A stretch of DNA of 64,000 bases from Agrococcus terreus (lineage in GTDB: Bacteria > Actinomycetota > Actinomycetes > Actinomycetales > Microbacteriaceae): positions 1,798,001 through 1,862,000 of the forward strand of contig NZ_BMLM01000001.1 of NCBI RefSeq assembly GCF_014645235.1, written 5' to 3'. A program made the translations under genes and the position numbers. Positions 1-64,000 of this stretch are shown here, piece after piece (position 1 is the stretch's first letter; every line of letters begins with the position of its first letter). The notes below the pieces were generated by a model. It saw only the letters and a list, made by a program, of their open reading frames with translations. It did no database searches and was not told where the DNA came from.

Positions 1-348
1 GCGCTCGGGCGGCGGCGCGGCGCGGCGGAAGCGGATGCGGCACCGGTGCTGCGCGTCGGAGCGGCCGAGATCGACCTCGCTGCGAAGGCGGTCGTTCGCG
101 ACGGCGAGCGTGTGCGGCTGACCCCGACCGAGTGGCGGATCCTCGAGCAGCTCGCGCGCTCCGAGGGCCGGCTCGTGACCCGCGCGCAGCTGCTCACCGA
201 GCTGTGGGGCACCGCCGAGGTGCGCGACACGGGATACCTGCGGCTGTACGTCTCGCAGCTGCGCAAGAAGCTCGAGGCCGACCCCGCGAACCCCGTCCAC
301 CTGCTCACGGAGGCGGGGATGGGCTACCGGCTGGTCGCGTCGGCGTAG
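1..348 (+). CDS. kdpE: KdpE-like response regulator, C-terminal part only (5' end outside window)
   Basis: The reading frame is open from the first base, so the receiver domain lies outside the window. What is visible is a complete OmpR/PhoB winged-helix DNA-binding domain of about 100 residues. It contains LTPTEWRILEQLA, the recognition-helix region TGYLRLYVSQLRKKLE and a terminal LLTEAGMGYRL. The YLRxYxxxLRxKLExDP pattern and the TExGxGYRL end are characteristic of KdpE, which with KdpD controls the Kdp potassium ATPase; assignment within the OmpR family is inference. The stop is followed by a strong hairpin at 404-440, and the genomic island begins just after it, so this is the chromosomal left flank. 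Confidence 0.8.
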   Translation, partial: ALGRRRGAAEADAAPVLRVGAAEIDLAAKAVVRDGERVRLTPTEWRILEQLARSEGRLVTRAQLLTELWGTAEVRDTGYLRLYVSQLRKKLEADPANPVHLLTEAGMGYRLVASA

Positions 349-403
349 CGCCGGCTGCGCCTCGGCACACGTCGTGGTCGCGTCCCGCCGGTAGGCCGTG
401 AAC

Positions 404-440
404 CGAGGAACCCCCGGTCGCTGTGACCGGGGGTTCCTCG
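404..440. terminator. Perfect 16-bp stem-loop terminator
   Basis: Bases 404-419 and 425-440 are perfect inverted complements with a 5-nt loop, including GAACCCCCGGTC and its complement. It lies downstream of the kdpE-like gene and immediately 3' of the truncated tRNA-Ala copy when read on the minus strand. It could therefore be the original terminator of the tRNA-Ala gene from before the island inserted, and may now end transcription in both directions. No long T-tract is present. Confidence 0.7.
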
Positions 441-443
441 TCG

Positions 444-480
444 TGGTGGATCTGGGGGGACTCGAACCCCCGACCCCCTG
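444..480 (-). repeat. Distal attachment site: 37-bp copy of the tRNA-Ala 3' end
   Basis: These 37 bases are identical to 20340-20376, which cover the encoded CCA, acceptor 3' strand, T arm, variable region and part of the anticodon-stem 3' strand of the intact tRNA-Ala(GGC) gene. Identity stops abruptly at 481, where the sequence no longer resembles a tRNA. The fragment cannot encode a tRNA. This is the classic footprint of tyrosine-integrase insertion into a tRNA 3' end, with this copy at the end of the element away from the integrase. Confidence 0.92.
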
Positions 481-1195
481 TCTGGGTGCCTTGTCTCAAT
501 TTCCGCTTCTTTCCTCTGATCTGGGAACCCGTTCCGTCCCGCTCAGTCCCACGCTAGCCCTGTCGAGCCCCTTTCAGCCCCTTTCAAAGTGGCGGGGTTT
601 GTGGCGGGCTGGTTCTGCGGCAAGACGCGCCTCGACCCTCCCGCTCGATCCCTCACACCGCCCGTTCGAGCCCGTTCAAAGTGGACACATTTCTGGACAC
701 CCGCGCGCGCACTCGAAGGGAAAGCCACGAGCTCGAGCCACAGATCAGGCATCGCAAGTGCTGGCCGGGCCGGCTGGAACCTTGGAGCGGCCGATCCTCG
801 TGGCTTGTCGGTGACGAGCTCAATGAACTCCTTCAGAGCCGCCTCCAACGAGAGAGCGAACCGGGGTGGCCTCCACCATCGCGAGCCAACGCGGCGCGAT
901 GCCCCGCGAGGCGCCCGCCACGAGGATCCTCTTGTCATCCAGTCCCCCATGAGTAGCCCGCCGTCGTTGACGCGTAGGGCGACAGCTCGGCCGGGAGCCT
1001 CCGCGGCAGGAGGACCTTTGCCCAACGGCCCTGAGTGGCAGCTTCTTGAAGTTCGAGGGTCGACGGCGGTAAGCATCGATCCGGAGGACCTTCAGCGTCC
1101 TTGATCGCGGCGACGGGGTGCTGGAGCTGATGGCGGGCACACCGGCTCGTTCAAGCTTATCGGCTCGACCTTCAGCTGGCGGAAGCGATCGATGG
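481..1195. other. Island left end without a confident gene
   Basis: Apart from the repeats at 566-700 I see no intact gene. Two overlapping minus-strand frames (about 820-1272 and 543-1076) give short protein-like stretches such as LKVLRIDAYRRRPSNFKKLP in one and GRAVALRVNDGGLLMGDW in the other. Together they could be a frameshifted relic of one gene, but no family is recognisable. The 19-nt stretch at 682-700 recurs in similar form at 18283-18301. Confidence 0.4.
566..686. repeat. Paired direct repeats near the island left end, possible recombinase arm sites
   Basis: AGCCCCTTTC occurs twice in tandem (566-575, 576-585) followed by AAAGTGG. A parallel block at about 657-685 has two CCCGTTC units followed again by AAAGTGG. 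The two blocks sit about 90 and 180 bp inside the distal attachment site. Position and repeat structure would suit arm-type sites of a tyrosine integrase, but no matching block was recognised next to the integrase end, so the role is inference. Confidence 0.4.
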
Positions 1196-2815
1196 TCAGG
1201 ACGCGAGATCGCCGCCTGATAGCGAGACACGACCAAGGAACCTAGACCGGGCGTCGCTGATCGAATCAGCATTCATCCAGACGCGTCCTTCGCCGTCCCA
1301 TCGAGCGCCGCGCACCACTAGGCGTCCGCCCGAGAGCAATTTGGTGCGGTGCAGCGTGACGTGCCCTCCTGAATCAGCGTTCAGAACCGAGACATTAACT
1401 ATGCCCCCCTCTGCAAGGCCGCCTCGCAGCGACAAGAGCCCTCTTGCTTCAACCTGCGCGGCAGTAATAAGCATCGTGCTCGACTCCCCTGCCCGCCAAT
1501 GATCGATATCCAACCGCCCACGAGCGCTGACACGTGGTTTACCTACCTCCACGTGTGCCTGGTCCTGCAACCTCAATCCCCTGAGATCCACGAACCCGCG
1601 AACGCTAGGGCTTCCGATCAGTACCGATGCGCGGTCGCATGCCCGCGCCCCGCTAGCGACTAACCGGCCCTGCGACGTCACTACAGCTCGATTTATCACC
1701 AATTCTGCGTCATCTCGAAGGATCAGTCCTTTCGCCACTAACTCGCCACCTGCAGAGATAGTGGGACCCCCCAGCAATAGGTCACTGTTTCCCTGGAGAA
1801 CCGCATCTGAAAGAATCAGTCGACCGTTTCGCGAGACGTCGACTCCGACAGCAGTCATCCGCGCATCGTTGCGCAACTGCGCCTCCTGCAGGTGCACTTC
1901 GCCGCCGTCTAGCACCGAAGCGCCGTTCAAACTCAGTACGGAGTCGTCGGCGACTCTGATACCCGGGAGAAGAAGCCGCCCATGCGCAAGCACCTCGATG
2001 CGCTCGAGATTCAGCTTAGTTGAGCCCTCGCAACGAATCCTGGAGAGATTGACGGTGTAGTCGATCCTGAGGCCTGTGAGGTTGAAATGCAGCCCTGCCC
2101 ACAGGGGTCCGCCCTCGCCGCTATCAGTGAGGTTCGTGCGAATCTGTTCGAAACCCGCGACGCGGACCTGACGCTCGAGAAGGGCGCTCGCTTCATCATC
2201 GACCCTCGGCGCGGCCCGCAGATAGCCGCAGAGCACATCGACACATAGCTGCGCCTCTCTCGAGTTTTCCCGAGCTTTCCACTCCGAAACTAGGCCCGCT
2301 AGGAGGAACAGGCCTGTCATGCGCTTCGTTGCCGATGCGTCGGATGCCAGCAACTCGACCGCCGTCACCAGCCGAGCGCGAAGGACGCTTTCCGCATCCG
2401 CTTCCCGCCGGTCTCTCATCTCCCGCAGCCGACTGGCCTCCTTGTCACGGTCCAAGTGGTACAAGCGCTGTTGTACGAGCGAACGAGCTCGGTCGCGGTC
2501 CGCCGCCCGCAGTTCTTCGCCATGCCGAGCACCGCTGAGTGCTATTCCGGCTATCGCGATGACTCCGCCCAGGGAGAAGAGGACCACCTGCGCCGCTGGC
2601 CACAGACTCGCTGCCCGCACGTCATCGCTGACATCTGGAAACCAGTTGTTCAACAACTGGTTTGGCACCACGACGAGGATCGAACCGCCCAAGACTATGA
2701 AGAGAACGGCTGCAATCGTGAAGCAGACGGCCCAGCGCGACCGCTTCCACCAACTTTCGTCGCTTGGCAAGAAATCCGCGTCATCATTCGCCGATTCATC
2801 CGTCCCAATGTCCAC
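1196..2815 (-). CDS. Two-TM membrane protein with C-terminal beta-solenoid repeats
   Basis: About 539 residues. Two membrane segments (roughly 28-50 and 72-94) are followed by a charged, Arg/Glu/Asp-rich helix (about 97-145). Next comes a module resembling the one that precedes pentapeptide repeats in actinobacterial membrane proteins (LVTAVELLASDASATKRM, then VDVLCGYLRAAP). Instead of canonical A(D/N)LXX pentapeptides, the C-terminal 300 residues form about ten units of 23-26 residues with alternating short strands around Gly (GGEVHL, NGRLILSD, GGELVAKG, QGRLVASG, RGRLDIDH), which suggests a beta-solenoid. GTG at 2815 is preferred because GGTAGG lies about 9 nt upstream; a TTG at 2824 abuts that motif. 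GC is visibly lower than in flanking genes, which suggests transfer. The function is unknown. Confidence 0.72.
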   Translation of the reverse strand: MDIGTDESANDDADFLPSDESWWKRSRWAVCFTIAAVLFIVLGGSILVVVPNQLLNNWFPDVSDDVRAASLWPAAQVVLFSLGGVIAIAGIALSGARHGEELRAADRDRARSLVQQRLYHLDRDKEASRLREMRDRREADAESVLRARLVTAVELLASDASATKRMTGLFLLAGLVSEWKARENSREAQLCVDVLCGYLRAAPRVDDEASALLERQVRVAGFEQIRTNLTDSGEGGPLWAGLHFNLTGLRIDYTVNLSRIRCEGSTKLNLERIEVLAHGRLLLPGIRVADDSVLSLNGASVLDGGEVHLQEAQLRNDARMTAVGVDVSRNGRLILSDAVLQGNSDLLLGGPTISAGGELVAKGLILRDDAELVINRAVVTSQGRLVASGARACDRASVLIGSPSVRGFVDLRGLRLQDQAHVEVGKPRVSARGRLDIDHWRAGESSTMLITAAQVEARGLLSLRGGLAEGGIVNVSVLNADSGGHVTLHRTKLLSGGRLVVRGARWDGEGRVWMNADSISDARSRFLGRVSLSGGDLAS

Positions 2816-3163
2816 GTTGAACAACCTACCAAGGCGCCCAAACCGGATGAACAGAGCGCCGATCTACCGCGGTCGCAGGCGCGGCAGGGCGTTCCGACCG
2901 TGGGTCATCGCGGAGACGGATTGCTCCTCGTGAGCCGCACTCCTGGCGCGAGCTCAACTGAAGGTGCACGAGGCTCGCTCGGCGCCAGAAGCGGGGTCGG
3001 CGGTCACGCGAAAGGCATCACGACACAGGGGTGACGCAGAGCCGATCGCCATCTCGATCTGACTTCTCCCAACTGAGCGCCGCCACCCCTCATTGAGCCC
3101 AAATGCTGGGATTGCTGGGTTCGGAACCTCCGCGTCGCACCCCGCGATGGATACAGTCACGCT
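2816..3163. other. Intergenic stretch with no gene seen
   Basis: This holds the upstream regions of two genes that diverge from each other. Several frames are open but none has convincing protein composition or a good ribosome-binding site. No tRNA, clear palindrome or repeat was found. Confidence 0.5.
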
Positions 3164-3706
3164 GTGGACGAGGAGAAGTTGCGCTTCGAGCTCGAATTCT
3201 CCGCTCCGGAGGTCGCGAGCCTGACTGCGGCGGCCAGGCGCGCCAGCCGGCCGGTCGAGGAGTACGTGCGTTACGCCGCCTTGCGCGTGGCTGCTCAAGA
3301 CACCCGCCTCCCAGACGCTGGGAGGGCAACTTCCGAGGAGCCCCTCTCCCGACGCTCGCTTCGCCCGCTTCGATTCGAGGCGAGGATGCCGACACATGAG
3401 ATGGTGCGGCAACTCACCATCCACCTCGGCATCCGACTGTTAGCCCTGACGCTGGCCGCCGACGCTGAGGTCGTCGGCACATGGGCCGATGAGCAGAACC
3501 CTCCCCCGGAGCCGTACGAGCGCAGGCTGCAGGTGGCGCACGAGATATGGCAGCTCGTCTGCAGCGTGGAATCGCCGCCGACCACGCGGGCATGGTGGAT
3601 GGGGATGAAGGATGGGCTCGGCGACCTCTCACCTGCTGAAGCCATCGCACTCGATCGTTATCAAGACGTGCGCGCCGTGGCCCGGAACTTCTTGGAAGCC
3701 GGGTAG
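3164..3706 (+). CDS. DUF2384 (Xre/MbcA/ParS)-like antitoxin protein, apparently without a toxin partner
   Basis: 180 residues with a GTG start. The C-terminal half resembles the MbcA/ParS/Xre antitoxin family. LGIRLLALTLAADAEVVGTW followed by PYERRLQVAHEIW looks like the HTH plus linker. The end, RAWWMGMKDGLGDLSPAEAI and YQDVRAVARNF, matches the toxin-binding domain pattern (W-x-G-x4-LG-x-SP-x-EA, then V-x2-AAR-x-F). The N-terminal 60 residues (APEVASLTAAARRASRPVEE) look like an extra small helical domain. Such antitoxins normally pair with an adjacent RES-domain toxin; none is visible on either side. It could be an orphan antitoxin, a transcription regulator or an anti-toxin shield. Family assignment is from pattern only. 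Confidence 0.6.
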   Translation: MDEEKLRFELEFSAPEVASLTAAARRASRPVEEYVRYAALRVAAQDTRLPDAGRATSEEPLSRRSLRPLRFEARMPTHEMVRQLTIHLGIRLLALTLAADAEVVGTWADEQNPPPEPYERRLQVAHEIWQLVCSVESPPTTRAWWMGMKDGLGDLSPAEAIALDRYQDVRAVARNFLEAG

Positions 3707-4079
3707 GCGGCTTCAACTCCGAGCCTCACTCCGGGCCCGCGCCGCGACCTGTTCATCACGAGTCACGAGGCGGGTGAGCCCGGGCGAGCGACGGAGAAGC
3801 CGTCGCGGGCACGAACAACTACGAGCGCGCGATCAGCGCCCTCACCGCTCCGTACGACGAGCGCGGCGATGATCTCGTGGCACCGGCACAGGCGAACAAC
3901 GGAACGCTGTTCGAAACCAGGCAACTCAAGGACGGAATTCCCGCAACGCTCCAAGCGACCATACGTCCGTCTTGGTGTCGGCGGGGTAGACCCCGCTGGA
4001 CACTTTCCACGCGCCTCGCAGCACTGTCCAACGATGTTGGAGATACGCTGACTGGACATATCCGTCGAGGGGTCTAGAC
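3707..4079. promoter_or_regulatory. Upstream region of the serine recombinase with TGGACA/TGTCCA repeats (res-like)
   Basis: No convincing gene is present in these 370 bases. The part next to the recombinase (about 3995-4075) has repeated half-sites. These are CTGGACACTTTCC, then ACTGTCCAAC, a TCCAAC-GAT-GTTGGA palindrome, and GACTGGACATATCC; a further GGCTGGACAC begins inside the gene. Clusters of such inverted and direct half-sites directly upstream of a resolvase gene are typical of res sites that serve both as recombination site and operator. This role is inferred from position and repeats. Confidence 0.5.
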
Positions 4080-4673
4080 GTGGCTGGACACAACAAAGGG
4101 CAAACCGTCGGCTACGTGCGCGTCTCCTCCGACGAGCAGAATGTCGCCCGCCAGCTCGAGGCCATTGGCACTGTCGATCGGACCTTCACCGACCGCATCT
4201 CCGGCAGGAGCCGCAGCACGCGTAGGGGGCTCTCGGAGATGACGGCCTACGTGCGTGATGGCGATACCGTCCTCGTCAGTTCGATGGACCGCTTGGCGCG
4301 ATCCCTGCGCGATCTCGATGACATCGTCTCCGAGCTCACTGGTCGCGGCGTCACGGTCCGCTTCCTCAAAGAGGCGCTGACCTTCTCTCCCACCGGCAAC
4401 GACCACTTCGCCCGCTTCCAGATGCAACTCATCGGCGCCGTCGCCGAACTCGAGCGCAATCTCATCCGTGAGCGTCAGGCGGAGGGCATAGCTATCGCGA
4501 AGACGCGAGGCGTCTATCGTCGGACGCCGAAGCTCACGCCCTCCGCGGTCGCGGCCGCGCAAGAGCGAATCGACCAGAAAGTGCCCCTGGCGGTGATCGC
4601 TCGCGAACTCGGGGTTTCTCGTCAGACGCTCTACACCGCACTCGGGCGCCAGCAATCATCGACTGGCCAGTAG
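4080..4673 (+). CDS. Serine recombinase, resolvase/invertase family
   Basis: 197 residues with a GTG start. The N-terminal catalytic domain begins with VGYVRVSSDEQNVARQLEA; Ser16 is at the nucleophile position. It continues with the resolvase hallmarks DRISGRSRSTRRGLSEM, VSSMDRLARSLRDLDDIV and QLIGAVAELERNLIRERQAEG (E helix). A C-terminal HTH follows (VPLAVIARELGVSRQTLYTAL). Length and domain order match Tn3-type resolvases and Hin/Pin invertases, not the large serine integrases. No transposase, terminal repeats or invertible segment is visible nearby. It may resolve island multimers or be a transposon relic. Confidence 0.9.
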   Translation: MAGHNKGQTVGYVRVSSDEQNVARQLEAIGTVDRTFTDRISGRSRSTRRGLSEMTAYVRDGDTVLVSSMDRLARSLRDLDDIVSELTGRGVTVRFLKEALTFSPTGNDHFARFQMQLIGAVAELERNLIRERQAEGIAIAKTRGVYRRTPKLTPSAVAAAQERIDQKVPLAVIARELGVSRQTLYTALGRQQSSTGQ

Positions 4674-4891
4674 CGGGCAGCCTCTTCGCATCTCGACGTC
4701 CGTGGGCCTCGAAGCGCGATAATTGCGCGTACACACCGCCGATCGAAACGCAGCCGGCAAAGAACCGGCTCGAAGAGCGAAGCGACCTCCGGTAACGAGC
4801 GGCGCTGGGTTCACGCCCCGCTACGAAGCCATCGGGGAAGTTATCGGCTCGAAGCGACGATGCCGGCCGCTCGCGCCGCAGAGGCAAAGGC

Positions 4892-6058
4892 TCACGAGGA
4901 TTGCTGGTCGCCGTCCAACCGCAGCCCACGCATGAGCAGCAGTGATGCGGCGACGAGCACCCCCACTGCCGCGAGCGAGGTTCCAGCACCGAACCCGGCG
5001 AGAGCCCCTGCGGCGGCCGGGATTGCGAGCTGGCTGAGGCGGTTGCCCGAGAGCCGCAGGGCGAGCGCGCGTCCGCGTTGGCCCTCAGGAGCTTGCTCGA
5101 CCAGCCACGACATCGTCAGCGGCTGACCGACACCGAGTCCGAGTCCGAGCACGACAGCGATTGCGACCAGTGCCCAGAACGGGAGCGGCGCCGCGAGAGC
5201 GATCAGTCCGATGGACGACACGATTAGGCTCGTGACCATCAAGCGGCCGCGACCGAGGCGCCGCGCGAGCATCCCGAGGAGCAAGCGAGATGCCATCGAC
5301 GCGACGGCGCGCGCTGCCAGTACGGCGCCGACTGCTGCCGCGCTCAGTCCCAGCTCAGCTCCGAGGGCGGGGACGTACACGACCGTCAAGTCGACTGCGG
5401 CGACGACGATGGCGCTGGTCGCAATCGCCCGTGCGACGCCTGGTGAGCGCAGCAGCATCCAGGCGGAAACACCTCCGTGCGCGTCGAGGCCCGAGTTCGC
5501 GAGGGATCGCCGCTCGATCGCGAACGTCGTGGGCATCAGCACGAGTGCGAGCACTCCGCCGATGATGAAGAGCAGCCTCGTGTCGGGGCGTACGCCGTCC
5601 CCGCCCAGGGTGAGCAGGAGGGGACCGATCGCCTGTCCGAGCGAGGCTGCGAACGTGTAGTAGCCGAAGAGCGAGTCGAGGCCGCCCGCCGAGGCTGAAC
5701 GCGCGACGACGGCCTGCTGGCCCACGATGCAGCCGAGGTGGCCGGCGCCGAGCAGCGCCGTGCCGACGAGGAGCCCGACGATGGCATGCCCCCACAGCGC
5801 GAGCGCGACGCAAGCGACGATCGCGAGCGCAGACCCTCCGAGCAGCGCGACCCGCTCGCCGCGACGGTCGACGAGTCGCCCGACCACGAGTGCGAGCAGC
5901 AGCGGAACGAGGGCGAAGGCTGCTCCGATCGCTCCGACCGAGACGGCGGGCGCGCCGAGGTCGAGCGCCGCGTAGCTCACCGCGGGGCGCACGAGGAATG
6001 CGATGACCTGGATCAGGAGAGAGTGCAGGAGCAGCGCGACCAATGATGCGCGCTTCAC
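4892..6058 (-). CDS. MFS transporter
   Basis: 388 residues, about twelve hydrophobic segments, with the MFS loop 2-3 signature near residue 60 (GRLVDRRGERVALLGGSAL). It starts at GTG with AGGAGG eight bases upstream. The second half contains AARAVASMASRLLLGMLARR and a conserved GLGLGVGQPL segment. It is the most distal gene of the minus-strand run that starts at the CitMHS gene (9665), 88 bp after the cupin-ABM gene, so it probably belongs to module A. The substrate and direction are unknown; import or export of a pathway metabolite is possible. Confidence 0.85.
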   Translation of the reverse strand: MKRASLVALLLHSLLIQVIAFLVRPAVSYAALDLGAPAVSVGAIGAAFALVPLLLALVVGRLVDRRGERVALLGGSALAIVACVALALWGHAIVGLLVGTALLGAGHLGCIVGQQAVVARSASAGGLDSLFGYYTFAASLGQAIGPLLLTLGGDGVRPDTRLLFIIGGVLALVLMPTTFAIERRSLANSGLDAHGGVSAWMLLRSPGVARAIATSAIVVAAVDLTVVYVPALGAELGLSAAAVGAVLAARAVASMASRLLLGMLARRLGRGRLMVTSLIVSSIGLIALAAPLPFWALVAIAVVLGLGLGVGQPLTMSWLVEQAPEGQRGRALALRLSGNRLSQLAIPAAAGALAGFGAGTSLAAVGVLVAASLLLMRGLRLDGDQQSS

Positions 6059-6146
6059 GCCCGGTCCCTCCTGAGCACGCGCGCGCCGCGTGGACGGGCC
6101 CGCACGACGCTGCTCCGTCGATGCGGGCCCGATGCCATCGCGTGGC

Positions 6147-6887
6147 TCAGAACGCGGTCAGCACGTTCTGCACGTGCTCGACCCGGGGTAGCGACTCCAC
6201 GTGCGGCCCGATGAGGGCGCGCCACTGCTGGAAATCCTCCGACGAGCGGAAGTCGACGGTGTGGTCCTCGATGTGCTCCCACGAGACGAAGAGGCGGTAG
6301 CGCCGGGGCTCCTCGACCGAACGCTCGAGGGTGAGGGTACGGGCGCCGTCCGCGCGCTGGAACAGCGGCGCGGCCTCGCGCACGGCCTGCTCGAAGCCGG
6401 CCTCGTGCCCCTCCTTGACGTCGACCTCAGCGATCTCGGTGACACGCGTGCGCTCCCCGGCTTCCGAGCCGGCGCTGCGCTCCGCGTCGATGCGGCCGGT
6501 CTCGCCGGTCTCGATCATAGTTCGCGTCGAGTCGACCGAGCCGTAGGTCCACAGGATCCGCATCTCCTCGGTGTCGGAGAGGTTCTCGAAGTGGTGCGGC
6601 ACGTTCGCGGGCACGAACGTCGTGTCGAAGGTATTCAGCTCGTGCCGCTCGCCGTCGATGTCGACGATCGCGCGGCCGAGGATGACCATGACGGACTCGG
6701 CGACGTTGTGCGAGTGGTGGCCGATCTGCGCGCCCGGCGCGAAGATCGTCATGCCGTTCAGGTACGTCGTCGCGCCGCGCTCGGACGTCACGAGCGGCAC
6801 CGTCTTGGCGCCGGCCCCGCGATCCTTCGACGGCAGGTCGTTCGGGCGGAGGACGTGGCTCGCCTGGGAGGAGATGGTCGTGGTCAC
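6147..6887 (-). CDS. Cupin plus antibiotic-biosynthesis-monooxygenase (ABM) fusion protein
   Basis: 246 residues. The N-terminal half is a single-domain cupin: the metal-site motif GAQIGHHSHNVAESVMVILG (about residues 52-71) is followed by the second motif FVPANVPHHFENL. The C-terminal half (about 145-246) is a dimeric alpha-beta-barrel ABM domain: VTEIAEVDVKEGHEAGFEQA, then YRLFVSWEHIEDH and FRSSEDFQQWRALIG. ABM proteins include cofactor-free monooxygenases and isomerases or simple scaffold proteins, so the reaction cannot be named. The GTG start overlaps the stop of the aldehyde dehydrogenase gene by 4 bp (GTGA), which indicates translational coupling. Confidence 0.82.
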   Translation of the reverse strand: MTTTISSQASHVLRPNDLPSKDRGAGAKTVPLVTSERGATTYLNGMTIFAPGAQIGHHSHNVAESVMVILGRAIVDIDGERHELNTFDTTFVPANVPHHFENLSDTEEMRILWTYGSVDSTRTMIETGETGRIDAERSAGSEAGERTRVTEIAEVDVKEGHEAGFEQAVREAAPLFQRADGARTLTLERSVEEPRRYRLFVSWEHIEDHTVDFRSSEDFQQWRALIGPHVESLPRVEHVQNVLTAF

Positions 6888-8257
6888 AGTGCGGGTCCGA
6901 TCCAGATGGTCTTCGCGTTCATGAACTCCCGGATGCCGAGGGCTCCGAGCTCGCGTCCGTAGCCGGACGCCTTGATGCCACCGAAGGGCAGTCGCGCGTC
7001 GGAGGCGACCATGCCGTTGATGAACACGGCTCCGGCGTCGATGTTGCGCGCGATGTCGCGGGCGGCCGCGACGTCGGCCGTCCAGATGGCCGCGCCGAGG
7101 CCGAACTCCGTCTGGTTGGCGAGGCTCACGGCCTCTTCGACGCCGTCGCAGCGGATGACGGCGGCGACGGGGCCGAAGGTCTCCTCGACGAAGGCCGTGT
7201 CGTCGGGCGACACCGAGTCGAGCAGCGTCGGCGCGTAGTAGGCGCCGTCGCCGGGAATCGGGGCGCCGCCGAGGACGAGCTCGGCGCCGCCGGCGGCGAG
7301 CGTCTCCTCGACCTGGCGGTGCAGGTCGTCGCGCAGGTTGCGACGGGCCATTGGGCCGATGGTCGTGCCCTCGACGAGCGGGTCGCCGACGGTGAGCGCC
7401 TGGATGCCTGCAGCGAATCGCGCGACGAACCGGTCCGCCACGGCCTCGTCGACGATGAAGCGCTTCGCATTCACGCAGCTCTGGCCGTTGTTGGTGAAGC
7501 GGGCCTTCACCGCGACCGCGGCAGCGGCTTCGACATCGGCGTCGGCGAGCACGATGAACGGGTCCGAGCCTCCGAGCTCGAGCACCTGCTTCTTGAGCGC
7601 CTTGCCCGCCTGCGAGGCGACCAGACGACCGACCTCGGTCGAGCCGGTGAGCGTGACCGCGGCGATTCGGTCGTCCTCGATGAGCGACTGCACGCGCGAC
7701 GCCTCAATGAGGAGCGTCGTGAAGAGTCCCGACGGGGCGCCCGCTTCGGTGACGGCCCGCTCGAGCGCGATCGCGCACTGCGGCACGTTGTTGGCGTGCT
7801 TCAGGATCGCGCCGTTGCCCGCGGCCAGCGCGGGCGCCAGGAACCGGACGAGCTGCCAGTAGGGGTAGTTCCACGGCATCACGGCGAGCACGACGCCCAG
7901 GGGGTCGTAGACGACGCCGGACTCCGCCGCGTTCGAGGCGATCTCCTCGTCGGCGATGTAGGTGCGCGCGTGCTCGGCGTAGTGGTCGAGCGTGACGGCG
8001 CACTTCTCGATCTCGGCGCGCGCCTCGGCGAGGGGCTTGCCCATCTCGAGGGTGATGAGGCGTGCGTGCTGCTCGGCATCGCGGCGGAGGATGGCGGCGA
8101 TCGACCGGAGCAGCGCGCTGCGCTCGTCGTCGTTGGAGCGTCGCCACTCGCGCTGCGCGGCGACGGCGGCGTCGAGCGCGGCGTCGACCGCTTCGGGCGT
8201 GTGGGCATCGAACGTGGCGAGGATCTCGCCGTTCGCGGGATTGATCGAAGTGATCAC
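6884..8257 (-). CDS. NAD(P)-dependent aldehyde dehydrogenase, succinate-semialdehyde type
   Basis: 457 residues, the full length of the family. Catalytic residues are visible: Cys261 in FTNNGQSCVNAKRF and the general base Glu227 in LELGGSDPFIV, with the cofactor loop VTLTGSTEVGR and the oxyanion region PWNYPYWQ. It resembles the short GabD/Sad branch that oxidises semialdehydes such as succinate semialdehyde. GTG start with AAGGA about six bases upstream. It lies 16 bp after the CitMHS gene and overlaps the next gene by 4 bp. It probably oxidises an aldehyde or semialdehyde formed by this pathway; the substrate is not determined. Confidence 0.88.
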   Translation of the reverse strand: MITSINPANGEILATFDAHTPEAVDAALDAAVAAQREWRRSNDDERSALLRSIAAILRRDAEQHARLITLEMGKPLAEARAEIEKCAVTLDHYAEHARTYIADEEIASNAAESGVVYDPLGVVLAVMPWNYPYWQLVRFLAPALAAGNGAILKHANNVPQCAIALERAVTEAGAPSGLFTTLLIEASRVQSLIEDDRIAAVTLTGSTEVGRLVASQAGKALKKQVLELGGSDPFIVLADADVEAAAAVAVKARFTNNGQSCVNAKRFIVDEAVADRFVARFAAGIQALTVGDPLVEGTTIGPMARRNLRDDLHRQVEETLAAGGAELVLGGAPIPGDGAYYAPTLLDSVSPDDTAFVEETFGPVAAVIRCDGVEEAVSLANQTEFGLGAAIWTADVAAARDIARNIDAGAVFINGMVASDARLPFGGIKASGYGRELGALGIREFMNAKTIWIGPAL

Positions 8258-8273
8258 GTTCCGTCCTTCCGGT

Positions 8274-9665
8274 TCAGAACAGGGGGTATGCGAGGGTGAG
8301 TCCCCCGACGATCAGCATCACGACCGCGACGATCGTGCCGCGCCAGATGACCTTCTTGAAGTGCTCGCCGAGGCTGACGTTCGCAAGCCCGATGAGGAGC
8401 AGGAACGACGCCACGAGCGGGCTCGACTGGTGGAGCGCCTGGCCGACCAGCGACGCCCGCGCCATCTCGATCGTCGAGATGTCGAAGTGCGTGGCCGTCT
8501 CGGCCAGGATCGGCAGGATCCCGAAGTAGAAGGCGTCGTTGGTCATGATGAACGTGAACGGGATGCTCAGCAGTCCGACGATCACGGCCATGACGGGACC
8601 GAGGTCGGAAGGGATGACGGTGACGAGCCACTCGGCCATCGCCGACACCATGCCGGTGCCGTTCATCACGCCCGTGAGCACGGTCGCGGCGAAGATCATG
8701 CCCACGACGGAGATCACCGAGTCGGCGTGGGCCTTGATCTGCTCGGACTGCTCACGAACCTCCGGGAAGTTGATGACGAGCGCCACGGCGGCCGCGACCA
8801 TGAAGACCACAACGGGCTCGGTGAAGTCCGCGACCAGCACGGTCATCGTCGCGAGGGTCAGCACCAGGTTGACCCAGATGAGGCGCGGGCGCGCCTTGGG
8901 ACGCACGGCGAGCATGTTCTGCGTGTCGAGCGGCACGGAGAAGTCGTCGCGGATGGCGACGGAGGAGCCACCGGCCCGCGCTCCGCTCGCGGCGGCGCCC
9001 ACCGCCACCGGCTCGCGCTCAGCGAGCACGCGCCGGTCGTCGAGCGAGAGCGTGCCGATGCGCTTGCGCTCCGAGATGCCCATGAAGTAGGCGAAGACGC
9101 AGACGGTCAGCAGGCCGGCCACGATGGCGGGGATCATCGGCACGAAGATGTCGATCGGCGACAGCTGCAGCGAGGCGGCGGCGCGGGACGTCGATCCTCC
9201 CCATGGCACGGTGTTCAGCACGCCGTTGGACATCGCGGCCGTCACGGTCAGCACCACTGGGCTCATGCCGAGCTTCAGGTAGATCGGCAGCAGGGCCGAG
9301 GTCACGATGATGAACGTCGTCGAGCCATCGCCGTCGAGCGAGATGACGGATGTCAGCAGCGCGGTGCCGACGACGAGCTTGACCGGGTCGTGCCCGACGA
9401 AGCGGAGGATCAGACGGATGAGGGGGTCGAACAGACCCACGTCGATCATCGTGCCGAAGTAGATGATCGCGAAGAACAGGAGCCCAGCGGTCGGCGCGAG
9501 GTTGAGCACCGCTTCGACGATCATGTCGCCGATGCCGAGGCCCGCCCCCGCGAAGAGTCCGAAGATCAAGGGGACCAGGATCAGCGTCACGATCGGTGTC
9601 GCGCGCTTGGTCATCACGATCGTCATGAACACGGCGATCATGACGAAGCCGAGGACTACGAGCAT
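8274..9665 (-). CDS. CitMHS-family citrate/carboxylate-metal symporter
   Basis: 463 residues, about twelve membrane segments. Family features include the early FFAIIYFGTMIDVGLFDPLI, SLDGDGSTTFIIVTSALLPI, NTVPWGGSTSRAAAS and the late FIMTNDAFYFGILPILAE with QSSPLVASF. These match the Bacillus CitM/CitH group, which imports citrate with Mg or Ca. A hydrophilic loop of about 60 residues occurs in the middle (after YFMGISERKR). ATG start with GAGGAG five bases upstream. First gene of the minus-strand module A operon; its promoter faces the GntR gene at 9751 across an operator at 9709-9722. The true substrate may be another hydroxy di- or tricarboxylate. Confidence 0.9.
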   Translation of the reverse strand: MLVVLGFVMIAVFMTIVMTKRATPIVTLILVPLIFGLFAGAGLGIGDMIVEAVLNLAPTAGLLFFAIIYFGTMIDVGLFDPLIRLILRFVGHDPVKLVVGTALLTSVISLDGDGSTTFIIVTSALLPIYLKLGMSPVVLTVTAAMSNGVLNTVPWGGSTSRAAASLQLSPIDIFVPMIPAIVAGLLTVCVFAYFMGISERKRIGTLSLDDRRVLAEREPVAVGAAASGARAGGSSVAIRDDFSVPLDTQNMLAVRPKARPRLIWVNLVLTLATMTVLVADFTEPVVVFMVAAAVALVINFPEVREQSEQIKAHADSVISVVGMIFAATVLTGVMNGTGMVSAMAEWLVTVIPSDLGPVMAVIVGLLSIPFTFIMTNDAFYFGILPILAETATHFDISTIEMARASLVGQALHQSSPLVASFLLLIGLANVSLGEHFKKVIWRGTIVAVVMLIVGGLTLAYPLF

Positions 9666-9708
9666 CGTTGCTCCTCAAGAAGTAGGCGGGAGTGGTGCGC
9701 CGACGAAC

Positions 9709-9722
9709 ATACCTGTCGGTAT
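9709..9722. promoter_or_regulatory. GntR operator, copy 1 (ATACCTGTCGGTAT)
   Basis: An inverted repeat ATACC-N4-GGTAT sits between the divergent CitMHS and GntR genes and extends on the right into GGTATACC. The same 14-base pattern, with two transitions, recurs at 10787-10800 in the other divergent promoter of the module. A repeated, palindromic sequence beside the local GntR gene suggests autoregulation plus control of the symporter operon. Binding is inference. Confidence 0.65.
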
Positions 9723-9750
9723 ACCTGGATGTCAATGCTACCGTCGACCC

Positions 9751-10467
9751 ATGAGCCTGGACACCGCCGTCGCCACGCAGGGCAAGGCCGCTGCCGCGTA
9801 TGCGCAGCTCAAGCGCGAGATCGAGCACGGCATCCTCGCCCCGGGCGCGACACTGCCGGAGACCGATCTCGTCGCCCGCACAGGGGCGTCCCGCACCCCG
9901 GTGCGTGAAGCGATCCGGCGCCTCGCGGCGGAAGGCCTCATCGTGCTCGAGCCACGCCGAGCCCCGATGGTGTCGCGCGTCTCGATCGCTGGCGCTCGAG
10001 CGCTGTTCGAATTCCGCCGCCTCATCGAGCCGGCGGCCGCCGCTGCCGTCGCGAGGTCGCTGGTCACCGACCGAGCGGGTCGCGCCAGCGCGTTCCGAGG
10101 GCTTCGAGAGCGTCTCGCACAGCTGCACACCTCCCAGCTGTCGGCAGCGTTCGAGACGCAGTTCGGCGAGCTGACGTCCGAGTTCGACGACCTGCTCGTC
10201 GCGGCGACCCCGAACGAGCACCTGGCCCGCTCGATCCGCGAGCTGCGTCCGCACACCCGCCGCCTGCGTCTCATCGCGCATGCTGACACCGACCGCCTGC
10301 ACGACTCGCTCCGCGAGCACATCGAAATGTGCGACGCGCTCGTCGGAGGGGACGAGCAGCGCGCCGCCTCGGCCATCACGCTCCATCTCGTGCACGTGGA
10401 GCAGGCGATCTTCCACCGGCTGTGGGACTCAGAGCCCGGGTCGCTCAGCGCGGTCGAGCTCAGCTGA
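9751..10467 (+). CDS. GntR-family (FCD type) transcriptional regulator of module A
   Basis: 238 residues from the ATG at 9751; the frame is open further upstream, but that region is the CitMHS promoter. The N-terminal winged helix has YAQLKREIEHGILAPGATL and ARTGASRTPVREAIRRLAAE (GntR signature). The all-helical FCD effector domain follows, with EFRRLIEPAAAAAVAR and metal-ligand-like histidines in the second half (LHDSLREHIEMCDAL, ITLHLVHVEQAIF). FCD regulators usually sense organic acids, in keeping with the cargo. Its 3' end overlaps the convergent ABM gene by 39 bp. It probably binds the operators at 9709 and 10787. Confidence 0.88.
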   Translation: MSLDTAVATQGKAAAAYAQLKREIEHGILAPGATLPETDLVARTGASRTPVREAIRRLAAEGLIVLEPRRAPMVSRVSIAGARALFEFRRLIEPAAAAAVARSLVTDRAGRASAFRGLRERLAQLHTSQLSAAFETQFGELTSEFDDLLVAATPNEHLARSIRELRPHTRRLRLIAHADTDRLHDSLREHIEMCDALVGGDEQRAASAITLHLVHVEQAIFHRLWDSEPGSLSAVELS

Positions 10468-10770
10468 GGGCGACGGGAGCGCCCGCTCGGCCGTGGTGAC
10501 CACCTGCGAGCCCGGCACCACCGTCGCAGCGACAGCGGCCTTCCACTCGGCGTAGTGCGGAGCGCTGCGGTGCTCTTCGAAGAAGGCCCGCGCGTCTCGG
10601 TAGATCTCGTAGAACGCCCATCGACGACCCGACTCGTCGAGCCGAAGGACGTCGAAGAACCAGCACCCCGGCTCGTCGTCCAACGAGGCACGCTGGTTGC
10701 GTGCGATGGCGTCCAGGAACGCCGATTCCTGACCCTCGAGCACCTCGAGCTCGACCCAGACCGACAGCAT
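10429..10770 (-). CDS. ABM-domain protein (YgiN-like monooxygenase family)
   Basis: 113 residues forming one ABM domain: an N-terminal strand VWVELEVLEGQESAFLDAI, then EPGCWFFDVLRLDESGRRWAFYEIYRD and the helix AFFEEHRSAPHYAEW. This EPGC...F...YEIYRD...H..S.H...W pattern is the usual quinol-monooxygenase/YgiN-like signature. ATG start with a near-perfect Shine-Dalgarno AAGGAGGT. The gene runs tail-to-tail with the GntR gene and overlaps its end by 39 bp. It diverges from the Ldh2 gene across an operator at 10787-10800. Function is uncertain because the family includes monooxygenases, isomerases and lyase-like members. Confidence 0.85.
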   Translation of the reverse strand: MLSVWVELEVLEGQESAFLDAIARNQRASLDDEPGCWFFDVLRLDESGRRWAFYEIYRDARAFFEEHRSAPHYAEWKAAVAATVVPGSQVVTTAERALPSPSAELDRAERPGL

Positions 10771-10786
10771 GATGACCTCCTTAGGT

Positions 10787-10800
10787 ATACCTGTTAGTAT
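10787..10800. promoter_or_regulatory. GntR operator, copy 2 (ATACCTGTTAGTAT)
   Basis: It differs from the 9709-9722 copy at only two positions and is again joined to a GGTATACC palindrome, here on the left side (10785-10792). It lies between the ABM gene (minus) and the Ldh2 gene (plus), so one bound regulator could control both. Binding by the 9751 regulator is inferred. Confidence 0.65.
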
Positions 10801-10836
10801 ATCGATGACGCGTCGGCGTCAGATTGCGAGGACGAC

Positions 10837-11901
10837 ATGGGAGTCGATACGTCGATCGCCACGGAGCTGATCGAGCTCCGCGGGCTGCTGCAGGGCGCGA
10901 CGGACATCGCGGAGCGCGCGGGCATGCCGCGACGCGACGCGCAGCTCCTCGCCGACACGCTGCTCCAGGCGGAGCTGTGGGGCCACCGTTCGCACGGCCT
11001 CCTCCGCCTCCCCTGGTACATCGCCCGCATCGAGTCCGGGGCGATGCAGGCACGCACCGAGCCCGAGACGCTCCTCGACACCGGCCCCCTCATGCTGATG
11101 GACGGCAAACGGGGCGTCGGCCAGGTGCTGGCGCAGCAGGCGACCCAGCAGGCCGTCCACCGCGCGAAGAGCTTCGGGGTCGGCGTGGTCGGCGTCCGCG
11201 ACTCGAACCACTTCGGCACGGCGATGTACTTCACCCGCCAGGCCGCCGCCGAGGGCTGCGTGTCGATCCTCACCACCAACGCCTCGCCGGCGATGGCGCC
11301 GTGGGGTGGTCGCACGAAGGGCATCGGCACCAACCCGTGGTCGATCGCGGCCCCCTACGGCGACCGCGTCGTCGTGCTCGACATCGCGAACACGGCGGTC
11401 GCCCGAGGCAAGATCTACCTCGCGCGCGAGCGCGGCGAGCAGATCCCCGACGGCTGGGCGATGACGGCCGACGGTGCCGCGACGACCGACCCGAGCGCCG
11501 CGATCGACGGCGTGATCCTGCCGATGGCGGGGCACAAGGGCTACGCCATCTCGTTCATGATGGACGTGCTGTCTGGAGCGCTCACGGGCAGCCACGTCGG
11601 CAACCGCGTCGGTGGCCCCTACGAGGCGGGCCGCGTCTCGGGGGCGGGGCACCTCGTGATCGCGATCGACGCGGCGACGATGGACGTCGACGGCACCTAT
11701 GCCGGTCTGATCGAGGAGCTCGTCGCGCAGGTCCACGGCACTCCCCTGGCGGTCGGCTCCGACGAGGTCGTCTACCCGGGCGAGCTGGAGGACCGCGCCG
11801 AGGCGGCGGCGCGCGCCGCCGGCGGCATCGCGCTGCCGGACAAGACCATCAAGGACCTGCACGACCTCGCCGCGAGCTACGGCGTCTCGCTCGGGTTCTG
11901 A
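10837..11901 (+). CDS. Ldh2/MDH-type NAD(P)-dependent 2-hydroxyacid dehydrogenase, copy 1
   Basis: 354 residues, the usual length of the malate/L-lactate/ureidoglycolate dehydrogenase family (non-Rossmann, YlbC/ComC/DpkA fold). Signatures are AELWGHRSHGLLRLPWY (catalytic His region), VGVRDSNHFGTAMYF, TTNASPAMAPWGG, and ILPMAGHKGYAISFMMDVLSGALTG. ATG start with GAGGA four bases upstream. It is a close paralogue of the 13034-14119 gene. Substrates in the family include malate, lactate, sulfolactate and cyclic imines, so the module-A substrate is open; oxidation of a hydroxy carboxylate fits the carboxylate transporters. Confidence 0.9.
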   Translation: MGVDTSIATELIELRGLLQGATDIAERAGMPRRDAQLLADTLLQAELWGHRSHGLLRLPWYIARIESGAMQARTEPETLLDTGPLMLMDGKRGVGQVLAQQATQQAVHRAKSFGVGVVGVRDSNHFGTAMYFTRQAAAEGCVSILTTNASPAMAPWGGRTKGIGTNPWSIAAPYGDRVVVLDIANTAVARGKIYLARERGEQIPDGWAMTADGAATTDPSAAIDGVILPMAGHKGYAISFMMDVLSGALTGSHVGNRVGGPYEAGRVSGAGHLVIAIDAATMDVDGTYAGLIEELVAQVHGTPLAVGSDEVVYPGELEDRAEAAARAAGGIALPDKTIKDLHDLAASYGVSLGF

Positions 11902-11913
11902 CCCGACCGCCCC

Positions 11914-11944
11914 GATGCCCCCGGCCACCCAGGGCGGGGGCATC
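11914..11944. terminator. Bidirectional hairpin between convergent genes
   Basis: GATGCCCCC (11914-11922) pairs with GGGGGCATC (11936-11944) across a 13-nt loop. It lies just after the stop of the plus-strand Ldh2 gene and touches the stop of the minus-strand dehydrogenase, so it can end both transcripts and separates module A from module B. Confidence 0.65.
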
Positions 11945-13037
11945 AGGCTTCGCCGCCACGCGACGGAGGCGGCCCCTCGAGGCGTGCCAGGACCGCGTCG
12001 GTGAACGCGTCCGTGCCGAGGGCCCCTCCGATGTCGCCGGTGCGGGTCGACGGATCGGCGATCGCCGCGTCGATGGCGGTCTCGATGGCGCGCGCAGCCT
12101 CGGTCAGGTCTGGCCGCTCACCGCGCCGGCCGAGCCACTCGAGGAGCATCGCCGCCGAGAGGATCAACGACGTCGGATTGGCGATGCCTCGCCCAGCGAT
12201 GTCCGGCGCGGACCCATGCTGGGCCTGCGCCGCAGCGATGCCGTCGCCCGTGTTGAGCGACCCGCCGAGGCCGAGGCTCCCGGAGAGCTCCGAAGCCTCG
12301 TCCGAGAGGATGTCGCCGAACATGTTGGTCGTCACGATCACGTCGAAGTCGTCGGGCCGCTTCACGAGGGCAGCGGCGGCAGCGTCGACGATGAGCTCGC
12401 TCAGCCGCACGTCCGGATACTCCTCCGCGACCTTCCGGACCTCACGGAGGAACAGCCCGTCCGAGAGCTTCACCACGTTCGCCTTGTGCACCGCGGTGAC
12501 ATGCTGACGGCGGTCACGGGCGAGCTCGAACGCCGCTCGGGCGACGCGGTTCGAGGCGGCAGCGGTGATCTTCCGAATGCTGAAGGCGCTGTCCGCGTCC
12601 GGCATGAACTCGCCTGAGCCGGCATGCATGTTGCGGTCGGAGTAGAAGCCCTCGGTGTTCTCGCGCACGATGACGAGATCCATCGGTCGCCGGAGGATCG
12701 ACAGCTCCCCCCGAGACCGGCACGGTCGGATGTTCGCGTACAGGCCGAACCTGGTGCGCAGCTCCCCTGACGGGTTGATGCCGCCCTCGGCTCGCGGCGG
12801 GTATTCGTAGTGCGAGACCGGGCCGAGCAGCACCCCGTCGACCGCCAGCACGCGCTCGAGCACCGCATCGGGCAGGGTCGTGCCCTGCGCCGCGAGGCTC
12901 GCGAGACCGATGTCGGCGTGCTCGAACGAGAGACCGAGATCGAAGGCCCGGTCGACGTGATCGAGGACTCGAAGCGTGGCATCGGTGATCTCGGGCCCGA
13001 TGCCGTCGCCCGGCAGCACGAGGATGGTCGTGGTCAT
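11943..13037 (-). CDS. Isocitrate/isopropylmalate-type decarboxylating dehydrogenase
   Basis: 364 residues from the ATG at 13037. It has the N-terminal LVLPGDGIGPEI motif, the substrate-loop region RENTEGFYSDRN (IDH-like, unlike the LeuB version), the catalytic HKANVVKLSDGLF Lys, VTTNMFGDILSDEASELSGSLG with the metal-binding Asp residues, and ADIAGRGIANPTSLILSAAMLLEWLG. Family members oxidise and decarboxylate isocitrate, isopropylmalate, homoisocitrate, D-malate or tartrate. Placement with TctABC argues for a catabolic 2-hydroxy di- or tricarboxylate and not leucine synthesis. It is last in the module B operon, and its ATG overlaps the preceding stop (ATGA). Confidence 0.88.
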   Translation of the reverse strand: MTTTILVLPGDGIGPEITDATLRVLDHVDRAFDLGLSFEHADIGLASLAAQGTTLPDAVLERVLAVDGVLLGPVSHYEYPPRAEGGINPSGELRTRFGLYANIRPCRSRGELSILRRPMDLVIVRENTEGFYSDRNMHAGSGEFMPDADSAFSIRKITAAASNRVARAAFELARDRRQHVTAVHKANVVKLSDGLFLREVRKVAEEYPDVRLSELIVDAAAAALVKRPDDFDVIVTTNMFGDILSDEASELSGSLGLGGSLNTGDGIAAAQAQHGSAPDIAGRGIANPTSLILSAAMLLEWLGRRGERPDLTEAARAIETAIDAAIADPSTRTGDIGGALGTDAFTDAVLARLEGPPPSRGGEA

Positions 13038-14119
13038 GGTGTGGCTCCTGACACGGATGCGACGATGCTCCAGCCGGCAGGCAGCGCGACACCGAGGTCG
13101 TCCGCCAGCGTGCCGAGCTCCGCGATGGTCTGCTCGGGCAGCTCCACGCCGCCCGCGGCACGAGCGGCCGCTTCGGCGAGGTCCTCGAGCTCCCCGGGGT
13201 GGTGGATCCTGTCGTGGCCGACTGCGAGGGGCGTCTCCCTGACCTCGCGCACCATGGCGTCGACGCGCGAGTCGTAGTCCTCGACCGGACCCAGCGCCGC
13301 GACGTCGATCGCGATCATCAGGTGGCCGGCGCCGCTGCTGCCGTCGGGCATATACGGGCCGATGACGCCCGTGCCGACGGCGCTCCCCGTCAGGGCGCCC
13401 GAGAGCAGGTCCATCATGAAGCTGATCGCGTAGCCCTTGTGGCCGGCCATCGGCATGATGGTGCCTGCGATCCCGGCGACCGCATCGGTCGTCGGCGCAC
13501 CTTCGCTGTCGAGCGCCCAGTGCGACGGGATCGGCTCGCCACGCTGCTTCGCGAGGTACAGCTTGCCTCGCGCGACCGCCGTGTTGGCGATGTCGAGGGC
13601 GACCACCGAGTCGCGCCAGGGGCCGGCGATGGACCAGGGATTCGTCCCGACCCGCTTCTCCTTGCCGCCCCATGGCGCCATGGCGGGAGACGCATTGGTG
13701 GTGAGGAGCGCGACGCAGCCCTCGCGTGCCGCACGGCGCGTGAAGTACATCGCGGTGCCGAAGTGGTTGGAGTTGCGCACGCCGACCGCTCCGATCCCGT
13801 GCACGCGCGCACGTTCGACCGCGAGGTCGCGAGCGCGCTCGGCCATCACCTGCCCGAGACCGTCCTGCCCGTCGAGCAGCACGAGCGCGCCCGTGTCGAT
13901 GAGGACCTCGCCGGCGGCGGTCGCCTTGGTCGCACCGCTCCTCAGGCGTGCGACGTACCACGGCAGACGCAGCAGCCCGTGCGAGTGGTGCCCCCACAGC
14001 TCAGCCTGGACGAGGCTGTCGGCGACGAGCGTCGCCGAGGCCCCAGGGACGCCGACCGCCCGAAGGATGTCGGAGGCGAGCCGGAGCAGCGCATCCGGCT
14101 CGAAGCGGCGCGCGCTCAC
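13034..14119 (-). CDS. Ldh2/MDH-type NAD(P)-dependent 2-hydroxyacid dehydrogenase, copy 2
   Basis: 361 residues from the GTG at 14119. That start overlaps the tctA stop by 4 bp (GTGA); the upstream open frame lies within tctA and is ignored. It carries the same landmarks as the 10837 gene: AELWGHHSHGLLRLPWY, VGVRNSNHFGTAMYF, TTNASPAMAPWGG and MAGHKGYAISFMMDLLSGAL. The two copies are clearly paralogous over their full length. It is translationally coupled to the IDH-like gene, which suggests successive oxidations of one substrate or its stereoisomers. The exact substrate is unknown. Confidence 0.9.
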   Translation of the reverse strand: MSARRFEPDALLRLASDILRAVGVPGASATLVADSLVQAELWGHHSHGLLRLPWYVARLRSGATKATAAGEVLIDTGALVLLDGQDGLGQVMAERARDLAVERARVHGIGAVGVRNSNHFGTAMYFTRRAAREGCVALLTTNASPAMAPWGGKEKRVGTNPWSIAGPWRDSVVALDIANTAVARGKLYLAKQRGEPIPSHWALDSEGAPTTDAVAGIAGTIMPMAGHKGYAISFMMDLLSGALTGSAVGTGVIGPYMPDGSSGAGHLMIAIDVAALGPVEDYDSRVDAMVREVRETPLAVGHDRIHHPGELEDLAEAAARAAGGVELPEQTIAELGTLADDLGVALPAGWSIVASVSGATP

Positions 14120-15729
14120 CGCTCGCGCCGCTCGTCGGCGCGGTCGTCCCGGTCGGCCTGGTCGCGCTCGTCGTCGTGAACCGCAGGGATCATCGCGGTC
14201 GCGAACCCGCGATCGATGTCGTCGGCGCCCACAGCCTCGGCCGTGCGCCGCTCCCATCGCTTGAGGAAGCGAGGGACGATCGCGACGAGGATGACGAGCA
14301 CGTAGCAGACGATCGAGAAGGGAGATGCGACGAGCGCCGACGCGTCGCCGTCCGAGATCGCGAGCGCGCGGCGGAGCTGCTGCTCCGCGATGGGACCGAG
14401 GATCACCCCGATGATGAGGGGCGCGATCGGGAAGCCGTACTGGCGCATGAAGTACCCGAGGATGCCGATGACGAGGAGCGTGAACACGTCGAAGATCGAG
14501 CCGCTCACGGCGTAAGCGCCGAGCAGTGCGAACGTGACGATGCTCGCGTACAGGTACGGCGTCGGGATCTTCAGCACCTTGGCCCAGACCCCGGCGAGCG
14601 GCAGGTTGAGCACGAGCAGCATGAAGTTGCCGATGAGGAGCGCTGCGATGAGCCCCCAGACGAGGTCCGGCTCAGTGCTGAGCAGGCGCGGTCCCGGCTG
14701 GATGCCGTACTGCTGGAAGGCGATGAGGATGACGCCGGCGGTCGCCGACGTGGGAACGCCGAGCGCGAGCAGCGGCATCAGTGCACCGGCGGCGTTCGCG
14801 TTGTTGGCCGCCTCCGGCCCGGCGACGCCCTCGATCGCGCCCTTGCCGAACTCGTCCTTCCGCTTCGACAGCCGGCGTTCGGCCGCATAGGACAGGAAGG
14901 TCGGCACCTCCGAGCCCCCGACCGGCACGGCGCCGAGGGGCCAGCCGATCGCGGTCCCGCGCAGCCACGCAGGCCACGAGCGTCGCCAGTCGTCGCGAGT
15001 CATCCAGAACTGCCCCTTGGGGAGGTCCATGACCTGGAGCTTGCCCTTGCGCATGCGGGCGGCGAGGTAGATCGCCTCACCCATGGCGAAGAGGGCGACG
15101 ATGACCACGACGCTGTCGATGCCGTCGAGCAGGCGGGGCACGCCGAAGGTGTACCGCGCGACTCCGCTCTGCGAATCGAACCCGATGAGCCCGATGACGA
15201 GGCCCACCGCGACGGCGGCGAAGCCACGTGCCGCGGAAGCGCCGAGCAGCGCACCGACGGTCATGAAAGCGACGACGATGAGTGCCAGGTAGTCAGCGGG
15301 GCCGAGCAGGATCGCCACGCGGACGACATAGGGCGCGACGAAGGCGAGCAGGACGGTGGCGATCGTGCCGGCGATGAAGGAGCCGATGGCTGCGGTCGCG
15401 AGCGCTGACGCCGCTCGACCGGAGCGTGCCATCTTGTTGCCGTCGATCGCGGTCATCATCGAGCCGGACTCGCCGGGCGTGTTGAGCAGGATCGACGTGG
15501 TCGACCCGCCGTACATCGCGCCGTAGTAGATGCCGGCGAAGAGGATGAGGGCCGCTTCCGGAGCGACCGTGTAGGTGAGCGGCAGCAGGAGCGCGATGGT
15601 GAGCGCGGGTCCGATGCCGGGCAGCACTCCGACGAAGGTGCCGGCGACGACGCCGACGAACGCCCAGAGCAGGTTGATGGGGGTCAGCGCGAGGGCGAAG
15701 CCGTCGATGAGCCCCTGGATGCCTTCCAT
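14116..15729 (-). CDS. tctA: Tripartite tricarboxylate transporter, large permease TctA
   Basis: 537 residues, about eleven to twelve membrane segments, matching the usual 500-residue TctA. Hallmarks are [20 protein letters not shown] and the repeated [21 protein letters not shown] near residue 75-95, plus the second-half counterpart [36 protein letters not shown]. The C-terminal tail is unusually charged, rich in Asp/Arg and probably cytoplasmic. It forms the transport channel with TctB, fed by the binding protein TctC. The gene starts 10 bp after tctB, and its stop overlaps the next start. Confidence 0.93.
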
Positions 15730-15739
15730 GGCGTCCCTT

Positions 15740-16231
15740 TCAGAGGATCCCCGCGAAGACGCCCTCGGGCAGGTAGATGCCCAGCGTCTTGGCGAAGAAG
15801 AGGTAGACGAGCACCGGCAGCACGATCGAGACGAGCGCCATCGCCCACCACCGTCGTGCGCCGAACGCGAGGAGGAGGCCGAAGAACGCGAGCGGCGCCG
15901 CGATCAGGTAGCCGAGGGGGTCGAGCAGGACCGCGAATCCGATCACGGACGCCAGGAGGATCGCGACCCGCACGGCGTTGAAGCGCTGCGTCGGGTCGGT
16001 CAGCTCCGACTCCTCCGGCGCGACGGAGTGACCTCGGAACAGCTCGATGATCGTCCATCCCGCGGCCAGGATCAGGAGGCCGCCGGCGAAGTGGGGCATG
16101 AACCGAGGCCCGACGTTGCTCGACGCGAGCGGAATCGGGATGAGGGCGGCCTCGATGACGACGAAGATGCCGAGGGCGAGGAGGAGCCCGCTGAACGCGA
16201 GCTCCCCCTTGCTGTGCGCGGTCAGCTTCAC
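15740..16231 (-). CDS. tctB: Tripartite tricarboxylate transporter, small permease TctB
   Basis: 163 residues from the GTG at 16231, which overlaps the tctC stop by 4 bp. There are four predicted membrane segments: LAFSGLLLALGIFVVIEAAL, GGLLILAAGWTIIEL, VAILLASVIGFAVLL plus LIAAPLAFFGLLLAF, and MALVSIVLPVLVYLFFAKTL. The sequence FMPHFAGGLL near the first loop (GPRFMP) is typical of TctB. It is weakly conserved in sequence, but position between tctC and tctA and topology make the call secure. Confidence 0.9.
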   Translation of the reverse strand: MKLTAHSKGELAFSGLLLALGIFVVIEAALIPIPLASSNVGPRFMPHFAGGLLILAAGWTIIELFRGHSVAPEESELTDPTQRFNAVRVAILLASVIGFAVLLDPLGYLIAAPLAFFGLLLAFGARRWWAMALVSIVLPVLVYLFFAKTLGIYLPEGVFAGIL

Positions 16232-17244
16232 ACCAGACCCAGGTCCTCGAGCAGCTGACGGGTGGACTCCGTCTGCTCCTGCAGCTCGGCGGCGAACTCC
16301 TCGCTGTCGAGGTACTCGTCGGACCATCCGTTGGTCGTGCGGATCTCGTTCCAGGCGTCCGACTCCACGAGCGTCGCGAAGCCCTCCTCGAGCGTCGCGA
16401 GGTCCTCGTCCGAGATGCCCGGGGGCGCGAAGATGCCTCGCCAGTTCACCAGGGCCGAGTCGGGGTACCCGGCGTCGGCGATGCTCGGCAGGTCCGGCGC
16501 CACTTCGAGGGGCTCGTCCGAAGCGGTGGCGAGGACGCGCAGCTCGCCGGTCTCGATCGAGTCGGCGAACTCGCCGTACCCGGAGATGCCGGCAGCGACC
16601 TGGTTGCCGAGCAGGGCGATGAGTGCCTCGCCGCCGCCGTCGAACGTGACGAAGTTCACATCGGTCGCCTCGAGGCCCGCATCCTGGGCGAGCAGCCCGC
16701 CCCACATGTGGTCGTAGCCGCCCTGGTTGCCGATGGCGATCGGATTGTCGCCGGGCGACTCCGCGAGCGCGTCGAGGAAGTCCTGCAGCGTCTCGTAGGG
16801 GCTCGCGTCGGGGACCACGATGACGTCGTACTCGCCGATGAGGCGGGCCACCGGCGTGAGCTCCGTGAGGTCGTTCGGTGCGTCGTTCGTGATGCTCGCG
16901 CCGACGAGCGACAGGCCACCGATCATGAGGTCGTCCGGCGAGCTCATCCCGACGAACTCCGCGAGCGCGACCGTCCCGCCGGCACCTTCGGTGTTCGTGA
17001 CCTGCACCCGCTGGGCGAGGCGCTCTGAGGTGAGCACCTGCTCGATCGCTCGCGCGGTCTGGTCGTACCCGCTGCCGGCACCCGAGGGTGCGTCGATCGA
17101 GAGCGCGCCGAGGACGGGCCCTTCCTCGGGTGCGCCGGAGCTGCCGGTCCCGCCCGCAGAGCAGCCCGTTGCGAGCAGTCCGACGGCGACGAGTGTGCCG
17201 ACCGCCACGGCCGTGCCGCGTCGCTTGCGAATGTTCATCTTCAT
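16228..17244 (-). CDS. tctC: Tripartite tricarboxylate transporter substrate-binding lipoprotein TctC
   Basis: 338 residues from the ATG at 17244, which has GGAG five bases upstream; the frame is open further, but that lies in the promoter region. A lipoprotein signal (KRRGT...LATGCSAG) anchors it outside the membrane. The mature domain follows the TctC pattern: SIDAPSGAGSGYDQTARAIE, VTNTEGAGGTVALAEF, GNQGGYDHMWGGLLAQ, and LPSIADAGYPDSALVNWRGI. These proteins bind di- and tricarboxylates and also other organic acids, so the ligand is open. First gene of module B, divergent from the GntR gene at 17384. Confidence 0.92.
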   Translation of the reverse strand: MKMNIRKRRGTAVAVGTLVAVGLLATGCSAGGTGSSGAPEEGPVLGALSIDAPSGAGSGYDQTARAIEQVLTSERLAQRVQVTNTEGAGGTVALAEFVGMSSPDDLMIGGLSLVGASITNDAPNDLTELTPVARLIGEYDVIVVPDASPYETLQDFLDALAESPGDNPIAIGNQGGYDHMWGGLLAQDAGLEATDVNFVTFDGGGEALIALLGNQVAAGISGYGEFADSIETGELRVLATASDEPLEVAPDLPSIADAGYPDSALVNWRGIFAPPGISDEDLATLEEGFATLVESDAWNEIRTTNGWSDEYLDSEEFAAELQEQTESTRQLLEDLGLV

Positions 17245-17326
17245 CGATCTCCATCCAGGAGCACAGGGCGTGTCGCGTCCTTGCGACTGCCGCGCCCGAG
17301 GGTGCTCGGCGCCAACATAGCGAACT

Positions 17327-17348
17327 GTGCACGTGTATACAAGTGCAC
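17327..17348. promoter_or_regulatory. Strong palindromic operator between tctC and the second GntR gene
   Basis: TGTATACA is flanked symmetrically by GTGCAC on each side, giving a 22-bp palindrome with one asymmetric base pair. In addition, ACAAGTGCAC (17339-17348) is echoed by ACAAGTATGC (17355-17364). Location between the divergent tctC operon and its GntR/FCD gene points to the operator of that regulator. It differs from the module A operator, so the two modules are likely controlled separately. Confidence 0.65.
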
Positions 17349-17383
17349 TAGCGAACAAGTATGCGTAGTGCCACACTTGCCGC

Positions 17384-18034
17384 ATGCGCGGGTCAGGAAG
17401 CCAGTTCGCCTACGACGAAGTACGGCGGCAGATCGTCACCCTCGAGCTGCGCCCGGGCGCGAGGCTCTTCGAAGAGGCGCTCGCCGCCTCGCTCGGAGTC
17501 AGCCGGACCCCTCTGCGAGAGGCGCTTCGCCAGCTCGAGTCCGAGCGTCTGCTCGAACGCCTGCCTGCCGGCGGCCTGTCCGTGCCGGTGCTCGACGCGC
17601 GCGAGATCTCAGAGCTGTACGACTGCCGCGCCGCTCTCGAGGGTCTGATGGCAGGCGAGGCGGCGCGCGTGGCGACCACCCCCGACATCGACGACCTGCA
17701 GCGACTCGTCGCGAGGAACGAAGCGCTCGTGCACCTGCCCGAGGACGCGATGCTGTCCGGCAAGGCGATCCACAGCGCGATCTCCCGGATCGCGGACAAC
17801 GCCTGGTCTCTGCGGCTCCACGAGCAGGTCGCGGGTCAGATGGAGCGCTACCGCCGCTACACCAATCAGAGCGCCGACCGCAGAGATCGCGCGCTCGAGG
17901 AGCACCGCGGCATCGTCGCTGCGATCGCGACTGCCGATCCTTCTCGTGCGGCACTGCTCGCACACGAGCACGTCACGGCTGCCCGCGACGAAGTGCTTCG
18001 GGTCATAGACAGCGTCGGCCTCTCCGTGAGTTGA
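17384..18034 (+). CDS. GntR-family (FCD type) transcriptional regulator of module B
   Basis: 216 residues from the ATG at 17384. The winged helix contains AYDEVRRQIVTLELRPGARL and ASLGVSRTPLREALRQLESE, then the wing RLPAGGLSVPV. The FCD domain has ELYDCRAALEGLMAGEAAR, and histidines at GKAIHSAISRIADN and LEEHRGIVAAI that are in the usual metal-ligand positions. The gene diverges from tctC. It is a different FCD subgroup from the 9751 regulator, judged by length and sequence. It probably represses the tct operon until a carboxylate ligand binds. Confidence 0.88.
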   Translation: MRGSGSQFAYDEVRRQIVTLELRPGARLFEEALAASLGVSRTPLREALRQLESERLLERLPAGGLSVPVLDAREISELYDCRAALEGLMAGEAARVATTPDIDDLQRLVARNEALVHLPEDAMLSGKAIHSAISRIADNAWSLRLHEQVAGQMERYRRYTNQSADRRDRALEEHRGIVAAIATADPSRAALLAHEHVTAARDEVLRVIDSVGLSVS

Positions 18035-18315
18035 TGCGGGCGAGCGGCGATCGCGGACCACTGACAGCGGCTATGAGCGAGCTGCGCCGCCTCGACCTAG
18101 GGATCAGGTCTAGCTGCGGGTCGCCTCATCCGCGGCATCGCGTCACACCGACGCTATGCGTGAGTGAACGGCGCCTGCGACAGACTCCTGCGTACTCGCG
18201 CCGACAGCCCATCTGAAGCGTCGGGTGGACGACCCGGGACGTGCCGGGACGCCGACGCGGAGTCGTGCCGCCCGATCGTTCTTGGACGCGTTCCTGGACA
18301 CTCACGACAACGACG

Positions 18316-18343
18316 AAGGCCACCTGCTCTCGCAGGTGGCCTT
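18316..18343 (-). terminator. Hairpin downstream of the tRNA-Arg fragment
   Basis: AAGGCCACCTGC pairs with GCAGGTGGCCTT (12 bp, 4-nt loop). Read on the minus strand it follows the 3' end of the tRNA-Arg fragment by about 18 bp and is followed by a T-rich stretch, as in a tRNA terminator. It seems to have been carried along with the fragment. Confidence 0.65.
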
Positions 18344-18360
18344 GCGCTTTGCGGATCTTC

Positions 18361-18399
18361 CGCGCGCCCGGAGGGACTCGAACCCCCAACCTTCTGATC
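18361..18399 (-). repeat. 3' fragment of a tRNA-Arg(ACG) gene, relic attachment site
   Basis: Read on the minus strand this gives the anticodon-stem 3' side (GGATCAGA), variable loop, a full T arm (GGGGGTTCGAGTCCC) and the acceptor strand CCGGGCGC of a tRNA-Arg, most like the ACG isoacceptor. The 5' half is absent and the match stops within the anticodon. The breakpoint is where integrases typically cut tRNA targets. It therefore marks a former integration in tRNA-Arg, distinct from the present tRNA-Ala site. No intact tRNA-Arg is in the window. Confidence 0.72.
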
Positions 18400-18684
18400 C
18401 GGGCTCAGAGCGCGGCTTACGCAATGTCCTGTTCGCGGTCCTAGATCGATTCGAACAGCCGGGCCATCGCTTCGGCGGCCCCCGAACGATGTCAGCCACG
18501 AGATTCCAGACGGCGAACGCGCCAAGGAGCCGCTCTATCGAGCGAGCTGATGGACTGGACTCTTCCTGAGCCAACTCGCAAGCGTGCGACGAGGCACGCC
18601 AATGGTTCACGCCAGCAACGGCCCCCAAGCCCGGCGCATAGAAACGGCACGATCTCGTCGATGGTCAGAGCGGCCCTGCTTGCC

Positions 18685-19920
18685 TCACGCACGACCTTCG
18701 TTTTGAGCCGGCAGGATGGTGTCGTTCAGAGAGCCAACCGGCTCGCCGAATAGCGAGTCGATGAGCGCCGCAGATGCTTCCCCAACCACCGGCGCGGGCG
18801 TCACGTAGTGGCGCTCTGTCGTCAGCACGGAAGCGTGACCGAGTTGTTCCGTCGCGCGGAAGACGCCGGCTTCGTTCGCGATGAGTGTGGCCAGGGTGCG
18901 CCGGAGCAACTGCGCAGTCACCTGTCCATGCCGGATACCGGCTCGCTCCAGCGGCTCGCTCCACTCGTCGCGGAAGTTGCGCAGTATTCGGCGTACGTTG
19001 CCGGGCCGGCTCCACCCACCGCGTCGATTCGGGAACACCGGAGAACGACTCGCGCTGTCATCGACGTACGGCCTGAGCGCCGTCACCGCAAGCAATGGCA
19101 ACACGATCGTGCGCTGCTGGCGCGCGTGCTTGGGGTGCGGCTGCCAAACCGGCTCGCCCTTCTCGCCGTCCGTCAGCGTCGCCGTGAGGTGGAGCGTTGG
19201 CGTGGAGTTGTCGAGGCGCAGGTCGCAGTGGCGGAGTGCAAGCAGCTCTCCGATCCGGAGACCGACGGCGAGCAATACGTCGAGCATGTCCGCGACCCGT
19301 GGATCGGGTTTGGGACCGGGCTTGTCGCGCTCGCTGAGCCATTCGCGGTACGCCCCACTCAGGATCGCCGCCTGTTCCGGGGCCAGCGTGTAGATCTCCG
19401 GCTTCGGGAGTCTAGGAGCCGCGAACGCCGCAAGCGGATTCGTCTTCCGCGCGTCAATCCGGACGGCATCGGCGATCATCGCCTTCAGGGTCCTATGCAC
19501 TCGTCGGGCCAGCGGCGCGTCGCGCTTCGCGAGCGTGCGAATGATGGTCTCGCACCGGGCGATCGTCAGTTCGCTCAGTCGCAGATGACCGAAGTGCTCG
19601 ACGACGTGCTTCGCATCGGTGGTGTAGTTCTCAAGCGTGCCGGCAGCGAGGGGGCCGAGCGAGCGCTTGCGGTCGAGCCACCAGAGCGCCAGTTCGTCGA
19701 CGGTGGAGTGGTCGGAGACATAGGCGTCTTCCCGCGTGAGGAATGCCGTCCGAGCGCGCAGCGCCGCCTCTGCTGACTCCGGGGTATCCCCGATCGCGCT
19801 CGGCCGGCGGTCGCGGCCGTCCAGCTCGCGAAAGTGCCCGCGCGCCTGATAGCGACCGTCCGGCAGCGGAGTGATGCTGACCACGCCCCAGGTGCCCGGC
19901 TCGAGTCGTGGCCTAGGCAC
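18685..19920 (-). CDS. int: Tyrosine recombinase (site-specific integrase)
   Basis: 411 residues from the GTG at 19920, which overlaps the excisionase gene by 8 bp. The order is an AP2-like N-terminal DNA-binding segment (ITPLPDGRYQARGHFRELDG), a SAM-like core-binding domain (about 70-170), and a catalytic domain. Catalytic residues visible are Arg222 (LLAVGLRIGELLALR), Arg340 (QLLRRT), His362 (QLGHAS) and Tyr372 (ERHYV). The usual first His of the HxxR box is replaced by Gln337. It is adjacent to the intact tRNA-Ala, so it is the likely enzyme that inserts and excises the island at the 37-bp repeats. Confidence 0.92.
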   Translation of the reverse strand: MPRPRLEPGTWGVVSITPLPDGRYQARGHFRELDGRDRRPSAIGDTPESAEAALRARTAFLTREDAYVSDHSTVDELALWWLDRKRSLGPLAAGTLENYTTDAKHVVEHFGHLRLSELTIARCETIIRTLAKRDAPLARRVHRTLKAMIADAVRIDARKTNPLAAFAAPRLPKPEIYTLAPEQAAILSGAYREWLSERDKPGPKPDPRVADMLDVLLAVGLRIGELLALRHCDLRLDNSTPTLHLTATLTDGEKGEPVWQPHPKHARQQRTIVLPLLAVTALRPYVDDSASRSPVFPNRRGGWSRPGNVRRILRNFRDEWSEPLERAGIRHGQVTAQLLRRTLATLIANEAGVFRATEQLGHASVLTTERHYVTPAPVVGEASAALIDSLFGEPVGSLNDTILPAQNEGRA

Positions 19921-20110
19921 GATTCGCCTCGATCCAGGCGACCACGTCGCCGGCGTAGTACCGCACGTGCCTTCCCAGCCGCACAAAGCGAGGGCCGGTC
20001 CCACGCTGCCGGTGGTACTGGAGCGTCTTGACGCTGATGTAGAGGGCAGCAGCTACGTCGCGTTCGCGTAGCAGGACGCCAGGCGAGAGCTGGAGCAGGT
20101 CGATCGGCAC
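19913..20110 (-). CDS. xis: Excisionase / AlpA-like MerR-type helix-turn-helix protein
   Basis: 65 residues from the GTG at 20110, with GGAG eight bases upstream. It shows the small winged-helix excisionase pattern: LLRERDVAAALYISVKTLQY (HTH), then RQRGTGPRFVRLGRHVRYYA (wing) and DVVAWIEANRA. The frame is open much further upstream, but that runs into the tRNA and is ignored. It is coupled to the integrase by an 8-bp overlap, the common order for actinobacterial integrative elements. It probably directs excision and may repress the integrase promoter. Confidence 0.85.
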   Translation of the reverse strand: MPIDLLQLSPGVLLRERDVAAALYISVKTLQYHRQRGTGPRFVRLGRHVRYYAGDVVAWIEANRA

Positions 20111-20315
20111 GAGGAGGACTCCGGTGGGAGCGGATGGGGCGCTGGTCACGCTAACCGCATAGGCGGTGCGCGCCAGGCCGCTCCGGCGAAGTCGAGGAGC
20201 TACCGGTAGTGGAAGGGCGTGGCCGGGACGTACCGGGACATCAGCGCGGGACCGCGCGAAACCTGCCGAGAATCCTGACTTCAGGCCGTCGCACGAGCAG
20301 GTGCTCTCAGGGAAA

Positions 20316-20337
20316 AACCCCCGGTCAGACGGGGGTT
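20316..20337 (-). terminator. Rho-independent terminator of tRNA-Ala, on the island side
   Basis: AACCCCCG pairs with CGGGGGTT around a 6-nt loop; on the minus strand the stem is followed by five T residues. It lies 3 bp beyond the encoded CCA of tRNA-Ala. Because it is inside the island boundary, the element appears to have brought its own terminator. Confidence 0.8.
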
Positions 20338-20342
20338 CTTGG

Positions 20343-20415
20343 TGGATCTGGGGGGACTCGAACCCCCGACCCCCTGCATGCCATGCAGGTGCGCTACCAG
20401 CTGCGCCACAGACCC
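20343..20415 (-). tRNA. tRNA-Ala(GGC)
   Basis: A 73-nt cloverleaf on the minus strand. The acceptor GGGTCTG pairs with CAGATCC, with one G-U pair; the discriminator is A and CCA is encoded (20340-20342). The anticodon arm is CCTGC-ATGGCAT-GCAGG with anticodon GGC, and the T arm carries GGTTCGAGTCC. The gene is intact although the island is inserted at its 3' end, since the attachment repeat restores the 3' half. Confidence 0.97.
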
Positions 20416-20484
20416 TTGCTCGTGCTCCTCGGAGCAACCTGAACAGCATACGACAGCTCGCGACCGTTTGTCACATCGAGCGGT

Positions 20485-21969
20485 TCAGCGGGTCGCGGGC
20501 GCCGCTCTCGCGCCCTCGAGCGCCTCCGGACCGGGCACCACGAGCGCCGCGATCGCGGTCGTCGCGGGGATCGCGAGCACGAGGCCGATCGAGCCGACGA
20601 GGGTGCGCACGATCTCCTCGACCACCTCGCCGGTGGTCAGCTGGATGCCGAGCGGCGCATCCGTGAGCGAGAGCACCATGAGCAGCGGCAGCGCGGCACC
20701 GACGTAGGCGAACGCGATCGTGTACACGGTGGAGGCGATGTGGTCGCGGCCGATGCGCATCGCGCGCGCGAACAGCTCGCGCCGGGTCGCGCCGGGGGCG
20801 ACGGCCCGCAGCTCCCACACCGCCGACGCCTGCGTGATCGTCACGTCGTTGAGCACGCCCATGCCGGCGAGCACGAGACCGCAGATGAAGAGGTCGGAGA
20901 GGTCGACGCCCGTCTGCGACAGCAGCAGCCGCGACTCCTCCCCCGCCGTGCCGAGGATGCGCGCGCCGTCGGTCGCGAGCACCGCGAGCACCGCCGTGAG
21001 CGCGAGGCCGATGAGCGTGCCGAGCAGCGCCGTCGTCGTGCGCGCCGTGAGGCCGTGCGCCACGTAGAGGACGACGAACATGATGATCGAGGCGGTCACG
21101 AGCGCCACCGGCAGCGCCGGCCGCCCGGAGAGGATCGCCGGCAGGGCGAAGCCCCAGATGGTCGCGAACGCGCCCGCGAGACCGACGATCGCGGCGAGGC
21201 CCCGCCAGCGCGCCACGAGCAGCACGACGAGCACGAAGCCGGCCGCGAGCAGCCCGAGCGGCAGCTCGCGCGCGAAGTCGACGAAGACGTAGGTGGATCC
21301 GTAGCCGGCCGCCTCGGGCACGTCGAAGACCTGCAGGCGGTCGCCCGCCCCGACCTCCCCGAGCGCCTCGGGCGGCACCACGACCTCCACGAGGCTGCCG
21401 TCGTCGAGCCGCGCCGCGGCGAGCCCCGATGCCTCGTCGGCGGGCCCGATCGCGGTCGCCTGCAGCACGGCGGCGCCCTCGCCGAGGAACGGCAGCCGCT
21501 CGGGCATCGAGCCCGACTGCGGCCACAGCAGCACGAGCCCGCCGAGCGTGAGCGCGAGCACGGGCGCGAGGATCAGCCAGAGGATGCGGCGGGTGCGAAC
21601 GCCGGCGCGCGGCGCGGGGCCCTCGTGCAGGTGCGCGTGGCCGCGAGCGCCGCCGAAGCCGTCGTCGGCGTGGCCCGGTCCCTGGAGGTCGTCGTGCCCC
21701 GCGTCGTCCCACAGGTCGCCCGCGGATCGCGGCCGCCGCCGCACCGGCGCCTCGAGCGGCTCGTCGCCGTCGCCGCCGCGCCCGTCGAAGTCGTCGCCCG
21801 TGCGCGCCACGCCTGCTCCCCCGTCCGTGCCGCGCGCCGTGCGCGGCACCGCGAGGCTATCGACGGTGCCGGGCTCCCCCGCACCGCCCACGCCGGGCGC
21901 CGCCGCACGGGTGCCCAGCAGCCCGCTCGGACGCCGAGTTGCGCCGACGCCGCGCGGGCGTATGCTCAT
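20485..21969 (-). CDS. YibE/F-family membrane protein
   Basis: 494 residues as drawn. About 125 N-terminal residues are low-complexity, rich in Gly, Asp, Arg and His (GARGHAHLHEGPAPRAG), before the first membrane segment (RRILWLILAPVLALTLGGLV). A soluble domain of about 90 residues follows, then six or seven membrane segments typical of YibE/F: FVLVVLLVARWRGLAAIVGL, FALPAILSG and DLFICGLVLAGMGVLNDVTITQASAVWELR. The molecular role of this family is not established. The ATG at 21969 overlaps the divergent promoter of the potassium transporter, so the true start may be further downstream. Confidence 0.82.
   Translation of the reverse strand: MSIRPRGVGATRRPSGLLGTRAAAPGVGGAGEPGTVDSLAVPRTARGTDGGAGVARTGDDFDGRGGDGDEPLEAPVRRRPRSAGDLWDDAGHDDLQGPGHADDGFGGARGHAHLHEGPAPRAGVRTRRILWLILAPVLALTLGGLVLLWPQSGSMPERLPFLGEGAAVLQATAIGPADEASGLAAARLDDGSLVEVVVPPEALGEVGAGDRLQVFDVPEAAGYGSTYVFVDFARELPLGLLAAGFVLVVLLVARWRGLAAIVGLAGAFATIWGFALPAILSGRPALPVALVTASIIMFVVLYVAHGLTARTTTALLGTLIGLALTAVLAVLATDGARILGTAGEESRLLLSQTGVDLSDLFICGLVLAGMGVLNDVTITQASAVWELRAVAPGATRRELFARAMRIGRDHIASTVYTIAFAYVGAALPLLMVLSLTDAPLGIQLTTGEVVEEIVRTLVGSIGLVLAIPATTAIAALVVPGPEALEGARAAPATR
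21939..21966 (+). promoter_or_regulatory. Promoter of ktrBA, near-leaderless
   Basis: TTGCGC (21939-21944), 16 bp spacer, TATGCT (21961-21966), then only 8 bases to the GTG at 21975. A transcript starting about 7 nt after the -10 would be leaderless, a common actinobacterial arrangement, and there is no Shine-Dalgarno. This also supports the GTG as start. Confidence 0.5.
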
Positions 21970-21974
21970 CGCTC

Positions 21975-23336
21975 GTGCAGGCGATCCGCCGGCCCCGATC
22001 GGGCCTCATCGCGCTCTGGGAGCGACAGCATCCCGCCCGTCGCATCTTCGGCGGCTTCGTCGTCCTCAACCTCGTCGGCTGGGGGCTGCTCATGCTGCCG
22101 ATCTCGCGGCAGGGCGACGGCGCGGCCACCTGGATCGAGGCGCTCTTCACAGCGGTCTCAGCCGCATGCGTGACGGGGCTCACGGTCGTCGACACGGCGC
22201 TCTACTGGACGCCGTTCGGGCACGTCGTGATCCTGCTGCTCATCCAGCTCGGAGGCCTCGGCGTCATGGTGTTCGCGAGCCTCATCGGGCTGCTGGTGCT
22301 GCGTCGCCTCTCGGTGGGCGTGCGCCTCACCGCCGCGCAGGAGGCGCACACCGGCCTCGGCGACGTGCGCCGGGTGGTGCGCACGATCCTCACGATCGCG
22401 CTCGTCGTCGAGGGCGTCGTCGCGGTCCTGGTCGCCGGGCGCTTCCTCGCGCGCGGCGAGGAGCTCGGGCACGCGCTGTGGCTCGGCGCCTTCCACGCCG
22501 TCTCGAGCTACAACAACGCCGGCTTCGCGCTCTTCAGCGACAACCTCATGGGCTTCGTCGACGACCCGTGGATCCTCCTGCCGCTCGCCGCCGCGACGAT
22601 CGTCGGCGGCCTGGGCCTGCCGGTGATCGTGGCGCTGCTGCGGCAGTGGCGCACGCCGCGCCGCTGGAGCATGCACGTGTGGATCGTCGTGGTCGGCACG
22701 GGCGCGCTGCTCGTCGGCGGCACCGGAGCCATCGGGCTGCTCGAGTGGACGAACCCGGGCACGCTCGGCCCGCAGTCGACCGGCACGCGCGTCCTCGAGT
22801 CCTTCTTCCACTCCGTGCAGACCCGCACCGCCGGCTTCAACGCGCTCGACATCGGGCAGATGCGCCCGGAGACCTGGCTCGTCATGGACGCGCTCATGCT
22901 CATCGGCGGCGGGCCCGCTGGCACCGCGGGCGGCATCAAGATCACCACCTTCGCGGTGCTCGGCGCGATCATCCTCGCCGAGGTGCGCGGCGACCCGACC
23001 GTCACCCTGTTCGGCAAGCGCCTCTCGCGCGCGGTGCACCGCGAGGCGCTCACCGTCGCGCTCCTCGCGGTGGGCGTCATCGCCGTCGCGACCTTCGCGA
23101 TGATGCTGCTCACCGAGCTCGAGCTCGACCGCGTGCTGTTCGAGGTGATCTCCGCGTTCGGCACCGTGGGCCTGTCCACCGGCATCACCGCGAGCGTCGG
23201 CACGCCGAGCCAGCTCATCCTCGTCGCCCTCATGTTCCTGGGCCGCGTCGGCACCATCACGGTCGCCACGACGCTCGCCCTCCGCCCCCGCACGCTCGCG
23301 TTCGAGCTGCCGAAGGAAAGGCCCATCGTTGGCTAG
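21975..23336 (+). CDS. ktrB: TrkH/KtrB-type potassium channel subunit
   Basis: 453 residues from the GTG at 21975. The four P-loop selectivity segments of the SKT superfamily are visible: SAACVTGLTVVD, SSYNNAGFALFS, QTRTAGFNALD and SAFGTVGLSTGI, each with the key Gly. The gate-loop region GGGPAGTAGGIKITTF lies in the third repeat. Length is nearer KtrB than TrkH. Its partner, the nucleotide-binding regulator, follows with an 8-bp overlap. Together they import potassium, probably coupled to sodium or proton gradients. Confidence 0.93.
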   Translation: MQAIRRPRSGLIALWERQHPARRIFGGFVVLNLVGWGLLMLPISRQGDGAATWIEALFTAVSAACVTGLTVVDTALYWTPFGHVVILLLIQLGGLGVMVFASLIGLLVLRRLSVGVRLTAAQEAHTGLGDVRRVVRTILTIALVVEGVVAVLVAGRFLARGEELGHALWLGAFHAVSSYNNAGFALFSDNLMGFVDDPWILLPLAAATIVGGLGLPVIVALLRQWRTPRRWSMHVWIVVVGTGALLVGGTGAIGLLEWTNPGTLGPQSTGTRVLESFFHSVQTRTAGFNALDIGQMRPETWLVMDALMLIGGGPAGTAGGIKITTFAVLGAIILAEVRGDPTVTLFGKRLSRAVHREALTVALLAVGVIAVATFAMMLLTELELDRVLFEVISAFGTVGLSTGITASVGTPSQLILVALMFLGRVGTITVATTLALRPRTLAFELPKERPIVG

Positions 23337-24030
23337 GCTCCGCAACCCCTTCGATCCCGCGACCCTCGCCGGATCCGCCCGCGCCGTCGCCGTCATCGGC
23401 CTCGGGCGCTTCGGCACCGCGCTCGCGCTCGAGCTCATGGACTACGGCACCGAGGTGCTCGGCATCGACGGCGAGGAACGGGCACAGGAGCTCAACGGCC
23501 GGCTCACGCACGTCGTCATCGGCGACGCGACGAAGCCCGAGCTCCTCGACCAGCTCGGCATCGGCGACTTCGACCGCGTCGTCGTGGCGATCGGCAGCGA
23601 CGTCACCGCGAGCATCCTCGTCACGAGCCAGCTGCTGCGGCTGGGCGTGCGCGACATCTGGGCGAAGGCCGTCAGCGAGCAGCACGCGACGATCCTCGAC
23701 CAGCTGGGCGTCCAGCACGTGGTGCGGCCGGAGGCCGACATGGGCCGCCGGGTCGCGCACATGGTGCAGGGATCGCTCGAGGACTTCATCGAGATCGAGA
23801 CCGGCTACGCGGCCATGAAGATCCCGGCGCCCCTCGACCTGCTCGCCGTGCCGCTGCGCGAGCTCGGCATCCACAGGCACGGGGTCTCGATCGTCGCGGT
23901 GAAGCGCGGCGAGGACTGGATCCAGGCGAACCAGGAGACGCGCTTCGAGCGCGGCGACGTCGTGCTCGTCGCGGGACCGACGCCCAAGCTCGAGGCCTTC
24001 GCCGCCCGGAAGGCCGCGAAGCAGGCGTAG
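23329..24030 (+). CDS. ktrA: KtrA/TrkA-type regulatory subunit of potassium uptake
   Basis: 233 residues with a TTG start; AAGGAAAGG lies upstream inside the end of ktrB. The N-terminal RCK_N Rossmann domain has VAVIGLGRFGTALALELMDYGTEVLGID (nucleotide-binding Gly motif and acidic strand end) and GDATKPELL. The TrkA_C domain occupies about residues 145-225 (DLLAVPLRELGIHRHGVSIV, FERGDVVLVAGP). It binds ATP/ADP or NAD(H) and gates KtrB. Overlap with ktrB shows co-translation. Confidence 0.93.
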   Translation: MARLRNPFDPATLAGSARAVAVIGLGRFGTALALELMDYGTEVLGIDGEERAQELNGRLTHVVIGDATKPELLDQLGIGDFDRVVVAIGSDVTASILVTSQLLRLGVRDIWAKAVSEQHATILDQLGVQHVVRPEADMGRRVAHMVQGSLEDFIEIETGYAAMKIPAPLDLLAVPLRELGIHRHGVSIVAVKRGEDWIQANQETRFERGDVVLVAGPTPKLEAFAARKAAKQA

Positions 24031-24155
24031 CCCCGCTCCGGGCGGCCAACCCCGTTTCGCAGGAGATCAGCCCGGTCCGAGGGAAGCGCTCCCTCGAGAC
24101 GCCCGGATCGCCTGCAGAACGGAAGGGCACCCGAGCGTCGCGGCCGCGGCTCCGG

Positions 24156-24229
24156 CTGACGCTGAACGGCCGCGGCGCCGCCCGCCGGCCTCGAGGGGTC
24201 GGGAGCGGCGCCGCGGCCGTCAGCGTCGG
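24156..24229. terminator. Long inverted repeat between convergent genes
   Basis: The arms 24156-24181 and 24205-24229 are near-perfect complements centred on GGCCGCGGCGCCGC, with about 23 nt between them. They lie between ktrA (plus) and the acyl-CoA dehydrogenase gene (minus), so the structure probably ends both transcripts. Confidence 0.6.
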
Positions 24230-24233
24230 TGCG

Positions 24234-25466
24234 TCAGGCGCCGAACGACTTCTCGAAGCCGAGGCTGCGCGCGATGATCGCGAGCTGCACCTCGGTCGAG
24301 CCCTCGCCGAGCGTCAGGATGCGGCAGTCGCGCAGGTGGCGCGCCACGACGTTCTCGTTCATGAAGCCGGCACCGCCCCAGATCTGGGTGGCGTCGTTCG
24401 CGTTCGCGACCGCCGCCTCCGAGCCGATGAGCTTCGCGAGCGAGGCCTGCTCCGTGAACGGCATCCCGGCGTCGATGCGGCGCGCGGCGTCGTGCATGAC
24501 GGCGCGGGCGGCGGCGACGCGCGAGCGCATCCGGGCGATCGTGAACGCGACGTGCTGGTTGTCGCCGATCGGGCGGCCGAAGACCACGCGCTCCTTCGCG
24601 CGCAGGATCGCCTGCTCGAGGCAGCCCTGCGCGGCGCCGACGCACAGCGCCGCGAACGCGACGCGGCCCTCGTCGAGCACCGACAGGAAGTTCGAGAAGC
24701 CCTTGCCGCGCTCGCCGAGCAGGTTGCCCTCCGGCACCCGCACGCCGTCGAGCACGAGCGGGTGCGTGTCGGACGTGTGCCACCCGATCTTGTCGTAGGG
24801 CGGCAGCACCGTGAAGCCCTCGATGGGCGTCGGCACGATGATCGTCGACAGCTCCGGCTTCGTCGTGCCGTCGCGGCCCTCCTTGTGGCCCGTGACCGCG
24901 GTGACGGTGACGAGCGACGTGATCGGGGTGCCCGAGTTGGTGATGTACTGCTTCGTGCCGTCGATGCGCCACCAGCCGTCCTCGAGCACGGCGCGCGTCT
25001 GCGTCGCGCCGGCGTCGGAGCCAGCCTGCGCCTCGGTGAGGCCGAAGCCGGCGAGCGCCTCGCCGCGCGCGAGCGCCGGCAGGTAGGTGCGCTTCTGCTC
25101 CTCGGTGCCGAAGCGGAGGATCGGCATCGCGCCGAGGCCGAGGCCCGCCTCGAGCGTCACGGCGATCGACTGGTCGACGCGCGCGAGCTGCTCGACGGCC
25201 ACGCAGAGCGACATGTAGTCCTTGCCCTGGCCGCCGTACTCGGTGGGGATCGGCAGGCCGAACAGGCCCATCCGCCCCATCTCGGCGATGATCTCCATCG
25301 GCAGGCGGCGCGCCGTGTCGTACTCGTAGCTCGCGGGCGCGACGACCTCGTCGGCGAAGCGGCGCACGGTGCGGGCGAGCTCCTGGTGCTCGGGGGTGAG
25401 CATCTCGGTGCCGTCGACGACCTCGTCGACGGGCGCGGATGCGGTGGTGACCTCGGTGGCGGTCAT
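24234..25466 (-). CDS. Acyl-CoA dehydrogenase, probably isovaleryl-CoA or short branched-chain
   Basis: 410 residues from the ATG at 25466. FAD-type acyl-CoA dehydrogenase features are GFGLTEAQAGSDAGATQTRA, GTKQYITNSGTPITS, VVFGRPIGDNQHVAF, IWGGAGFMNENVVARHLRDC, and RILTLGEGSTEVQLAIIARSLG. The glutamate in LGEGSTEVQ lies at the end segment that binds flavin and substrate. It is the last gene of the bkd/MCC operon, like fadE19 in mycobacteria. In leucine breakdown it would make methylcrotonyl-CoA from isovaleryl-CoA; other branched acyl-CoAs are possible. Its ATG overlaps the previous stop (ATGA). Confidence 0.9.
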   Translation of the reverse strand: MTATEVTTASAPVDEVVDGTEMLTPEHQELARTVRRFADEVVAPASYEYDTARRLPMEIIAEMGRMGLFGLPIPTEYGGQGKDYMSLCVAVEQLARVDQSIAVTLEAGLGLGAMPILRFGTEEQKRTYLPALARGEALAGFGLTEAQAGSDAGATQTRAVLEDGWWRIDGTKQYITNSGTPITSLVTVTAVTGHKEGRDGTTKPELSTIIVPTPIEGFTVLPPYDKIGWHTSDTHPLVLDGVRVPEGNLLGERGKGFSNFLSVLDEGRVAFAALCVGAAQGCLEQAILRAKERVVFGRPIGDNQHVAFTIARMRSRVAAARAVMHDAARRIDAGMPFTEQASLAKLIGSEAAVANANDATQIWGGAGFMNENVVARHLRDCRILTLGEGSTEVQLAIIARSLGFEKSFGA

Positions 25467-26347
25467 GCGGTGCTCCCATTCGTGGTGGTGGCTGCCCGGG
25501 CGGCGTCGGCGGTGGCCGACGCGCCCCTCGCGACGACGCTCCTCGCGTGGCGGAGGATCGGCTCGTCGACCATGCGCCCCTCGAAGGAGAAGACGCCGGG
25601 CGTGGTCTCGGCCGCGGCGAGGATGCGCCGCGCCTCGTCGAGCTGCGCCTCGGTGGGCGCGAACGCGCGCCGGTAGGGCGCGACGTGGCTGGGGTGGATC
25701 GCCGCCTTGGCGCCGAAGCCGCTCGCGGCGGCGTCGGCCGCCTCGGCCTCCGCGCCGTCGAGGTCTGCGATGTCGGCGCGGATCGCGTCGATCGCGGTGC
25801 GGCCGAAGGCGCCCGCGGCGAGCAGCACGCGGCTGCGCGCGTGCATGGCGACGTCGCGGTAGGCGCCGCCCGCGTGGCGGCTCGCGGTGCCGCCGAGCGA
25901 CGCGACGAGGTCCTCGGCGCCCCACATGAGGCCGACGACCGACGGATGCGCGGCGAGCGCCTCGGCGGCGAGCACGCCCCGCGCCGTCTCGACGAGCGCG
26001 ACGACACGGGCGTCGGGCAGGGCGGCGACGACGCGGTCGACCTCGTGGGCGCCCTCCGCCTTCGCGAGCATCACCGTGCGGAACGGCGAGCGCGCGACGG
26101 CGGCGAGGTCGTCGTCGAGGAGGTCGGTGGATGCGGCGTTCACGCGCACGATCGTGCGGGCCGGGTCGAGCTCAGCGCTCGCGACGGCACCGCGCGCGCC
26201 CTCCTTGGCGTCCGGGCCGACGGCGTCCTCGAGGTCGAGGATCACGGCGTCGGCGCGGTCGGCGGCCTTGCCGAAGCGGTCGGGGCGGTCGCCCGGGCAG
26301 AACAGCAGCGCCGGGCCCATGCCGAGCGCATCCACGCCGGCGCTCAC
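25463..26347 (-). CDS. citE: CitE-like HpcH/HpaI-family acyl-CoA lyase
   Basis: 294 residues from the GTG at 26347, which overlaps the MaoC stop. It has the CitE-like TIM-barrel pattern: [80 protein letters not shown], and KAAIHPSHV. The absence of citrate lyase alpha or gamma subunits means it is not citrate lyase. The mycobacterial homologue in the same operon position (Rv2498c) acts as a beta-hydroxyacyl-CoA lyase in leucine and itaconate breakdown, so the same role is inferred here. Confidence 0.88.
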
Positions 26348-26898
26348 GAGGCAGCCTCCGCGGAGCCGGGCTCCGCCGTCGCCGCGTCCGCATCCGGGTT
26401 CGACCGCATGAGCACCTGCCGCACCGCCTTCGCGACGACCTCGCCGTGCTGGTTGCGCGCGAGGTGCTCGAAGGTGGCGATGCCCTGGCCGGGCCGCGAA
26501 CGGGAGGCTCGTGCCTCGATGACGCGGGTCTCGGCGTAGATGGTGTCGCCGTGCCGCACCGGCGCCGGGAACGACACCTCGCTGAAGCCGAGGTTCGCGA
26601 CGATCGTGCCGAGCGTCAGCTGCGAGACCGAGAGGCCGATGAGGGTCGAGAGCGTGTGCATCGAGTTCACGAGCGGCTCGCCGAACTCGGTCGTCTCGCT
26701 CCACGCGCGGTCGAGGTGCAGCGGCTGCGTATTCATCGTCAGCGTCGTGAACAGCACGTTGTCGGCCTCGGTCATCGTGCGCCCGGGGCGGTGGTCGTAG
26801 ACGACGCCCGTCTGGAGCTCGTCGAACCAGAGGCCGCGCTGCACGATGCGGCGCTCGGTGGTGGTCTCGGCGCCGCCGGTGCCGGTCCCGTCGATCAT
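26344..26898 (-). CDS. MaoC-like acyl-CoA hydratase
   Basis: 184 residues. A hot-dog-fold MaoC domain starts with [39 protein letters not shown] (Asp and His of the hydratase site) and continues with [40 protein letters not shown]. The C-terminal 20 residues are Ala/Glu-rich and probably disordered. It resembles the mycobacterial protein next to CitE (Rv2499c), thought to hydrate enoyl-CoA intermediates. Its ATG at 26898 overlaps the carboxylase stop (ATGA) and its stop overlaps the CitE start. Confidence 0.88.
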
Positions 26899-28883
26899 GC
26901 TGCCTCCCCCATCGGCGTCACGGTCGCGAGCTCCTGCCCGCGCTGCACCTGCTCGCCGGCGCCCGCGCGCACGTGCACGACGCCCGCGACGGGCGCGCGC
27001 AGCACGTGCTCCATCTTCATCGCCTCGACGCTCACGATCGCCTGGCCCTCGGCGACCTCCGCGCCGTCCTCCACGTGGAGCGCGACGACGGTGCCGGGCA
27101 TCGGGGATGCGAGGGTCGGCTCGGCGGCAGCGCGGCCGCGGCGGGCGCGCGCGGGCGCCTCGACGAGCACGTCGCCGTCGCGCGTCCACACCCATGTGCC
27201 CTCGGGCGCGACGAGCATGGGCCGGTGCAGCGGCAGGCGCTCGAAGCGCTCGACGCTGCCGTCCTCGCGACGCACCTCGACGTCGACGTCGCGCACCTCG
27301 AGGTGCGGGTTCGCCTGCGGGGCGTCGACCTCGCGCACCCGCACGGTCGCGACGCCCTCGCCGTCGGCGAAGCGGGCGACGCGGCCGACGGCGCCGCCGA
27401 TGCGCCAGCCGTCGTCCGTCCAGGCGCCGAGCCGAAGGGGCAGTCGGTGCTGCAGCGCCGTCGCGGCGACGGCGAACGCCTCGCCCGCCGCACCGCCTGC
27501 CGCGATCCGCGCGCCCTCGCGGTCGATGAAGCCCGTGTCGAGGTCGCCCTCGCGCACGACCGGCTCCGCGAGCAGCGCGCGCAGGAACCCGCGGTTCGTG
27601 GTCACGCCGAACAGGTGCGAGTCGCGGAGCGCGCCGCGGAGGCGCTCGATGGCCTCCTCGCGCGTCGCGCCGTGGGCGATGACCTTCGCGATCATCGGGT
27701 CGTAGCTCGAGCCGACGGCGGTGCCGTGGTCGACGCCCGCGTCGATGCGGATGCCCTCGCCCCACGCCCAGCCGAGGTCGAGCACGGTGCCGCCGGTCGG
27801 GAGGAAGCCCGCGGCGGGGTCCTCGGCGTAGAGCCGTGCCTCGACGGCGTGCCCGTGCAGCGCGATGTCGTCCTGCTGGAGCGCGAGCGGCTCCCCCGCC
27901 GCGATCCGCACCTGCTGCTCCACGAGGTCGACGCCCGTGACCATCTCGGTCACCGGGTGCTCCACCTGCAGGCGCGTGTTCATCTCCATGAAGAACGGCT
28001 CGTCGGGCCGGTCGCCCGCGACGATGAACTCGACCGTCCCCGCGCCCACGTAGCCGACGGAGCGGGCGGTCTCGACGGCCGCCTGCCCGATCGCGGCGCG
28101 CTGCGCCTCCGTGAGCAGGGGGCTCGGCGCCTCCTCGATGACCTTCTGGTGGCGGCGCTGCAGCGAGCACTCGCGCTCGCCGAGGTGGATGACGTGGCCG
28201 TGCGCGTCGGCGAGCACCTGCACCTCGATGTGGCGCGGGTTCGTGACGAAGCGCTCGATGAAGAGCGTGTCGTCGCCGAACGATGCCGCCGCCTCGCGGC
28301 GCGCGGTCGCGAGCGCGTGCGGCAGGTCCGCCGCGTCGTCGACGCGGTGCATGCCCTTGCCGCCGCCGCCCGCGGCGGGCTTGATGAGCACGGGGAAGCC
28401 GACGCGCTCGGCGCCCGCGATGAGCGCCGCGTCGTCGAGCCCGGGCTCGGCGATGCCGGGGACGGTCGCGACGCCGCGCGACTCGACCGCGTGGCGGGCC
28501 GAGATCTTGTCGCCCATCGTCTCGATCGCGCTCGCAGGCGGTCCGATGAAGGCGATGCCGGCCTCCTCGCACGCCCGCGCGAAGGCGGCGTTCTCGCTGA
28601 GGAAGCCGTAGCCCGGGTGGATCGCCTGCGCACCCGTCTCGCGCGCCGCGGCGATGATCCAGTCGATCGAGAGGTACGTGTCGCGCAGCGGTCCGCTGCC
28701 GAGGTCGACGACCTCGTCGCAGTGCTCGCCGTGGGGCGACGGGTCGTCGGCGGCGCGGACGCCGACGACGCGGATGCCGAGCTCGCGGAGCGTCCGCGCG
28801 ATGCGGATGGCGATCTCGCCGCGGTTCGCGATGAGGACCGTGCGGAACGGGGCGTCGGGTGCGGTGTGGTGCATCGCGATCAC
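26895..28883 (-). CDS. accA1: Acyl-CoA carboxylase alpha subunit (biotin carboxylase + BCCP), methylcrotonyl-CoA type
   Basis: 662 residues. Biotin carboxylase comes first: [23 protein letters not shown]-grasp with [70 protein letters not shown] middle region of about 150 residues follows, then a C-terminal biotinyl domain with EAMKMEH (Lys is the biotin site). The GTG at 28883 overlaps the beta-subunit stop by 4 bp, as do the other junctions here; an ATG at 28874 is the alternative. With the beta subunit it carboxylates 3-methylcrotonyl-CoA in leucine degradation. Confidence 0.92.
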
Positions 28884-30568
28884 ATCCGGAAGACGCCGAA
28901 GCGCGGCTCGGGCATCGGCACGGCGGTCACGACGTCGAGCGCCATGCCGAGGATGCGGCGGGTGTCGGCGGGGTCGATGATGCCGTCGTCCCAGAGGCGG
29001 GCCGAGGCGAAGTACGGGTTGCCCTTGCGCTCGTACTGCTCGCGCACGGGCGCCTCGAAGGCGTCCTGCTCCTCGGCCGACCACTCCTGGCCGGCCGCCT
29101 CGAGCTGCTCGCGCTTCACGGTCGAGAGCACGGATGCGGCCTGCGGGCCGCCCATGACGCTCACGCGCGCGTTGGGCCAGAGCCACAGGAACCGGGGGTC
29201 GTACGCGCGGCCGCACATCGAGTACGTGCCGGCGCCGAACGAGCCGCCGACGACGACGGTGAGCTTGGGCACGCGGGTCGTCGCGACGGCGGTGACCATC
29301 TTCGCGCCGTGCTTGGCGATGCCGCCGCGCTCGGCCTCCGAGCCGACCATGAAGCCGGTGATGTTCTGCAGGAACACGAGCGGCACGCCGCGCTGGTCGC
29401 ACAGCTCGATGAAGTGCGCGCCCTTCATCGCCGACTCGGCGAAGAGCACGCCGTTGTTGGCGATGATGCCGACGGTGTGGCCGTGGATCTCGGCGAAGCC
29501 CGTGACGAGCGTGTCGCCGTAGCCGGCCTTGAACTCGTGGAAGCGGCTGCCGTCGACGACGCGGGCGATGATCTCGCGGGCGTCGTACGGCGTCTGGAGG
29601 TCGGGCGGGATCGCGTCGTAGAGGGTGCCGGGGTCGACCTCGGGTGCGCGCTCGTCGGCGCCCGGGTCGAGCGGGGCGTGCGCCGTCCAGCCGAAGGTGC
29701 GCGTCATCGCGGGCAGCGCGTCCGACGCCGCGGCACGATCCGTCGGCGGCAGCGCCGCCACCATGTCGCGCACGATCTCGAGCGCGTGCGCGTCGTCGTC
29801 GGCCAGGTGGTCGACGACGCCCGAGACCTCGGCGTGGAGCTGCCCGCCGCCGAGCGACTCCGCGTCGATCACCTCGCCCGTCGCCGCCTTCACCAACGGC
29901 GGGCCGCCGAGGAAGATCGTGCCCTGCTCGCGCACGATCACCGTCTCGTCGCTCATCGCCGGCACGTACGCGCCGCCCGCGGTCGACGAGCCCATGACGG
30001 CCGCGAGCTGCGGGATGCCGAGCGCCGAGAGCTGCGCCTGGTTGAAGAAGATGCGGCCGAAGTGCTCGCGGTCGGGGAACACCTCGTCCTGCATCGGCAG
30101 GAACGCGCCGCCCGAGTCGACGAGCGCGATGCAGGGCAGGCGGTTCTCGCGGGCGATCTGCTGGGCCCGCAGGTGCTTCTTCACCGTCAGCGGGTAGTAC
30201 GTGCCGCCCTTCACCGTCGCGTCGTTGGCGATCACCATCACGTGGCGGCCGTGCACGAGGCCGATGCCGGCGACGACGCCGGCGCTCGGCGCATCCTGGC
30301 CGTCCTCGCCGTACACGCCCCACGCGGCGAGCGGCGCGACCTCGAGGAACGGGCTCCCCGGGTCGAGCAGCGCGTCGATGCGGTCGCGCGCGAGCAGCTT
30401 GCCGCGCGCGACGTGCCGCTCGCGGGCGCGCTCCGCCCCGCCGAGCGAGACCTGCGCGAGGCGCTCGCGCAGCTCGCCGACGAGCGCCTCCATGGCCGCG
30501 CGGTTCGCGGCGGAGGCGTCGGCGGTGGTGTCGACCGCGGTGGTGAGGGTGTGGGAGGGCAGCGCCAT
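28880..30568 (-). CDS. accD1: Acyl-CoA carboxylase beta subunit (carboxyltransferase), methylcrotonyl-CoA type
   Basis: 562 residues, a two-domain crotonase-like carboxyltransferase. The N-terminal domain has [38 protein letters not shown] and [20 protein letters not shown]. The C-terminal domain has [61 protein letters not shown]. The NITGFMVG and GNYGM-like loops are typical of the methylcrotonyl-CoA carboxylase group, unlike propionyl-CoA carboxylase. It starts just after the E2 gene (5 bp apart). Confidence 0.92.
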
Positions 30569-30573
30569 GCGTC

Positions 30574-31905
30574 CTACCGTGCCAGCGCGAGGGCGGGACG
30601 CTCGAGCACCGCGGCGATGTCGGCGAGGAAGCCGGCCGCCTCGCGGCCGTCGAGCACGCGGTGGTCGAACGAGACCGTCACGGTGCACACGTCGCGCAGC
30701 ACGACCTGCCCCTCGTGCTCCCACGGCAGGCGGCGGATCGCGCCGAGCGCGATGATCGCCGACTCCCCCGGGTTGAGGATCGGGATGCCGCCGTCGACGC
30801 CGAAGACGCCGACGTTCGAGATCGTGATGTTCGACGAGGTGAGCTCCGCCATCGAGAGCGAGCCCTCGCGGGCGCGCACGGCGCGGTCCTTGATCGCGGC
30901 GGTCAGCGCCGACGCATCCATCGCCTCCGCCTCGTCGATGCTTGCGACGACAAGGCCGCGGTCGGTCGAGACGGCGATGCCGAGGTTCACGTGCGCGAAG
31001 CGCTCGAGCTCGTTCGTGTCGGCGTGGAACGACGCGGTCACGTCGGGCCAGCGCTTCGCGGCGAGCAGGATCGCCCGGGCGGCGAGGGCGAGGAACGACG
31101 CGTCGCCGGCCTTCGCGAGGGCGAGCGTCTCGGTGACGTCGACCTGGTGGAAGGTCGCCGCGTGCGGCACGGTGAGCGCCGACTGCGTCATCGCCGCCGC
31201 CGTGTGCTTGCGCAGGCCCGTGACCTTCTCGCGCGTCGACGCGGGCGCGGCGACGGGGGCGGATCCGTGGCCCTCGACGTCGGCGCGGGTCACGAGGCCG
31301 TCGGCCCCGGAGGCGCGCACGGCCTGCAGGTCGATGCCGCGGTCCTTCGCGAGCTTCCGCACCGGCGGCATGGCGCGGTTGGGTCCGCGCTTCTCCTCGC
31401 GCACGAACGGCTCGACCTCCCAGGCGCGCTTCGCGCGGACGGGCTTGCCGCCGTGGACGGTGATCGAGCCGACGAGCACCTGCACCTTCTCGGGCTTCGC
31501 CTCGGCACCATCGGTCGCTGCGGGCTCCTCGGCCGCGGGCGCGGCGGCCGACCGCTCCTCGGCCTCCGCCTGCTCCCCCGTCGCCTCCGGCGCCTCGGGC
31601 GTCGCGACCGGTCCCGCCTCGGGCGAGGGCGCGGCCTCGTCGGCGGGCGCGGCGGGGGCGCCGCCCGTGCCGTCGACGTCGAACTCGATGAGCGGCGCGC
31701 CGACGGCGACGGTCTCGCCCTCGCCGGCGTGCAGCTTCGAGATCACGCCCGCGTACGGGCTCGGCAGCTCGACGACCGCCTTCGCGGTCTCGATGTCGGC
31801 GAGCGGCTGGTTGAGCTCGACGGTGTCGCCCTCGGCGACGCGCCAGGCGACCACCTCGCTCTCGGTGAGGCCCTCGCCGAGGTCGGGCAGCAGGAACGTC
31901 TTCAT
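30574..31905 (-). CDS. bkdC: Branched-chain 2-oxoacid dehydrogenase E2 (dihydrolipoamide acyltransferase)
   Basis: 443 residues from the ATG at 31905, overlapping the E1-beta stop. A single lipoyl domain comes first: [20 protein letters not shown] with the lipoylated Lys in [14 protein letters not shown]. An Ala/Glu/Pro linker follows, then a peripheral subunit-binding domain ([20 protein letters not shown]). The catalytic domain ends in [20 protein letters not shown] with the active-site His. It takes the acyl group from E1 and forms isovaleryl-, isobutyryl- or 2-methylbutyryl-CoA. E3 (lipoamide dehydrogenase) is not in the window. Confidence 0.93.
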
Positions 31906-32915
31906 CGGGCGCCCTCCAGGACGAGGCCGTCGCGGGAGCTGCGGCGGCCGAGCGTGCGGTCGACGGCGTCGAGCAGCCGGTCGAGGCTCGGCAGGTAGTC
32001 GTGCTCGACGGCCGACGGCGGGTACGGGGTGTCGTAGCCGGTGACGCGCGCGGGCGCGGCCTCCAGGCTCGAGAAGGCGCGCTCGACCACCGAGGTGATG
32101 AGCTCCGACGAGACGGAGCCCTCGCCCGGCGCCTCGTGCGCCACGACCAGGCGGCCGGTGCGGCGGACGGAGTCCACCACGGTGTCGACGTCGAGCGGCG
32201 AGATCGCGCGCAGGTCGATGACCTCCACCTCGATGCCCTCGTCGGCGGCGGCGATCGCAGCGCGCATCGCCGTCTCGACCGTGGGGCCGTAGGCGGCGAT
32301 CGTCACGTCGCGGCCCTGCGCGACGATGCTCGCGGTCTCGAGGTCGCGGACGACCGTGCGGTCGACCTCGCCCTTCATGTAGTACTTGCCCTTCGGCTCG
32401 AAGAACAGCACGGGGTCGTCGCTCGCGATCGCCGCGCGGAGCGTCGAGTACGCCTCCTGCGGCGTCGACGCCGTCACGACCCGCAGGCCCGCGGTGTGCG
32501 CGAAGTACGCCTCCGGCGACTCCGAGTGGTGCTCGACCGAGCCGATCGCGCCGCCGTACGGCACGCGGATCGTCAGCGGCACGCTCGCGCGTCCCTTCGA
32601 GCGGTAGCGCAGCTTCGCCACCTGCGCGACGATCTGGTCGAACGCGGGGTAGATGAAGCCGTCGAACTGGATCTCGGCGACGACGCGGAAGCCGCGGTAG
32701 CCCATCCCGATCGCCGTGCCGATGATGGCCGACTCGGCGAGCGGCGCGTCGATGACGCGCTGCGTGCCGAAGCGGGCCTGCAGTCCGTCGGTGACGCGGA
32801 AGACGCCGCCGAGCTGGCCGATGTCCTCGCCCATGAGCAGCACGCGGTCGTCGCCCTCGAGCGAGTCGGCGAGCGCCGCGTTGACGGCCTTGGCGAGCGT
32901 GAGCGTCTCGGTCAT
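31902..32915 (-). CDS. bkdB: Branched-chain 2-oxoacid dehydrogenase E1 beta
   Basis: 337 residues, the standard length. Signatures are [21 protein letters not shown] (with the TPP-activating Glu), [41 protein letters not shown] and [21 protein letters not shown], with the C-terminal transketolase domain [17 protein letters not shown] and [16 protein letters not shown]. It pairs with BkdA. It overlaps both neighbours by 4 bp (ATGA), so stoichiometric translation is likely. Confidence 0.94.
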
Positions 32916-34030
32916 CGGTTCCCCTCGATGCTGGCGGTGAAGGCGCGGTGCTCGGCGCGCTGGCGCTCGAGGCGCTTCGTCGGCTGCGCGTAGACGTGGT
33001 CGAAGATGCTGTCGACCGTCGGCGGCTCGGCGTGCTCGGCGGCGTGGCGGAGCTCCTTGGCGAGCTCGTCGGCGCGGATCCTCGCCTCCTCGCGGACGGC
33101 GTCCATGTTGGCGCCCATCGCGGCGAGGGCGCGCTCGACGCGCTCGATCGGGTCCTTCGCGGTCCACGCCTCGACCTCGGCCTCGTCGCGGTAGCGCTTG
33201 GGGTCGTCGGTGGTGGTGTGGGGGCCGCGGCGGTAGGTGACGGCCTCGATGAAGGTGGGGCCACCGCCGGAGCGGGCGCGCTCGAAGGCGATGCGGGCGG
33301 CGGCGTGCATCGCGAGCACGTCGTTGCCGTCGACGCGCATCGAGGGGATGCCGAAGCCGGTGGGGCGCAGCGCCAGCGGCGTGCCCGACTGCACGCGCAC
33401 GGGCTCCGAGATGGCGTACTGGTTGTTCTGGCAGAGGAAGACGACGGGCGCCTGGAACGCGGAGGCCCAGACGAGCGCCTCGTTGACGTCGCCCTCGCTC
33501 GTGGCGCCGTCGCCGAAGCAGGCGAGCGCGACGTCGTCCGACTCGTCCATCTTCGAGGCCATCGCGAAGCCGGTCGCGTGGAGCGACTGCGCGCCGATGA
33601 TGATCTGCGCCGGGGCCATGGTGATCTCGTGCGGGTCCCAGCCGCCGTGGGCGTACGCCTTCCAGACGCGCGCGAACTCGGCGAGGTCGACCCCTTTCAG
33701 CAGCGCGAAGCCGTGCTCGCGGTAGGAGCCGAAGACCCAGTCGCTCTGCCGCAGCGCGCGGGCAGGGCCGACCTGGGCGGCCTCCTGCCCGAGCAGCGGC
33801 GGCCACAGCACGAGGTGGCCCTGGCGGGTGAGCGCGAAGGCCTCGGTGTCGAGCCGGCGCACGCGCACCATGTCGACGTAGAGGTTCGTGAGCGCCGTCT
33901 CGTCGACGTCGGTCAGGTGCGGGTCGAGCACGTCGCTCGGCAGCCGAGAGCCGTCGAGGTCGAGCACGCGGAGCGGGTGGTCGAGCCCGAGCGCGAGCTG
34001 CGGGTCGGGTGCGGGCATCGTGAGCGACAC
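32912..34030 (-). CDS. bkdA: Branched-chain 2-oxoacid dehydrogenase E1 alpha
   Basis: 372 residues from the GTG at 34030, chosen because GAGGAGG lies seven bases upstream; the frame is open further. The TPP-binding motif runs from ACFGDGATSEGDVNEALVWA to LCQNNQYAIS. RQGHLVLWPPLLGQEAAQVG and FGSYREHGFALLKG are typical of branched-chain E1-alpha, as is the phosphorylation-loop-like YRRGPHTTTDDPKRYRDEAE. First gene of an eight-gene operon whose order (bkdABC, accD1, accA1, maoC, citE, acd) covers most of leucine catabolism. Divergent from the Lrp gene. Confidence 0.94.
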   Translation of the reverse strand: MSLTMPAPDPQLALGLDHPLRVLDLDGSRLPSDVLDPHLTDVDETALTNLYVDMVRVRRLDTEAFALTRQGHLVLWPPLLGQEAAQVGPARALRQSDWVFGSYREHGFALLKGVDLAEFARVWKAYAHGGWDPHEITMAPAQIIIGAQSLHATGFAMASKMDESDDVALACFGDGATSEGDVNEALVWASAFQAPVVFLCQNNQYAISEPVRVQSGTPLALRPTGFGIPSMRVDGNDVLAMHAAARIAFERARSGGGPTFIEAVTYRRGPHTTTDDPKRYRDEAEVEAWTAKDPIERVERALAAMGANMDAVREEARIRADELAKELRHAAEHAEPPTVDSIFDHVYAQPTKRLERQRAEHRAFTASIEGNR

Positions 34031-34205
34031 GGTCGAACCTCCTCGTTCGAAGCGCCTCGTGGGCGCCGGCCTGAGCCCGGGGGCGGATCGCTCCCGAGAT
34101 CGTGGGTCGACGCTACCCCCGGAACGCACCTCGCGCAATCAGCGACACTCCGGCTGAGCGATCCGCGCATTCCGCTGGAACACGACCTGCGCTAGATTGC
34201 GCAGC
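34031..34205. promoter_or_regulatory. Divergent bkd/Lrp promoter region
   Basis: A near-consensus -10 TAGATT (34193-34198) lies seven bases before the Lrp ATG, suggesting a leaderless transcript. TGCGCA-N3-TGCGCA (about 34199-34213) overlaps the start codon, and an ATTGCGC / GCGCAAT pair is split across the region (about 34134 and 34195). These are reasonable candidates for Lrp-type binding sites. The arrangement suggests that the regulator controls both itself and the bkd operon. Confidence 0.45.
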
Positions 34206-34682
34206 ATGCGCATCGTCGATGACACCGACCGTCGGATCCTGCTCGACCTCACGGAGCGCCCGCGCGCGACCAACGCGGCGATCGCGGAGCGGCTCGGCCT
34301 CGCCCGCAACACGGTGCAGAACCGGGTCGCGGCGCTCGAGGCCTCGGATGCGCTGCAGGGGTTCGACCGCCGCTTCCACGCGGCGGCGCTCGGCTACCCG
34401 CTGACGGTGTTCATGGCGACGCACGTCGACCAGCCGCGCATCGACCACGTGGTCGAGCAGCTGAAGGAGATCCCGGAGGTCGTGCAGGCGTTCGGGCTGT
34501 CCGGGCAGGCCGACGTGCTCGTGCGCGCCGTGTGCCGCGACGCCGAGGACCTCTACCGGATCAACAAGCTCGTGCTCGCGTGCGACGGCGTGGAGCGCAC
34601 GGAGACATGGCTGTCGATGGGCGAGCTCATCCCGTTCCGCCTCGCGCCCGTGCTCGAGCGCGACCTCGCCGAGAAGCGCTAG
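34206..34682 (+). CDS. Lrp/AsnC-family regulator, probable controller of the bkd operon
   Basis: 158 residues from the ATG at 34206; a TTG at 34197 is possible, but it overlaps the -10. The HTH occupies DDTDRRILLDLTERPRATNAAIAERLGLARNTVQNRVAALEASDAL, followed by the RAM ligand-binding domain (LTVFMATHVDQPRIDHVVEQL, VVQAFGLSGQADVLVRAVCRD). Lrp-type regulators next to bkd operons (BkdR in pseudomonads and others) respond to branched-chain amino acids. Role is inferred from family and position. Confidence 0.87.
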   Translation: MRIVDDTDRRILLDLTERPRATNAAIAERLGLARNTVQNRVAALEASDALQGFDRRFHAAALGYPLTVFMATHVDQPRIDHVVEQLKEIPEVVQAFGLSGQADVLVRAVCRDAEDLYRINKLVLACDGVERTETWLSMGELIPFRLAPVLERDLAEKR

Positions 34683-34695
34683 CCGCTCAGATCCC

Positions 34696-34742
34696 GCTGG
34701 TCGAGGAGCGCGCGGCCGCAGGCCGCACGCGTCTCGAGACCA
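34696..34742. repeat. Palindromic intergenic repeat, copy 1
   Basis: Forty-seven bases beginning GCTGGTCGAGGAGCG, with the core GCGGCCGCAGGCCGC and the end GTCTCGAGACCA. It is nearly identical to 37222-37268 and related to the inverted copy at 37297-37343. It sits between convergent genes, where it may act as a terminator. The TGGTCTCGA...TCGACCAGC ends form imperfect inverted repeats. Confidence 0.8.
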
Positions 34743-34773
34743 TCGCACCGCGGACGGCGCTCGCTGCCGCGCC

Positions 34774-35679
34774 TCAGGCGGGCAGCGCGCCGCTCAGCCG
34801 CACGAGGTTGCGCATCGCCATCGCGATCGTGAGCGGGCCGACGCGCGGCACGTAGACCGAGGCGCGCTCCATGATCGAGTCGTCGAAGTTCTCGACCTCG
34901 GCCACGTTCACGCAGATCGCGCCCTCGCGGATCTCGTCGCCGCGCACGAGCTCGAAGCTGCGCGACGGCACGCCCGTGATGACCACGTCGGCCTGCGCGA
35001 GCGCCTCCGCGCGGTCGATGCCGGAGTCGCGCACGTCGTGCGCCCGACGCCCGATCGCCGGCTCGAACACGACGCTGCCGGTCAGGTCGAGCGAGTGCAC
35101 GCGCGCGCCGTCGTTCGCGAGCATCGCCGAGAGCGGCCGGCCGACGATGTCGCTGCGGTTGATGACGCACGCGGTGACGCCCTCGAGCGGCGCCTCGCCG
35201 CCCGTGCCGCGCATGCCGGCGTGCTGCAGCAGCTTCAGGATCGCGAGCGGCGTGCACGGCAGGATCGCCCGCCGCGTCTGCTCCTCGTCCACGAAGCGCC
35301 GGTTCTCGTAGAGCAGGCGGCTCCAGTAGGAGTGCATGCCCTCGACGTCCTTGCGCGGGTCGACGAGCTCGCGCATCCAGCGGTCGTCCTCGCGGGAGGC
35401 GAGCGGGTAGTAGAGGAAGATGCCGTCGACCTCGGGGTCGAGGTTCGCGTCGGCGATCGCGCGGGCCGCGTCGGCAGGCTCGACCCGGCGGAGGTCCATC
35501 TCGATGCCGACGGCGGCCGCGCCGCGCGTCGCGTAGTGCGCGTAGGTCGCGGCCGGACCCTCCGCCTGGCTGAGCAGGCCGACGACGCGCGGCGTGCGGC
35601 CGCTCGCCTCGACGGCGGCGCGCACCTCGGCGCGGTAGTCCTTCGCCACGGTCGACGGGTCGAGCACGGTCGCGGTCAC
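34774..35679 (-). CDS. NAD-type methylenetetrahydrofolate dehydrogenase, yeast MTD1-like
   Basis: 301 residues from the GTG at 35679. It matches the yeast cytosolic MTD1 pattern more than bacterial FolD: GIFLYYPLASREDDRW, KDVEGMHSYWSRLLYENRRF, ILPCTPLAILKLLQHAG, VINRSDIVGRPLSAMLANDG, ADVVITGVPSRSFELV, REGAICVNVAEVENFDDSI and VGPLTIAMAMRNLVRL. The FolD/MTHFD1 cyclohydrolase Lys (four residues after Tyr46) is Ala50 here; yeast MTD1 has Thr. So it probably only oxidises methylene-THF. It overlaps the FchA-type cyclohydrolase gene by 4 bp, which supplies the missing step. Confidence 0.85.
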   Translation of the reverse strand: MTATVLDPSTVAKDYRAEVRAAVEASGRTPRVVGLLSQAEGPAATYAHYATRGAAAVGIEMDLRRVEPADAARAIADANLDPEVDGIFLYYPLASREDDRWMRELVDPRKDVEGMHSYWSRLLYENRRFVDEEQTRRAILPCTPLAILKLLQHAGMRGTGGEAPLEGVTACVINRSDIVGRPLSAMLANDGARVHSLDLTGSVVFEPAIGRRAHDVRDSGIDRAEALAQADVVITGVPSRSFELVRGDEIREGAICVNVAEVENFDDSIMERASVYVPRVGPLTIAMAMRNLVRLSGALPA

Positions 35680-36257
35680 ACTGCCTCCTCCAGAGCGGCG
35701 GCGAGCGCATCGCGGCGCTCCCGGAGCCCGGCGGCGGCCGGGGCGTCGCCGCGCTCGAGCGCGGCGAGGTTGATGTCGGCGGTGCGGATCGCGGCGCGGC
35801 CGGCTCCGCGCACGAGGTCGGCGCCCGCGTGCACGTCGCTCACCACCGATCGCTTCACGAGCGGCTCGAGCTCGGCGGCGAGCGCGAGGCCCTCGACGAG
35901 CGTCGCCACGAGGTCGAGCGGCTCGACCGTGGCGCGCACGGAGGCCGCCTCGACGGCGCTCGCGCGGGCCGCCTTCGAGGCCTCGTCGTCGCGCGGCATG
36001 CCGTACGCGTCCATGAGCGCGCCGAAGGCGGCGACGTCGGCGTCCGCTGCCGGCACGACGCGCGCCAGCAGCGCCTCGCCGCGCTCGCGGCGGGCGTCGA
36101 GGGCGGGATCGCCGGTCACGGCGACGGCCATGAGCACGAGACCGAGGCCGAGGGCGCCCGACACAGCTGCGATGGAGCCTCCGCCCGGCGTCGGGTCGGA
36201 GGAGGCAGCGCGCCGCAGCAGCTCGTCGGCCGGCAGGGACCACAGACTCTCGCTCAC
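35676..36257 (-). CDS. fchA: FchA/cyclodeaminase-family methenyltetrahydrofolate cyclohydrolase
   Basis: 193 residues, all helical, of the formiminotransferase-cyclodeaminase C-domain family. Key pattern: SSDPTPGGGSIAAVSGALGLGLVLMAVAVT (substrate loop), then DADVAAFGALMDAYGMPRD and AAELEPLVKRSVVSDVHAGADLVRGAGRAAIRTADINL. The PTPGGGS and SDVHAGADLVRGA motifs are the usual anchors. Stand-alone members are methenyl-THF cyclohydrolases (FchA of clostridia and methylotrophs) or cyclodeaminases. With the adjacent dehydrogenase it would interconvert methylene- and formyl-THF. No histidine-utilisation genes are nearby, so cyclodeaminase is less likely. Confidence 0.82.
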   Translation of the reverse strand: MSESLWSLPADELLRRAASSDPTPGGGSIAAVSGALGLGLVLMAVAVTGDPALDARRERGEALLARVVPAADADVAAFGALMDAYGMPRDDEASKAARASAVEAASVRATVEPLDLVATLVEGLALAAELEPLVKRSVVSDVHAGADLVRGAGRAAIRTADINLAALERGDAPAAAGLRERRDALAAALEEAV

Positions 36258-36329
36258 GTGCTCCGATCCTACCGGCGGCCGCGGAATGCCGCGGCACGGG
36301 CGGCGTTGCACCCGGCGGAGGTTCCCCGC

Positions 36330-37214
36330 ATGCACACGAACGACCTGCTCCCCGCTGCGACCGCCATGGGCCCGGTGATGCTCAAGACCGCGACGCTCTC
36401 GGCGCTCGTGCCCTGGTACACGGCCGGCGTCGGCCTCGAGCCGATCGCGGAGCGGCAGGTCGGCGGGCGCCGGGTCGTCGAGCTCGGCGTCGGCGGCCGC
36501 GTGCTGCTCGTGCTCGAGGAGGCGCCCGACCTCCGCGGCCCGAACCCCTCGGACGCGGGCCTGTTCCACACGGCGATCCTCTATCCCACGCACGCGGCGC
36601 TCGCCGCGGCGATCGTGCGCATGTCGCAGCAGCCGGGCGTCCGCTTCGCCGGCACGGGCGACCACGCGGTCTCTGAGGCGTTCTACTTCGCCGACCCGGA
36701 CGGCAACGGGGTCGAGCTCTACGTCGACCGCCCCCGCGAGACCTGGACGTGGCGCGACGGCCACGTGCACATGACGACGGAGTACATCGACCCGAACGCG
36801 TTCGTGCAGCAGCACCTCGAGCGCGGCGCCTTCGGTGTCGCCCAGACCGCGCCCGTCGGTGCGACCGTCGGGCACGTGCACCTGCAGGTGGGCGACATCG
36901 CGACGGCGCGCGACTTCTACGTCGACGCGCTGGGCTTCGCGGAGACCGCAGCGCTCGGCAATACGGCGCTCTTCGTGAGCGCCGGCGGCTACCACCACCA
37001 CATGGCGATGAACGTGTGGAACTCGCGCGGCGCGGGCCGCCGCGTCGACTCGCTGGGCCTCGGCAGCGTCGAGATCGCGGTGCCGGATGCGGAGGCGCTC
37101 GGCGCCGCCCGCGAGCGCCTGACGTCGCGCGGCGTCGCGGTCGCGGACGACGGCGCGGCGATCCGCTTCGAGGACCCCTGGGCCAACCGCATCACGCTGA
37201 CCCCGGTCGGCTAG
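36330..37214 (+). CDS. VOC-superfamily protein, CatE-like extradiol dioxygenase/glyoxalase fold
   Basis: 294 residues, GGAGG eight bases before the ATG. It has tandem VOC domains. The first (about 15-135) holds FHTAILYPTHAALAAAIVRM and AFYFADPDGNGVELYVDRP, with His and Glu metal ligands. The second (about 165-290) holds VGHVHLQVGDIATARDFYVDALGF, AGGYHHHMAMNVWNS and FEDPWANRITLTPVG. This order is typical of Bacillus CatE-like catechol 2,3-dioxygenase homologues. In the second domain the usual terminal Glu position reads R-I-T, so metal binding there may be altered. The substrate is unknown. Confidence 0.87.
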   Translation: MHTNDLLPAATAMGPVMLKTATLSALVPWYTAGVGLEPIAERQVGGRRVVELGVGGRVLLVLEEAPDLRGPNPSDAGLFHTAILYPTHAALAAAIVRMSQQPGVRFAGTGDHAVSEAFYFADPDGNGVELYVDRPRETWTWRDGHVHMTTEYIDPNAFVQQHLERGAFGVAQTAPVGATVGHVHLQVGDIATARDFYVDALGFAETAALGNTALFVSAGGYHHHMAMNVWNSRGAGRRVDSLGLGSVEIAVPDAEALGAARERLTSRGVAVADDGAAIRFEDPWANRITLTPVG

Positions 37215-37221
37215 CGCGTCC

Positions 37222-37343
37222 GCTGGTCGAGGAGCGCGCGGCCGCAGGCCGCACGTGTCTCGAGACCACCCACGCGGGGAGCAGCCCGCCACGCTGTGGT
37301 CTCGACTCGGGCGGCGCCTGCGGCGCCGTCCGGCTCGACCAGC
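37222..37343. repeat. Palindromic intergenic repeat, copies 2 and 3 in inverted orientation
   Basis: Copy 2 (37222-37268) differs from the 34696 copy at one base. Copy 3 (37297-37343) is in opposite orientation, beginning TGGTCTCGACTCGGG, with the core GGCGCCTGCGGCGCC and ending GGCTCGACCAGC. Together they form a large imperfect cruciform of about 120 bp between the convergent VOC and rsfS genes. It may act as a bidirectional terminator and resembles REP/BIME arrangements. Confidence 0.8.
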
Positions 37344-37372
37344 GAAGAAGGCCCGTCCGGCGGAACGGTCGG

Positions 37373-37756
37373 CTACGCCTGCTCGGCGGCGGGGTGCTCG
37401 GGCACCTGCAGGTCGACGACCGCGGCATCGCGCCACAGCCGCTCGAGCTGGTAGTACTGCCGCTCCTCCTCGTGGAACACGTGCACCACGATGTCGTTGA
37501 AGTCGAGCAGCACCCAGCGGCCGTCGGCGCGGCCCTCGCGGCGCACCGGCTTCGCGCCGTCGAGGATCAGCTGGTCCTCGATCTCGCGCGCGATGGCGCT
37601 CACCTGGCGCTCGTTGCGGCCCGTGGCGAGCACGAACACGTCGGTGAGCGGCAGCTGGCCGGACACATCGAGGCCCACGAGCTCGGTCGCGAGCGCCTTG
37701 TCTGCGGCGGCCGCGGCCGCCCGTGCGAGCGCGATCGCCCGCTCGTCGGCGCTCAT
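37373..37756 (-). CDS. rsfS: Ribosomal silencing factor RsfS
   Basis: 127 residues, single RsfS/DUF143 domain (nucleotidyltransferase-like fold without catalysis): VGLDVSGQLPLTDVFVLATGRNERQVSAIAREIED, then REGRADGRWVLLDFNDIVVHVFHEEERQYYQLERLW. The D-F-V-A-T-G-x-N/S-R-Q-V and W-V-L-L-D-F-x-D-I-V-V-H-V-F motifs are diagnostic. It binds L14 and blocks subunit joining in starved cells. It follows nadD and a membrane protein, as in many actinobacteria. Confidence 0.96.
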   Translation of the reverse strand: MSADERAIALARAAAAAADKALATELVGLDVSGQLPLTDVFVLATGRNERQVSAIAREIEDQLILDGAKPVRREGRADGRWVLLDFNDIVVHVFHEEERQYYQLERLWRDAAVVDLQVPEHPAAEQA

Positions 37757-37786
37757 CGGCCGACCTCCTTCTGGACCATCACGGGG

Positions 37787-38944
37787 TCAGAGCACCCCCG
37801 ACGAGATCGCCCACACGAGGAAGCCGCCGACGGCGGCGACGAACGCGCCGGCGCCGACGCCGATCGCGATCGGCCAGGCGTTCGAGGGGGCCTTCGTGGG
37901 TGCGATCTGGACACGGGCGTTCGCGTACGACGACACGGCCTTGGAGGCGCGTACCGGGGCATTCTCGGGGCTCGTGACCTCGGCCTCGCCGCCCTCGGCG
38001 TCGAGCTCGCTGCCGTCGATCGTCGCGCGGCCGCGGCCCGACGTGGCGAAGCCCTCGGGCACGTCGATCGAGCCGGTGACGAGCAGGCCGTCGTCGCCCT
38101 CGAGCTGGAACTCGGGCGCGTCGGAGCCGGCGGGCAGCACGAGCGCGTTCGCGGTGATCGCCGACGTCGAGGAGCCGCCGGTGCCGGCGACGCCCTGCTC
38201 GCGCAGGTCGGCGATGTGGTGCTCCGAGGTGTCGGAGACGACGTTGACGATGACGGGCAGGCGCTGCGACTGGCCGCGCGTGGGGCCGGTGGGCGTCGGC
38301 TCGTCGACGACCGAGGGGTCGATGACGCGGCGGTCCTCGAGCTGCGCGGGCGTCGTCTCCGACACGCGCAGCGCCGAGATCCGGCGGCCCTCGACCTGCA
38401 CCTCGTCGATCTCCAGGTCGTCGACCTCGTGGTCGTCGACGGTGTCGAGGCCCTGGACGTCGTCGATGCGGACGCTCGAGCGGCGGGCGGACGACGGCGC
38501 GGGCACCGAGCGGCGGGCCTCGGCGGGCTGCTCCGGCTCGGGCGTCGGCTCGAGCTCCGCCTCGATGACGTCGAGGTGCTGCGTGGCCGGGCCGTCGACG
38601 TCGACGCGCTCGATCGCGACCGTCTCCTCGACGGCCGGCGCCTCCTGGGCCTTGCGGCGGCCGAAGAACCGGCCGGCGGGCTTGGGCGCGGGGGTCTCCT
38701 CGGCGGGCTGGGAGGGCGCGGCGGGCTGCCCGGCGGCGGCCTCGGCCTCCGCCTCCTCGAGCTCCGCGAACGGGACGCTGGGCGTGGAGTGGCGGCCCGT
38801 GCGGGTCGGCTCGTCGCTCAGGCTGCGCTGCGCCTCCTCGTCGGGGACCGGCGGCGGGCCGCCCGTCCTGGCGAGCTCCGCAGCGCGCTCGAGCTCACGA
38901 AGCTGCCGTCGCGTGAGCGGACGGTCTCCGTTTGCGTCGGTCAT
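37787..38944 (-). CDS. Hypothetical acidic protein with a C-terminal membrane segment
   Basis: 385 residues. The first 340 are highly acidic and Pro/Ala-rich, with low-complexity stretches ([37 protein letters not shown]). A positively charged patch (RRLR-like [20 protein letters not shown]) lies at the start. A single membrane segment sits near the end ([24 protein letters not shown]). It lies between nadD and rsfS, with the ATG overlapping the nadD stop. No catalytic domain is recognised. It may be an anchored regulatory or scaffolding protein. Confidence 0.8.
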
Positions 38945-39537
38945 GCGGTGTCTCTCCGGTAGAGGTCGTGCTTGCTGATGTACTGCACCACGCCGTCGGG
39001 CACGAGGTACCAGACGGGGTAGCCTGCGCGGACCCGCGCACGGCAATCGGTCGAGGATATCGCAAGTGCGGGGATCTCGAGCCGAGAGACGCGCTCGGGC
39101 GGGTAGTCCGTCGCCTCCATCTCGTGCCCCGGCCGGGTCACGGCGACGAAGTGCGCGAGCTCCCACAGCTCGTCCGCGTCCTTCCACTCGACGATCGACG
39201 CGAAGGCGTCGGCGCCGGTGATGAAGAACAGCTCGGCGTCCGGATGCGCGTCGCGCATGTCGCGGAGCGTGTCGATCGTGTACGTCGGGCCGCTGCGGTC
39301 GATGTCGGCGCGGCTCACCCGGAAGCGCGGGTTCGAGGCCGTCGCGACCACCGTCATGAGGTAGCGGTGCTCGCTCGGGCTCGCCTGCCGCTTCTGGTAC
39401 GGCTGGCCGGTCGGGACGAACACGACCTCATCGAGGCCGAAGTGCTGCGCGACCTCGCTCGCGGCCACGAGGTGGCCGTGATGGATGGGGTCGAACGTGC
39501 CGCCCATGATGCCCAGGCGGCGGGGGCGCTGCGCCAC
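38941..39537 (-). CDS. nadD: Nicotinate-nucleotide adenylyltransferase
   Basis: 198 residues, GTG start. The nucleotidyltransferase motif [20 protein letters not shown] carries the HxGH-type site. [10 protein letters not shown], then [28 protein letters not shown] and the [13 protein letters not shown] end (equivalent to ISSTxIR) complete the fold. It makes NaAD from NaMN in NAD synthesis. The ISSTD-C-R variant has Cys where Ile or Asp is commoner, which is unlikely to matter. It is followed by the acidic membrane protein and rsfS. Confidence 0.96.
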
Positions 39538-39542
39538 GCGCG

Positions 39543-39725
39543 TCAGACGTGGTCGGTGGAGCCCGTCTGGCCCCCGACGGACCGGTTGCTGACATCGCGG
39601 TAGGCGCGGAGCACGATGGCCGAGACGAGGAACACGGCCGCGGCGATGGCGCCGGCGATGAAGGGCGCGGGGCCCGTCTCGTGGTGGCCGGCCTCCGCGG
39701 CGGCGGCGAGCAGGGTGAGCGTCAT
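39543..39725 (-). CDS. Small single-pass membrane protein, unknown
   Basis: 60 residues. One or two hydrophobic stretches ([13 protein letters not shown] and [21 protein letters not shown]), then a short charged tail ([18 protein letters not shown]). It sits five bases before nadD and 28 bp after proA on the same strand, so it is probably co-transcribed. A similar tiny protein between proA and nadD occurs in relatives, judged only from recall. No function is known. Confidence 0.7.
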
Positions 39726-39753
39726 GGGTCCAGCCTATCGCGGGCGCGGGCCC

Positions 39754-41010
39754 TCAGGACCGCACCTGGCCGGAGCCGCGGACGATCCACTTCGAGCTCG
39801 TGAGCTCCGGCAGCCCCATGGGGCCGCGCGCGTGGGCCTTCTGGGTCGAGATGCCGACCTCGGCGCCGAAGCCGAACTCGCCGCCGTCGGTGAAGCGGGT
39901 GGAGGCGTTGTGCATGACGACCGCGGAATCGACCTCGGCGAGGAAGCGCTCGGCCGCGCCGGCGTCATCGGTGATGATCGTGTCGGTGTGGTGCGTGCCG
40001 AATCGGTTGACGTGCTCGATCGCGGCGTCGAGGTCGTCGACGACGCCGATCGCGATGTCCATCGAGAGGTGCTCGGTCGACCAGCCGCCCTCGCCGAGCG
40101 GCGCGGCGGCCACGCCGCCGGGCAGCGCGGCGTCGGCGTGGATCGCGACGCCGGCCTCGGCGAGCGCCCCCGCGAGCGCGGGCACGGCCTCGTCGGCGAT
40201 GTCGCGGTGCACGAGCAGCGTCTCGAGCGAGTTGCACACGCTCGTGCGCTGGGTCTTGGCGTTGAGCACGATCTCGAGCGCCATCGGCAGCGACGCGGCG
40301 CGGTCGACGAAGGCATGCACGACGCCCGCGCCCGTCTCGATGACCGGCACCGTCGACTCCGTGACGACGCGGTCGATGAGCGCGGCGCTCCCCCGCGGCA
40401 CGAGCAGGTCGACGAGCCCGCGGGCGCGCATGAGGCGGCCCGCGCCCTCGCGGCCGAAGCGGTCGATCGTCTGCACGGCGAGGCGCGACAGCCCCGCGCC
40501 CTCGACGGCGTCCTGCATCGCGGCGACGAGCACCGCGTTCGTGCGCTCGGCGGCCGAGCCGCCGCGGAGCACCACGGCGTTGCCGGAGCCGAGCGCGATG
40601 CACGCGAGGTCGACCGTCACGTTGGGCCGCGCCTCGTAGATGACGCCGATGACGCCGAACGGCACGCGCACCTCGGTGAGCTCCAGGCCGTTCGGGAGCG
40701 TGCGCTCGCGCAGCACCTCGCCGACCGGGTCGGGCAGCGCGGCGAGGTCGCGCGCCGCGGCGGCGAGGCCCGCGATGCGGGCCGGGTCGAGCAGCAGGCG
40801 GTCGAGCAGGCCCGTCGCGAGGCCGTTCGCGCGGCCGCGCTCGAGGTCCTCGGCGTTGGCCGCGAGGATCGCGTCGGCGGCACCCTCGATGCCCGCCGCG
40901 ATGGCCTCGATCGCCGCGTGGCGCCGCGGCGCTGGCACGATGGCGAGCGCCCGGGCGGCGCGCTGCGCGTCGTGCAGGAGGGCGTCGAGGTCGTCGAGGG
41001 CTTCGGCCAT
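39754..41010 (-). CDS. proA: Glutamate-5-semialdehyde dehydrogenase
   Basis: 418 residues. ProA hallmarks: RTLPNGLELTEVRVPFGVIGVIYEARPNVTVD, LGSGNAVVLRGGSAAERTNAVL, DLLVPRGSAALIDRV, and the catalytic Cys within NAKTQRTSVCNSLETLLVH. The C-terminal part has FGTHHTDTIITDDAGAAERF, SAVVMHNASTRFTDGGEFGFGAEVGISTQKAHARGPMGL. It reduces glutamyl phosphate in proline synthesis, next to proB with one GNAT gene between. Confidence 0.96.
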   Translation of the reverse strand: MAEALDDLDALLHDAQRAARALAIVPAPRRHAAIEAIAAGIEGAADAILAANAEDLERGRANGLATGLLDRLLLDPARIAGLAAAARDLAALPDPVGEVLRERTLPNGLELTEVRVPFGVIGVIYEARPNVTVDLACIALGSGNAVVLRGGSAAERTNAVLVAAMQDAVEGAGLSRLAVQTIDRFGREGAGRLMRARGLVDLLVPRGSAALIDRVVTESTVPVIETGAGVVHAFVDRAASLPMALEIVLNAKTQRTSVCNSLETLLVHRDIADEAVPALAGALAEAGVAIHADAALPGGVAAAPLGEGGWSTEHLSMDIAIGVVDDLDAAIEHVNRFGTHHTDTIITDDAGAAERFLAEVDSAVVMHNASTRFTDGGEFGFGAEVGISTQKAHARGPMGLPELTSSKWIVRGSGQVRS

Positions 41011-41051
41011 GGTCCGAGCCTAATCGGGCGCGGATGCGCCGCGCGGCCGCG

Positions 41052-41465
41052 TCAGCCGTCGAGGCGCCGGCCCAGCACGACCGTGTCCTGCACGTCGTAG
41101 CCGAGGCGCTCGTAGAAGGCCGCGGCATCCGCGTTGTCGCCGCGCACCATGAGCTGCGCCTTCACTCCCCCGCGCGCCGCGATCCACGCCTCCGCCGCCG
41201 CCACGAGCGCGCGCCCGAGCCCCTCGCGCCGCCGCGCGGGGTCGACGGCGAGGTAGTAGAGCCACCCGCGATGGCCGTCCTCCCCCACCATCGCCGTGGC
41301 GACGAGCGCCCCGCCGTCGCGGATGCCGAGCACAGCGGATGCGGGGCCGGCGACGGCGCGGTCGAAGTCGGCGCGGGGCGGGTTCCACGGGCGCGTCAGC
41401 CCCGCGGCCTCCCAGAGCGCGATCGCCGCGTCGGCGTCGGCGCGGCCGAGCTCGACGACGATCAC
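41052..41465 (-). CDS. GNAT acetyltransferase, YpeA-like
   Basis: 137 residues from the GTG at 41465, overlapping the proB stop by 4 bp. The N-terminal segment ALWEAAGLTRPWNPPRADFDRAVAGPASAVLGI and the acetyl-CoA loop YLAVDPARRREGLGRALVAAAEAWI are the YpeA-type pattern, followed by KAQLMVRGDNADAAAFYERLGY. The acyl acceptor is unknown. Its position between proB and proA is unusual and suggests insertion into an ancestral proBA operon. Confidence 0.88.
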   Translation of the reverse strand: MIVVELGRADADAAIALWEAAGLTRPWNPPRADFDRAVAGPASAVLGIRDGGALVATAMVGEDGHRGWLYYLAVDPARRREGLGRALVAAAEAWIAARGGVKAQLMVRGDNADAAAFYERLGYDVQDTVVLGRRLDG

Positions 41466-42256
41466 GCGGTCCGGGGCGCGGCAGCCGGCGCGGGGTTCGG
41501 CTCGAACTCGGTGCCGAGCCGCTCGCCCGCGATGAGGCGCTCGAGCAGCGGCGTCGCGGTGAGCGTCACGCGCACGCCCGCGTCGGCGGCGAGCCGCGCC
41601 GCGTCGACCTTCGTCATCGCGCCGCCCGAGCCGACGTGCGAGCCCGAGGCGCCCAGGCGGACGCCCTCGAGCGCGTCGCCGTAGGGCACGCGGTCGATCG
41701 GCTCCGAGCCGGGCTCGTCCGGCGGCGCGGTGCGCAGCGACGCGATGTCCGAGAGCAGGATGAGGCGGTCGGCACCCACGAGGCGCGCTACGAGCGCCGC
41801 GAGCCGGTCGTTGTCGCCGAAGCGGATCTCGTGCGTCGCGACCGTGTCGTTCTCGTTGACGATCGGCAGCATCCGCAGCTCGAGCAGCCGCTCGATCGCG
41901 TTCCGGGCGTTGCCGCGGTGCGAGTCCATCTCCATGTCGGAGGCGGTGAGCAGGATCTGCGCCGCGACCACGTCGTGCCGCGTGAGGCTGCGCTGGTAGC
42001 GGTTCATGAGCACGTTCTGCCCGACCGCCGCGGCCGCCTGCTGCAGCGGCAGGTCGGTGGGGCGGTCCTCGAGGCCGAGGAACGGCATCCCCGTCGCGAT
42101 CGCGCCCGAGGAGACGAGGATCACCTGGCCGCGGGCGTGGAGGCGCGCGAGGCCGTCGACGAGCGGCTCGATCTGCGCGCGCCGGTCGCCGGAGATCGAC
42201 GAGGAGCCGACCTTGACGACGATGCGCTCGCCCCGGCCCGGGTCGAGCGTCGTCAT
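41462..42256 (-). CDS. proB: Glutamate 5-kinase, short form without PUA domain
   Basis: 264 residues containing only the amino-acid kinase domain. Motifs are [82 protein letters not shown] and [20 protein letters not shown]. coli ProB is about 367 residues, with a C-terminal PUA domain missing here; the short form occurs in other bacteria. The substrate loop NENDTV and feedback-inhibition region are intact. ATG overlaps the obgE stop. Confidence 0.95.
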
Positions 42257-43791
42257 GCGTCCTTGCCCTCGTCGTACCGCTGCACCTCGAAGCCCTCGTC
42301 GTCGGTCCACATGCCGGCGTCGCGCTCCACACCGAGGGCGTCGCGCGCGGCCTGCTTCGCGTCCATCCGCTCGTGGTACTGCTCGCGGCGCTCGGCCGTC
42401 GTGCGGCGCACGTTGCGGTCGAGGCGCGGGTCGGTGCCGCGGTTGCCGACGAGCTCGGCCGCCGAGGCGATCGTGGGCTCCCAGTCGAAGACGATGCCGG
42501 CGCCGGGGCCGATGACGACGGTGGCGCCGGCGACGGCGCCCGCCTTGAGCAGCGCCTCCTCGATGCCGATCTTCGCGAGCCGGTCGGCGAGGTAGCCGAC
42601 CGCCTCGTCGTTGCGGAAGTCGGTCTGCGCGACCCAGCGCTCCGGCTTCGCGCCGAGGATGCGGTACACGGGGCCCTCGTGCGAGCCCTCGACCTTGATG
42701 CGGAACCCGGCGTCGTCGATCGCCTTCGGCCGCAGCACGATGCGCTCCGGCTCGGCCTCGACGGCCTTCGCGGCGCGGTCGCGCTCGACGATGTCGGCGA
42801 GCGCGAACGACAGCTCGCGGAGGCCCCGGTGGGCGATCGTCGAGATCTCGAAGACGCGGAAGCCCATCCCCTCGATCTCCTCGCGCACGAACTCGGCGAG
42901 CTCGAGCGCCTCGGGCACGTCGACCTTGTTGAGCGCGACGAGCTGCTGGCGCTCCAGCAGCGGCGTCTGCCCCTCGGGCACCGGGTAGGCGGCGAGCTCG
43001 GCGAGGATGACCTTGAGGTCGCTCACCGGGTCGCGGCCCGGCTCGAGGGTGGCGCAGTCGATGACGTGCAGCAGCGCCGAGCAGCGCTCGACGTGGCGCA
43101 GGAACTCGAGACCGAGGCCCTTGCCCTCGCTCGCGCCCTCGATGAGGCCGGGCACGTCGGCGATCGTGTAGCGGGTCTGGCCCGACTCGACGACGCCGAG
43201 GTTGGGGTGCAGGGTCGTGAACGGGTAGTCGGCGATCTTCGGCCGCGCGGCGCTCATGGCGGCGACGAGGCTCGACTTGCCGGCGCTCGGGAAGCCCACG
43301 AGCGCGACGTCGGCGACGGTCTTCAGCTCGAGCGTGACGTCGCCCTCGAAGCCTGGGGTGCCGAGCAGCGCGAAGCCGGGCGCGCGTCGCTTCTGGTTCG
43401 AGAGCGCCGCGTTGCCGAGGCCGCCCTGGCCGCCCTCGGCCACGACGATCCGCATGCCGGGGTGCGCGAGGTCGGCGAGCACCTCGCCGTCGGCGGACGT
43501 GACGACGGTGCCGACGGGCACCGGCAGCTCCAGCTCACCGCCCGTGGTGCCCGCGCGGTGGTCGCCCATGCCGGGCTGGCCGTTGTCGCTCGAGCGGTGC
43601 GGGGCGCGGTGGTAGCCGAGGAGGGTGGTGACCTGCGGGTCGGCGACGAGCACGATGTCGCCGCCGTCGCCGCCGTTGCCGCCGTCGGGGCCGGCGAGCG
43701 GCTTGAACTTCTCGCGGCGCACCGACACGCAGCCGTGGCCGCCGTGCCCGGCGCGCAGGTGCAGCGTCACGCGATCGACGAAGGTGGCCAC
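42253..43791 (-). CDS. obgE: Obg GTPase (CgtA)
   Basis: 512 residues from the GTG at 43791, with GGAG five bases upstream. Three domains: an N-terminal glycine-rich Obg fold ([32 protein letters not shown]), a G domain with [15 protein letters not shown] (P-loop), [16 protein letters not shown] (switch II) and NKVD, and a C-terminal OCT domain (about 350-420). A further charged tail of about 80 residues is longer than in E. coli. It acts in 50S assembly and stress signalling. It is co-transcribed with rplU-rpmA, as in most bacteria. Confidence 0.96.
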
Positions 43792-43816
43792 GGGAACTCC
43801 TCTGGTGGAAAGCGAG

Positions 43817-43844
43817 AGCGGGGCGGGCCGAAGCCCGCCCCGCT
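43817..43844 (-). terminator. GC-rich hairpin with TTCG loop between rpmA and obgE
   Basis: AGCGGGGCGGGC and its complement pair perfectly (12 bp); the minus-strand loop is TTCG, an extra-stable tetraloop. It lies between rpmA and obgE, where it can partly terminate transcription or stabilise the r-protein mRNA. This would explain lower obgE than rpmA expression. Confidence 0.7.
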
Positions 43845-43870
43845 CATCGGAAGTGCTGGATCGTGCGGTC

Positions 43871-44125
43871 CTACTGGGCCGCGACGATGTTGACGACCTT
43901 GCGGCCGCCCTTCTGGCCGAACTCGACCGAGCCCGCCTCGAGGGCGAACAGCGTGTCGTCGCCACCGCGGCCGACACCGGCGCCGGGGTGGAAGTGCGTG
44001 CCGCGCTGACGGACGAGGATCTCGCCGGCCTTGACGACCTGGCCGCCGAAGCGCTTCACGCCGAGGCGCTGCGCGTTCGAGTCACGGCCGTTGCGGGTGG
44101 ACGATGCGCCCTTCTTGTGTGCCAT
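43871..44125 (-). CDS. rpmA: 50S ribosomal protein L27
   Basis: 84 residues, the complete family. [29 protein letters not shown], then [27 protein letters not shown]. The mature N-terminus starts directly with AHKKG, with no extra peptide of the Firmicutes type that needs Prp cleavage. Downstream of rplU by 14 bp. It sits at the peptidyl-transferase centre. Confidence 0.98.
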
Positions 44126-44139
44126 GTCTGGTCAGCCCC

Positions 44140-44448
44140 TTACTTGATCTCGGTGACCTTGAGGCGCGTGAGCTCCGAGCGGTGGCCCATGCGGCGCTTG
44201 TAGCCGGTCTTGTTGCGGTAGTGCTGGATGCGGATCTTCGGGCCGCGCAGGTCGGTCACGACCTCGGCGGTCACGGTCACCTTGGCGAGCGCGTCGGCGT
44301 CCGACGTCACCTTGTCGCCGTCGACGAGCAGCACGGGGGCGAGCTCGACGTTGCCCTTGTCATCAGCGGCGATGCGGTCGACGACGAGCACCGAGCCGAC
44401 CTCGACCTTCTCCTGCCGGCCGCCGGCGCGCACGATTGCGTACACCAC
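44140..44448 (-). CDS. rplU: 50S ribosomal protein L21
   Basis: 102 residues from the GTG at 44448, with GAGG eight bases upstream; the second GTG directly follows. [25 protein letters not shown] and [33 protein letters not shown] match L21 end to end. It is the first gene of rplU-rpmA-obgE, with a consensus-like promoter at 44538-44567 and an 80-nt leader. Confidence 0.97.
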
Positions 44449-44537
44449 GTCTGGATCCTCACTGTTGGAACGACTCCCGACCGAGGCCGGGACGAAGCTT
44501 GATGGCGCGCGCTGAACGCGACTGGCGCCAACCGACA

Positions 44538-44567
44538 ACATTACATGCGGTCCGGCGTTCGGGTCAA
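44538..44567 (-). promoter_or_regulatory. Promoter of rplU-rpmA-obgE
   Basis: On the minus strand TTGACC (44567-44562), an 18-bp spacer and TAATGT (44543-44538) form a near-consensus sigma-70-type promoter. Transcription would start near 44531, leaving a leader of about 80 nt before the L21 GTG. Confidence 0.6.
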
Positions 44568-44605
44568 CACGGCGGGGCCGTGTCGCGCGGGTCTACCGTG
44601 GGCGG

Positions 44606-44872
44606 ATGGCCATCCTCGTCGACGACCCGCTCTGGCCCAACCACGGCACCACGTGGGCGCACCTCGTGAGCGACGCCTCGCTCGACGAGCTGCACGCGTT
44701 CGCCCGCCGCGCGGGCCTGCCGGCCCGCGGCTTCGACCACGACCACTACGACGTGCCGGCCGAGCGCATCGACGAGCTCGTGGCGCTCGGCGCGGAGCGC
44801 GTCGGCCCCAAGGAGCTCGTGCGGCGCCTCATCGCGAGCGGGCTGCGCGTGAAGGAGCGGGACCGGCCGTAG
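44606..44872 (+). CDS. DUF4031 domain protein
   Basis: 88 residues. It begins MAILVDDPLWPNHGTTWAHLVSDASLDELHAFARRAGLP and has FDHDHYDVPAERIDELVALGAERVGPKELVRRLIASGLR, the DUF4031 pattern. The function is unknown. A -10-like TACCGT (44594-44599) is 6 bases from the ATG, with no Shine-Dalgarno, so a leaderless transcript is likely. It is divergent from rplU and convergent with rne. Confidence 0.85.
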   Translation: MAILVDDPLWPNHGTTWAHLVSDASLDELHAFARRAGLPARGFDHDHYDVPAERIDELVALGAERVGPKELVRRLIASGLRVKERDRP

Positions 44873-44905
44873 CCGATCCCGCTCCCCTGCAGTTGCGCGA
44901 GGGCC

Positions 44906-47485
44906 TCAGCGGCCCTGCTCGTCCGGCTTCGCGGTGATGATGCCCGAGGAGGCGCGGCGCGAGCGGCGCTGGCTGCGCGCGGCCGCCTTGCCGGTGCCCG
45001 CCTCCGGCGCCTTGAGCGCGTCGAGCGCGCCGCCCAGCAGGCCGTCGAGCTCCTCGGCCGTCGCGTGGCGGCCCTCCTGCTCGCCCGCCGCCTCCACCGG
45101 GATGTCGAGGATCGTCACGACCGGCTCGGCCGCCGCCTCCTCGGCCACGGCCTCGACGGCCGCCGCCGACGGCGCCACGATGCCCGACACGGGCTCGGCG
45201 TCGCGGTGCTCCTCGGCCGGCTTGCGGCCCGCGGAGGCGATCTGCGAGAGGCCCTTGCGGAGGTCCTCCGTGATCGCGTGCGTGCCGCCGTGCGACTGGT
45301 GCTGCTGGCTCTGCTGCGACTCCGTCTGCGACTGCTGGTGCTGCTGCTGGTCGCCGCCCTTGCCGCCGCGGCCGCGGCGGCGCCCGCCGCCGTTGCCGCC
45401 GCCCTGCTCCGACTGCTGGCGCTGCGGCTTCGAGACGGGCTCGTGGTGCACGATGATGCCGCGGCCGGCGCAGATCTCGCACGGCTCCGAGTACGACTCG
45501 AGGAGGCCCAGGCCGAGCTTCTTGCGGGTCATCTGCACGAGGCCGAGGCTCGTGACCTCGGCCACCTGGTGCTTCGTGCGGTCGCGCGAGAGGCACTCGA
45601 CGAGGCGGCGCAGCACGAGGTCGCGGTTCGACTCGAGCACCATGTCGATGAAGTCGATGACGATGATGCCGCCGATGTCGCGCAGGCGCAGCTGGCGCAC
45701 GATCTCCTCGGCCGCCTCGAGGTTGTTCCTCGTGACGGTCTCCTCGAGGTTGCCGCCGGCGCCGACGAAGCGGCCCGTGTTGACGTCGACGACCGTCATC
45801 GCCTCGGTGCGGTCGATGATGAGCGAGCCGCCCGAGGGCAGCCAGGCCTTGCGATCGAGCGCCTTGTCGATCTGCTCCGCGATCCGGAAGTGCGAGAACG
45901 GGTCGTCGGTGCCCTCGTAGGCCTCGACGCGGTCGAGCAGGTCGGGCGCGATCGCCTCGAGGTACTCGCGGATCGTCGTGAGGGCCTCCGAGCCCTGGAT
46001 GACGAGCTTCTGGAAGTCCTCGTTGAAGACGTCGCGGACGATCTTCACGAGCAGGTCGGGCTCGGCGTGCAGGCGCTGCGGGGCGCTGCCCGAGGCCTTC
46101 TGCTGCTGGATGCGCTCCCACTGGCGGGTGAGGCGCTCGACGTCGCGCGTGAGCTGCTCCTCGGTGGCGCCCTCGGCGGCGGTGCGCACGATGACGCCCA
46201 CGCCCTCCGGCAGCACCTGCTTGAGGATCTTCTTCAGGCGTGCGCGCTCGGTGTCGGGCAGCTTGCGCGAGATGCCGTTCATCGACCCGCCGGGCACCGA
46301 CACGAGGTAGCGGCCGGGCAGCGAGATCTGGCTCGTGAGGCGCGCGCCCTTGTGGCCCACCGGATCCTTCGTGACCTGCACGAGCACCGTGTCGCCGGGC
46401 TTGAGCGCGAGCTCGATCTTGCGGGGCTGGCCCTCGAGCTCGGCGGCGTCCCAGTCGACCTCGCCCGAGTAGAGCACGGCGTTGCGGCCGCGGCCGATGT
46501 CGACGAACGCGGCCTCCATGCTCGGCAGCACGTTCTGCACGCGGCCGAGGTAGACGTTGCCGATGAGGCTCGACTCCGACGCCTTCGCGACGTAGTGCTC
46601 GACGAGGATGCCGTCCTCGAGCACGGCGAGCTGCACTCGGTCGTGCTTGGAGCGCACGATCATCTGGCGCTCGACGGCCTCGCGGCGTGCGAGGAACTCG
46701 GTCTCGGTGACGACGGTGCGGCGGCGGCCCGCGTCGCGGCCCTCGCGGCGGCGCTGGCGCTTCGCCTCGAGGCGCGTGGAGCCCTTGACCTTCTGCGGCT
46801 CGGTGATGAGCGGCTTCTCGTCGTCGGCCTCGCGGCGGCGCGGCGTGCGCGAGGAGCGAGAGCGGCGCGAGCGGCGGTTCGAGGGCTCGTCGTCCTCGTC
46901 CTCCTCGTCGTCGCCGTCGATCGCGGGCAGCGCCGGGAGGACGGAGAGGTCGGGCGCGTGGAAGAGGAGGCCGAAGGGGCCGGCCGGCTGCTCCGGCAGC
47001 GCGAGCGCGGCCTGCAGCGCGGCGTCGGCGTCGGAGGGGGCCTCGGCGTCGCCCTCGTCGTCGGCGGGTGCCTCGGCGGGGTCGTGGAGGCCGGGCTCGT
47101 GGCCGGGCTCGGCGTCGCCCTCCGGCAGCGCGGGCGCTGCCTCGTCGGCGTGCTCGGCGTGCGCGGTGCCGCGGACGGCCGTGGCGCGCTTGCGGCGTCG
47201 CGCGGGCGCGGCGGCGGCGTCGGCCTGCGGTTCGGCGGCCTGCGCCTCACCGGGCTGCTCCTCGCCGGCCTCGTGCTCGGCGCCCTCGGGCTGCCCGTCG
47301 GCGTCGGCGTGCGGCACATCGGCCGCCTCCACCACTTGGGGCGCGGCCTCGTCGGGCGCGGCCTGCTCGGGCGCGACGTGCTCGGCCTGGACCTGCTGAT
47401 CCTGGTCGTGCTGGGCCTCGGCCTGCTGGGCGTCGGTCTGGTCTGCTGCGGTGCCCTCGGGGAGGGTCGGCTCGTTGTCCACCAT
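44906..47485 (-). CDS. rne: Ribonuclease E/G
   Basis: 859 residues. The first 240 are acidic, Glu/Gln/Ala-rich and presumably disordered, ending with Arg-rich patches (RSRRSRSSRTPRRRE). The catalytic core follows with an S1-like region (VEHYVAKASESSLIGNVYLGRVQNVLPSMEAAFVDIGRGR), the DNase I-like active site (IIDRTEAMTVVDVNTGRFVG, GGIIVIDFIDM) and the Zn-link CEICAGRG. The C-terminal tail is Gln- and Gly-rich with an RRRGRGGKGG RNA-binding patch. This split-extension plan is typical of actinobacteria. It degrades mRNA and processes rRNA. Confidence 0.95.
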   Translation of the reverse strand: MVDNEPTLPEGTAADQTDAQQAEAQHDQDQQVQAEHVAPEQAAPDEAAPQVVEAADVPHADADGQPEGAEHEAGEEQPGEAQAAEPQADAAAAPARRRKRATAVRGTAHAEHADEAAPALPEGDAEPGHEPGLHDPAEAPADDEGDAEAPSDADAALQAALALPEQPAGPFGLLFHAPDLSVLPALPAIDGDDEEDEDDEPSNRRSRRSRSSRTPRRREADDEKPLITEPQKVKGSTRLEAKRQRRREGRDAGRRRTVVTETEFLARREAVERQMIVRSKHDRVQLAVLEDGILVEHYVAKASESSLIGNVYLGRVQNVLPSMEAAFVDIGRGRNAVLYSGEVDWDAAELEGQPRKIELALKPGDTVLVQVTKDPVGHKGARLTSQISLPGRYLVSVPGGSMNGISRKLPDTERARLKKILKQVLPEGVGVIVRTAAEGATEEQLTRDVERLTRQWERIQQQKASGSAPQRLHAEPDLLVKIVRDVFNEDFQKLVIQGSEALTTIREYLEAIAPDLLDRVEAYEGTDDPFSHFRIAEQIDKALDRKAWLPSGGSLIIDRTEAMTVVDVNTGRFVGAGGNLEETVTRNNLEAAEEIVRQLRLRDIGGIIVIDFIDMVLESNRDLVLRRLVECLSRDRTKHQVAEVTSLGLVQMTRKKLGLGLLESYSEPCEICAGRGIIVHHEPVSKPQRQQSEQGGGNGGGRRRGRGGKGGDQQQHQQSQTESQQSQQHQSHGGTHAITEDLRKGLSQIASAGRKPAEEHRDAEPVSGIVAPSAAAVEAVAEEAAAEPVVTILDIPVEAAGEQEGRHATAEELDGLLGGALDALKAPEAGTGKAAARSQRRSRRASSGIITAKPDEQGR

Positions 47486-47573
47486 CGCTGGCGTGCTCCT
47501 GTCGCGACCGGCGCCGCCGGTCGGAATCTCTCGCTCGCGATCCGGGGCGCGCCCGGCGCGAATCCTTGCCTGT

Positions 47574-47591
47574 CACCCCCTCTCGGGGGTG
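47574..47591 (-). promoter_or_regulatory. Hairpin in the rne leader
   Basis: CACCCCC pairs with GGGGGTG (7 bp, 4-nt loop) about 90 bases upstream of the rne start. In E. coli RNase E controls its own mRNA via leader hairpins; a similar role here is speculation. The rest of 47486-47711 shows no gene. Confidence 0.35.
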
Positions 47592-47711
47592 GCCCGGGCG
47601 AAGCGTCGCTGCCCGGAAAAACCTGTGCGTGCGCCCGTCGGGCGCGCTAGCGGGCAGTCTAGCGCACGTGCCCCGGATCGGCCCCGTCGACCGGAACGGC
47701 GATCCGCGTCG

Positions 47712-48395
47712 TCAGGGCAGCACGACGCGGACGGCGAGCGCGACGAACGCGGCCGCCGCCGCGAGGGTGCCGACGATCGCGAGCCGGCCGTGCGGCTGCA
47801 CGCGCCGGCCGATGCGCGCGCCGACGAGCACGAGCAGCGTGAGGTAGGCGGCCGAGACGACCTCGAGGATCAGCATGAGAATCACGAGGTCGCCGAGCGG
47901 CGTCGGCGAGGCGGGGTCGATGAACTGCACGAAGAACGAGGCGAGGAACAGGATCGCCTTGGGGTTCAGCAGGCTCGTGACGAGCGCCGTGCGGTACGGC
48001 GAGAGCCGCGGGCTCGCGATGATCGGGTTCGGCGTCGTCGGCGGCTGGATCGGGTTCTCGGTCGGCTCCGGCTCCGCGCGGTGCGCACGCCGGGCGAGGA
48101 TGCGCTGCACGGCGCTGCGCACGAGGCCGAGGGCGAGCCACAGGAGGTAGAGCGCGCCGGCCCAGACGAGCACCGTGTAGACCACCGGATTCGCGGCGAG
48201 CGCCTGCGCCGAGAGCACCGCGAGCACCATGAGCACCGCGTCGCCCGTGAACACGCCGAGCATGGCGCGGAAGCCGGAGCGCGTGCCGGCGCGCAGGGCC
48301 GTCGTCGCGACGTAGAGGCTGTTGGCGCCCGGCAGCAGCACGATGACGACGACGCCCGCGGTGAACGCGGCGAGCGTGGCGAGGTCGAAGCTCAT
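47712..48395 (-). CDS. LysE-family amino acid exporter, LeuE-like
   Basis: 227 residues from the ATG at 48395, with GAGGAG five bases upstream. Six membrane segments with the family start FTAGVVVIVLLPGANSLYVATTALRAGTRSGF and the second-half SLLNPKAILFLASFFVQFIDP. A loop of about 50 residues (RRAHRAEPEPTENP...) is longer than usual. It probably exports leucine or another neutral amino acid. Divergent from the VKOR gene. Confidence 0.88.
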   Translation of the reverse strand: MSFDLATLAAFTAGVVVIVLLPGANSLYVATTALRAGTRSGFRAMLGVFTGDAVLMVLAVLSAQALAANPVVYTVLVWAGALYLLWLALGLVRSAVQRILARRAHRAEPEPTENPIQPPTTPNPIIASPRLSPYRTALVTSLLNPKAILFLASFFVQFIDPASPTPLGDLVILMLILEVVSAAYLTLLVLVGARIGRRVQPHGRLAIVGTLAAAAAFVALAVRVVLP

Positions 48396-48535
48396 CGGGA
48401 CTCCTCGGATCGATGGATGCGGTGCCGGGCGGGACGCTCGCGGTGCCGGGCGGTGCGGTCGTTCATGGCAGATGCAGGGCTTCGGGCGCCGGGGTGCGGC
48501 GCGGCCTGCTGGCAGGATGTGGAGCAGGAGGTCCC

Positions 48536-49192
48536 ATGAGCACCCGCACCGCCCCCGCGCCCGCCGCGCCCGCATCCGAGCCGACCGCGGCGCACGTCGC
48601 GGCGCCGCGCTGGCTCGGCGCGCTGCTCGTCGTGACCGGCCTCATCGGCCTGCTCGGCGCCTTCGCGCTCTCGGTGGAGCGCATCGAGCTGCTGCTGCAC
48701 CCGGAGGAGCAGCTCTCGTGCGACCTCAACCCGTTCCTCTCGTGCTCGGGGGCGATGGAGTCGGAGCAGGGCCGCGTGTTCGGCTTCCCGAACCCGTTCC
48801 TCGGCCTCATGGCGTTCCCCGCTCCCATCATCATGGGCGTGCTCGCCCTCGCCGGCACGCGCCTGCCGCGCTGGGTGTGGGGCGTCTTCTCGCTCGGCGT
48901 GCTCGGCGGGCTCGTGTTCGTGCTGTGGCTCTTCGGCCAGTCGGTGTTCGTGCTCGGCTTCGTGTGCCCGTGGTGCTTCCTGGTGTGGATGGGCATGTAC
49001 GCCATGGCCTTCCCGCTGTTCACCTGGGCGATCGGCGCCGGCGCGATCCCGGCGCCCGCGGGGCTGCGGCGCACCGCGGCCCGCTTCTCGAGCTGGGGCT
49101 GGGTGCTGTCGCTCGCGCTCGCCGTGGCGGTCGTGCTGACGATCATGGTCGCCCTGCCGGGCATCCCGCGCTTCCTGCTCGGCGGCCTCTAG
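48536..49192 (+). CDS. Vitamin K epoxide reductase (VKOR) family membrane protein
   Basis: 218 residues from the ATG at 48536, with AGGAGG four bases upstream. About five membrane segments. The loop Cys pair is in SCDLNPFLSCSGAMESEQGRVFGFPNP, and the active-site CxxC in FVCPWCFLVWMGMYAMAFPLF. The protein would reoxidise a periplasmic-side DsbA-like thioredoxin in disulfide formation with menaquinone as acceptor. In some actinobacteria it is fused or linked to the thioredoxin; none is adjacent here. Confidence 0.93.
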   Translation: MSTRTAPAPAAPASEPTAAHVAAPRWLGALLVVTGLIGLLGAFALSVERIELLLHPEEQLSCDLNPFLSCSGAMESEQGRVFGFPNPFLGLMAFPAPIIMGVLALAGTRLPRWVWGVFSLGVLGGLVFVLWLFGQSVFVLGFVCPWCFLVWMGMYAMAFPLFTWAIGAGAIPAPAGLRRTAARFSSWGWVLSLALAVAVVLTIMVALPGIPRFLLGGL

Positions 49193-49203
49193 CCGCCGAC
49201 GCG

Positions 49204-49237
49204 ACGACGCCCCGGGCCGCTCGGCCCGGGGCGTCGT
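49204..49237. terminator. Bidirectional terminator between VKOR and ndk
   Basis: ACGACGCCCCGGGCC and its complement form a perfect 15-bp stem with a 4-nt loop, centred 28 bp after the VKOR stop and 26 bp beyond the ndk stop. The genes converge here. Confidence 0.85.
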
Positions 49238-49246
49238 GCGTGCGGG

Positions 49247-49657
49247 TCAGGCGAACCAGAGCGCGAGCTCGCGCGCGGCCGACTCCTCCGAGTCGGAGCC
49301 GTGCACGAGGTTCTGCTGCACCTTCAGCCCCCAGTCGCGGCCGAGGTCGCCTCGGATCGTGCCGGGCGCGGCGGTCGTGGGGTCGGTCGTGCCGGCGAGC
49401 GAGCGGAAGCCCTCGATGACGCGGTCGCCCTCGAGGCGGATCGCGACCGAGGGGCCCGAGAGCATGAACTCGACGAGCGGCTCGAAGAACGGCTTGCCCT
49501 GGTGCTCGGCGTAGTGCTCCTCGAGCAGCGCGCGCTCCGGCTGCACGAGCTGCAGGTCGGCGACCACGTAGCCCTTCGCCTCGATGCGGGCGAGGATCTG
49601 GCCGGTCAGCTGGCGGCGGACGCCGTCGGGCTTGATGAGGACGAGGGTGCTCTGCAT
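49247..49657 (-). CDS. ndk: Nucleoside diphosphate kinase
   Basis: 136 residues. TLVLIKPDGVRRQLTGQILARIEAKGY, HYAEHQGKPFFEPLVEFMLSGPSVAIRLEGDRVI, and the phospho-His region NLVHGSDSEESAARELALWF are diagnostic. It balances NTP pools using ATP. It follows DUF4233 as in other actinobacteria, about 110 bp downstream on the same strand, so it may be the last gene of the ileS-folC unit. Confidence 0.97.
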   Translation of the reverse strand: MQSTLVLIKPDGVRRQLTGQILARIEAKGYVVADLQLVQPERALLEEHYAEHQGKPFFEPLVEFMLSGPSVAIRLEGDRVIEGFRSLAGTTDPTTAAPGTIRGDLGRDWGLKVQQNLVHGSDSEESAARELALWFA

Positions 49658-49768
49658 GGCGCCCAGCCTATCGACGGCGGAGGCCCCCGCAGCGCCCGGG
49701 AGGGCGGCCGCGGGGTCCTCGGATGCGCGTGCCCGGGTCGGTGGGCCGGGTCGGGCGTGCGGGGCCCG

Positions 49769-50179
49769 TCAGGCGCCGGGCGCCCCGCGCGGGTCGAGCC
49801 CCGCGGCGCGCCGCTGGCGCTCGATCTGCCGCGCCTTCGCGAAGCAGTAGATCCAGAGGCCGATGAGGACGACGGCGACGACGCCCCACACCGGCTCGAA
49901 CCAGGTGAGGGCCGCGACGAGCACCTGCACGCCGAGGCTCGGGATCCAGCCCCAGGGCCGCGAGAGCAGCGGCATCGTGAGCACGAGCAGCGCCACGACG
50001 ACGAGGAACGCGACGGGCGCCGGCCAGTCGCGCGTGACGCCCCACGTGGCGAGCGCGCCGAAGAGCAGGCCGGCGGCCTGCAGCGTGTGGGTGATGCGCA
50101 GCAGCGCCTCCATGGCGCCGCGCGCGGGGCGCCGGCGCACGGGGCGGGCGGCGTCGGGCGACTGCGGGGCGTCGCTCAT
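49769..50179 (-). CDS. DUF4233 membrane protein
   Basis: 136 residues. Four membrane segments after a basic start (RPVRRRPARGAMEALLRITHTLQAAGLLFGALATW): WPAPVAFLVVVALLVLTMPLLS, LGVQVLVAALTWFEPVWGVVAVVLIGLWIYCFAK, then a charged tail. It is the actinobacterial DUF4233 protein that follows folC. No function is known; the ATG overlaps the folC stop by 4 bp. Confidence 0.88.
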   Translation of the reverse strand: MSDAPQSPDAARPVRRRPARGAMEALLRITHTLQAAGLLFGALATWGVTRDWPAPVAFLVVVALLVLTMPLLSRPWGWIPSLGVQVLVAALTWFEPVWGVVAVVLIGLWIYCFAKARQIERQRRAAGLDPRGAPGA

Positions 50180-51663
50180 CGCTCCTCCTCGTCGGTGATG
50201 CGGATCTCGGCGGCCTGGCGGCGCGCGTCGGGGCGCACGAGCCAGCCCGCCTCGCGGGCGTGCACGAGCACGTCGCCGAGCAGCGTGATGGAGCCGGTGA
50301 CGACGACGGCGCCGGCGCGGTCGACGGCCGCGTCGCGCGCGGCCTCGAGCGCCGTGCCCAGGTCGGGCTCGACGAGCACGCGCTCGGCGCCGAGCACCCG
50401 CACGGCGACAGCGGCGAGCTCGTCGGCGTCGAGGGCGCGCTCGGACGTCGACTGCGTGACGACGACCTCGTCGACGACGGGCTCGAGCGCCTGCAGCACG
50501 CCCGCGGCGTCCTTGCCCGCGAGCACCCCGAGCACGAGCGTCACCCGCTCGAGGCCGAAGAACTCGCCGAGCGCGACGCGCAGCGCCTCGGCGCCGTGCG
50601 GGTTGTGCGCGGCGTCGACGACCACGAGCGGGCCAGCGCCGATCGCCTCGAGCCGGCCGGGCGAGGTCGCGGCCGAGAGGCCCGCCGCGAGCACCTCGCC
50701 GGTGAGCGGCTGGCGTCCGCCGCCGAGGAAGGCCTCGACCGCGACGATCGCGAGCGACGCGTTGCGGCCCTGGTGGGCGCCCATGAGCGGCACGAGCTGG
50801 TCGATGTACTCGGCGGCGAGGCCGCGCACGGTCACGAGCTGGCCGCCCACGGCGACCGCGTGCGACTCGAGCGCGAAGTCGCGGCCCTCGACGAGCAGCT
50901 GCGCGCCCACCTCGGCCGAGCGCTCCTCGAGCACCGCGAGCGCCTCCGGCTCCTGCACGGCCGACACGACGAGCGCGTCGGGCTTGATGATGCCCGCCTT
51001 CTCGCGCGCGATCGCCTCGATCGTCGTGCCGAGCCGGTTCGTGTGGTCGAGCGCGATGGGCGTGATGACCGCGACGTCGCCGTCGGCGACGTTCGTCGAG
51101 TCCCACGTGCCGCCCATGCCCACCTCGAGCACCGCGACGTCGACGGGCGCGTCGGCCATGACGGCGATCGCGAGCACCGTGAACGCCTCGAAGAACGTCA
51201 GCCGCCGCTCCCCCGCCGCCTCGAGCTCCGCATCCACCATCTCGAGGAACGGCGCGATGTCCTCGTAGCCGCGCGCGAAGGCCTCGTCGGTGACCGGCTC
51301 GCCGTCGATGAGGATGCGCTCGTTGACCCGCTCGAGGTGCGGGCTCGTGAGGAGCCCCGTGCGGAGGCCGTGGGCGCGCAGCAGCGCGTCGACCATGCGG
51401 GCGGTGGAGCCCTTGCCGTTCGTGCCGGTGAGGTGCACGACGCGGAACGACCGCTGCGGGTCGCCGAGCAGCTCGACGGCGCGGCGGGTGGCGGCGATGC
51501 GCGGCTCGACGGCCTGCTCCCCCGCGCGGGCCAGCAGCGCCTCGTAGGCGGCCGCCGCGGCCTCGCGGTCCTCGAGGGAGTCGAGGATGCGGTCGTCGAC
51601 GTCGCGCTCGCGGTCGTCGTCGGGCAGCTCCGGCAGGTCGGGCAGCGAGAGGCCGTCGCTCAT
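50176..51663 (-). CDS. folC: Folylpolyglutamate/dihydrofolate synthase
   Basis: 495 residues from the ATG at 51663, overlapping the ileS stop. The Mur-ligase-like core has [36 protein letters not shown] (P-loop), [45 protein letters not shown], and the C-terminal [20 protein letters not shown]. The first 60 acidic residues precede the core and are not conserved. It adds glutamate to folates and may make dihydrofolate. It also fits the FchA/MTD one-carbon genes elsewhere in the window. Confidence 0.95.
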
Positions 51664-54600
51664 GCCTGCACCGCCTCGGCCGACGGGACGCGCTCGAGCG
51701 AGATCGACAGCGGCGAGCCGTCGCCCACGCGGTACGCGGTGCCGCCGTCGGCGAGCTCGCCCGCCGAGTCGTCGACGCGCTCGAGCACGACGTCGACCGC
51801 GAGGGTCTCGCCGGCGACGAGCGCGCGGTTCGCCTCGAGCGCCGCGACGCCGTGGGCGTCGGAGCCGAGGACGAGCCGGATGCGGTCCGAGACGTCGAGG
51901 CCCGCGTCGCGGCGCGCCGACTGCACGGCGCGCACGACGTCGCGCGCGAGGCCCTCGGCCTCGAGCTCGGGCGTCGTCGCCGTGTCGAGCACGACGAAGC
52001 CGCCGCCGGGCAGGAAGCCCACGGCCGCACTGTCGTCGGCGACCTCGAGCGCGAGCTCGTACTCGCCGGGCTCGAGCGCGATGCCGCCCGCGACGACGGT
52101 GTCGCCGTCGAGCGACCAGTCGCCCGCGCGGGCCGCCTGGATGGCCGTCTGCACGCCCTTGCCGATGCGGGGGCCTGCGGCGCGCGCGTTCACCTGCAGG
52201 CGGCGCGTGATGCCGTAGCGCTCGAGCGCGTCGTCGCCCGCGGCCTCGAGCACGACCTCGCGGACGTTGAGCTCGTCCTGCAGCACCGCGGCGAAGCGCT
52301 CGACGTCGACGGTGCCGACGACGGTGAGGCGCGGCAGCGGCAGGCGCACGCGGCGGCGGGCCTGCTTGCGCAGCGCGTTGCCGACGCTCGCGATGGCGCG
52401 CACCGCGTCCATCTGCGCGACGAGCGCGTCGTCGGCGGGCAGCTCGGCGGCGTCGGGCCAGTCGGTCAGGTGCACGGAGCGCTCGCCGGTCAGGCCCTTC
52501 CACACCTCTTCCGCCACGAGCGGGGACAGCGGCGCGGCGACCCGCGTGAGCGTCTCGAGCACCGTCCAGAGCGTGTCGAACGCCTCCGAGCCCTGCCCGT
52601 CGGGGCCGACGCCCTCCCAGAAGCGGTCGCGCGAGCGGCGCACGTACCAGTTCGTGAGCACGTCGAGGAACTCGCGCACGGCGAGGGTCGCGCCGGTGCC
52701 GTCGAGCGCCTCGAGGCTGGCGGTGGCCGTCTCGACGGTCGTGCGCAGCTTCGCGAGGATGTAGCGGTCGAGCACGTCGGTCGACGCGGTCGAGCGCTGC
52801 GCGAGGTGCGGCTGGCCGTCGGCGGCGCGGTTGGCGTAGGTCGAGAAGAAGTACCAGGTCGACCACAGCGGCAGGTGGAACTGCCGCAGCGCCTCGCGGA
52901 TGCCCTCCTCCGACACGACGAAGTTGCCGCCGCGCAGGATCGAGCCCTGGAGCAGGTTCCAGCGCACCGCGTCCGAGCCGTAGGCATCGAACGACTCCGT
53001 CACGTCCGGGTAGTTGCGGCGCGACTTCGAGGCCTTGAAGCCGTCGTCGCCGAGGATGATGCCGTGGCTGATGACGTTCCGGAACGCCGGCCGCCCGAAG
53101 AGCGCCACCGACAGCACGTGCAGCACGTAGAACCAGCCGCGCGTCTGCCCGATGTACTCGACGATGTAGTCGGCCGGGTGGTGCGTCTCGAACCAGCGGG
53201 TCGCCTCGAACGGGTAGTGCACCTGCGCGAACGGCATCGAGCCGGAGTCGAACCACACGTCGAGCACGTCGGGGATGCGGCGCATGGTGCTCCGCCCCGT
53301 CGGGTCGTCGGGGTTCGGGCGGGTCAGCTCGTCGATCGCCGGGCGGTGCAGGTCGGTCGGGCGCACGCCGAAGTCGCGCTCGAGCTCGTCGAGCGAGCCG
53401 TACACGTCGGTGCGCGGGTGCTCGGGGTCGTCGGAGACCCACACGGGGATCGGGCTGCCCCAGTAGCGGTTGCGGCTGATCGACCAGTCGCGCGCGCCCT
53501 CGAGCCACTTGCCGAACTGGCCGTGCTTGACGTTCTCGGGCACCCAGGTGATCTGCTCGTTCGCCGCGATGAGGTCGTCCTTGATGGCGGTGACGCGCAC
53601 GAACCAGCTCGACACGGCCTTGTAGATGAGCGGCGTGCGGCAGCGCCAGCAGTGCGGGTACGAGTGCACGTAGCTCGCCTGCCGCAGCACGCGGCCGGCC
53701 TCCTTGAGCATCCGCGACAGCGGCTTGTTCGCCTCGAACACCTGCTGGCCGGCGACCGGCGCGACGGCCGGCAGGAAGCGCCCGCCGTCGTCGACCGAGA
53801 GGATCGTCGGGATGCCCGCGGCGTTCGTGATGCGCTGGTCGTCCTCGCCGTAGGCGGGCGCCTGGTGCACGATGCCGGTGCCGTCGCCGGTGGAGACGTA
53901 GTCGTCGACGAGGATGCGGAAGGCGCGCTCGGTGCCCCACTGCTCGGCGTCGGCGTAGAAGTCGAAGATCGGCTCGTAGAGCACGTCGGCGAGGTCGGCG
54001 CCGACGACGGTGCGCTCGATCGCGGCGGTCGCGGCGTCCGCGTCCTCGTAGCCGAGGTCCTTCGCGTGGCTCGCCACGAGCGGCTCGGCGAGCAGGAACG
54101 AGCCCTCGCCCGCCGTGGTGCCGGCCGGGCCCGCGGGCACGACGGCGTACGGGATCGCGGGGCCGACCGCGAGCGCCAGGTTCGTCGGGAGCGTCCACGG
54201 CGTCGTCGTCCACGCGAGCGCCTTGACGCCGACGAGGCCGAGCGCCTCCGCGCGCTCGCCGCGCATCGGGAAGGTGACGGTGAGCGTCGTGTCCTGGCGG
54301 TCCTGGTAGACGTCGTCGTCCATCCGGAGCTCGTGGTTCGAGAGCGGCGTCTCGTCGCGCCAGCAGTACGGGAGCACGCGGTGGCCCTCGTAGGCGAGGC
54401 CCTTGTCGTGGAGCGTCTTGAACGCCCACATCACCGACTCCATGTAGTCGAGGTCGAGGGTCTTGTAGCCGCCCTCGAAGTCGACCCAGCGGGCCTGGCG
54501 GGTGACGTAGTCCTCCCACTCGTCCATGTAGCGCAGCACGGACTCGCGGGCCTTGCCGTTGAAGACGTCGACGCCCATGGCCTCGATCTCGGCTTTCTCG

Positions 54601-54938
54601 GTGATGCCGAGCTGCTTCATGGCCTCGAGCTCGGCCGGGAGGCCGTGCGTGTCCCAGCCGAACACGCGCGGCACCTGCTTCCCGCGCATCGTCTGGAAGC
54701 GCGGGAAGACGTCCTTGGCGTAGCCGGTGAGCAGGTGGCCGTAGTGCGGCAGGCCGTTGGCGAAGGGCGGGCCGTCGTAGAAGACCCACTCGGGGCAGCC
54801 CTCGCGGCGCTCGAGCGAGGCGCGGAAGGTGTCGTCGCCCTTCCAGAAGGCGAGGATGCCGCGCTCGATCGACGGCAGGTCGGGGCTCGCGACGACGGGG
54901 GCGTCGCCCGAGAGGGGGTAGCGGTGCTGCTCGGTCAC
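51660..54938 (-). CDS. ileS: Isoleucyl-tRNA synthetase, type 2 (eukaryote-like)
   Basis: 1092 residues from the GTG at 54938, with AGGAG six bases upstream; an ATG at 54953 has no useful ribosome site. The HIGH motif reads HYGH ([15 protein letters not shown]), and KMSKS reads KASKS ([13 protein letters not shown]). [27 protein letters not shown] and [13 protein letters not shown] identify the eukaryote-like IleRS2 group, which in other species is naturally insensitive to mupirocin. Anticodon-binding domain and the C-terminal extension are present. It is preceded by a T-box. Confidence 0.95.
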
Positions 54939-55150
54939 GCTGGTCTCCTGCATCCTTCTGCTGCCCAATGCCTGGGCCTTCTCGGATGCGGGGACGCTCT
55001 CGCGCGGTACCACCCCGCTTGCGGCCGCCCCGTCGGGGCGGACGCCGCTTCGTGCTCGGGCGATGACGGGCCTGAACCGTTCGGATCTACTGGGCCCTCT
55101 CGGGCCGTTCTGCCGACCGCTCCCCGGTGATGGCCGGATCGATGCGTGTG
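54939..55150 (-). promoter_or_regulatory. Translational T-box riboswitch upstream of ileS
   Basis: The conserved T-box GGGTGGTACCGCG is at 55015-55003. About 110 nt upstream an ultrashort stem I, CCGG-CCATCA-CCGG (55137-55124), exposes an ATC (Ile) specifier triplet in its loop. There is no intrinsic terminator. GCATCC (54989-54984) can pair with GGATGC (54955-54950) next to the AGGAG of ileS, a plausible sequestering helix released when uncharged tRNA-Ile binds. Ultrashort stem I translational T-boxes for ileS are known in actinobacteria. A TACCAT -10 lies near 55160. Confidence 0.85.
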
Positions 55151-55226
55151 CCTCGATGGTAGCGCGGCCGACCGCCCGGATCGAGCCCGAAGGGCGCGGG
55201 TCCGGGCGGTCGGCCGGTCGCTGCTG

Positions 55227-56084
55227 CTAGCGCTCGCCGCGCAGCACCACGCTGCCGGCGCTCACCGTGGCGTCGATCGTCGAGGCGGCGTCCTGGTCCT
55301 CGTCGACGAGGATGCGGGCGCTGCCGGCCGAGACGTCCTGGGTGACGGCGTAGTCGCCGCCCGGCACGTCGAGCTCGATGCTGCCGGCGCTGGCGCTCGC
55401 GACGATCGACGACGGCTGGTCGCCCGTGAGAGCGCCGATCACGCGGCCCGCGCTGACGTCGAGGCCGACGTCGCCGGCGACGGCGAGGTCGAGGCGCGCC
55501 TCCCCGGCCGCGACCTCGATGTCGAGGGAGTCGGCGCTGCCGGCGACGTCGAGGCCGCCCGCCTGGAGGCCGAGCACCACGGCGTCCCAGTCGCCGTCGG
55601 CGTCGAGGCTGCCGGCCTGCACCTCGGCGGACAGGTCGAGCCCGTCGCGCTCGAGGGCCGCGGGGAGCGTGAGCACCGCCCGCTGCTCGCCGCCGCGGCG
55701 GTCCCAGTCGCCCCAGCCCCAGCTCCACCCGTCGCTGTCGCCGTCGGCCCAGCCGAAGCCGGGGCCGAAGAGGCCGCGGTGGCGCTCGGTGCCGACGACG
55801 ATCGCGCCGCCCTCGCGCTCGAGCGACCACGAGCTGCGCGGGGTGCCCGAGCTCGTCACCTCGAGCGTCGCCTGGCCGACGTCGCCGAAGACGACCTGGA
55901 CGTCGGCGGCCTCCGTCGCGATGCGCAGCTCGTCGGCGCCCGCGGCGTCGACGGACCAGGAGCCGTTCGTCGCGTCGTGCGACGCGAGGCCGCGGACGAC
56001 GCCGCCGCCGACGGCGAAGAGGGCGCCGAACGAGCCGAGGACGATGAGGACGACGCTGATCCAGCGTCCGGGTCGGGTGGTCAT
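55227..56084 (-). CDS. DUF4097-family beta-strand surface protein
   Basis: 285 residues. An N-terminal membrane anchor (RWISVVLIVLGSFGALFAVGGGVVRGL) precedes repeated short strands with GXLDV/AGS patterns (LDLSAEVQAGSLDADGDWD, LDVAGSADSLDIEVAAGEARLD, DVGLDVSAGRVIGALTG, VSAGSARILVD, VSAGSVVLRGER). This is the DUF4097 adhesin-like beta-solenoid. A Trp/Gly/Asp-rich insert (GWADGDSDGWSWGWGDWDRR) is unusual. DUF4097 proteins often sit beside LiaRS-like envelope-stress systems, as here: it overlaps the response regulator stop. Confidence 0.85.
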   Translation of the reverse strand: MTTRPGRWISVVLIVLGSFGALFAVGGGVVRGLASHDATNGSWSVDAAGADELRIATEAADVQVVFGDVGQATLEVTSSGTPRSSWSLEREGGAIVVGTERHRGLFGPGFGWADGDSDGWSWGWGDWDRRGGEQRAVLTLPAALERDGLDLSAEVQAGSLDADGDWDAVVLGLQAGGLDVAGSADSLDIEVAAGEARLDLAVAGDVGLDVSAGRVIGALTGDQPSSIVASASAGSIELDVPGGDYAVTQDVSAGSARILVDEDQDAASTIDATVSAGSVVLRGER

Positions 56085-56791
56085 CGGATGCCTCCGTCGG
56101 TGCGCGGCGCTCCGGGCGCCGGGTGGTGGGGGTGCGCGCCGCTCGCCTCGGGCGCGTCGAGGTGGGCGAGCACGGCGAGCACGCGGCGGTTGCCCGCCTC
56201 GGGCTCGAGCTCGAGCTTCTGGAACACCGCCGAGATGTGCTTCTCGACGCTGCCCTCGCTGATGAACAGGCGACCGGCGATGGCCTGGTTGGCGGCACCC
56301 TCGGCCATGAGCGCGAGCACCTGGCGCTCGCGGGGCGTGAGCCGCTCCATGCGGCCGTCGCGGCGGCGGCGCGTGAGCAGCTGGCTCACGACCTCCGGGT
56401 CGAGCACCGTGCCGCCCTCGGCGACCTGCCGCACGGCCTGGAGGAAGTCGGCGACGTCGGCCACGCGGTCCTTGAGCAGGTAGCCGAACCCGGCGGGGCC
56501 GCTCGCGATGAGGTCGGCGGCGTAGCGCTCCTCGACGTACTGCGAGAGCACGAGCACGCGCGGCCGGTCGCCGCGGGCGCGGATGCCGATGGCGGCGAGG
56601 ATGCCCTCGTCGGTGCGGGTCGGCGGCATGCGCACGTCGAGCACGGCGAGGTCGGGGTCGTGGGCGGCGATCGCGGCCTCGAGCGCCGTGGCGTCGGGCA
56701 GCTGCGCGACGACCTCGTGGCCGGCGTCGGCGAGCAGGCGCGCGAGCCCCTCGCGGAGGAGGACGGAGTCCTCGCAGATCAGGATGCGCAC
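56081..56791 (-). CDS. LuxR/NarL-family response regulator
   Basis: 236 residues from the GTG at 56791. The receiver domain has RILICEDSVLLREGLARLL (acidic pocket), VLDVRMPPTRTDEG (phospho-Asp) and GFGYLLKDRVADVADFLQAV (conserved Lys). The HTH is LTPRERQVLALMAEGAANQAIAGRLFISEGSVEKHISAVFQKLEL. The last 30 residues are Pro/His-rich. It overlaps the sensor kinase gene by 13 bp. Probably controls the DUF4097 gene and envelope functions. Confidence 0.93.
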   Translation of the reverse strand: MRILICEDSVLLREGLARLLADAGHEVVAQLPDATALEAAIAAHDPDLAVLDVRMPPTRTDEGILAAIGIRARGDRPRVLVLSQYVEERYAADLIASGPAGFGYLLKDRVADVADFLQAVRQVAEGGTVLDPEVVSQLLTRRRRDGRMERLTPRERQVLALMAEGAANQAIAGRLFISEGSVEKHISAVFQKLELEPEAGNRRVLAVLAHLDAPEASGAHPHHPAPGAPRTDGGIR

Positions 56792-58155
56792 GGCAGCTCC
56801 ACCTCGATCGCGGTCGGTCCCCCTGCGGGGCTCGTGAGGGCCAGGGTGCCGCCGGCGCCGGCGATGCGGTGCGCGAGGCCGTCGATGCCGCCGCCGACCT
56901 GCCGGACGGCGCCGCCGATCCCGTCGTCCTCGACGCGTGCCCAGAGGACGGCGCGGCCGTCGGGGGCGGTGCGGGTGCGGATGGCGACGCGGATGCGCGA
57001 GGCGCGGGCGTGCTTCTGCGCGTTCGTGATCGACTCGGCGATCGCGAAGTAGGCGGCGGTCTCGGCCTCGCGGGAGCAGCGGCGGTCGATGCGGGCGTCG
57101 ACCTCGACGGGCACGGTGCTGCGGGCGGCGAGGGCCGAGACGGCGGCGTCGAGGCCGCGGTCGTCGAGCACGGCGACGTGGATGCCGCGGGCGAGCTGCC
57201 GCAGCTCGGTGACGGCCGACTTCGAGGACGCGTGGGCCTCGTCGATGAGGGCGCGGGCGGCGGCGGGGTCGGTGTCGATCTTGTCCCGCGCCATGCCGAG
57301 CTGCATCGCGATCGAGACGAGCCGCGGCTGGACGCCGTCGTGGAGGTCGCGCTCGATGCGGGTGCGGTCGAGGTCGGCGGCGCGCACGGCGCCCTCGCGC
57401 TGCACCCGGCTCTCGCGCGCCTCCCGCTCGAGGCGCTCGCGCTCGTCGGGCACGAGCAGCGCGGTGGTGATGCCGCGGTGCGCGTAGGCGGCGCCGAGCG
57501 TGCCGCCGATGCCGCCGACGAGCGCGAGCGAGCCGACGAGCGGCGCCCACTCGACGGGCACGACGTAGCCGAAGTAGGGCACGGCGACGCTGTCGGCCGC
57601 GCCGAGCGCCGCGAAGGCGAGCGGGCCGCCGAGGCCCGCGAGCCCCAGGAGCGAGACGGTGATCGATCCGAGCAGGCTCGCGAGGAAGAAGCTCAGCACC
57701 GCGCGCCAGTGCTGGCCGTCGGCGACGATGCGCAGGAGCGTGTGGGGCACCCGCAGCCAGTCGGTGCGCGGCGAGCGGCGGAGCTGCGCGGGCGGCACGG
57801 GCACGCCGTAGAGGCCGGCGACGCGCTCGCGCTCGAACCAGGCGACCGCGAAGATGGCCAGCAGCGCGAGGGCGAGGAGGCCGAGGCCGACGACGAGCAG
57901 CAGCGTGCCGACGCCGAGCGCGACGAGCACGCCGATCGCGGTGAGGATCGGGATGCCCATCGCGCCGAGCACGGCGAGGTGCGCGACGGTCGCGGCGATG
58001 GGGGCGAACGAGCGGCGGGCGCGGGGCGCGGCGGGCGCCGCGACGTCTGCCGCGGAGGCCGCGGCGGGCTGTCCCGGGCCGGGCGCGGGGCGGGCGCCGG
58101 GCGCTGCCGACGGGCTCGGCGTGCCGGCCGCGGCGGGGGCATCGGAGGAGGTCAT
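56779..58155 (-). CDS. Two-component sensor histidine kinase, HisKA_3 type
   Basis: 458 residues. A disordered Pro/Ala start (about 1-48) precedes a four-to-five-segment membrane sensor domain (LAVLGAMGIPILTAIGVLVALGVGTLLLVVGLGLLALALLAIF; FFLASLLGSITVSLLGLAGLGG), similar to actinobacterial putative sensor domains. The dimerisation helix holds the phospho-His in RTRIERDLHDGVQPRLVSIAMQLGMARDKI. The ATPase domain includes AIAESITNAQKHARASRIRV (N-box) and VEDDGIGGAVRQVGGGIDGLAHRI (G1). Partner of the overlapping response regulator. Confidence 0.93.
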   Translation of the reverse strand: MTSSDAPAAAGTPSPSAAPGARPAPGPGQPAAASAADVAAPAAPRARRSFAPIAATVAHLAVLGAMGIPILTAIGVLVALGVGTLLLVVGLGLLALALLAIFAVAWFERERVAGLYGVPVPPAQLRRSPRTDWLRVPHTLLRIVADGQHWRAVLSFFLASLLGSITVSLLGLAGLGGPLAFAALGAADSVAVPYFGYVVPVEWAPLVGSLALVGGIGGTLGAAYAHRGITTALLVPDERERLEREARESRVQREGAVRAADLDRTRIERDLHDGVQPRLVSIAMQLGMARDKIDTDPAAARALIDEAHASSKSAVTELRQLARGIHVAVLDDRGLDAAVSALAARSTVPVEVDARIDRRCSREAETAAYFAIAESITNAQKHARASRIRVAIRTRTAPDGRAVLWARVEDDGIGGAVRQVGGGIDGLAHRIAGAGGTLALTSPAGGPTAIEVELPCAS

Positions 58156-58297
58156 GGCTCCACGCTAGGCGCGCGGCGGCCGCGCGGCCCCGGGGGTCTC
58201 CGGAAGCCCTCCGGGGGCTTTCCCCCACCGCGCATCCCCCGGGGTGGCCCCGGGTGGCCCCGGCGGTCCGCATAGGCGCCGCCGGTACCCTCGCCGC

Positions 58298-58777
58298 ATG
58301 ACCGACACGCGACTCCGCACCGCCGTCGCCGGCCTCGTGCTCGCCGCAGGCCTCCTCGTGGGCGGCTGCGGCCTCCTCCCCTCGCCCGCGCCCTCGTCGA
58401 GCGCCGCGGAGCCCTCCGGCTCGGCCACGGGCGAGCCCGGCACGCAGGCCGAGCAGTGCGCCCAGGTGCTCGCGCAGGTGCAGTCGATCGGCGACGACAT
58501 CGGCCGCCTCGGCGAGATGGTGACGAACGACCCGTTCGGGGCGCTGGGCCTGCTCACGAGCATCTCGGAGCGCGTCGGCAGCCTGCAGGCGCAGGTGACC
58601 GACCCCGAGCTGCTCGAGCGGATCGGCGAGATCCAGACCGGCTGGGACGCGCTCGTCGCCGACGCGCAGGAGTCGCTCGGCGCGGGCGACGCCTCGGGCC
58701 TGCAGCGCGCGGCCGACCAGGTGGCGCAGCTCGGCCAGCAGGTGACCGAGCTCCAGCAGTTCTGCACGGGCGCCTGA
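58298..58777 (+). CDS. Small lipoprotein, helical
   Basis: 159 residues. A lipoprotein signal (RTAVAGLVLAAGLLVGGCGLL) with Cys24, then a Ser/Ala/Gly-rich linker. The mature domain is mostly helical with heptad-like patterns (AQVLAQVQSIGDDIGRLGEM, LTSISERVGSLQAQVTDPELLERIGEIQ, QRAADQVAQLGQQVTELQQF). One Cys pair (QCAQV ... FCTGA) may form a disulfide. A -10-like TACCCT lies 6 bases before the ATG (leaderless). The stop overlaps the next ATG (TGATG). The function is unknown. Confidence 0.82.
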   Translation: MTDTRLRTAVAGLVLAAGLLVGGCGLLPSPAPSSSAAEPSGSATGEPGTQAEQCAQVLAQVQSIGDDIGRLGEMVTNDPFGALGLLTSISERVGSLQAQVTDPELLERIGEIQTGWDALVADAQESLGAGDASGLQRAADQVAQLGQQVTELQQFCTGA

Positions 58778-59622
58778 TGGCCGCGCACGCGCCGCTGCTG
58801 GCGCTCCTCGACGGCACCCTCGCCGACATCGCGAGCCCGCTCGTGCGCGCCGACGACCTCGGCGTCGTGCGCGGCGACGGCGTCTTCGACGCGACGCTCG
58901 TGCGCCGTGGCGCCGTCCGCGACCGCGAGGAGCACCTCGACCGGCTCGAGCGCTCGGCCGCGATCCTGCAGCTCCCCGCGCCCGACCGCGCCGGCTACGG
59001 CCGCGCGATCGACGCGCTCGTCGCGGCGTGGGACTTCGGCGCCGCGCCGGAGGCGCTCATCCGCCTCGTGCTCACGCGCGGCCCCGAGGGCGGCGGCGAG
59101 CCGACCGCCTTCGCGATGATGCTGCCGCTCTCGCCCGCGGCGATCGCGGAGCGCGACCGCGGCGTCTCGATCACCCTGCTCGGCCGCGGCCACGACGGCG
59201 ACGAGGTCGCCGCGATGCCGTGGCTCCTGCCCGGCGCGAAGAGCCTCTCGTACTCGATCAACATGGCCGCGAAGCGGCACGCGGTCGCGCACGGCTTCGA
59301 CGACGTCGTCTTCGTCGCGCCCTCGGGCCAGCTGCTCGAGGGACCGACGTCGACGCTCGTCGTCGACCGCGGCGGCCGGCTCGCGACGCCGCCGCAGGAC
59401 GGCATCCTCGCCTCGATCACGCTCGATCACCTGCTCCGCGACGCCCCCTCCGCCGGGCTCGAGGTGGCGTTCGAGCCGATGGAGCCCGCCGACCTGAGCG
59501 CGGCCGACGGCGCCTGGCTGCTCTCGTCCGGGCGTCTGCTCGCGGCGATCACCGCCGTCGACGGCGAGCCGATGCCGCGCTCGCCGCTCGACGCGGCGCT
59601 GCGGCGGGTGCTCGACGTCTAG
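58777..59622 (+). CDS. Class IV PLP aminotransferase, aminodeoxychorismate lyase-like
   Basis: 281 residues, starting one base into the lipoprotein stop. GVVRGDGVFDATLVRRG is the start of the class IV fold; the Schiff-base Lys is in LLPGAKSLSYSINMAAKRHA. FVAPSGQLLEGPTSTLVV and DGILASITLDHLL complete it, as in PabC (4-amino-4-deoxychorismate lyase) and branched-chain aminotransferases. Length and sequence fit PabC, which would serve folate synthesis together with FolC; a D-amino acid transaminase cannot be excluded. Confidence 0.85.
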   Translation: MAAHAPLLALLDGTLADIASPLVRADDLGVVRGDGVFDATLVRRGAVRDREEHLDRLERSAAILQLPAPDRAGYGRAIDALVAAWDFGAAPEALIRLVLTRGPEGGGEPTAFAMMLPLSPAAIAERDRGVSITLLGRGHDGDEVAAMPWLLPGAKSLSYSINMAAKRHAVAHGFDDVVFVAPSGQLLEGPTSTLVVDRGGRLATPPQDGILASITLDHLLRDAPSAGLEVAFEPMEPADLSAADGAWLLSSGRLLAAITAVDGEPMPRSPLDAALRRVLDV

Positions 59623-59662
59623 CGCCCGCTCGGAGCCCGCCTGACGCTCGATCCCGCTCAGG

Positions 59663-59722
59663 TGGACCCGATCCTGCGTCGTGAACCCGAACAATCGGGT
59701 CCAGCACGCAGGATCGGGTCCA
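59663..59722. repeat. Palindromic element with 17-bp perfect arms
   Basis: TGGACCCGATCCTGCGT (59663-59679) is the exact complement of 59706-59722. Between them ACCCGA (59685-59690) pairs with TCGGGT (59695-59700). The unit TGGACCCGAT or its complement occurs three times in 60 bases. It lies between convergent genes and could be a terminator or a small mobile palindromic repeat. Confidence 0.8.
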
Positions 59723-59740
59723 GCTGCAGCGGCGGTGCGG

Positions 59741-60364
59741 TCAGCCGCCCGCGGCGCCGGCCGCGAGCGGGCCGACCGCGGCGGCGACGGCGTCGGAGGC
59801 GGTGCCCCGGTCGGGCGCGGCGGCCCAGGCGACGACCGCCGCGGCAGCGGCGGCGACGAGCGCCACCGGTGCGACCGCCGCGCCCGGCGACTCCGGCAGC
59901 GCGTCGCGCTCGAGCGCGAGGCGCAGCGCCGCCCGCTCGACGAGCGGCTGCAGGCGCGCGGGCGCCGCGTCGCGGAGCGCCTCGGCCGCGCCCATCGCGG
60001 CGGCGTCGCGCAGCGCGGCCGGCGGCGCGGCACCCCACGGCGCGACCGCCGCCGCGAGCGCCTCGGCCAGCGCGGGGACCGCCGCGCCGGCCGCGGCGTC
60101 GAGCGCCTCGCCCGCACGGCCGATCGCCGCGTCGAGGTCGGCCCAGAGCGCATCCGCCTTCGAGTCGCAGTAGGCGAAGAACGTGCCGCGCGAGACGCCC
60201 GCCCGGCGGGCGACGTCGTCGACGCTCACGGCGTCGTAGCCGCGCTCGAGGAACAGCTCGAGGGCGGCCTCGTGGATGGTCGCGGCGCTCGACGCGCGCG
60301 GCCGGCCCGGCCCTCGCGCGCCGGGCGTCGATCGCGGGCGAGCCGCGGATCCCTCGCGTGCCAT
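59741..60364 (-). CDS. TetR-family transcriptional regulator
   Basis: 207 residues from the ATG at 60364. HTH: ATIHEAALELFLERGYDAVSVDDVARRAGVSRGTFFAYCDSKADAL, the standard TetR domain. The C-terminal ligand domain is very Ala-rich (about 80-207), so no ligand can be predicted. Divergent from the MHS transporter, with a palindrome at 60389-60408 between them, so it is the likely repressor of that gene. Confidence 0.9.
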   Translation of the reverse strand: MAREGSAARPRSTPGARGPGRPRASSAATIHEAALELFLERGYDAVSVDDVARRAGVSRGTFFAYCDSKADALWADLDAAIGRAGEALDAAAGAAVPALAEALAAAVAPWGAAPPAALRDAAAMGAAEALRDAAPARLQPLVERAALRLALERDALPESPGAAVAPVALVAAAAAAVVAWAAAPDRGTASDAVAAAVGPLAAGAAGG

Positions 60365-60388
60365 GGGAATCCTTCCTCCGGGGCTATT

Positions 60389-60408
60389 GTTGCACCCGGT
60401 ATCGCAAC
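60389..60408. promoter_or_regulatory. TetR-type operator between tetR and the MHS transporter gene
   Basis: GTTGC-N10-GCAAC, with CCCGGT near the centre (60389-60408), lies in the short divergent region; the centre is about 35 bases from each start. TetR repressors commonly bind 15-20 bp palindromes here. Confidence 0.6.
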
Positions 60409-60443
60409 CCCGCCGCGCATCCGCGGCCTCCCGAGGAGCACCT

Positions 60444-61805
60444 GTGACCAGCATCCCAGCCGGCAGCCCGGCGACCACCACCCAGGCGCGCAGCAGCAGC
60501 CGACGCGTCGCCGCAGCCGCGACCGTCGGCACGGCGCTCGAGTCGTACGACTTCTACGTCTACTCCTACTTCGCCGCGTTCTTCGCCGCGCCGTTCTTCT
60601 TCGACGCGCTCGGCGAGACCGGCGGCCTGCTCGCGGCCTTCGCCACGATCGGCATCGCCTTCGTCGTGCGCCCGATCGGCGCGATCGTGTTCGGGCACCT
60701 CGGCGACCGCATCGGCCGCCGCCGCACGCTGCTCATCACGATCGCCCTCATGGGCGTCGCGACGGGCCTCGTGGGCCTGCTCCCGACGGGCGAGGGCTGG
60801 GCCGCGTTCGGCGCGGTCGCGCTCGTCGTGCTCCGCATCGCGCAGGGCCTCTCGCTCGGCGGCGAGTGGGGCGGCGCCGTGCTCCTCGCGACCGAGCACG
60901 CCGACGCGCGCCGGCGGCCGTTCTTCGCCTCGCTGCCGCAGCTCGGCTCCCCCATCGGCTCGGTCGCCGCCGGCGGCCTCATGCTGCTCATGTTCTTCGG
61001 GCTCGGCCCGGAGGCGATGGTCGCGTGGGGCTGGCGCGTGCCGTTCCTGCTCGCCATCCCGCTCATCGCGGTCTCGCTGTACCTGCGCTGGTCGATCGAC
61101 GAGACGCCGGTCTTCAAGGAGCTCGCCGCCAAGGGCGAGCGCTCGCGCATGCCGGTCGTCGAGGCCGTGCGCTCGCAGCCGGCGGCGTTCGGCGTCGCGA
61201 TCCTCGTGGCGCTGCTCGGCATCGGCTCGTACTCGCTCATGAACACGTACACGATGGGCTACGGCGTCACGCGCCTCGGCTACGACGAGATGCAGCTGCT
61301 CGCGGCGGCGACGATCGGCGGCCTGCTGCAGTTCATCACCGTGCCGGCGTTCGGCTGGCTCGCGACCCGCATCGGCTCGGCGCGCGTCGTCGCGATCGGC
61401 GCCGTCGGCACGCTGCTCATCGCGTTCCCGATCTACTGGCTGCTCGGCTCGGCCACGTTCGCGGTGCTCGTCGCGCTCATGGTGGTCGGCGGCATCCTGC
61501 CGACCGCCTCGTGGGCGGCGCTCGGCGGCACGATGCAGGAGCTCTTCCGCGGCCGCCACGCCTACTCGGCGCTGTCGCTCGCGTACGCCATCGCCGCGGT
61601 CGTCTCGGGCTTCATCCCGACGCTCACCGAGGCCCTCGGCTCGGCGACCGGCGGCGCCTGGTGGCACCCGGGCATCGTGCTCGCCCTGCTGTCGGCGCTC
61701 ACGCTCGTCGGTGCGATCGCCGCGGGCCGGATGCGTCGCCTCGGCGACCAGGACGCCGACGCCGCGCAGGCGGCCGAGCCCGAGCGGATCCCCGAGCCCG
61801 CCTGA
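60444..61805 (+). CDS. MHS-family MFS metabolite:proton symporter
   Basis: 453 residues from the GTG at 60444, with GAGGAG six bases upstream. Twelve membrane segments. MHS signatures: GTALESYDFYVYSYFAAFFAAPFFF, FGHLGDRIGRRRTLLITI, LRIAQGLSLGGEWGGAVLLATEH, and RVPFLLAIPLIAVSLYLRWSIDETPVF. Relatives (ShiA, ProP, KgtP, citrate carriers) import organic acids or osmolytes. The Ala/Glu-rich C-terminal tail is cytoplasmic. Substrate unknown; regulated by the divergent TetR gene. Confidence 0.9.
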   Translation: MTSIPAGSPATTTQARSSSRRVAAAATVGTALESYDFYVYSYFAAFFAAPFFFDALGETGGLLAAFATIGIAFVVRPIGAIVFGHLGDRIGRRRTLLITIALMGVATGLVGLLPTGEGWAAFGAVALVVLRIAQGLSLGGEWGGAVLLATEHADARRRPFFASLPQLGSPIGSVAAGGLMLLMFFGLGPEAMVAWGWRVPFLLAIPLIAVSLYLRWSIDETPVFKELAAKGERSRMPVVEAVRSQPAAFGVAILVALLGIGSYSLMNTYTMGYGVTRLGYDEMQLLAAATIGGLLQFITVPAFGWLATRIGSARVVAIGAVGTLLIAFPIYWLLGSATFAVLVALMVVGGILPTASWAALGGTMQELFRGRHAYSALSLAYAIAAVVSGFIPTLTEALGSATGGAWWHPGIVLALLSALTLVGAIAAGRMRRLGDQDADAAQAAEPERIPEPA

Positions 61806-61820
61806 CCCGGGCAGCGCGGT

Positions 61821-62639
61821 TCAGGCGAGCGAGCGGGCGACCGCGAGCGCCTGGGCCGCGTAGCCGCCCCCGAAGAGCATCGTGTGCACGAGCAGCGGCT
61901 GCAGCTGCTGCATCGGGATGCGCTCCCGCCAGCCGTGGGCGAGCGGCGACGCCTCGTCGTAGGCGGCGAGCACCTCGGCCAGCCGCGGCAGGCCGAAGAG
62001 CGCGAGCATCGCGAGGTCGGTCTCGGCGTGGCCGCCCTGCGCGTGCGGGTCGATGAGCACGGCGCCCGTGTCGACGTCGCTCCAGAGCACGTTGCCGGCC
62101 CACAGGTCGCCGTGGAGCCGCGCGACGCCGTCGACGAGCGCGGGCTGGGGCGCATCGAGCTCGCCCGCGGCCATGCGGTCGACGGCGCGGTCGAGGACGC
62201 GCGCGTCGGCCGCGTCGAAGGCGCCGGCGTCGACGCAGCGCACCAGGATCGGCCGCACGGCGGTCGCGGCCCAGGCTTCGCCCCAGCCGGACCACGAGGA
62301 CGCGGCGCTCCCGACCGGCGACACCGCGAGCGGCGTGCGCGACGACCCCACCTCGAACGGCGGCGCGGCGCCCGGCGGCGGGCACGCGTGGTGCGGGGCG
62401 CCGGAGGCGTGGAGCAGCGCGAGCGAGCGCCCGAGGGCGGCCGCGCGGGCCGGCGTCGCCGGCTCCTCGTCGACGCGCGCCACGCGCAGCGTGCGCCCGC
62501 CGTCGTCGAGCCGGGCACGCGCGATCCGCGTGCCGCCGGCCACCTCCGCCTCGGCGAGCCACGCGAGGCCCGCCGCCTCCATCGCGAGCGCGTGCGGCGC
62601 GCCCGCGTGCGCGCGCTTGACGACCTCCGCATCCGACAT
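61821..62639 (-). CDS. Fructosamine kinase family protein
   Basis: 272 residues of the FN3K/aminoglycoside phosphotransferase-like fold. The catalytic loop is RLHGDLWAGNVLWS with the Asp base, followed by the Mg loop VLIDPHAQGGHAETDLAMLALFG. The N-terminal ATP-binding region is Ala-rich and short. Family members phosphorylate ketoamines for deglycation of proteins. GHAETDLAML is the usual FN3K pattern. It is convergent with the MHS transporter gene. Confidence 0.88.
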   Translation of the reverse strand: MSDAEVVKRAHAGAPHALAMEAAGLAWLAEAEVAGGTRIARARLDDGGRTLRVARVDEEPATPARAAALGRSLALLHASGAPHHACPPPGAAPPFEVGSSRTPLAVSPVGSAASSWSGWGEAWAATAVRPILVRCVDAGAFDAADARVLDRAVDRMAAGELDAPQPALVDGVARLHGDLWAGNVLWSDVDTGAVLIDPHAQGGHAETDLAMLALFGLPRLAEVLAAYDEASPLAHGWRERIPMQQLQPLLVHTMLFGGGYAAQALAVARSLA

Positions 62640-62701
62640 GCCCCCACCCTGCCACCGCGGCCTCCACGGCCCGTCCGGGTGCGCGCGGATACCGTGGACG
62701 C

Positions 62702-62884
62702 ATGGCCGACCGCACCCGCAAGCCCGTCTCGATCGCCCTCTTCGTCGTCGCGGCGATCTGCTTCGGGATCGCGGCGCTGCTGCAGGCCGACCAGCTGAGC
62801 CAGGTGCTCTTCGGGCTGGCCGCCGCCGCCATGGCCGTCGCCGCGCTCATCGAGTGGCGCCGCCAGGCGCGCCAGCGCGGCTGA
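62702..62884 (+). CDS. Small two-TM membrane protein, unknown
   Basis: 60 residues. SIALFVVAAICFGIAALLQAD and VLFGLAAAAMAVAALIEW form two membrane segments; the end is Arg-rich (RRQARQRG). The short gene has good codon pattern and a -10-like TACCGT 62 bp... near 62691, about 6 bases before the ATG. It lies between the divergent fructosamine kinase gene and valS. No function is known. Confidence 0.65.
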   Translation: MADRTRKPVSIALFVVAAICFGIAALLQADQLSQVLFGLAAAAMAVAALIEWRRQARQRG

Positions 62885-62922
62885 CGACCGCGAGCGCCGC
62901 GCCCCACGACGCCCCGCCGCGA

Positions 62923-63031
62923 ACAGGCCGGGCCTGTCGCGGCCGGGCGCCTACACTGGCCTGACGACAACCAGGCATCAGCCGGACAGCCCGGCTCTGA
63001 CGCGATGCCGCGCACAGGGAAGCGAGACGCC
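62923..63031 (+). promoter_or_regulatory. valS promoter and leader
   Basis: A hairpin ACAGGC-N3-GCCTGT (62923-62937) may end the upstream transcript. TACACT (62952-62957) is a good -10, giving a leader of about 70 nt before valS. I looked for a T-box motif (GGTGGNACCGCG) and did not find one, unlike ileS. Confidence 0.5.
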
Positions 63032-64000
63032 ATGAGCGCCATGCCCGAGAAGCCCGCCCTCGAAGGACTCGAGGAGAAGTGGGGCGCCCGCTGGGAGCAG
63101 GACGGCACGTACCGGTTCGACGCCGCGGGCCGCACCCGCGACGAGATCTACTCGATCGACACGCCCCCGCCCACCGCCTCCGGCTCGCTGCACATCGGCC
63201 ACGTCTTCTCCTACACGCACACCGACGTCGTCGCCCGCTTCCAGCGCATGCGCGGCAAGCACGTCTTCTACCCGATGGGCTGGGACGACAACGGCCTCCC
63301 CACCGAGCGCCGCGTGCAGAACTACTACGGCGTGCGCGTCGACCCGACGCTCCCCTACGACCCGCAGTTCACGCCCCCGCAGGAGGGCGGCGAGGGCAAG
63401 AGCGCGAAGGCCGCCGACCAGGTGCCCGTCTCGCGCCGCAACTTCATCGAGCTCTGCGAGCGCCTCACCGAGGAGGACGAGGAGAAGTTCGAGCACCTGT
63501 GGCGCTCGCTCGGCCTCTCGGTCGACTGGTCGCAGACGTACCGCACGATCTCGGACGACGCGCGCCGCACCTCGCAGCTCGCCTTCCTCCGCAACCTCGA
63601 GCGCGGCGAGGCGTACCAGGCGGATGCGCCCACGCTGTGGGACGTCACGTTCCGCACCGCCGTGGCCCAGGCCGAGCTCGAGGACCGCGAGCAGCCCGGC
63701 GCCTACAGCACGCTGCTCTTCACGAGCCAGGACGGCGACCTGCGCATCGACACGACGCGCCCCGAGCTGCTGCCGTCGTGCGTGGCCGTCGTCGCGCATC
63801 CCGACGACGAGCGCTACCGCCACCTGTTCGGCACCACCGTGACGACGCCGGTGTTCGGTGTCGAGGTGCCCTTCGTGGCGCACGAGCTCGCCCAGATCGA
63901 CAAGGGCACGGGCGTGGCGATGATCTGCACGTTCGGCGACGTCACCGACGTGACGTGGTGGCGCGAGCTCGACCTGCCGAACCGCTCGGTGATCGGCTTC
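63032..64000 (+). CDS. valS: Valyl-tRNA synthetase, N-terminal part (runs off the window)
   Basis: 323 codons are visible from the ATG at 63032, with GGGAAGCGAG upstream. The class I HIGH motif is in PPPTASGSLHIGHVFSYTHTDVVARFQRMRGKHVFYPMGWDDNGLPTERRVQNYYG. The insert TPPQEGGEGKSAKAADQVPVSRRNF and the CP1 editing start (YSTLLFTSQDGDLRIDTTRPELLPSCVAVVAHPDDERY) follow. This long form is typical of actinobacteria. KMSKS and the anticodon domain lie outside the window. Confidence 0.95.
   Translation, partial: MSAMPEKPALEGLEEKWGARWEQDGTYRFDAAGRTRDEIYSIDTPPPTASGSLHIGHVFSYTHTDVVARFQRMRGKHVFYPMGWDDNGLPTERRVQNYYGVRVDPTLPYDPQFTPPQEGGEGKSAKAADQVPVSRRNFIELCERLTEEDEEKFEHLWRSLGLSVDWSQTYRTISDDARRTSQLAFLRNLERGEAYQADAPTLWDVTFRTAVAQAELEDREQPGAYSTLLFTSQDGDLRIDTTRPELLPSCVAVVAHPDDERYRHLFGTTVTTPVFGVEVPFVAHELAQIDKGTGVAMICTFGDVTDVTWWRELDLPNRSVIGF

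Follow-up and report, generated by a model that had tools for sequence, protein, structure and literature searches.

The tRNA-Ala(GGC) gene of Agrococcus terreus adjoins a 19.9-kb stretch of foreign aspect, which raises two questions: what kind of element it is, and how its genes came together. We examined them in a window of 64,000 nucleotides (contig NZ_BMLM01000001.1, positions 1,798,001 to 1,862,000). The initial annotation had proposed an island inserted in the tRNA gene with both ends resolved, and this is upheld by the terminal repeat, the position of the integrase and excisionase-like genes and the homologous ends of sister islands. Hence, we regard the stretch, with high confidence, as a genomic island at the end of tRNA-Ala(GGC), one of a family of site-specific integrating elements in Agrococcus.

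Island ends and the target tRNA

The perfect 37-bp repeat first noticed at 444–480 and 20340–20376 is real. It is identical to the tRNA-Ala(GGC) 3′ end, occurs twice in the window and is reproduced in none of 100 dinucleotide shuffles, and 37 bp is the longest stretch common to the two ends. A repeat scattered over many unrelated places would speak against insertion, but elsewhere in the genome we found only three further partial matches of 85–88% identity over 32–34 bases. The left copy (minus strand) is attL, and the right copy is the attR core of the intact tRNA-Ala(GGC) at 20340–20415 (minus strand), the sole tRNA found by ARAGORN in the window (Rfam tRNA, 64.7 bits). The GC content is 68.0% in the island versus 74.4% and 73.6% in the right and left flanks, respectively.

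The tyrosine recombinase gene (18685–20004, minus strand; Pfam Phage_integrase, E 7.8e-11; phrog_1, 7.4e-41) and the excisionase-like HTH gene (19913–20113, minus strand; Pfam HTH_17, 5.8e-8; phrog_66, 1.3e-6) lie beside the intact tRNA, as the initial annotation had it. The edge of the integrase reading frame nearest the tRNA, 20004, is 335 bp from 20340, and the true start of the integrase may be nearer 19926 than this edge. The left end of the island (481–701), with homology to sister-island left ends, contains a direct-repeat motif like an integrase arm site at 682–700. The right end has an arm-like direct repeat CCGGGACGTACCGGGAC at 20223–20239 (plus strand), a motif found also in loci L068 and L167. 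The integrase would join the 3′ half of tRNA-Ala(GGC) borne by the element to its chromosomal counterpart by recombination, with the repeats at both ends as its arm sites, and the HTH protein would direct excision.

Two hairpins bear on how the tRNA is terminated. The stem-loop at 404–440 (minus strand), left of attL, folds at −36.6 kcal/mol (z −6.48) with 0 of 200 shuffles as good, and is the probable original tRNA-Ala terminator. The island-side hairpin beside the tRNA (20313–20339, minus strand) folds at −15.8 kcal/mol (z −2.07) with 9 of 200 shuffles as good. Likewise, CCA is followed immediately, towards the island, by a AACCCCCG...CGGGGGTT hairpin in all five sister elements. The insertion would thus leave the tRNA intact but with an element-borne terminator, and would displace the original one to the far end of the island.

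The genome closest by flank, G019, has an unoccupied site. There the hairpin, placed directly after CCA as at 404–440, and the intact tRNA-Ala are contiguous with 81% identity over 85 bp to 396–480, core included. Its tRNA with the right flank is 97% identical over 143 bp, and a related integrase is absent at E 1e-6. Its left flank is comparable only as far as the hairpin, and about 11 kb left of its tRNA differs from the study genome. Seven other unoccupied relatives have different sequence after tRNA-Ala. The proposal that an island terminator replaced the original one, now at 404–440, therefore stands in outline, by the contiguity in G019 and the five sister hairpins, while those seven relatives differ there.

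One point against the island reading is the kdp left flank, which does not adjoin tRNA-Ala in relatives. In all eight that match the terminal part of the kdpE-like gene over at least 77 bases, G019 and G016 included, that part is far from tRNA-Ala. Of the contiguity predicted for the kdpE-like gene, the hairpin and the tRNA, the hairpin–tRNA part is thus found in G019 and the kdpE part fails.

Sister islands and exchangeable cargo

A related integrase of 44–100% identity is present in 6 of the 24 genus genomes, each time 335–407 bp from tRNA-Ala(GGC). The closest sister island belongs to Agrococcus sp. Marseille-P2731 (NZ_FPEG01000002.1; L068, L079 and L080). It shares the tRNA and homologous ends, its integrase being 93% identical, its right end 88% identical to 18492–20415 and its left end 78% identical at 441–534 and 85% at 661–701; another genome, G011, is 82.5% identical to 661–700. 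It differs in its length of 27.4 kb, its defence-type cargo, the remnants of a second int/xis inside and an unrelated interior, whose DNA gives no match to the interior of the study island. Judged from their sequences, the two islands are the same element with different cargo.

Each of the four sister islands contained within a single contig has matches to anti-phage models (Gabija, Iet, type I restriction and Hma/SIR2-like) and is thus of the defence type. The study island is not, as among its 18 proteins only the excisionase-like protein matches such a model, weakly (mad1, 8.6e-5). The initial annotation included neither this family with its changing cargo nor the tRNA-Arg remnant inside the island that is described below. 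Among the matches listed from the open-access literature, there is no report of an Agrococcus tRNA-Ala(GGC) integrase-island family.

The leftmost island gene encodes a 542-aa protein of no assigned family (1196–2824, minus strand; no Pfam, PADLOC or PHROGs match). The next protein (3164–3706, plus strand), also with no family match, has tblastn relatives in three sister islands, of 49% identity over 178 aa in G003 and, over 100 aa, 43% in G018 and 44% in G317. A serine recombinase of the resolvase/invertase type follows (4080–4673, plus strand; Pfam Resolvase, 2.9e-34; phrog_125, 1.5e-52).

The remaining cargo, assigned by Pfam except where stated, begins with an MFS transporter (4892–6058, minus strand; 4.2e-36), a cupin and ABM domain protein (6147–6887, minus), an aldehyde dehydrogenase (6884–8257, minus; Aldedh, 4.8e-141) and a CitMHS transporter (8274–9665, minus; NCBIfam citMHS, 467.7 bits versus a cut-off of 259.7). 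Then come a GntR/FCD regulator (9751–10467, plus), an ABM domain protein (10429–10770, minus), an Ldh_2 dehydrogenase (10837–11901, plus; 1.5e-109), an Iso_dh family dehydrogenase (11943–13058, minus; 5.3e-98) and a second Ldh_2 dehydrogenase (13034–14173, minus; 1.3e-112). The latter is an inverted paralogue of the former Ldh_2 gene, the two sharing a 509-nt inverted repeat of 75% identity. TctA (14116–15729, minus; 6.2e-151), TctB (15740–16261, minus; 3.4e-22), TctC (16228–17238, minus; 1.8e-29) and another GntR/FCD regulator (17384–18034, plus) complete the set.

These genes look like a cluster for the uptake and oxidative breakdown of organic acids, specifically carboxylates, which suggests that the island gave its host a way to use a carboxylic acid. 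Among 10 island proteins compared with NCBIfam, only citMHS scores above its cut-off. The aldehyde dehydrogenase is below the cut-offs among the matches listed (25 of 45 families), and so are the Ldh_2 and Iso_dh proteins among theirs. For this reason, naming the cargo substrate was dropped and we claim none. The CitMHS transporter occurs in 1 of the 24 genus genomes, namely the study genome, and in none of the 23 others at E 1e-10.

A tRNA-Arg(ACG) remnant at a proposed joining point

The island has a second att-like scar about 2 kb inwards of its right end, an orphan 40-bp tRNA-Arg(ACG) 3′ end (18362–18401, minus strand) that exactly matches the genome's own intact tRNA-Arg(ACG) (L067:5374–5413). 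It is accompanied by a terminator-like hairpin (18313–18340, minus strand; fold z −5.21), like those behind tRNA-Arg(ACG) in relatives. Two arm-like direct repeats lie at 18234–18250 and 18283–18301 (plus strand); their patterns, picked after sequence inspection and compared with shuffles, each recur within the window at an island end and nowhere else. Next to the scar is a decayed gene (18492–18685, minus strand), by comparison of frames a shortened relative of the gene that follows int in the sister islands, and the homology to the Marseille-P2731 island stops at 18492. The orphan with its hairpin and arm-like repeats is a new observation, by which the island appears to keep a record of its own assembly.

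Both arm-like motifs of the scar are left of its core. Neither kind of island end, left or right, would in its plain form look like this, so we dropped the reading of the scar as a simple right end. Its flank aligns with the right end at a level reached by 11 of 1000 shuffles, not far off the reverse-complement control of 39 of 1000.

Among 398 family genomes, 10 match the remnant at E 1e-16, the study genome included, with 79–94% identity over 54–110 bases. In G016, a similar orphan lies 6.7 kb away from a tRNA-Lys that has a related integrase next to it, and G003 also carries a tRNA-Arg orphan. A donor sought in the phage and plasmid collections did not emerge, the matches listed (20 of 131 and 20 of 39) covering only the tRNA part.

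It is about an even chance that the remnant and the decayed gene at 18.2–18.7 kb mark the point at which foreign cargo and integrase module were linked via a second att-bearing element. More specifically, and tentatively, a mostly defence-carrying Agrococcus vehicle may have become metabolic by fusion with a tRNA-Arg(ACG) element of the same integrase subfamily. The remnant, the arm repeats and the truncated gene would record this event, and the orphans in G016 and G003 would indicate a recurrent route. The shared subfamily is hinted at by the resemblance of the scar's arm-like motifs to the tRNA-Ala element ends.

That resemblance is unexpected if the tRNA-Ala element and an independent metabolic island that once occupied tRNA-Arg(ACG) were united by a chance deletion with no shared machinery, and Pfam recognises no second tyrosine integrase in the island. 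The orphan 3′ end with its hairpin and the comparable arrangement in G016 would nonetheless suit such a union, which we consider possible but doubtful.

Element class and known systems

In the Pfam scan of the 18 island proteins, no domain of a relaxase, of replication or of phage structure was recognised, so transfer of the island probably needs a helper. The integrase has plasmid relatives in three records at 28–32% identity, and its nearest phage relatives, at about 33%, are from Arthrobacter phages and adjoin immunity repressors. The latter would befit a temperate phage that once used tRNA-Ala(GGC) and of which integrase, xis and att sites are left around captured genes. However, a pattern search of viral contigs gives no integrase relative, and the sister islands pair defence genes with an int/xis/tRNA end of like kind. 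PHROGs matches, in 3 of the 5 proteins scanned, are to families for recombinases, DNA binding and excision and to one without an assigned function, and neither these 5 proteins nor the 18 by Pfam include a structural or packaging function, so a prophage was rejected and a phage remnant is very unlikely. The tyrosine integrase, xis and GntR regulators would suit an actinomycete integrative and conjugative element (AICE). That the island is one, or is mobilizable by itself, is nevertheless most improbable, since Pfam shows neither a Rep nor an FtsK/TraB nor a relaxase domain in the 18 proteins, two of which (1196–2824 and 3164–3706) match no family, and since the GntR genes are placed among catabolic genes.

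A tRNA-targeted integrase island, as we read this locus, is a known kind of element. The element in the gene list of PMC11706625 shares with it a tyrosine integrase, GntR regulators and an actinobacterial host, while no RepSA, FtsK/SpoIIIE-type or Spd gene of that list is recognised in the study island. Alike in features are the Pseudomonas islands I23/I44/I55 of PMC12595487, genomic islands at tmRNA/tRNA genes that have a tyrosine integrase and carry defence genes. As described there, they share with the Agrococcus islands the tyrosine integrase, direct repeats, an RNA-gene target, no autonomous-transfer genes and a variable cargo that includes a Gabija system. They have tmRNA and AlpA where the Agrococcus islands have tRNA-Ala(GGC), a xis-like HTH protein and an actinobacterial host.

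Across the genus, integration modules of a single kind, all at the same tRNA, bear exchangeable cargo, defence-type in four islands and metabolic in one, so cargo swapping can be studied against a fixed int/att background. Compared with those Pseudomonas islands as described, the study island is set apart by its metabolic rather than defence cargo and by the second tRNA scar, a readable trace of how the cargo may have been joined.

Island ends, target tRNA and terminator

The island (444-20415) is bounded by an exact 37-bp repeat without a further copy in the window. Its left copy lies at 444-480 and the right one (20340-20376) is the 3′ end of tRNA-Ala(GGC), CCA included, on the minus strand (20340-20415), the sole tRNA in the window. 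Elsewhere in the genome, three more places resemble the repeat at 85-88% identity over 32-34 bases. An integrase (Phage_integrase, phrog_1) and an HTH_17/phrog_66 protein directly adjoin the tRNA, and the GC content is 68.0% in the island vs 74.4% and 73.6% in the flanks. The initial annotation had placed an island in this tRNA with the repeat at both ends and an integrase and excisionase beside the intact tRNA. All of this is borne out, so the island is confirmed and its interpretation supported.

The same annotation had the island's terminator replace the original one, which would survive as the stem-loop at 404-440. From the sequences compared, this exchange is well supported because a strong hairpin directly follows the CCA of tRNA-Ala in G019, the nearest relative by flank (97% over 143 bp of tRNA and right flank; 85% for a YibE/F protein), and five sister elements share with our right end the hairpin AACCCCCG...CGGGGGTT after CCA, with the caution that comparable C-rich hairpins follow the CCA in relatives lacking this element (G009, G015 and G017). 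Other sequences stand there in element-free G002, G004, G006, G010, G012, G013 and G020. A search for a related integrase in G019 found none.

The expected contiguity of a kdpE-like gene, the hairpin and the tRNA in island-free relatives holds only in part. The hairpin does adjoin the tRNA in G019, but the kdp genes, which precede our island on its left side (Pfam recognises KdpA and KdpD), are not beside tRNA-Ala in the eight relatives matching the kdpE-like gene end over at least 77 bases. In G019, some 11 kb differ from ours before the next shared gene is reached from the tRNA. In our genome, two potassium gene sets flank tRNA-Ala(GGC), the kdp operon on the left (locus L066, left of the window on the same contig) and TrkH/TrkA on the right (21939-24003). 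Separately, tRNA 3′ ends (Ala, Arg) in several Agrococcus genomes are directly trailed by a palindrome-like TGTGATGA..CGCG..GACAT (G002, G006 and G013; loci L134 and L125), perhaps the ends of an insertion element.

Sister elements and their cargo

The integrase is matched at E 1e-6 or better in 9 of the 24 genus genomes. In six of these nine (our own, G003, G011, G016, G018 and G022, the last being one genome with G317 by coordinates), the identity is at least 44% and tRNA-Ala(GGC) is 335-407 bp away. The weaker matches (G005, G007, G015 and extra G016 copies) sit elsewhere, except for a 62-residue fragment about 3 kb from the G015 tRNA-Ala and one match within the G022 island. Across 299 family genomes, integrase matches outside these elements reach at most 36% identity among the matches listed.

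A search of an 84,980-species contig set, which detects close relatives only, found a sole relative, Agrococcus sp. Marseille-P2731, with a 93% identical integrase and an island in the same tRNA-Ala(GGC). Our 18492-20415 is 88% identical to that island, whose attL is 27.4 kb away, and the left ends align at 441-534 (78%) and 661-701 (85%). Outside the att regions, the single blastn match is 64 bp of our integrase gene to remnants of a second int/xis pair in the interior of the Marseille-P2731 island (L079:12100-12576), which therefore also looks composite. Downstream of int, that island also encodes a relative of our 3164-3706 protein (44% over 100 residues). In G317, attL and the sequence to its left (L079:16461-16527) share 95.5% identity, across 67 bp that take in the core, with our right end and the terminator the element brought there, as though the site had once been occupied by an earlier element.

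Between the G016 element and ours, 19192-20451 is 93% identical and the att core matches too; one more match of 26 bp to the island interior is taken as chance. The G016 integrase match is limited to residues 6-272 with one stop within.

Our cargo comprises MFS, cupin-ABM, aldehyde dehydrogenase, CitMHS, two GntR/FCD regulators, ABM, two Ldh_2, Iso_dh and TctABC. Among ten island proteins scanned, citMHS alone passes its NCBIfam cut-off. CitMHS is found at E 1e-10 in one of the 24 genus genomes, our own; in the family, 69 of 398 genomes, ours among them, have it at E 1e-40. Partly similar gene sets are present in G356 (52-72% identity) and G049 (48-71%), both from the family. The Ldh_2 genes flanking Iso_dh are inverted paralogues (11175-11683 vs 13291-13799, 75% over 509 nt).

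PADLOC on 18 proteins of our island gives no match save a weak one of the xis-like protein. For the sisters, 17 selected ORFs, a part of the content, were taken from the four islands whose two ends share a contig; in G011, the tRNA/integrase and the att copies are on separate contigs. PADLOC models are matched by 14 of the 17, some weakly or in part, and all four islands give strong matches: GajA (1.1e-185) and GajB (1.7e-188) in G018; IetA (5.2e-73) and IetS (2e-34) in G016; a type I restriction enzyme (1.6e-97) in G003; and PDC-S25 (3.8e-147), HamC (4.7e-89), HmaA (9.4e-89), HmaB (8.1e-54) and PDC-M09B (4.3e-153) in G317.

An internal tRNA-Arg(ACG) scar

Within the right part of the island, a 40-base stretch (18362-18401) exactly repeats the 3′ portion of the genome's own intact tRNA-Arg(ACG), located on another contig. 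The hairpin to its left (18313-18340; z -5.2) resembles those behind tRNA-Arg(ACG) in relatives. The region is matched in 22 of 24 genomes; 14 of them, our own among these, have a match that extends into the hairpin, at 76-83%. The spacer between the hairpin and the tRNA part is unlike any of nine full-length tRNA-Arg copies compared (five ARAGORN-confirmed), and therefore the scar is unlikely to have been copied recently from a host site.

Two direct-repeat patterns each occur both beside the scar and at an island end. CCGGGAC-x3-CCGGGAC occurs at exactly two sites in 64 kb, 20223 and 18234, and TGGAC-x6-CTGGACAC likewise at 682 and 18283. Shuffled windows hold them at means of 0.025 and 0.01, and 0 of 200 hold two, figures that flatter because the patterns were built after the sequence was seen. 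The Marseille-P2731 and G016 elements also have the former at their right ends, and the latter is similar by eye, not identical, at the Marseille-P2731 and G011 left ends. When the scar's left side is aligned locally to the island ends, 11 of 1000 shuffles do as well at the right end and 79 at the left (reverse-complement control, 39), and the scar's right side gives nothing against the island ends (1000 and 726 of 1000).

Homology to the Marseille-P2731 island begins at 18492, just right of the scar and within a gene whose reading frame is open in that island, whereas ours is truncated and carries a frameshift. Pfam assigns no family to this gene, which may be HTH/ParS-like. Read most simply, the scar is where foreign cargo would have been joined to the int module via a second att-bearing element.

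Orphan tRNA-Arg(ACG) 3′ ends occur also in G003 (42 bp exact) and G016 (32 bp exact), the latter 6.7 kb from tRNA-Lys(CTT) with a 30% related integrase alongside (L183:5407-12206), and G009 has a second copy 8.6 kb off its intact tRNA-Arg. A 1-kb stretch, 88% identical, is common to the G016 tRNA-Ala island (L167:8127-9115) and the G003 orphan stretch (L169:9586-10543); by eye it looks like a candidate transposase.

Mobility of the island

Tyrosine integrases exchange strands within a shared tRNA core, restoring the tRNA and replacing its terminator. The island ends, the target tRNA, and the ends shared with sisters around differing interiors are the observed basis here; excision would be driven by xis and transfer would depend on a helper. 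The island is ordinary in kind and above average in what its sequence lets one read. In Pseudomonas, a comparable island is moved by a jumbo phage (PMC12595487).
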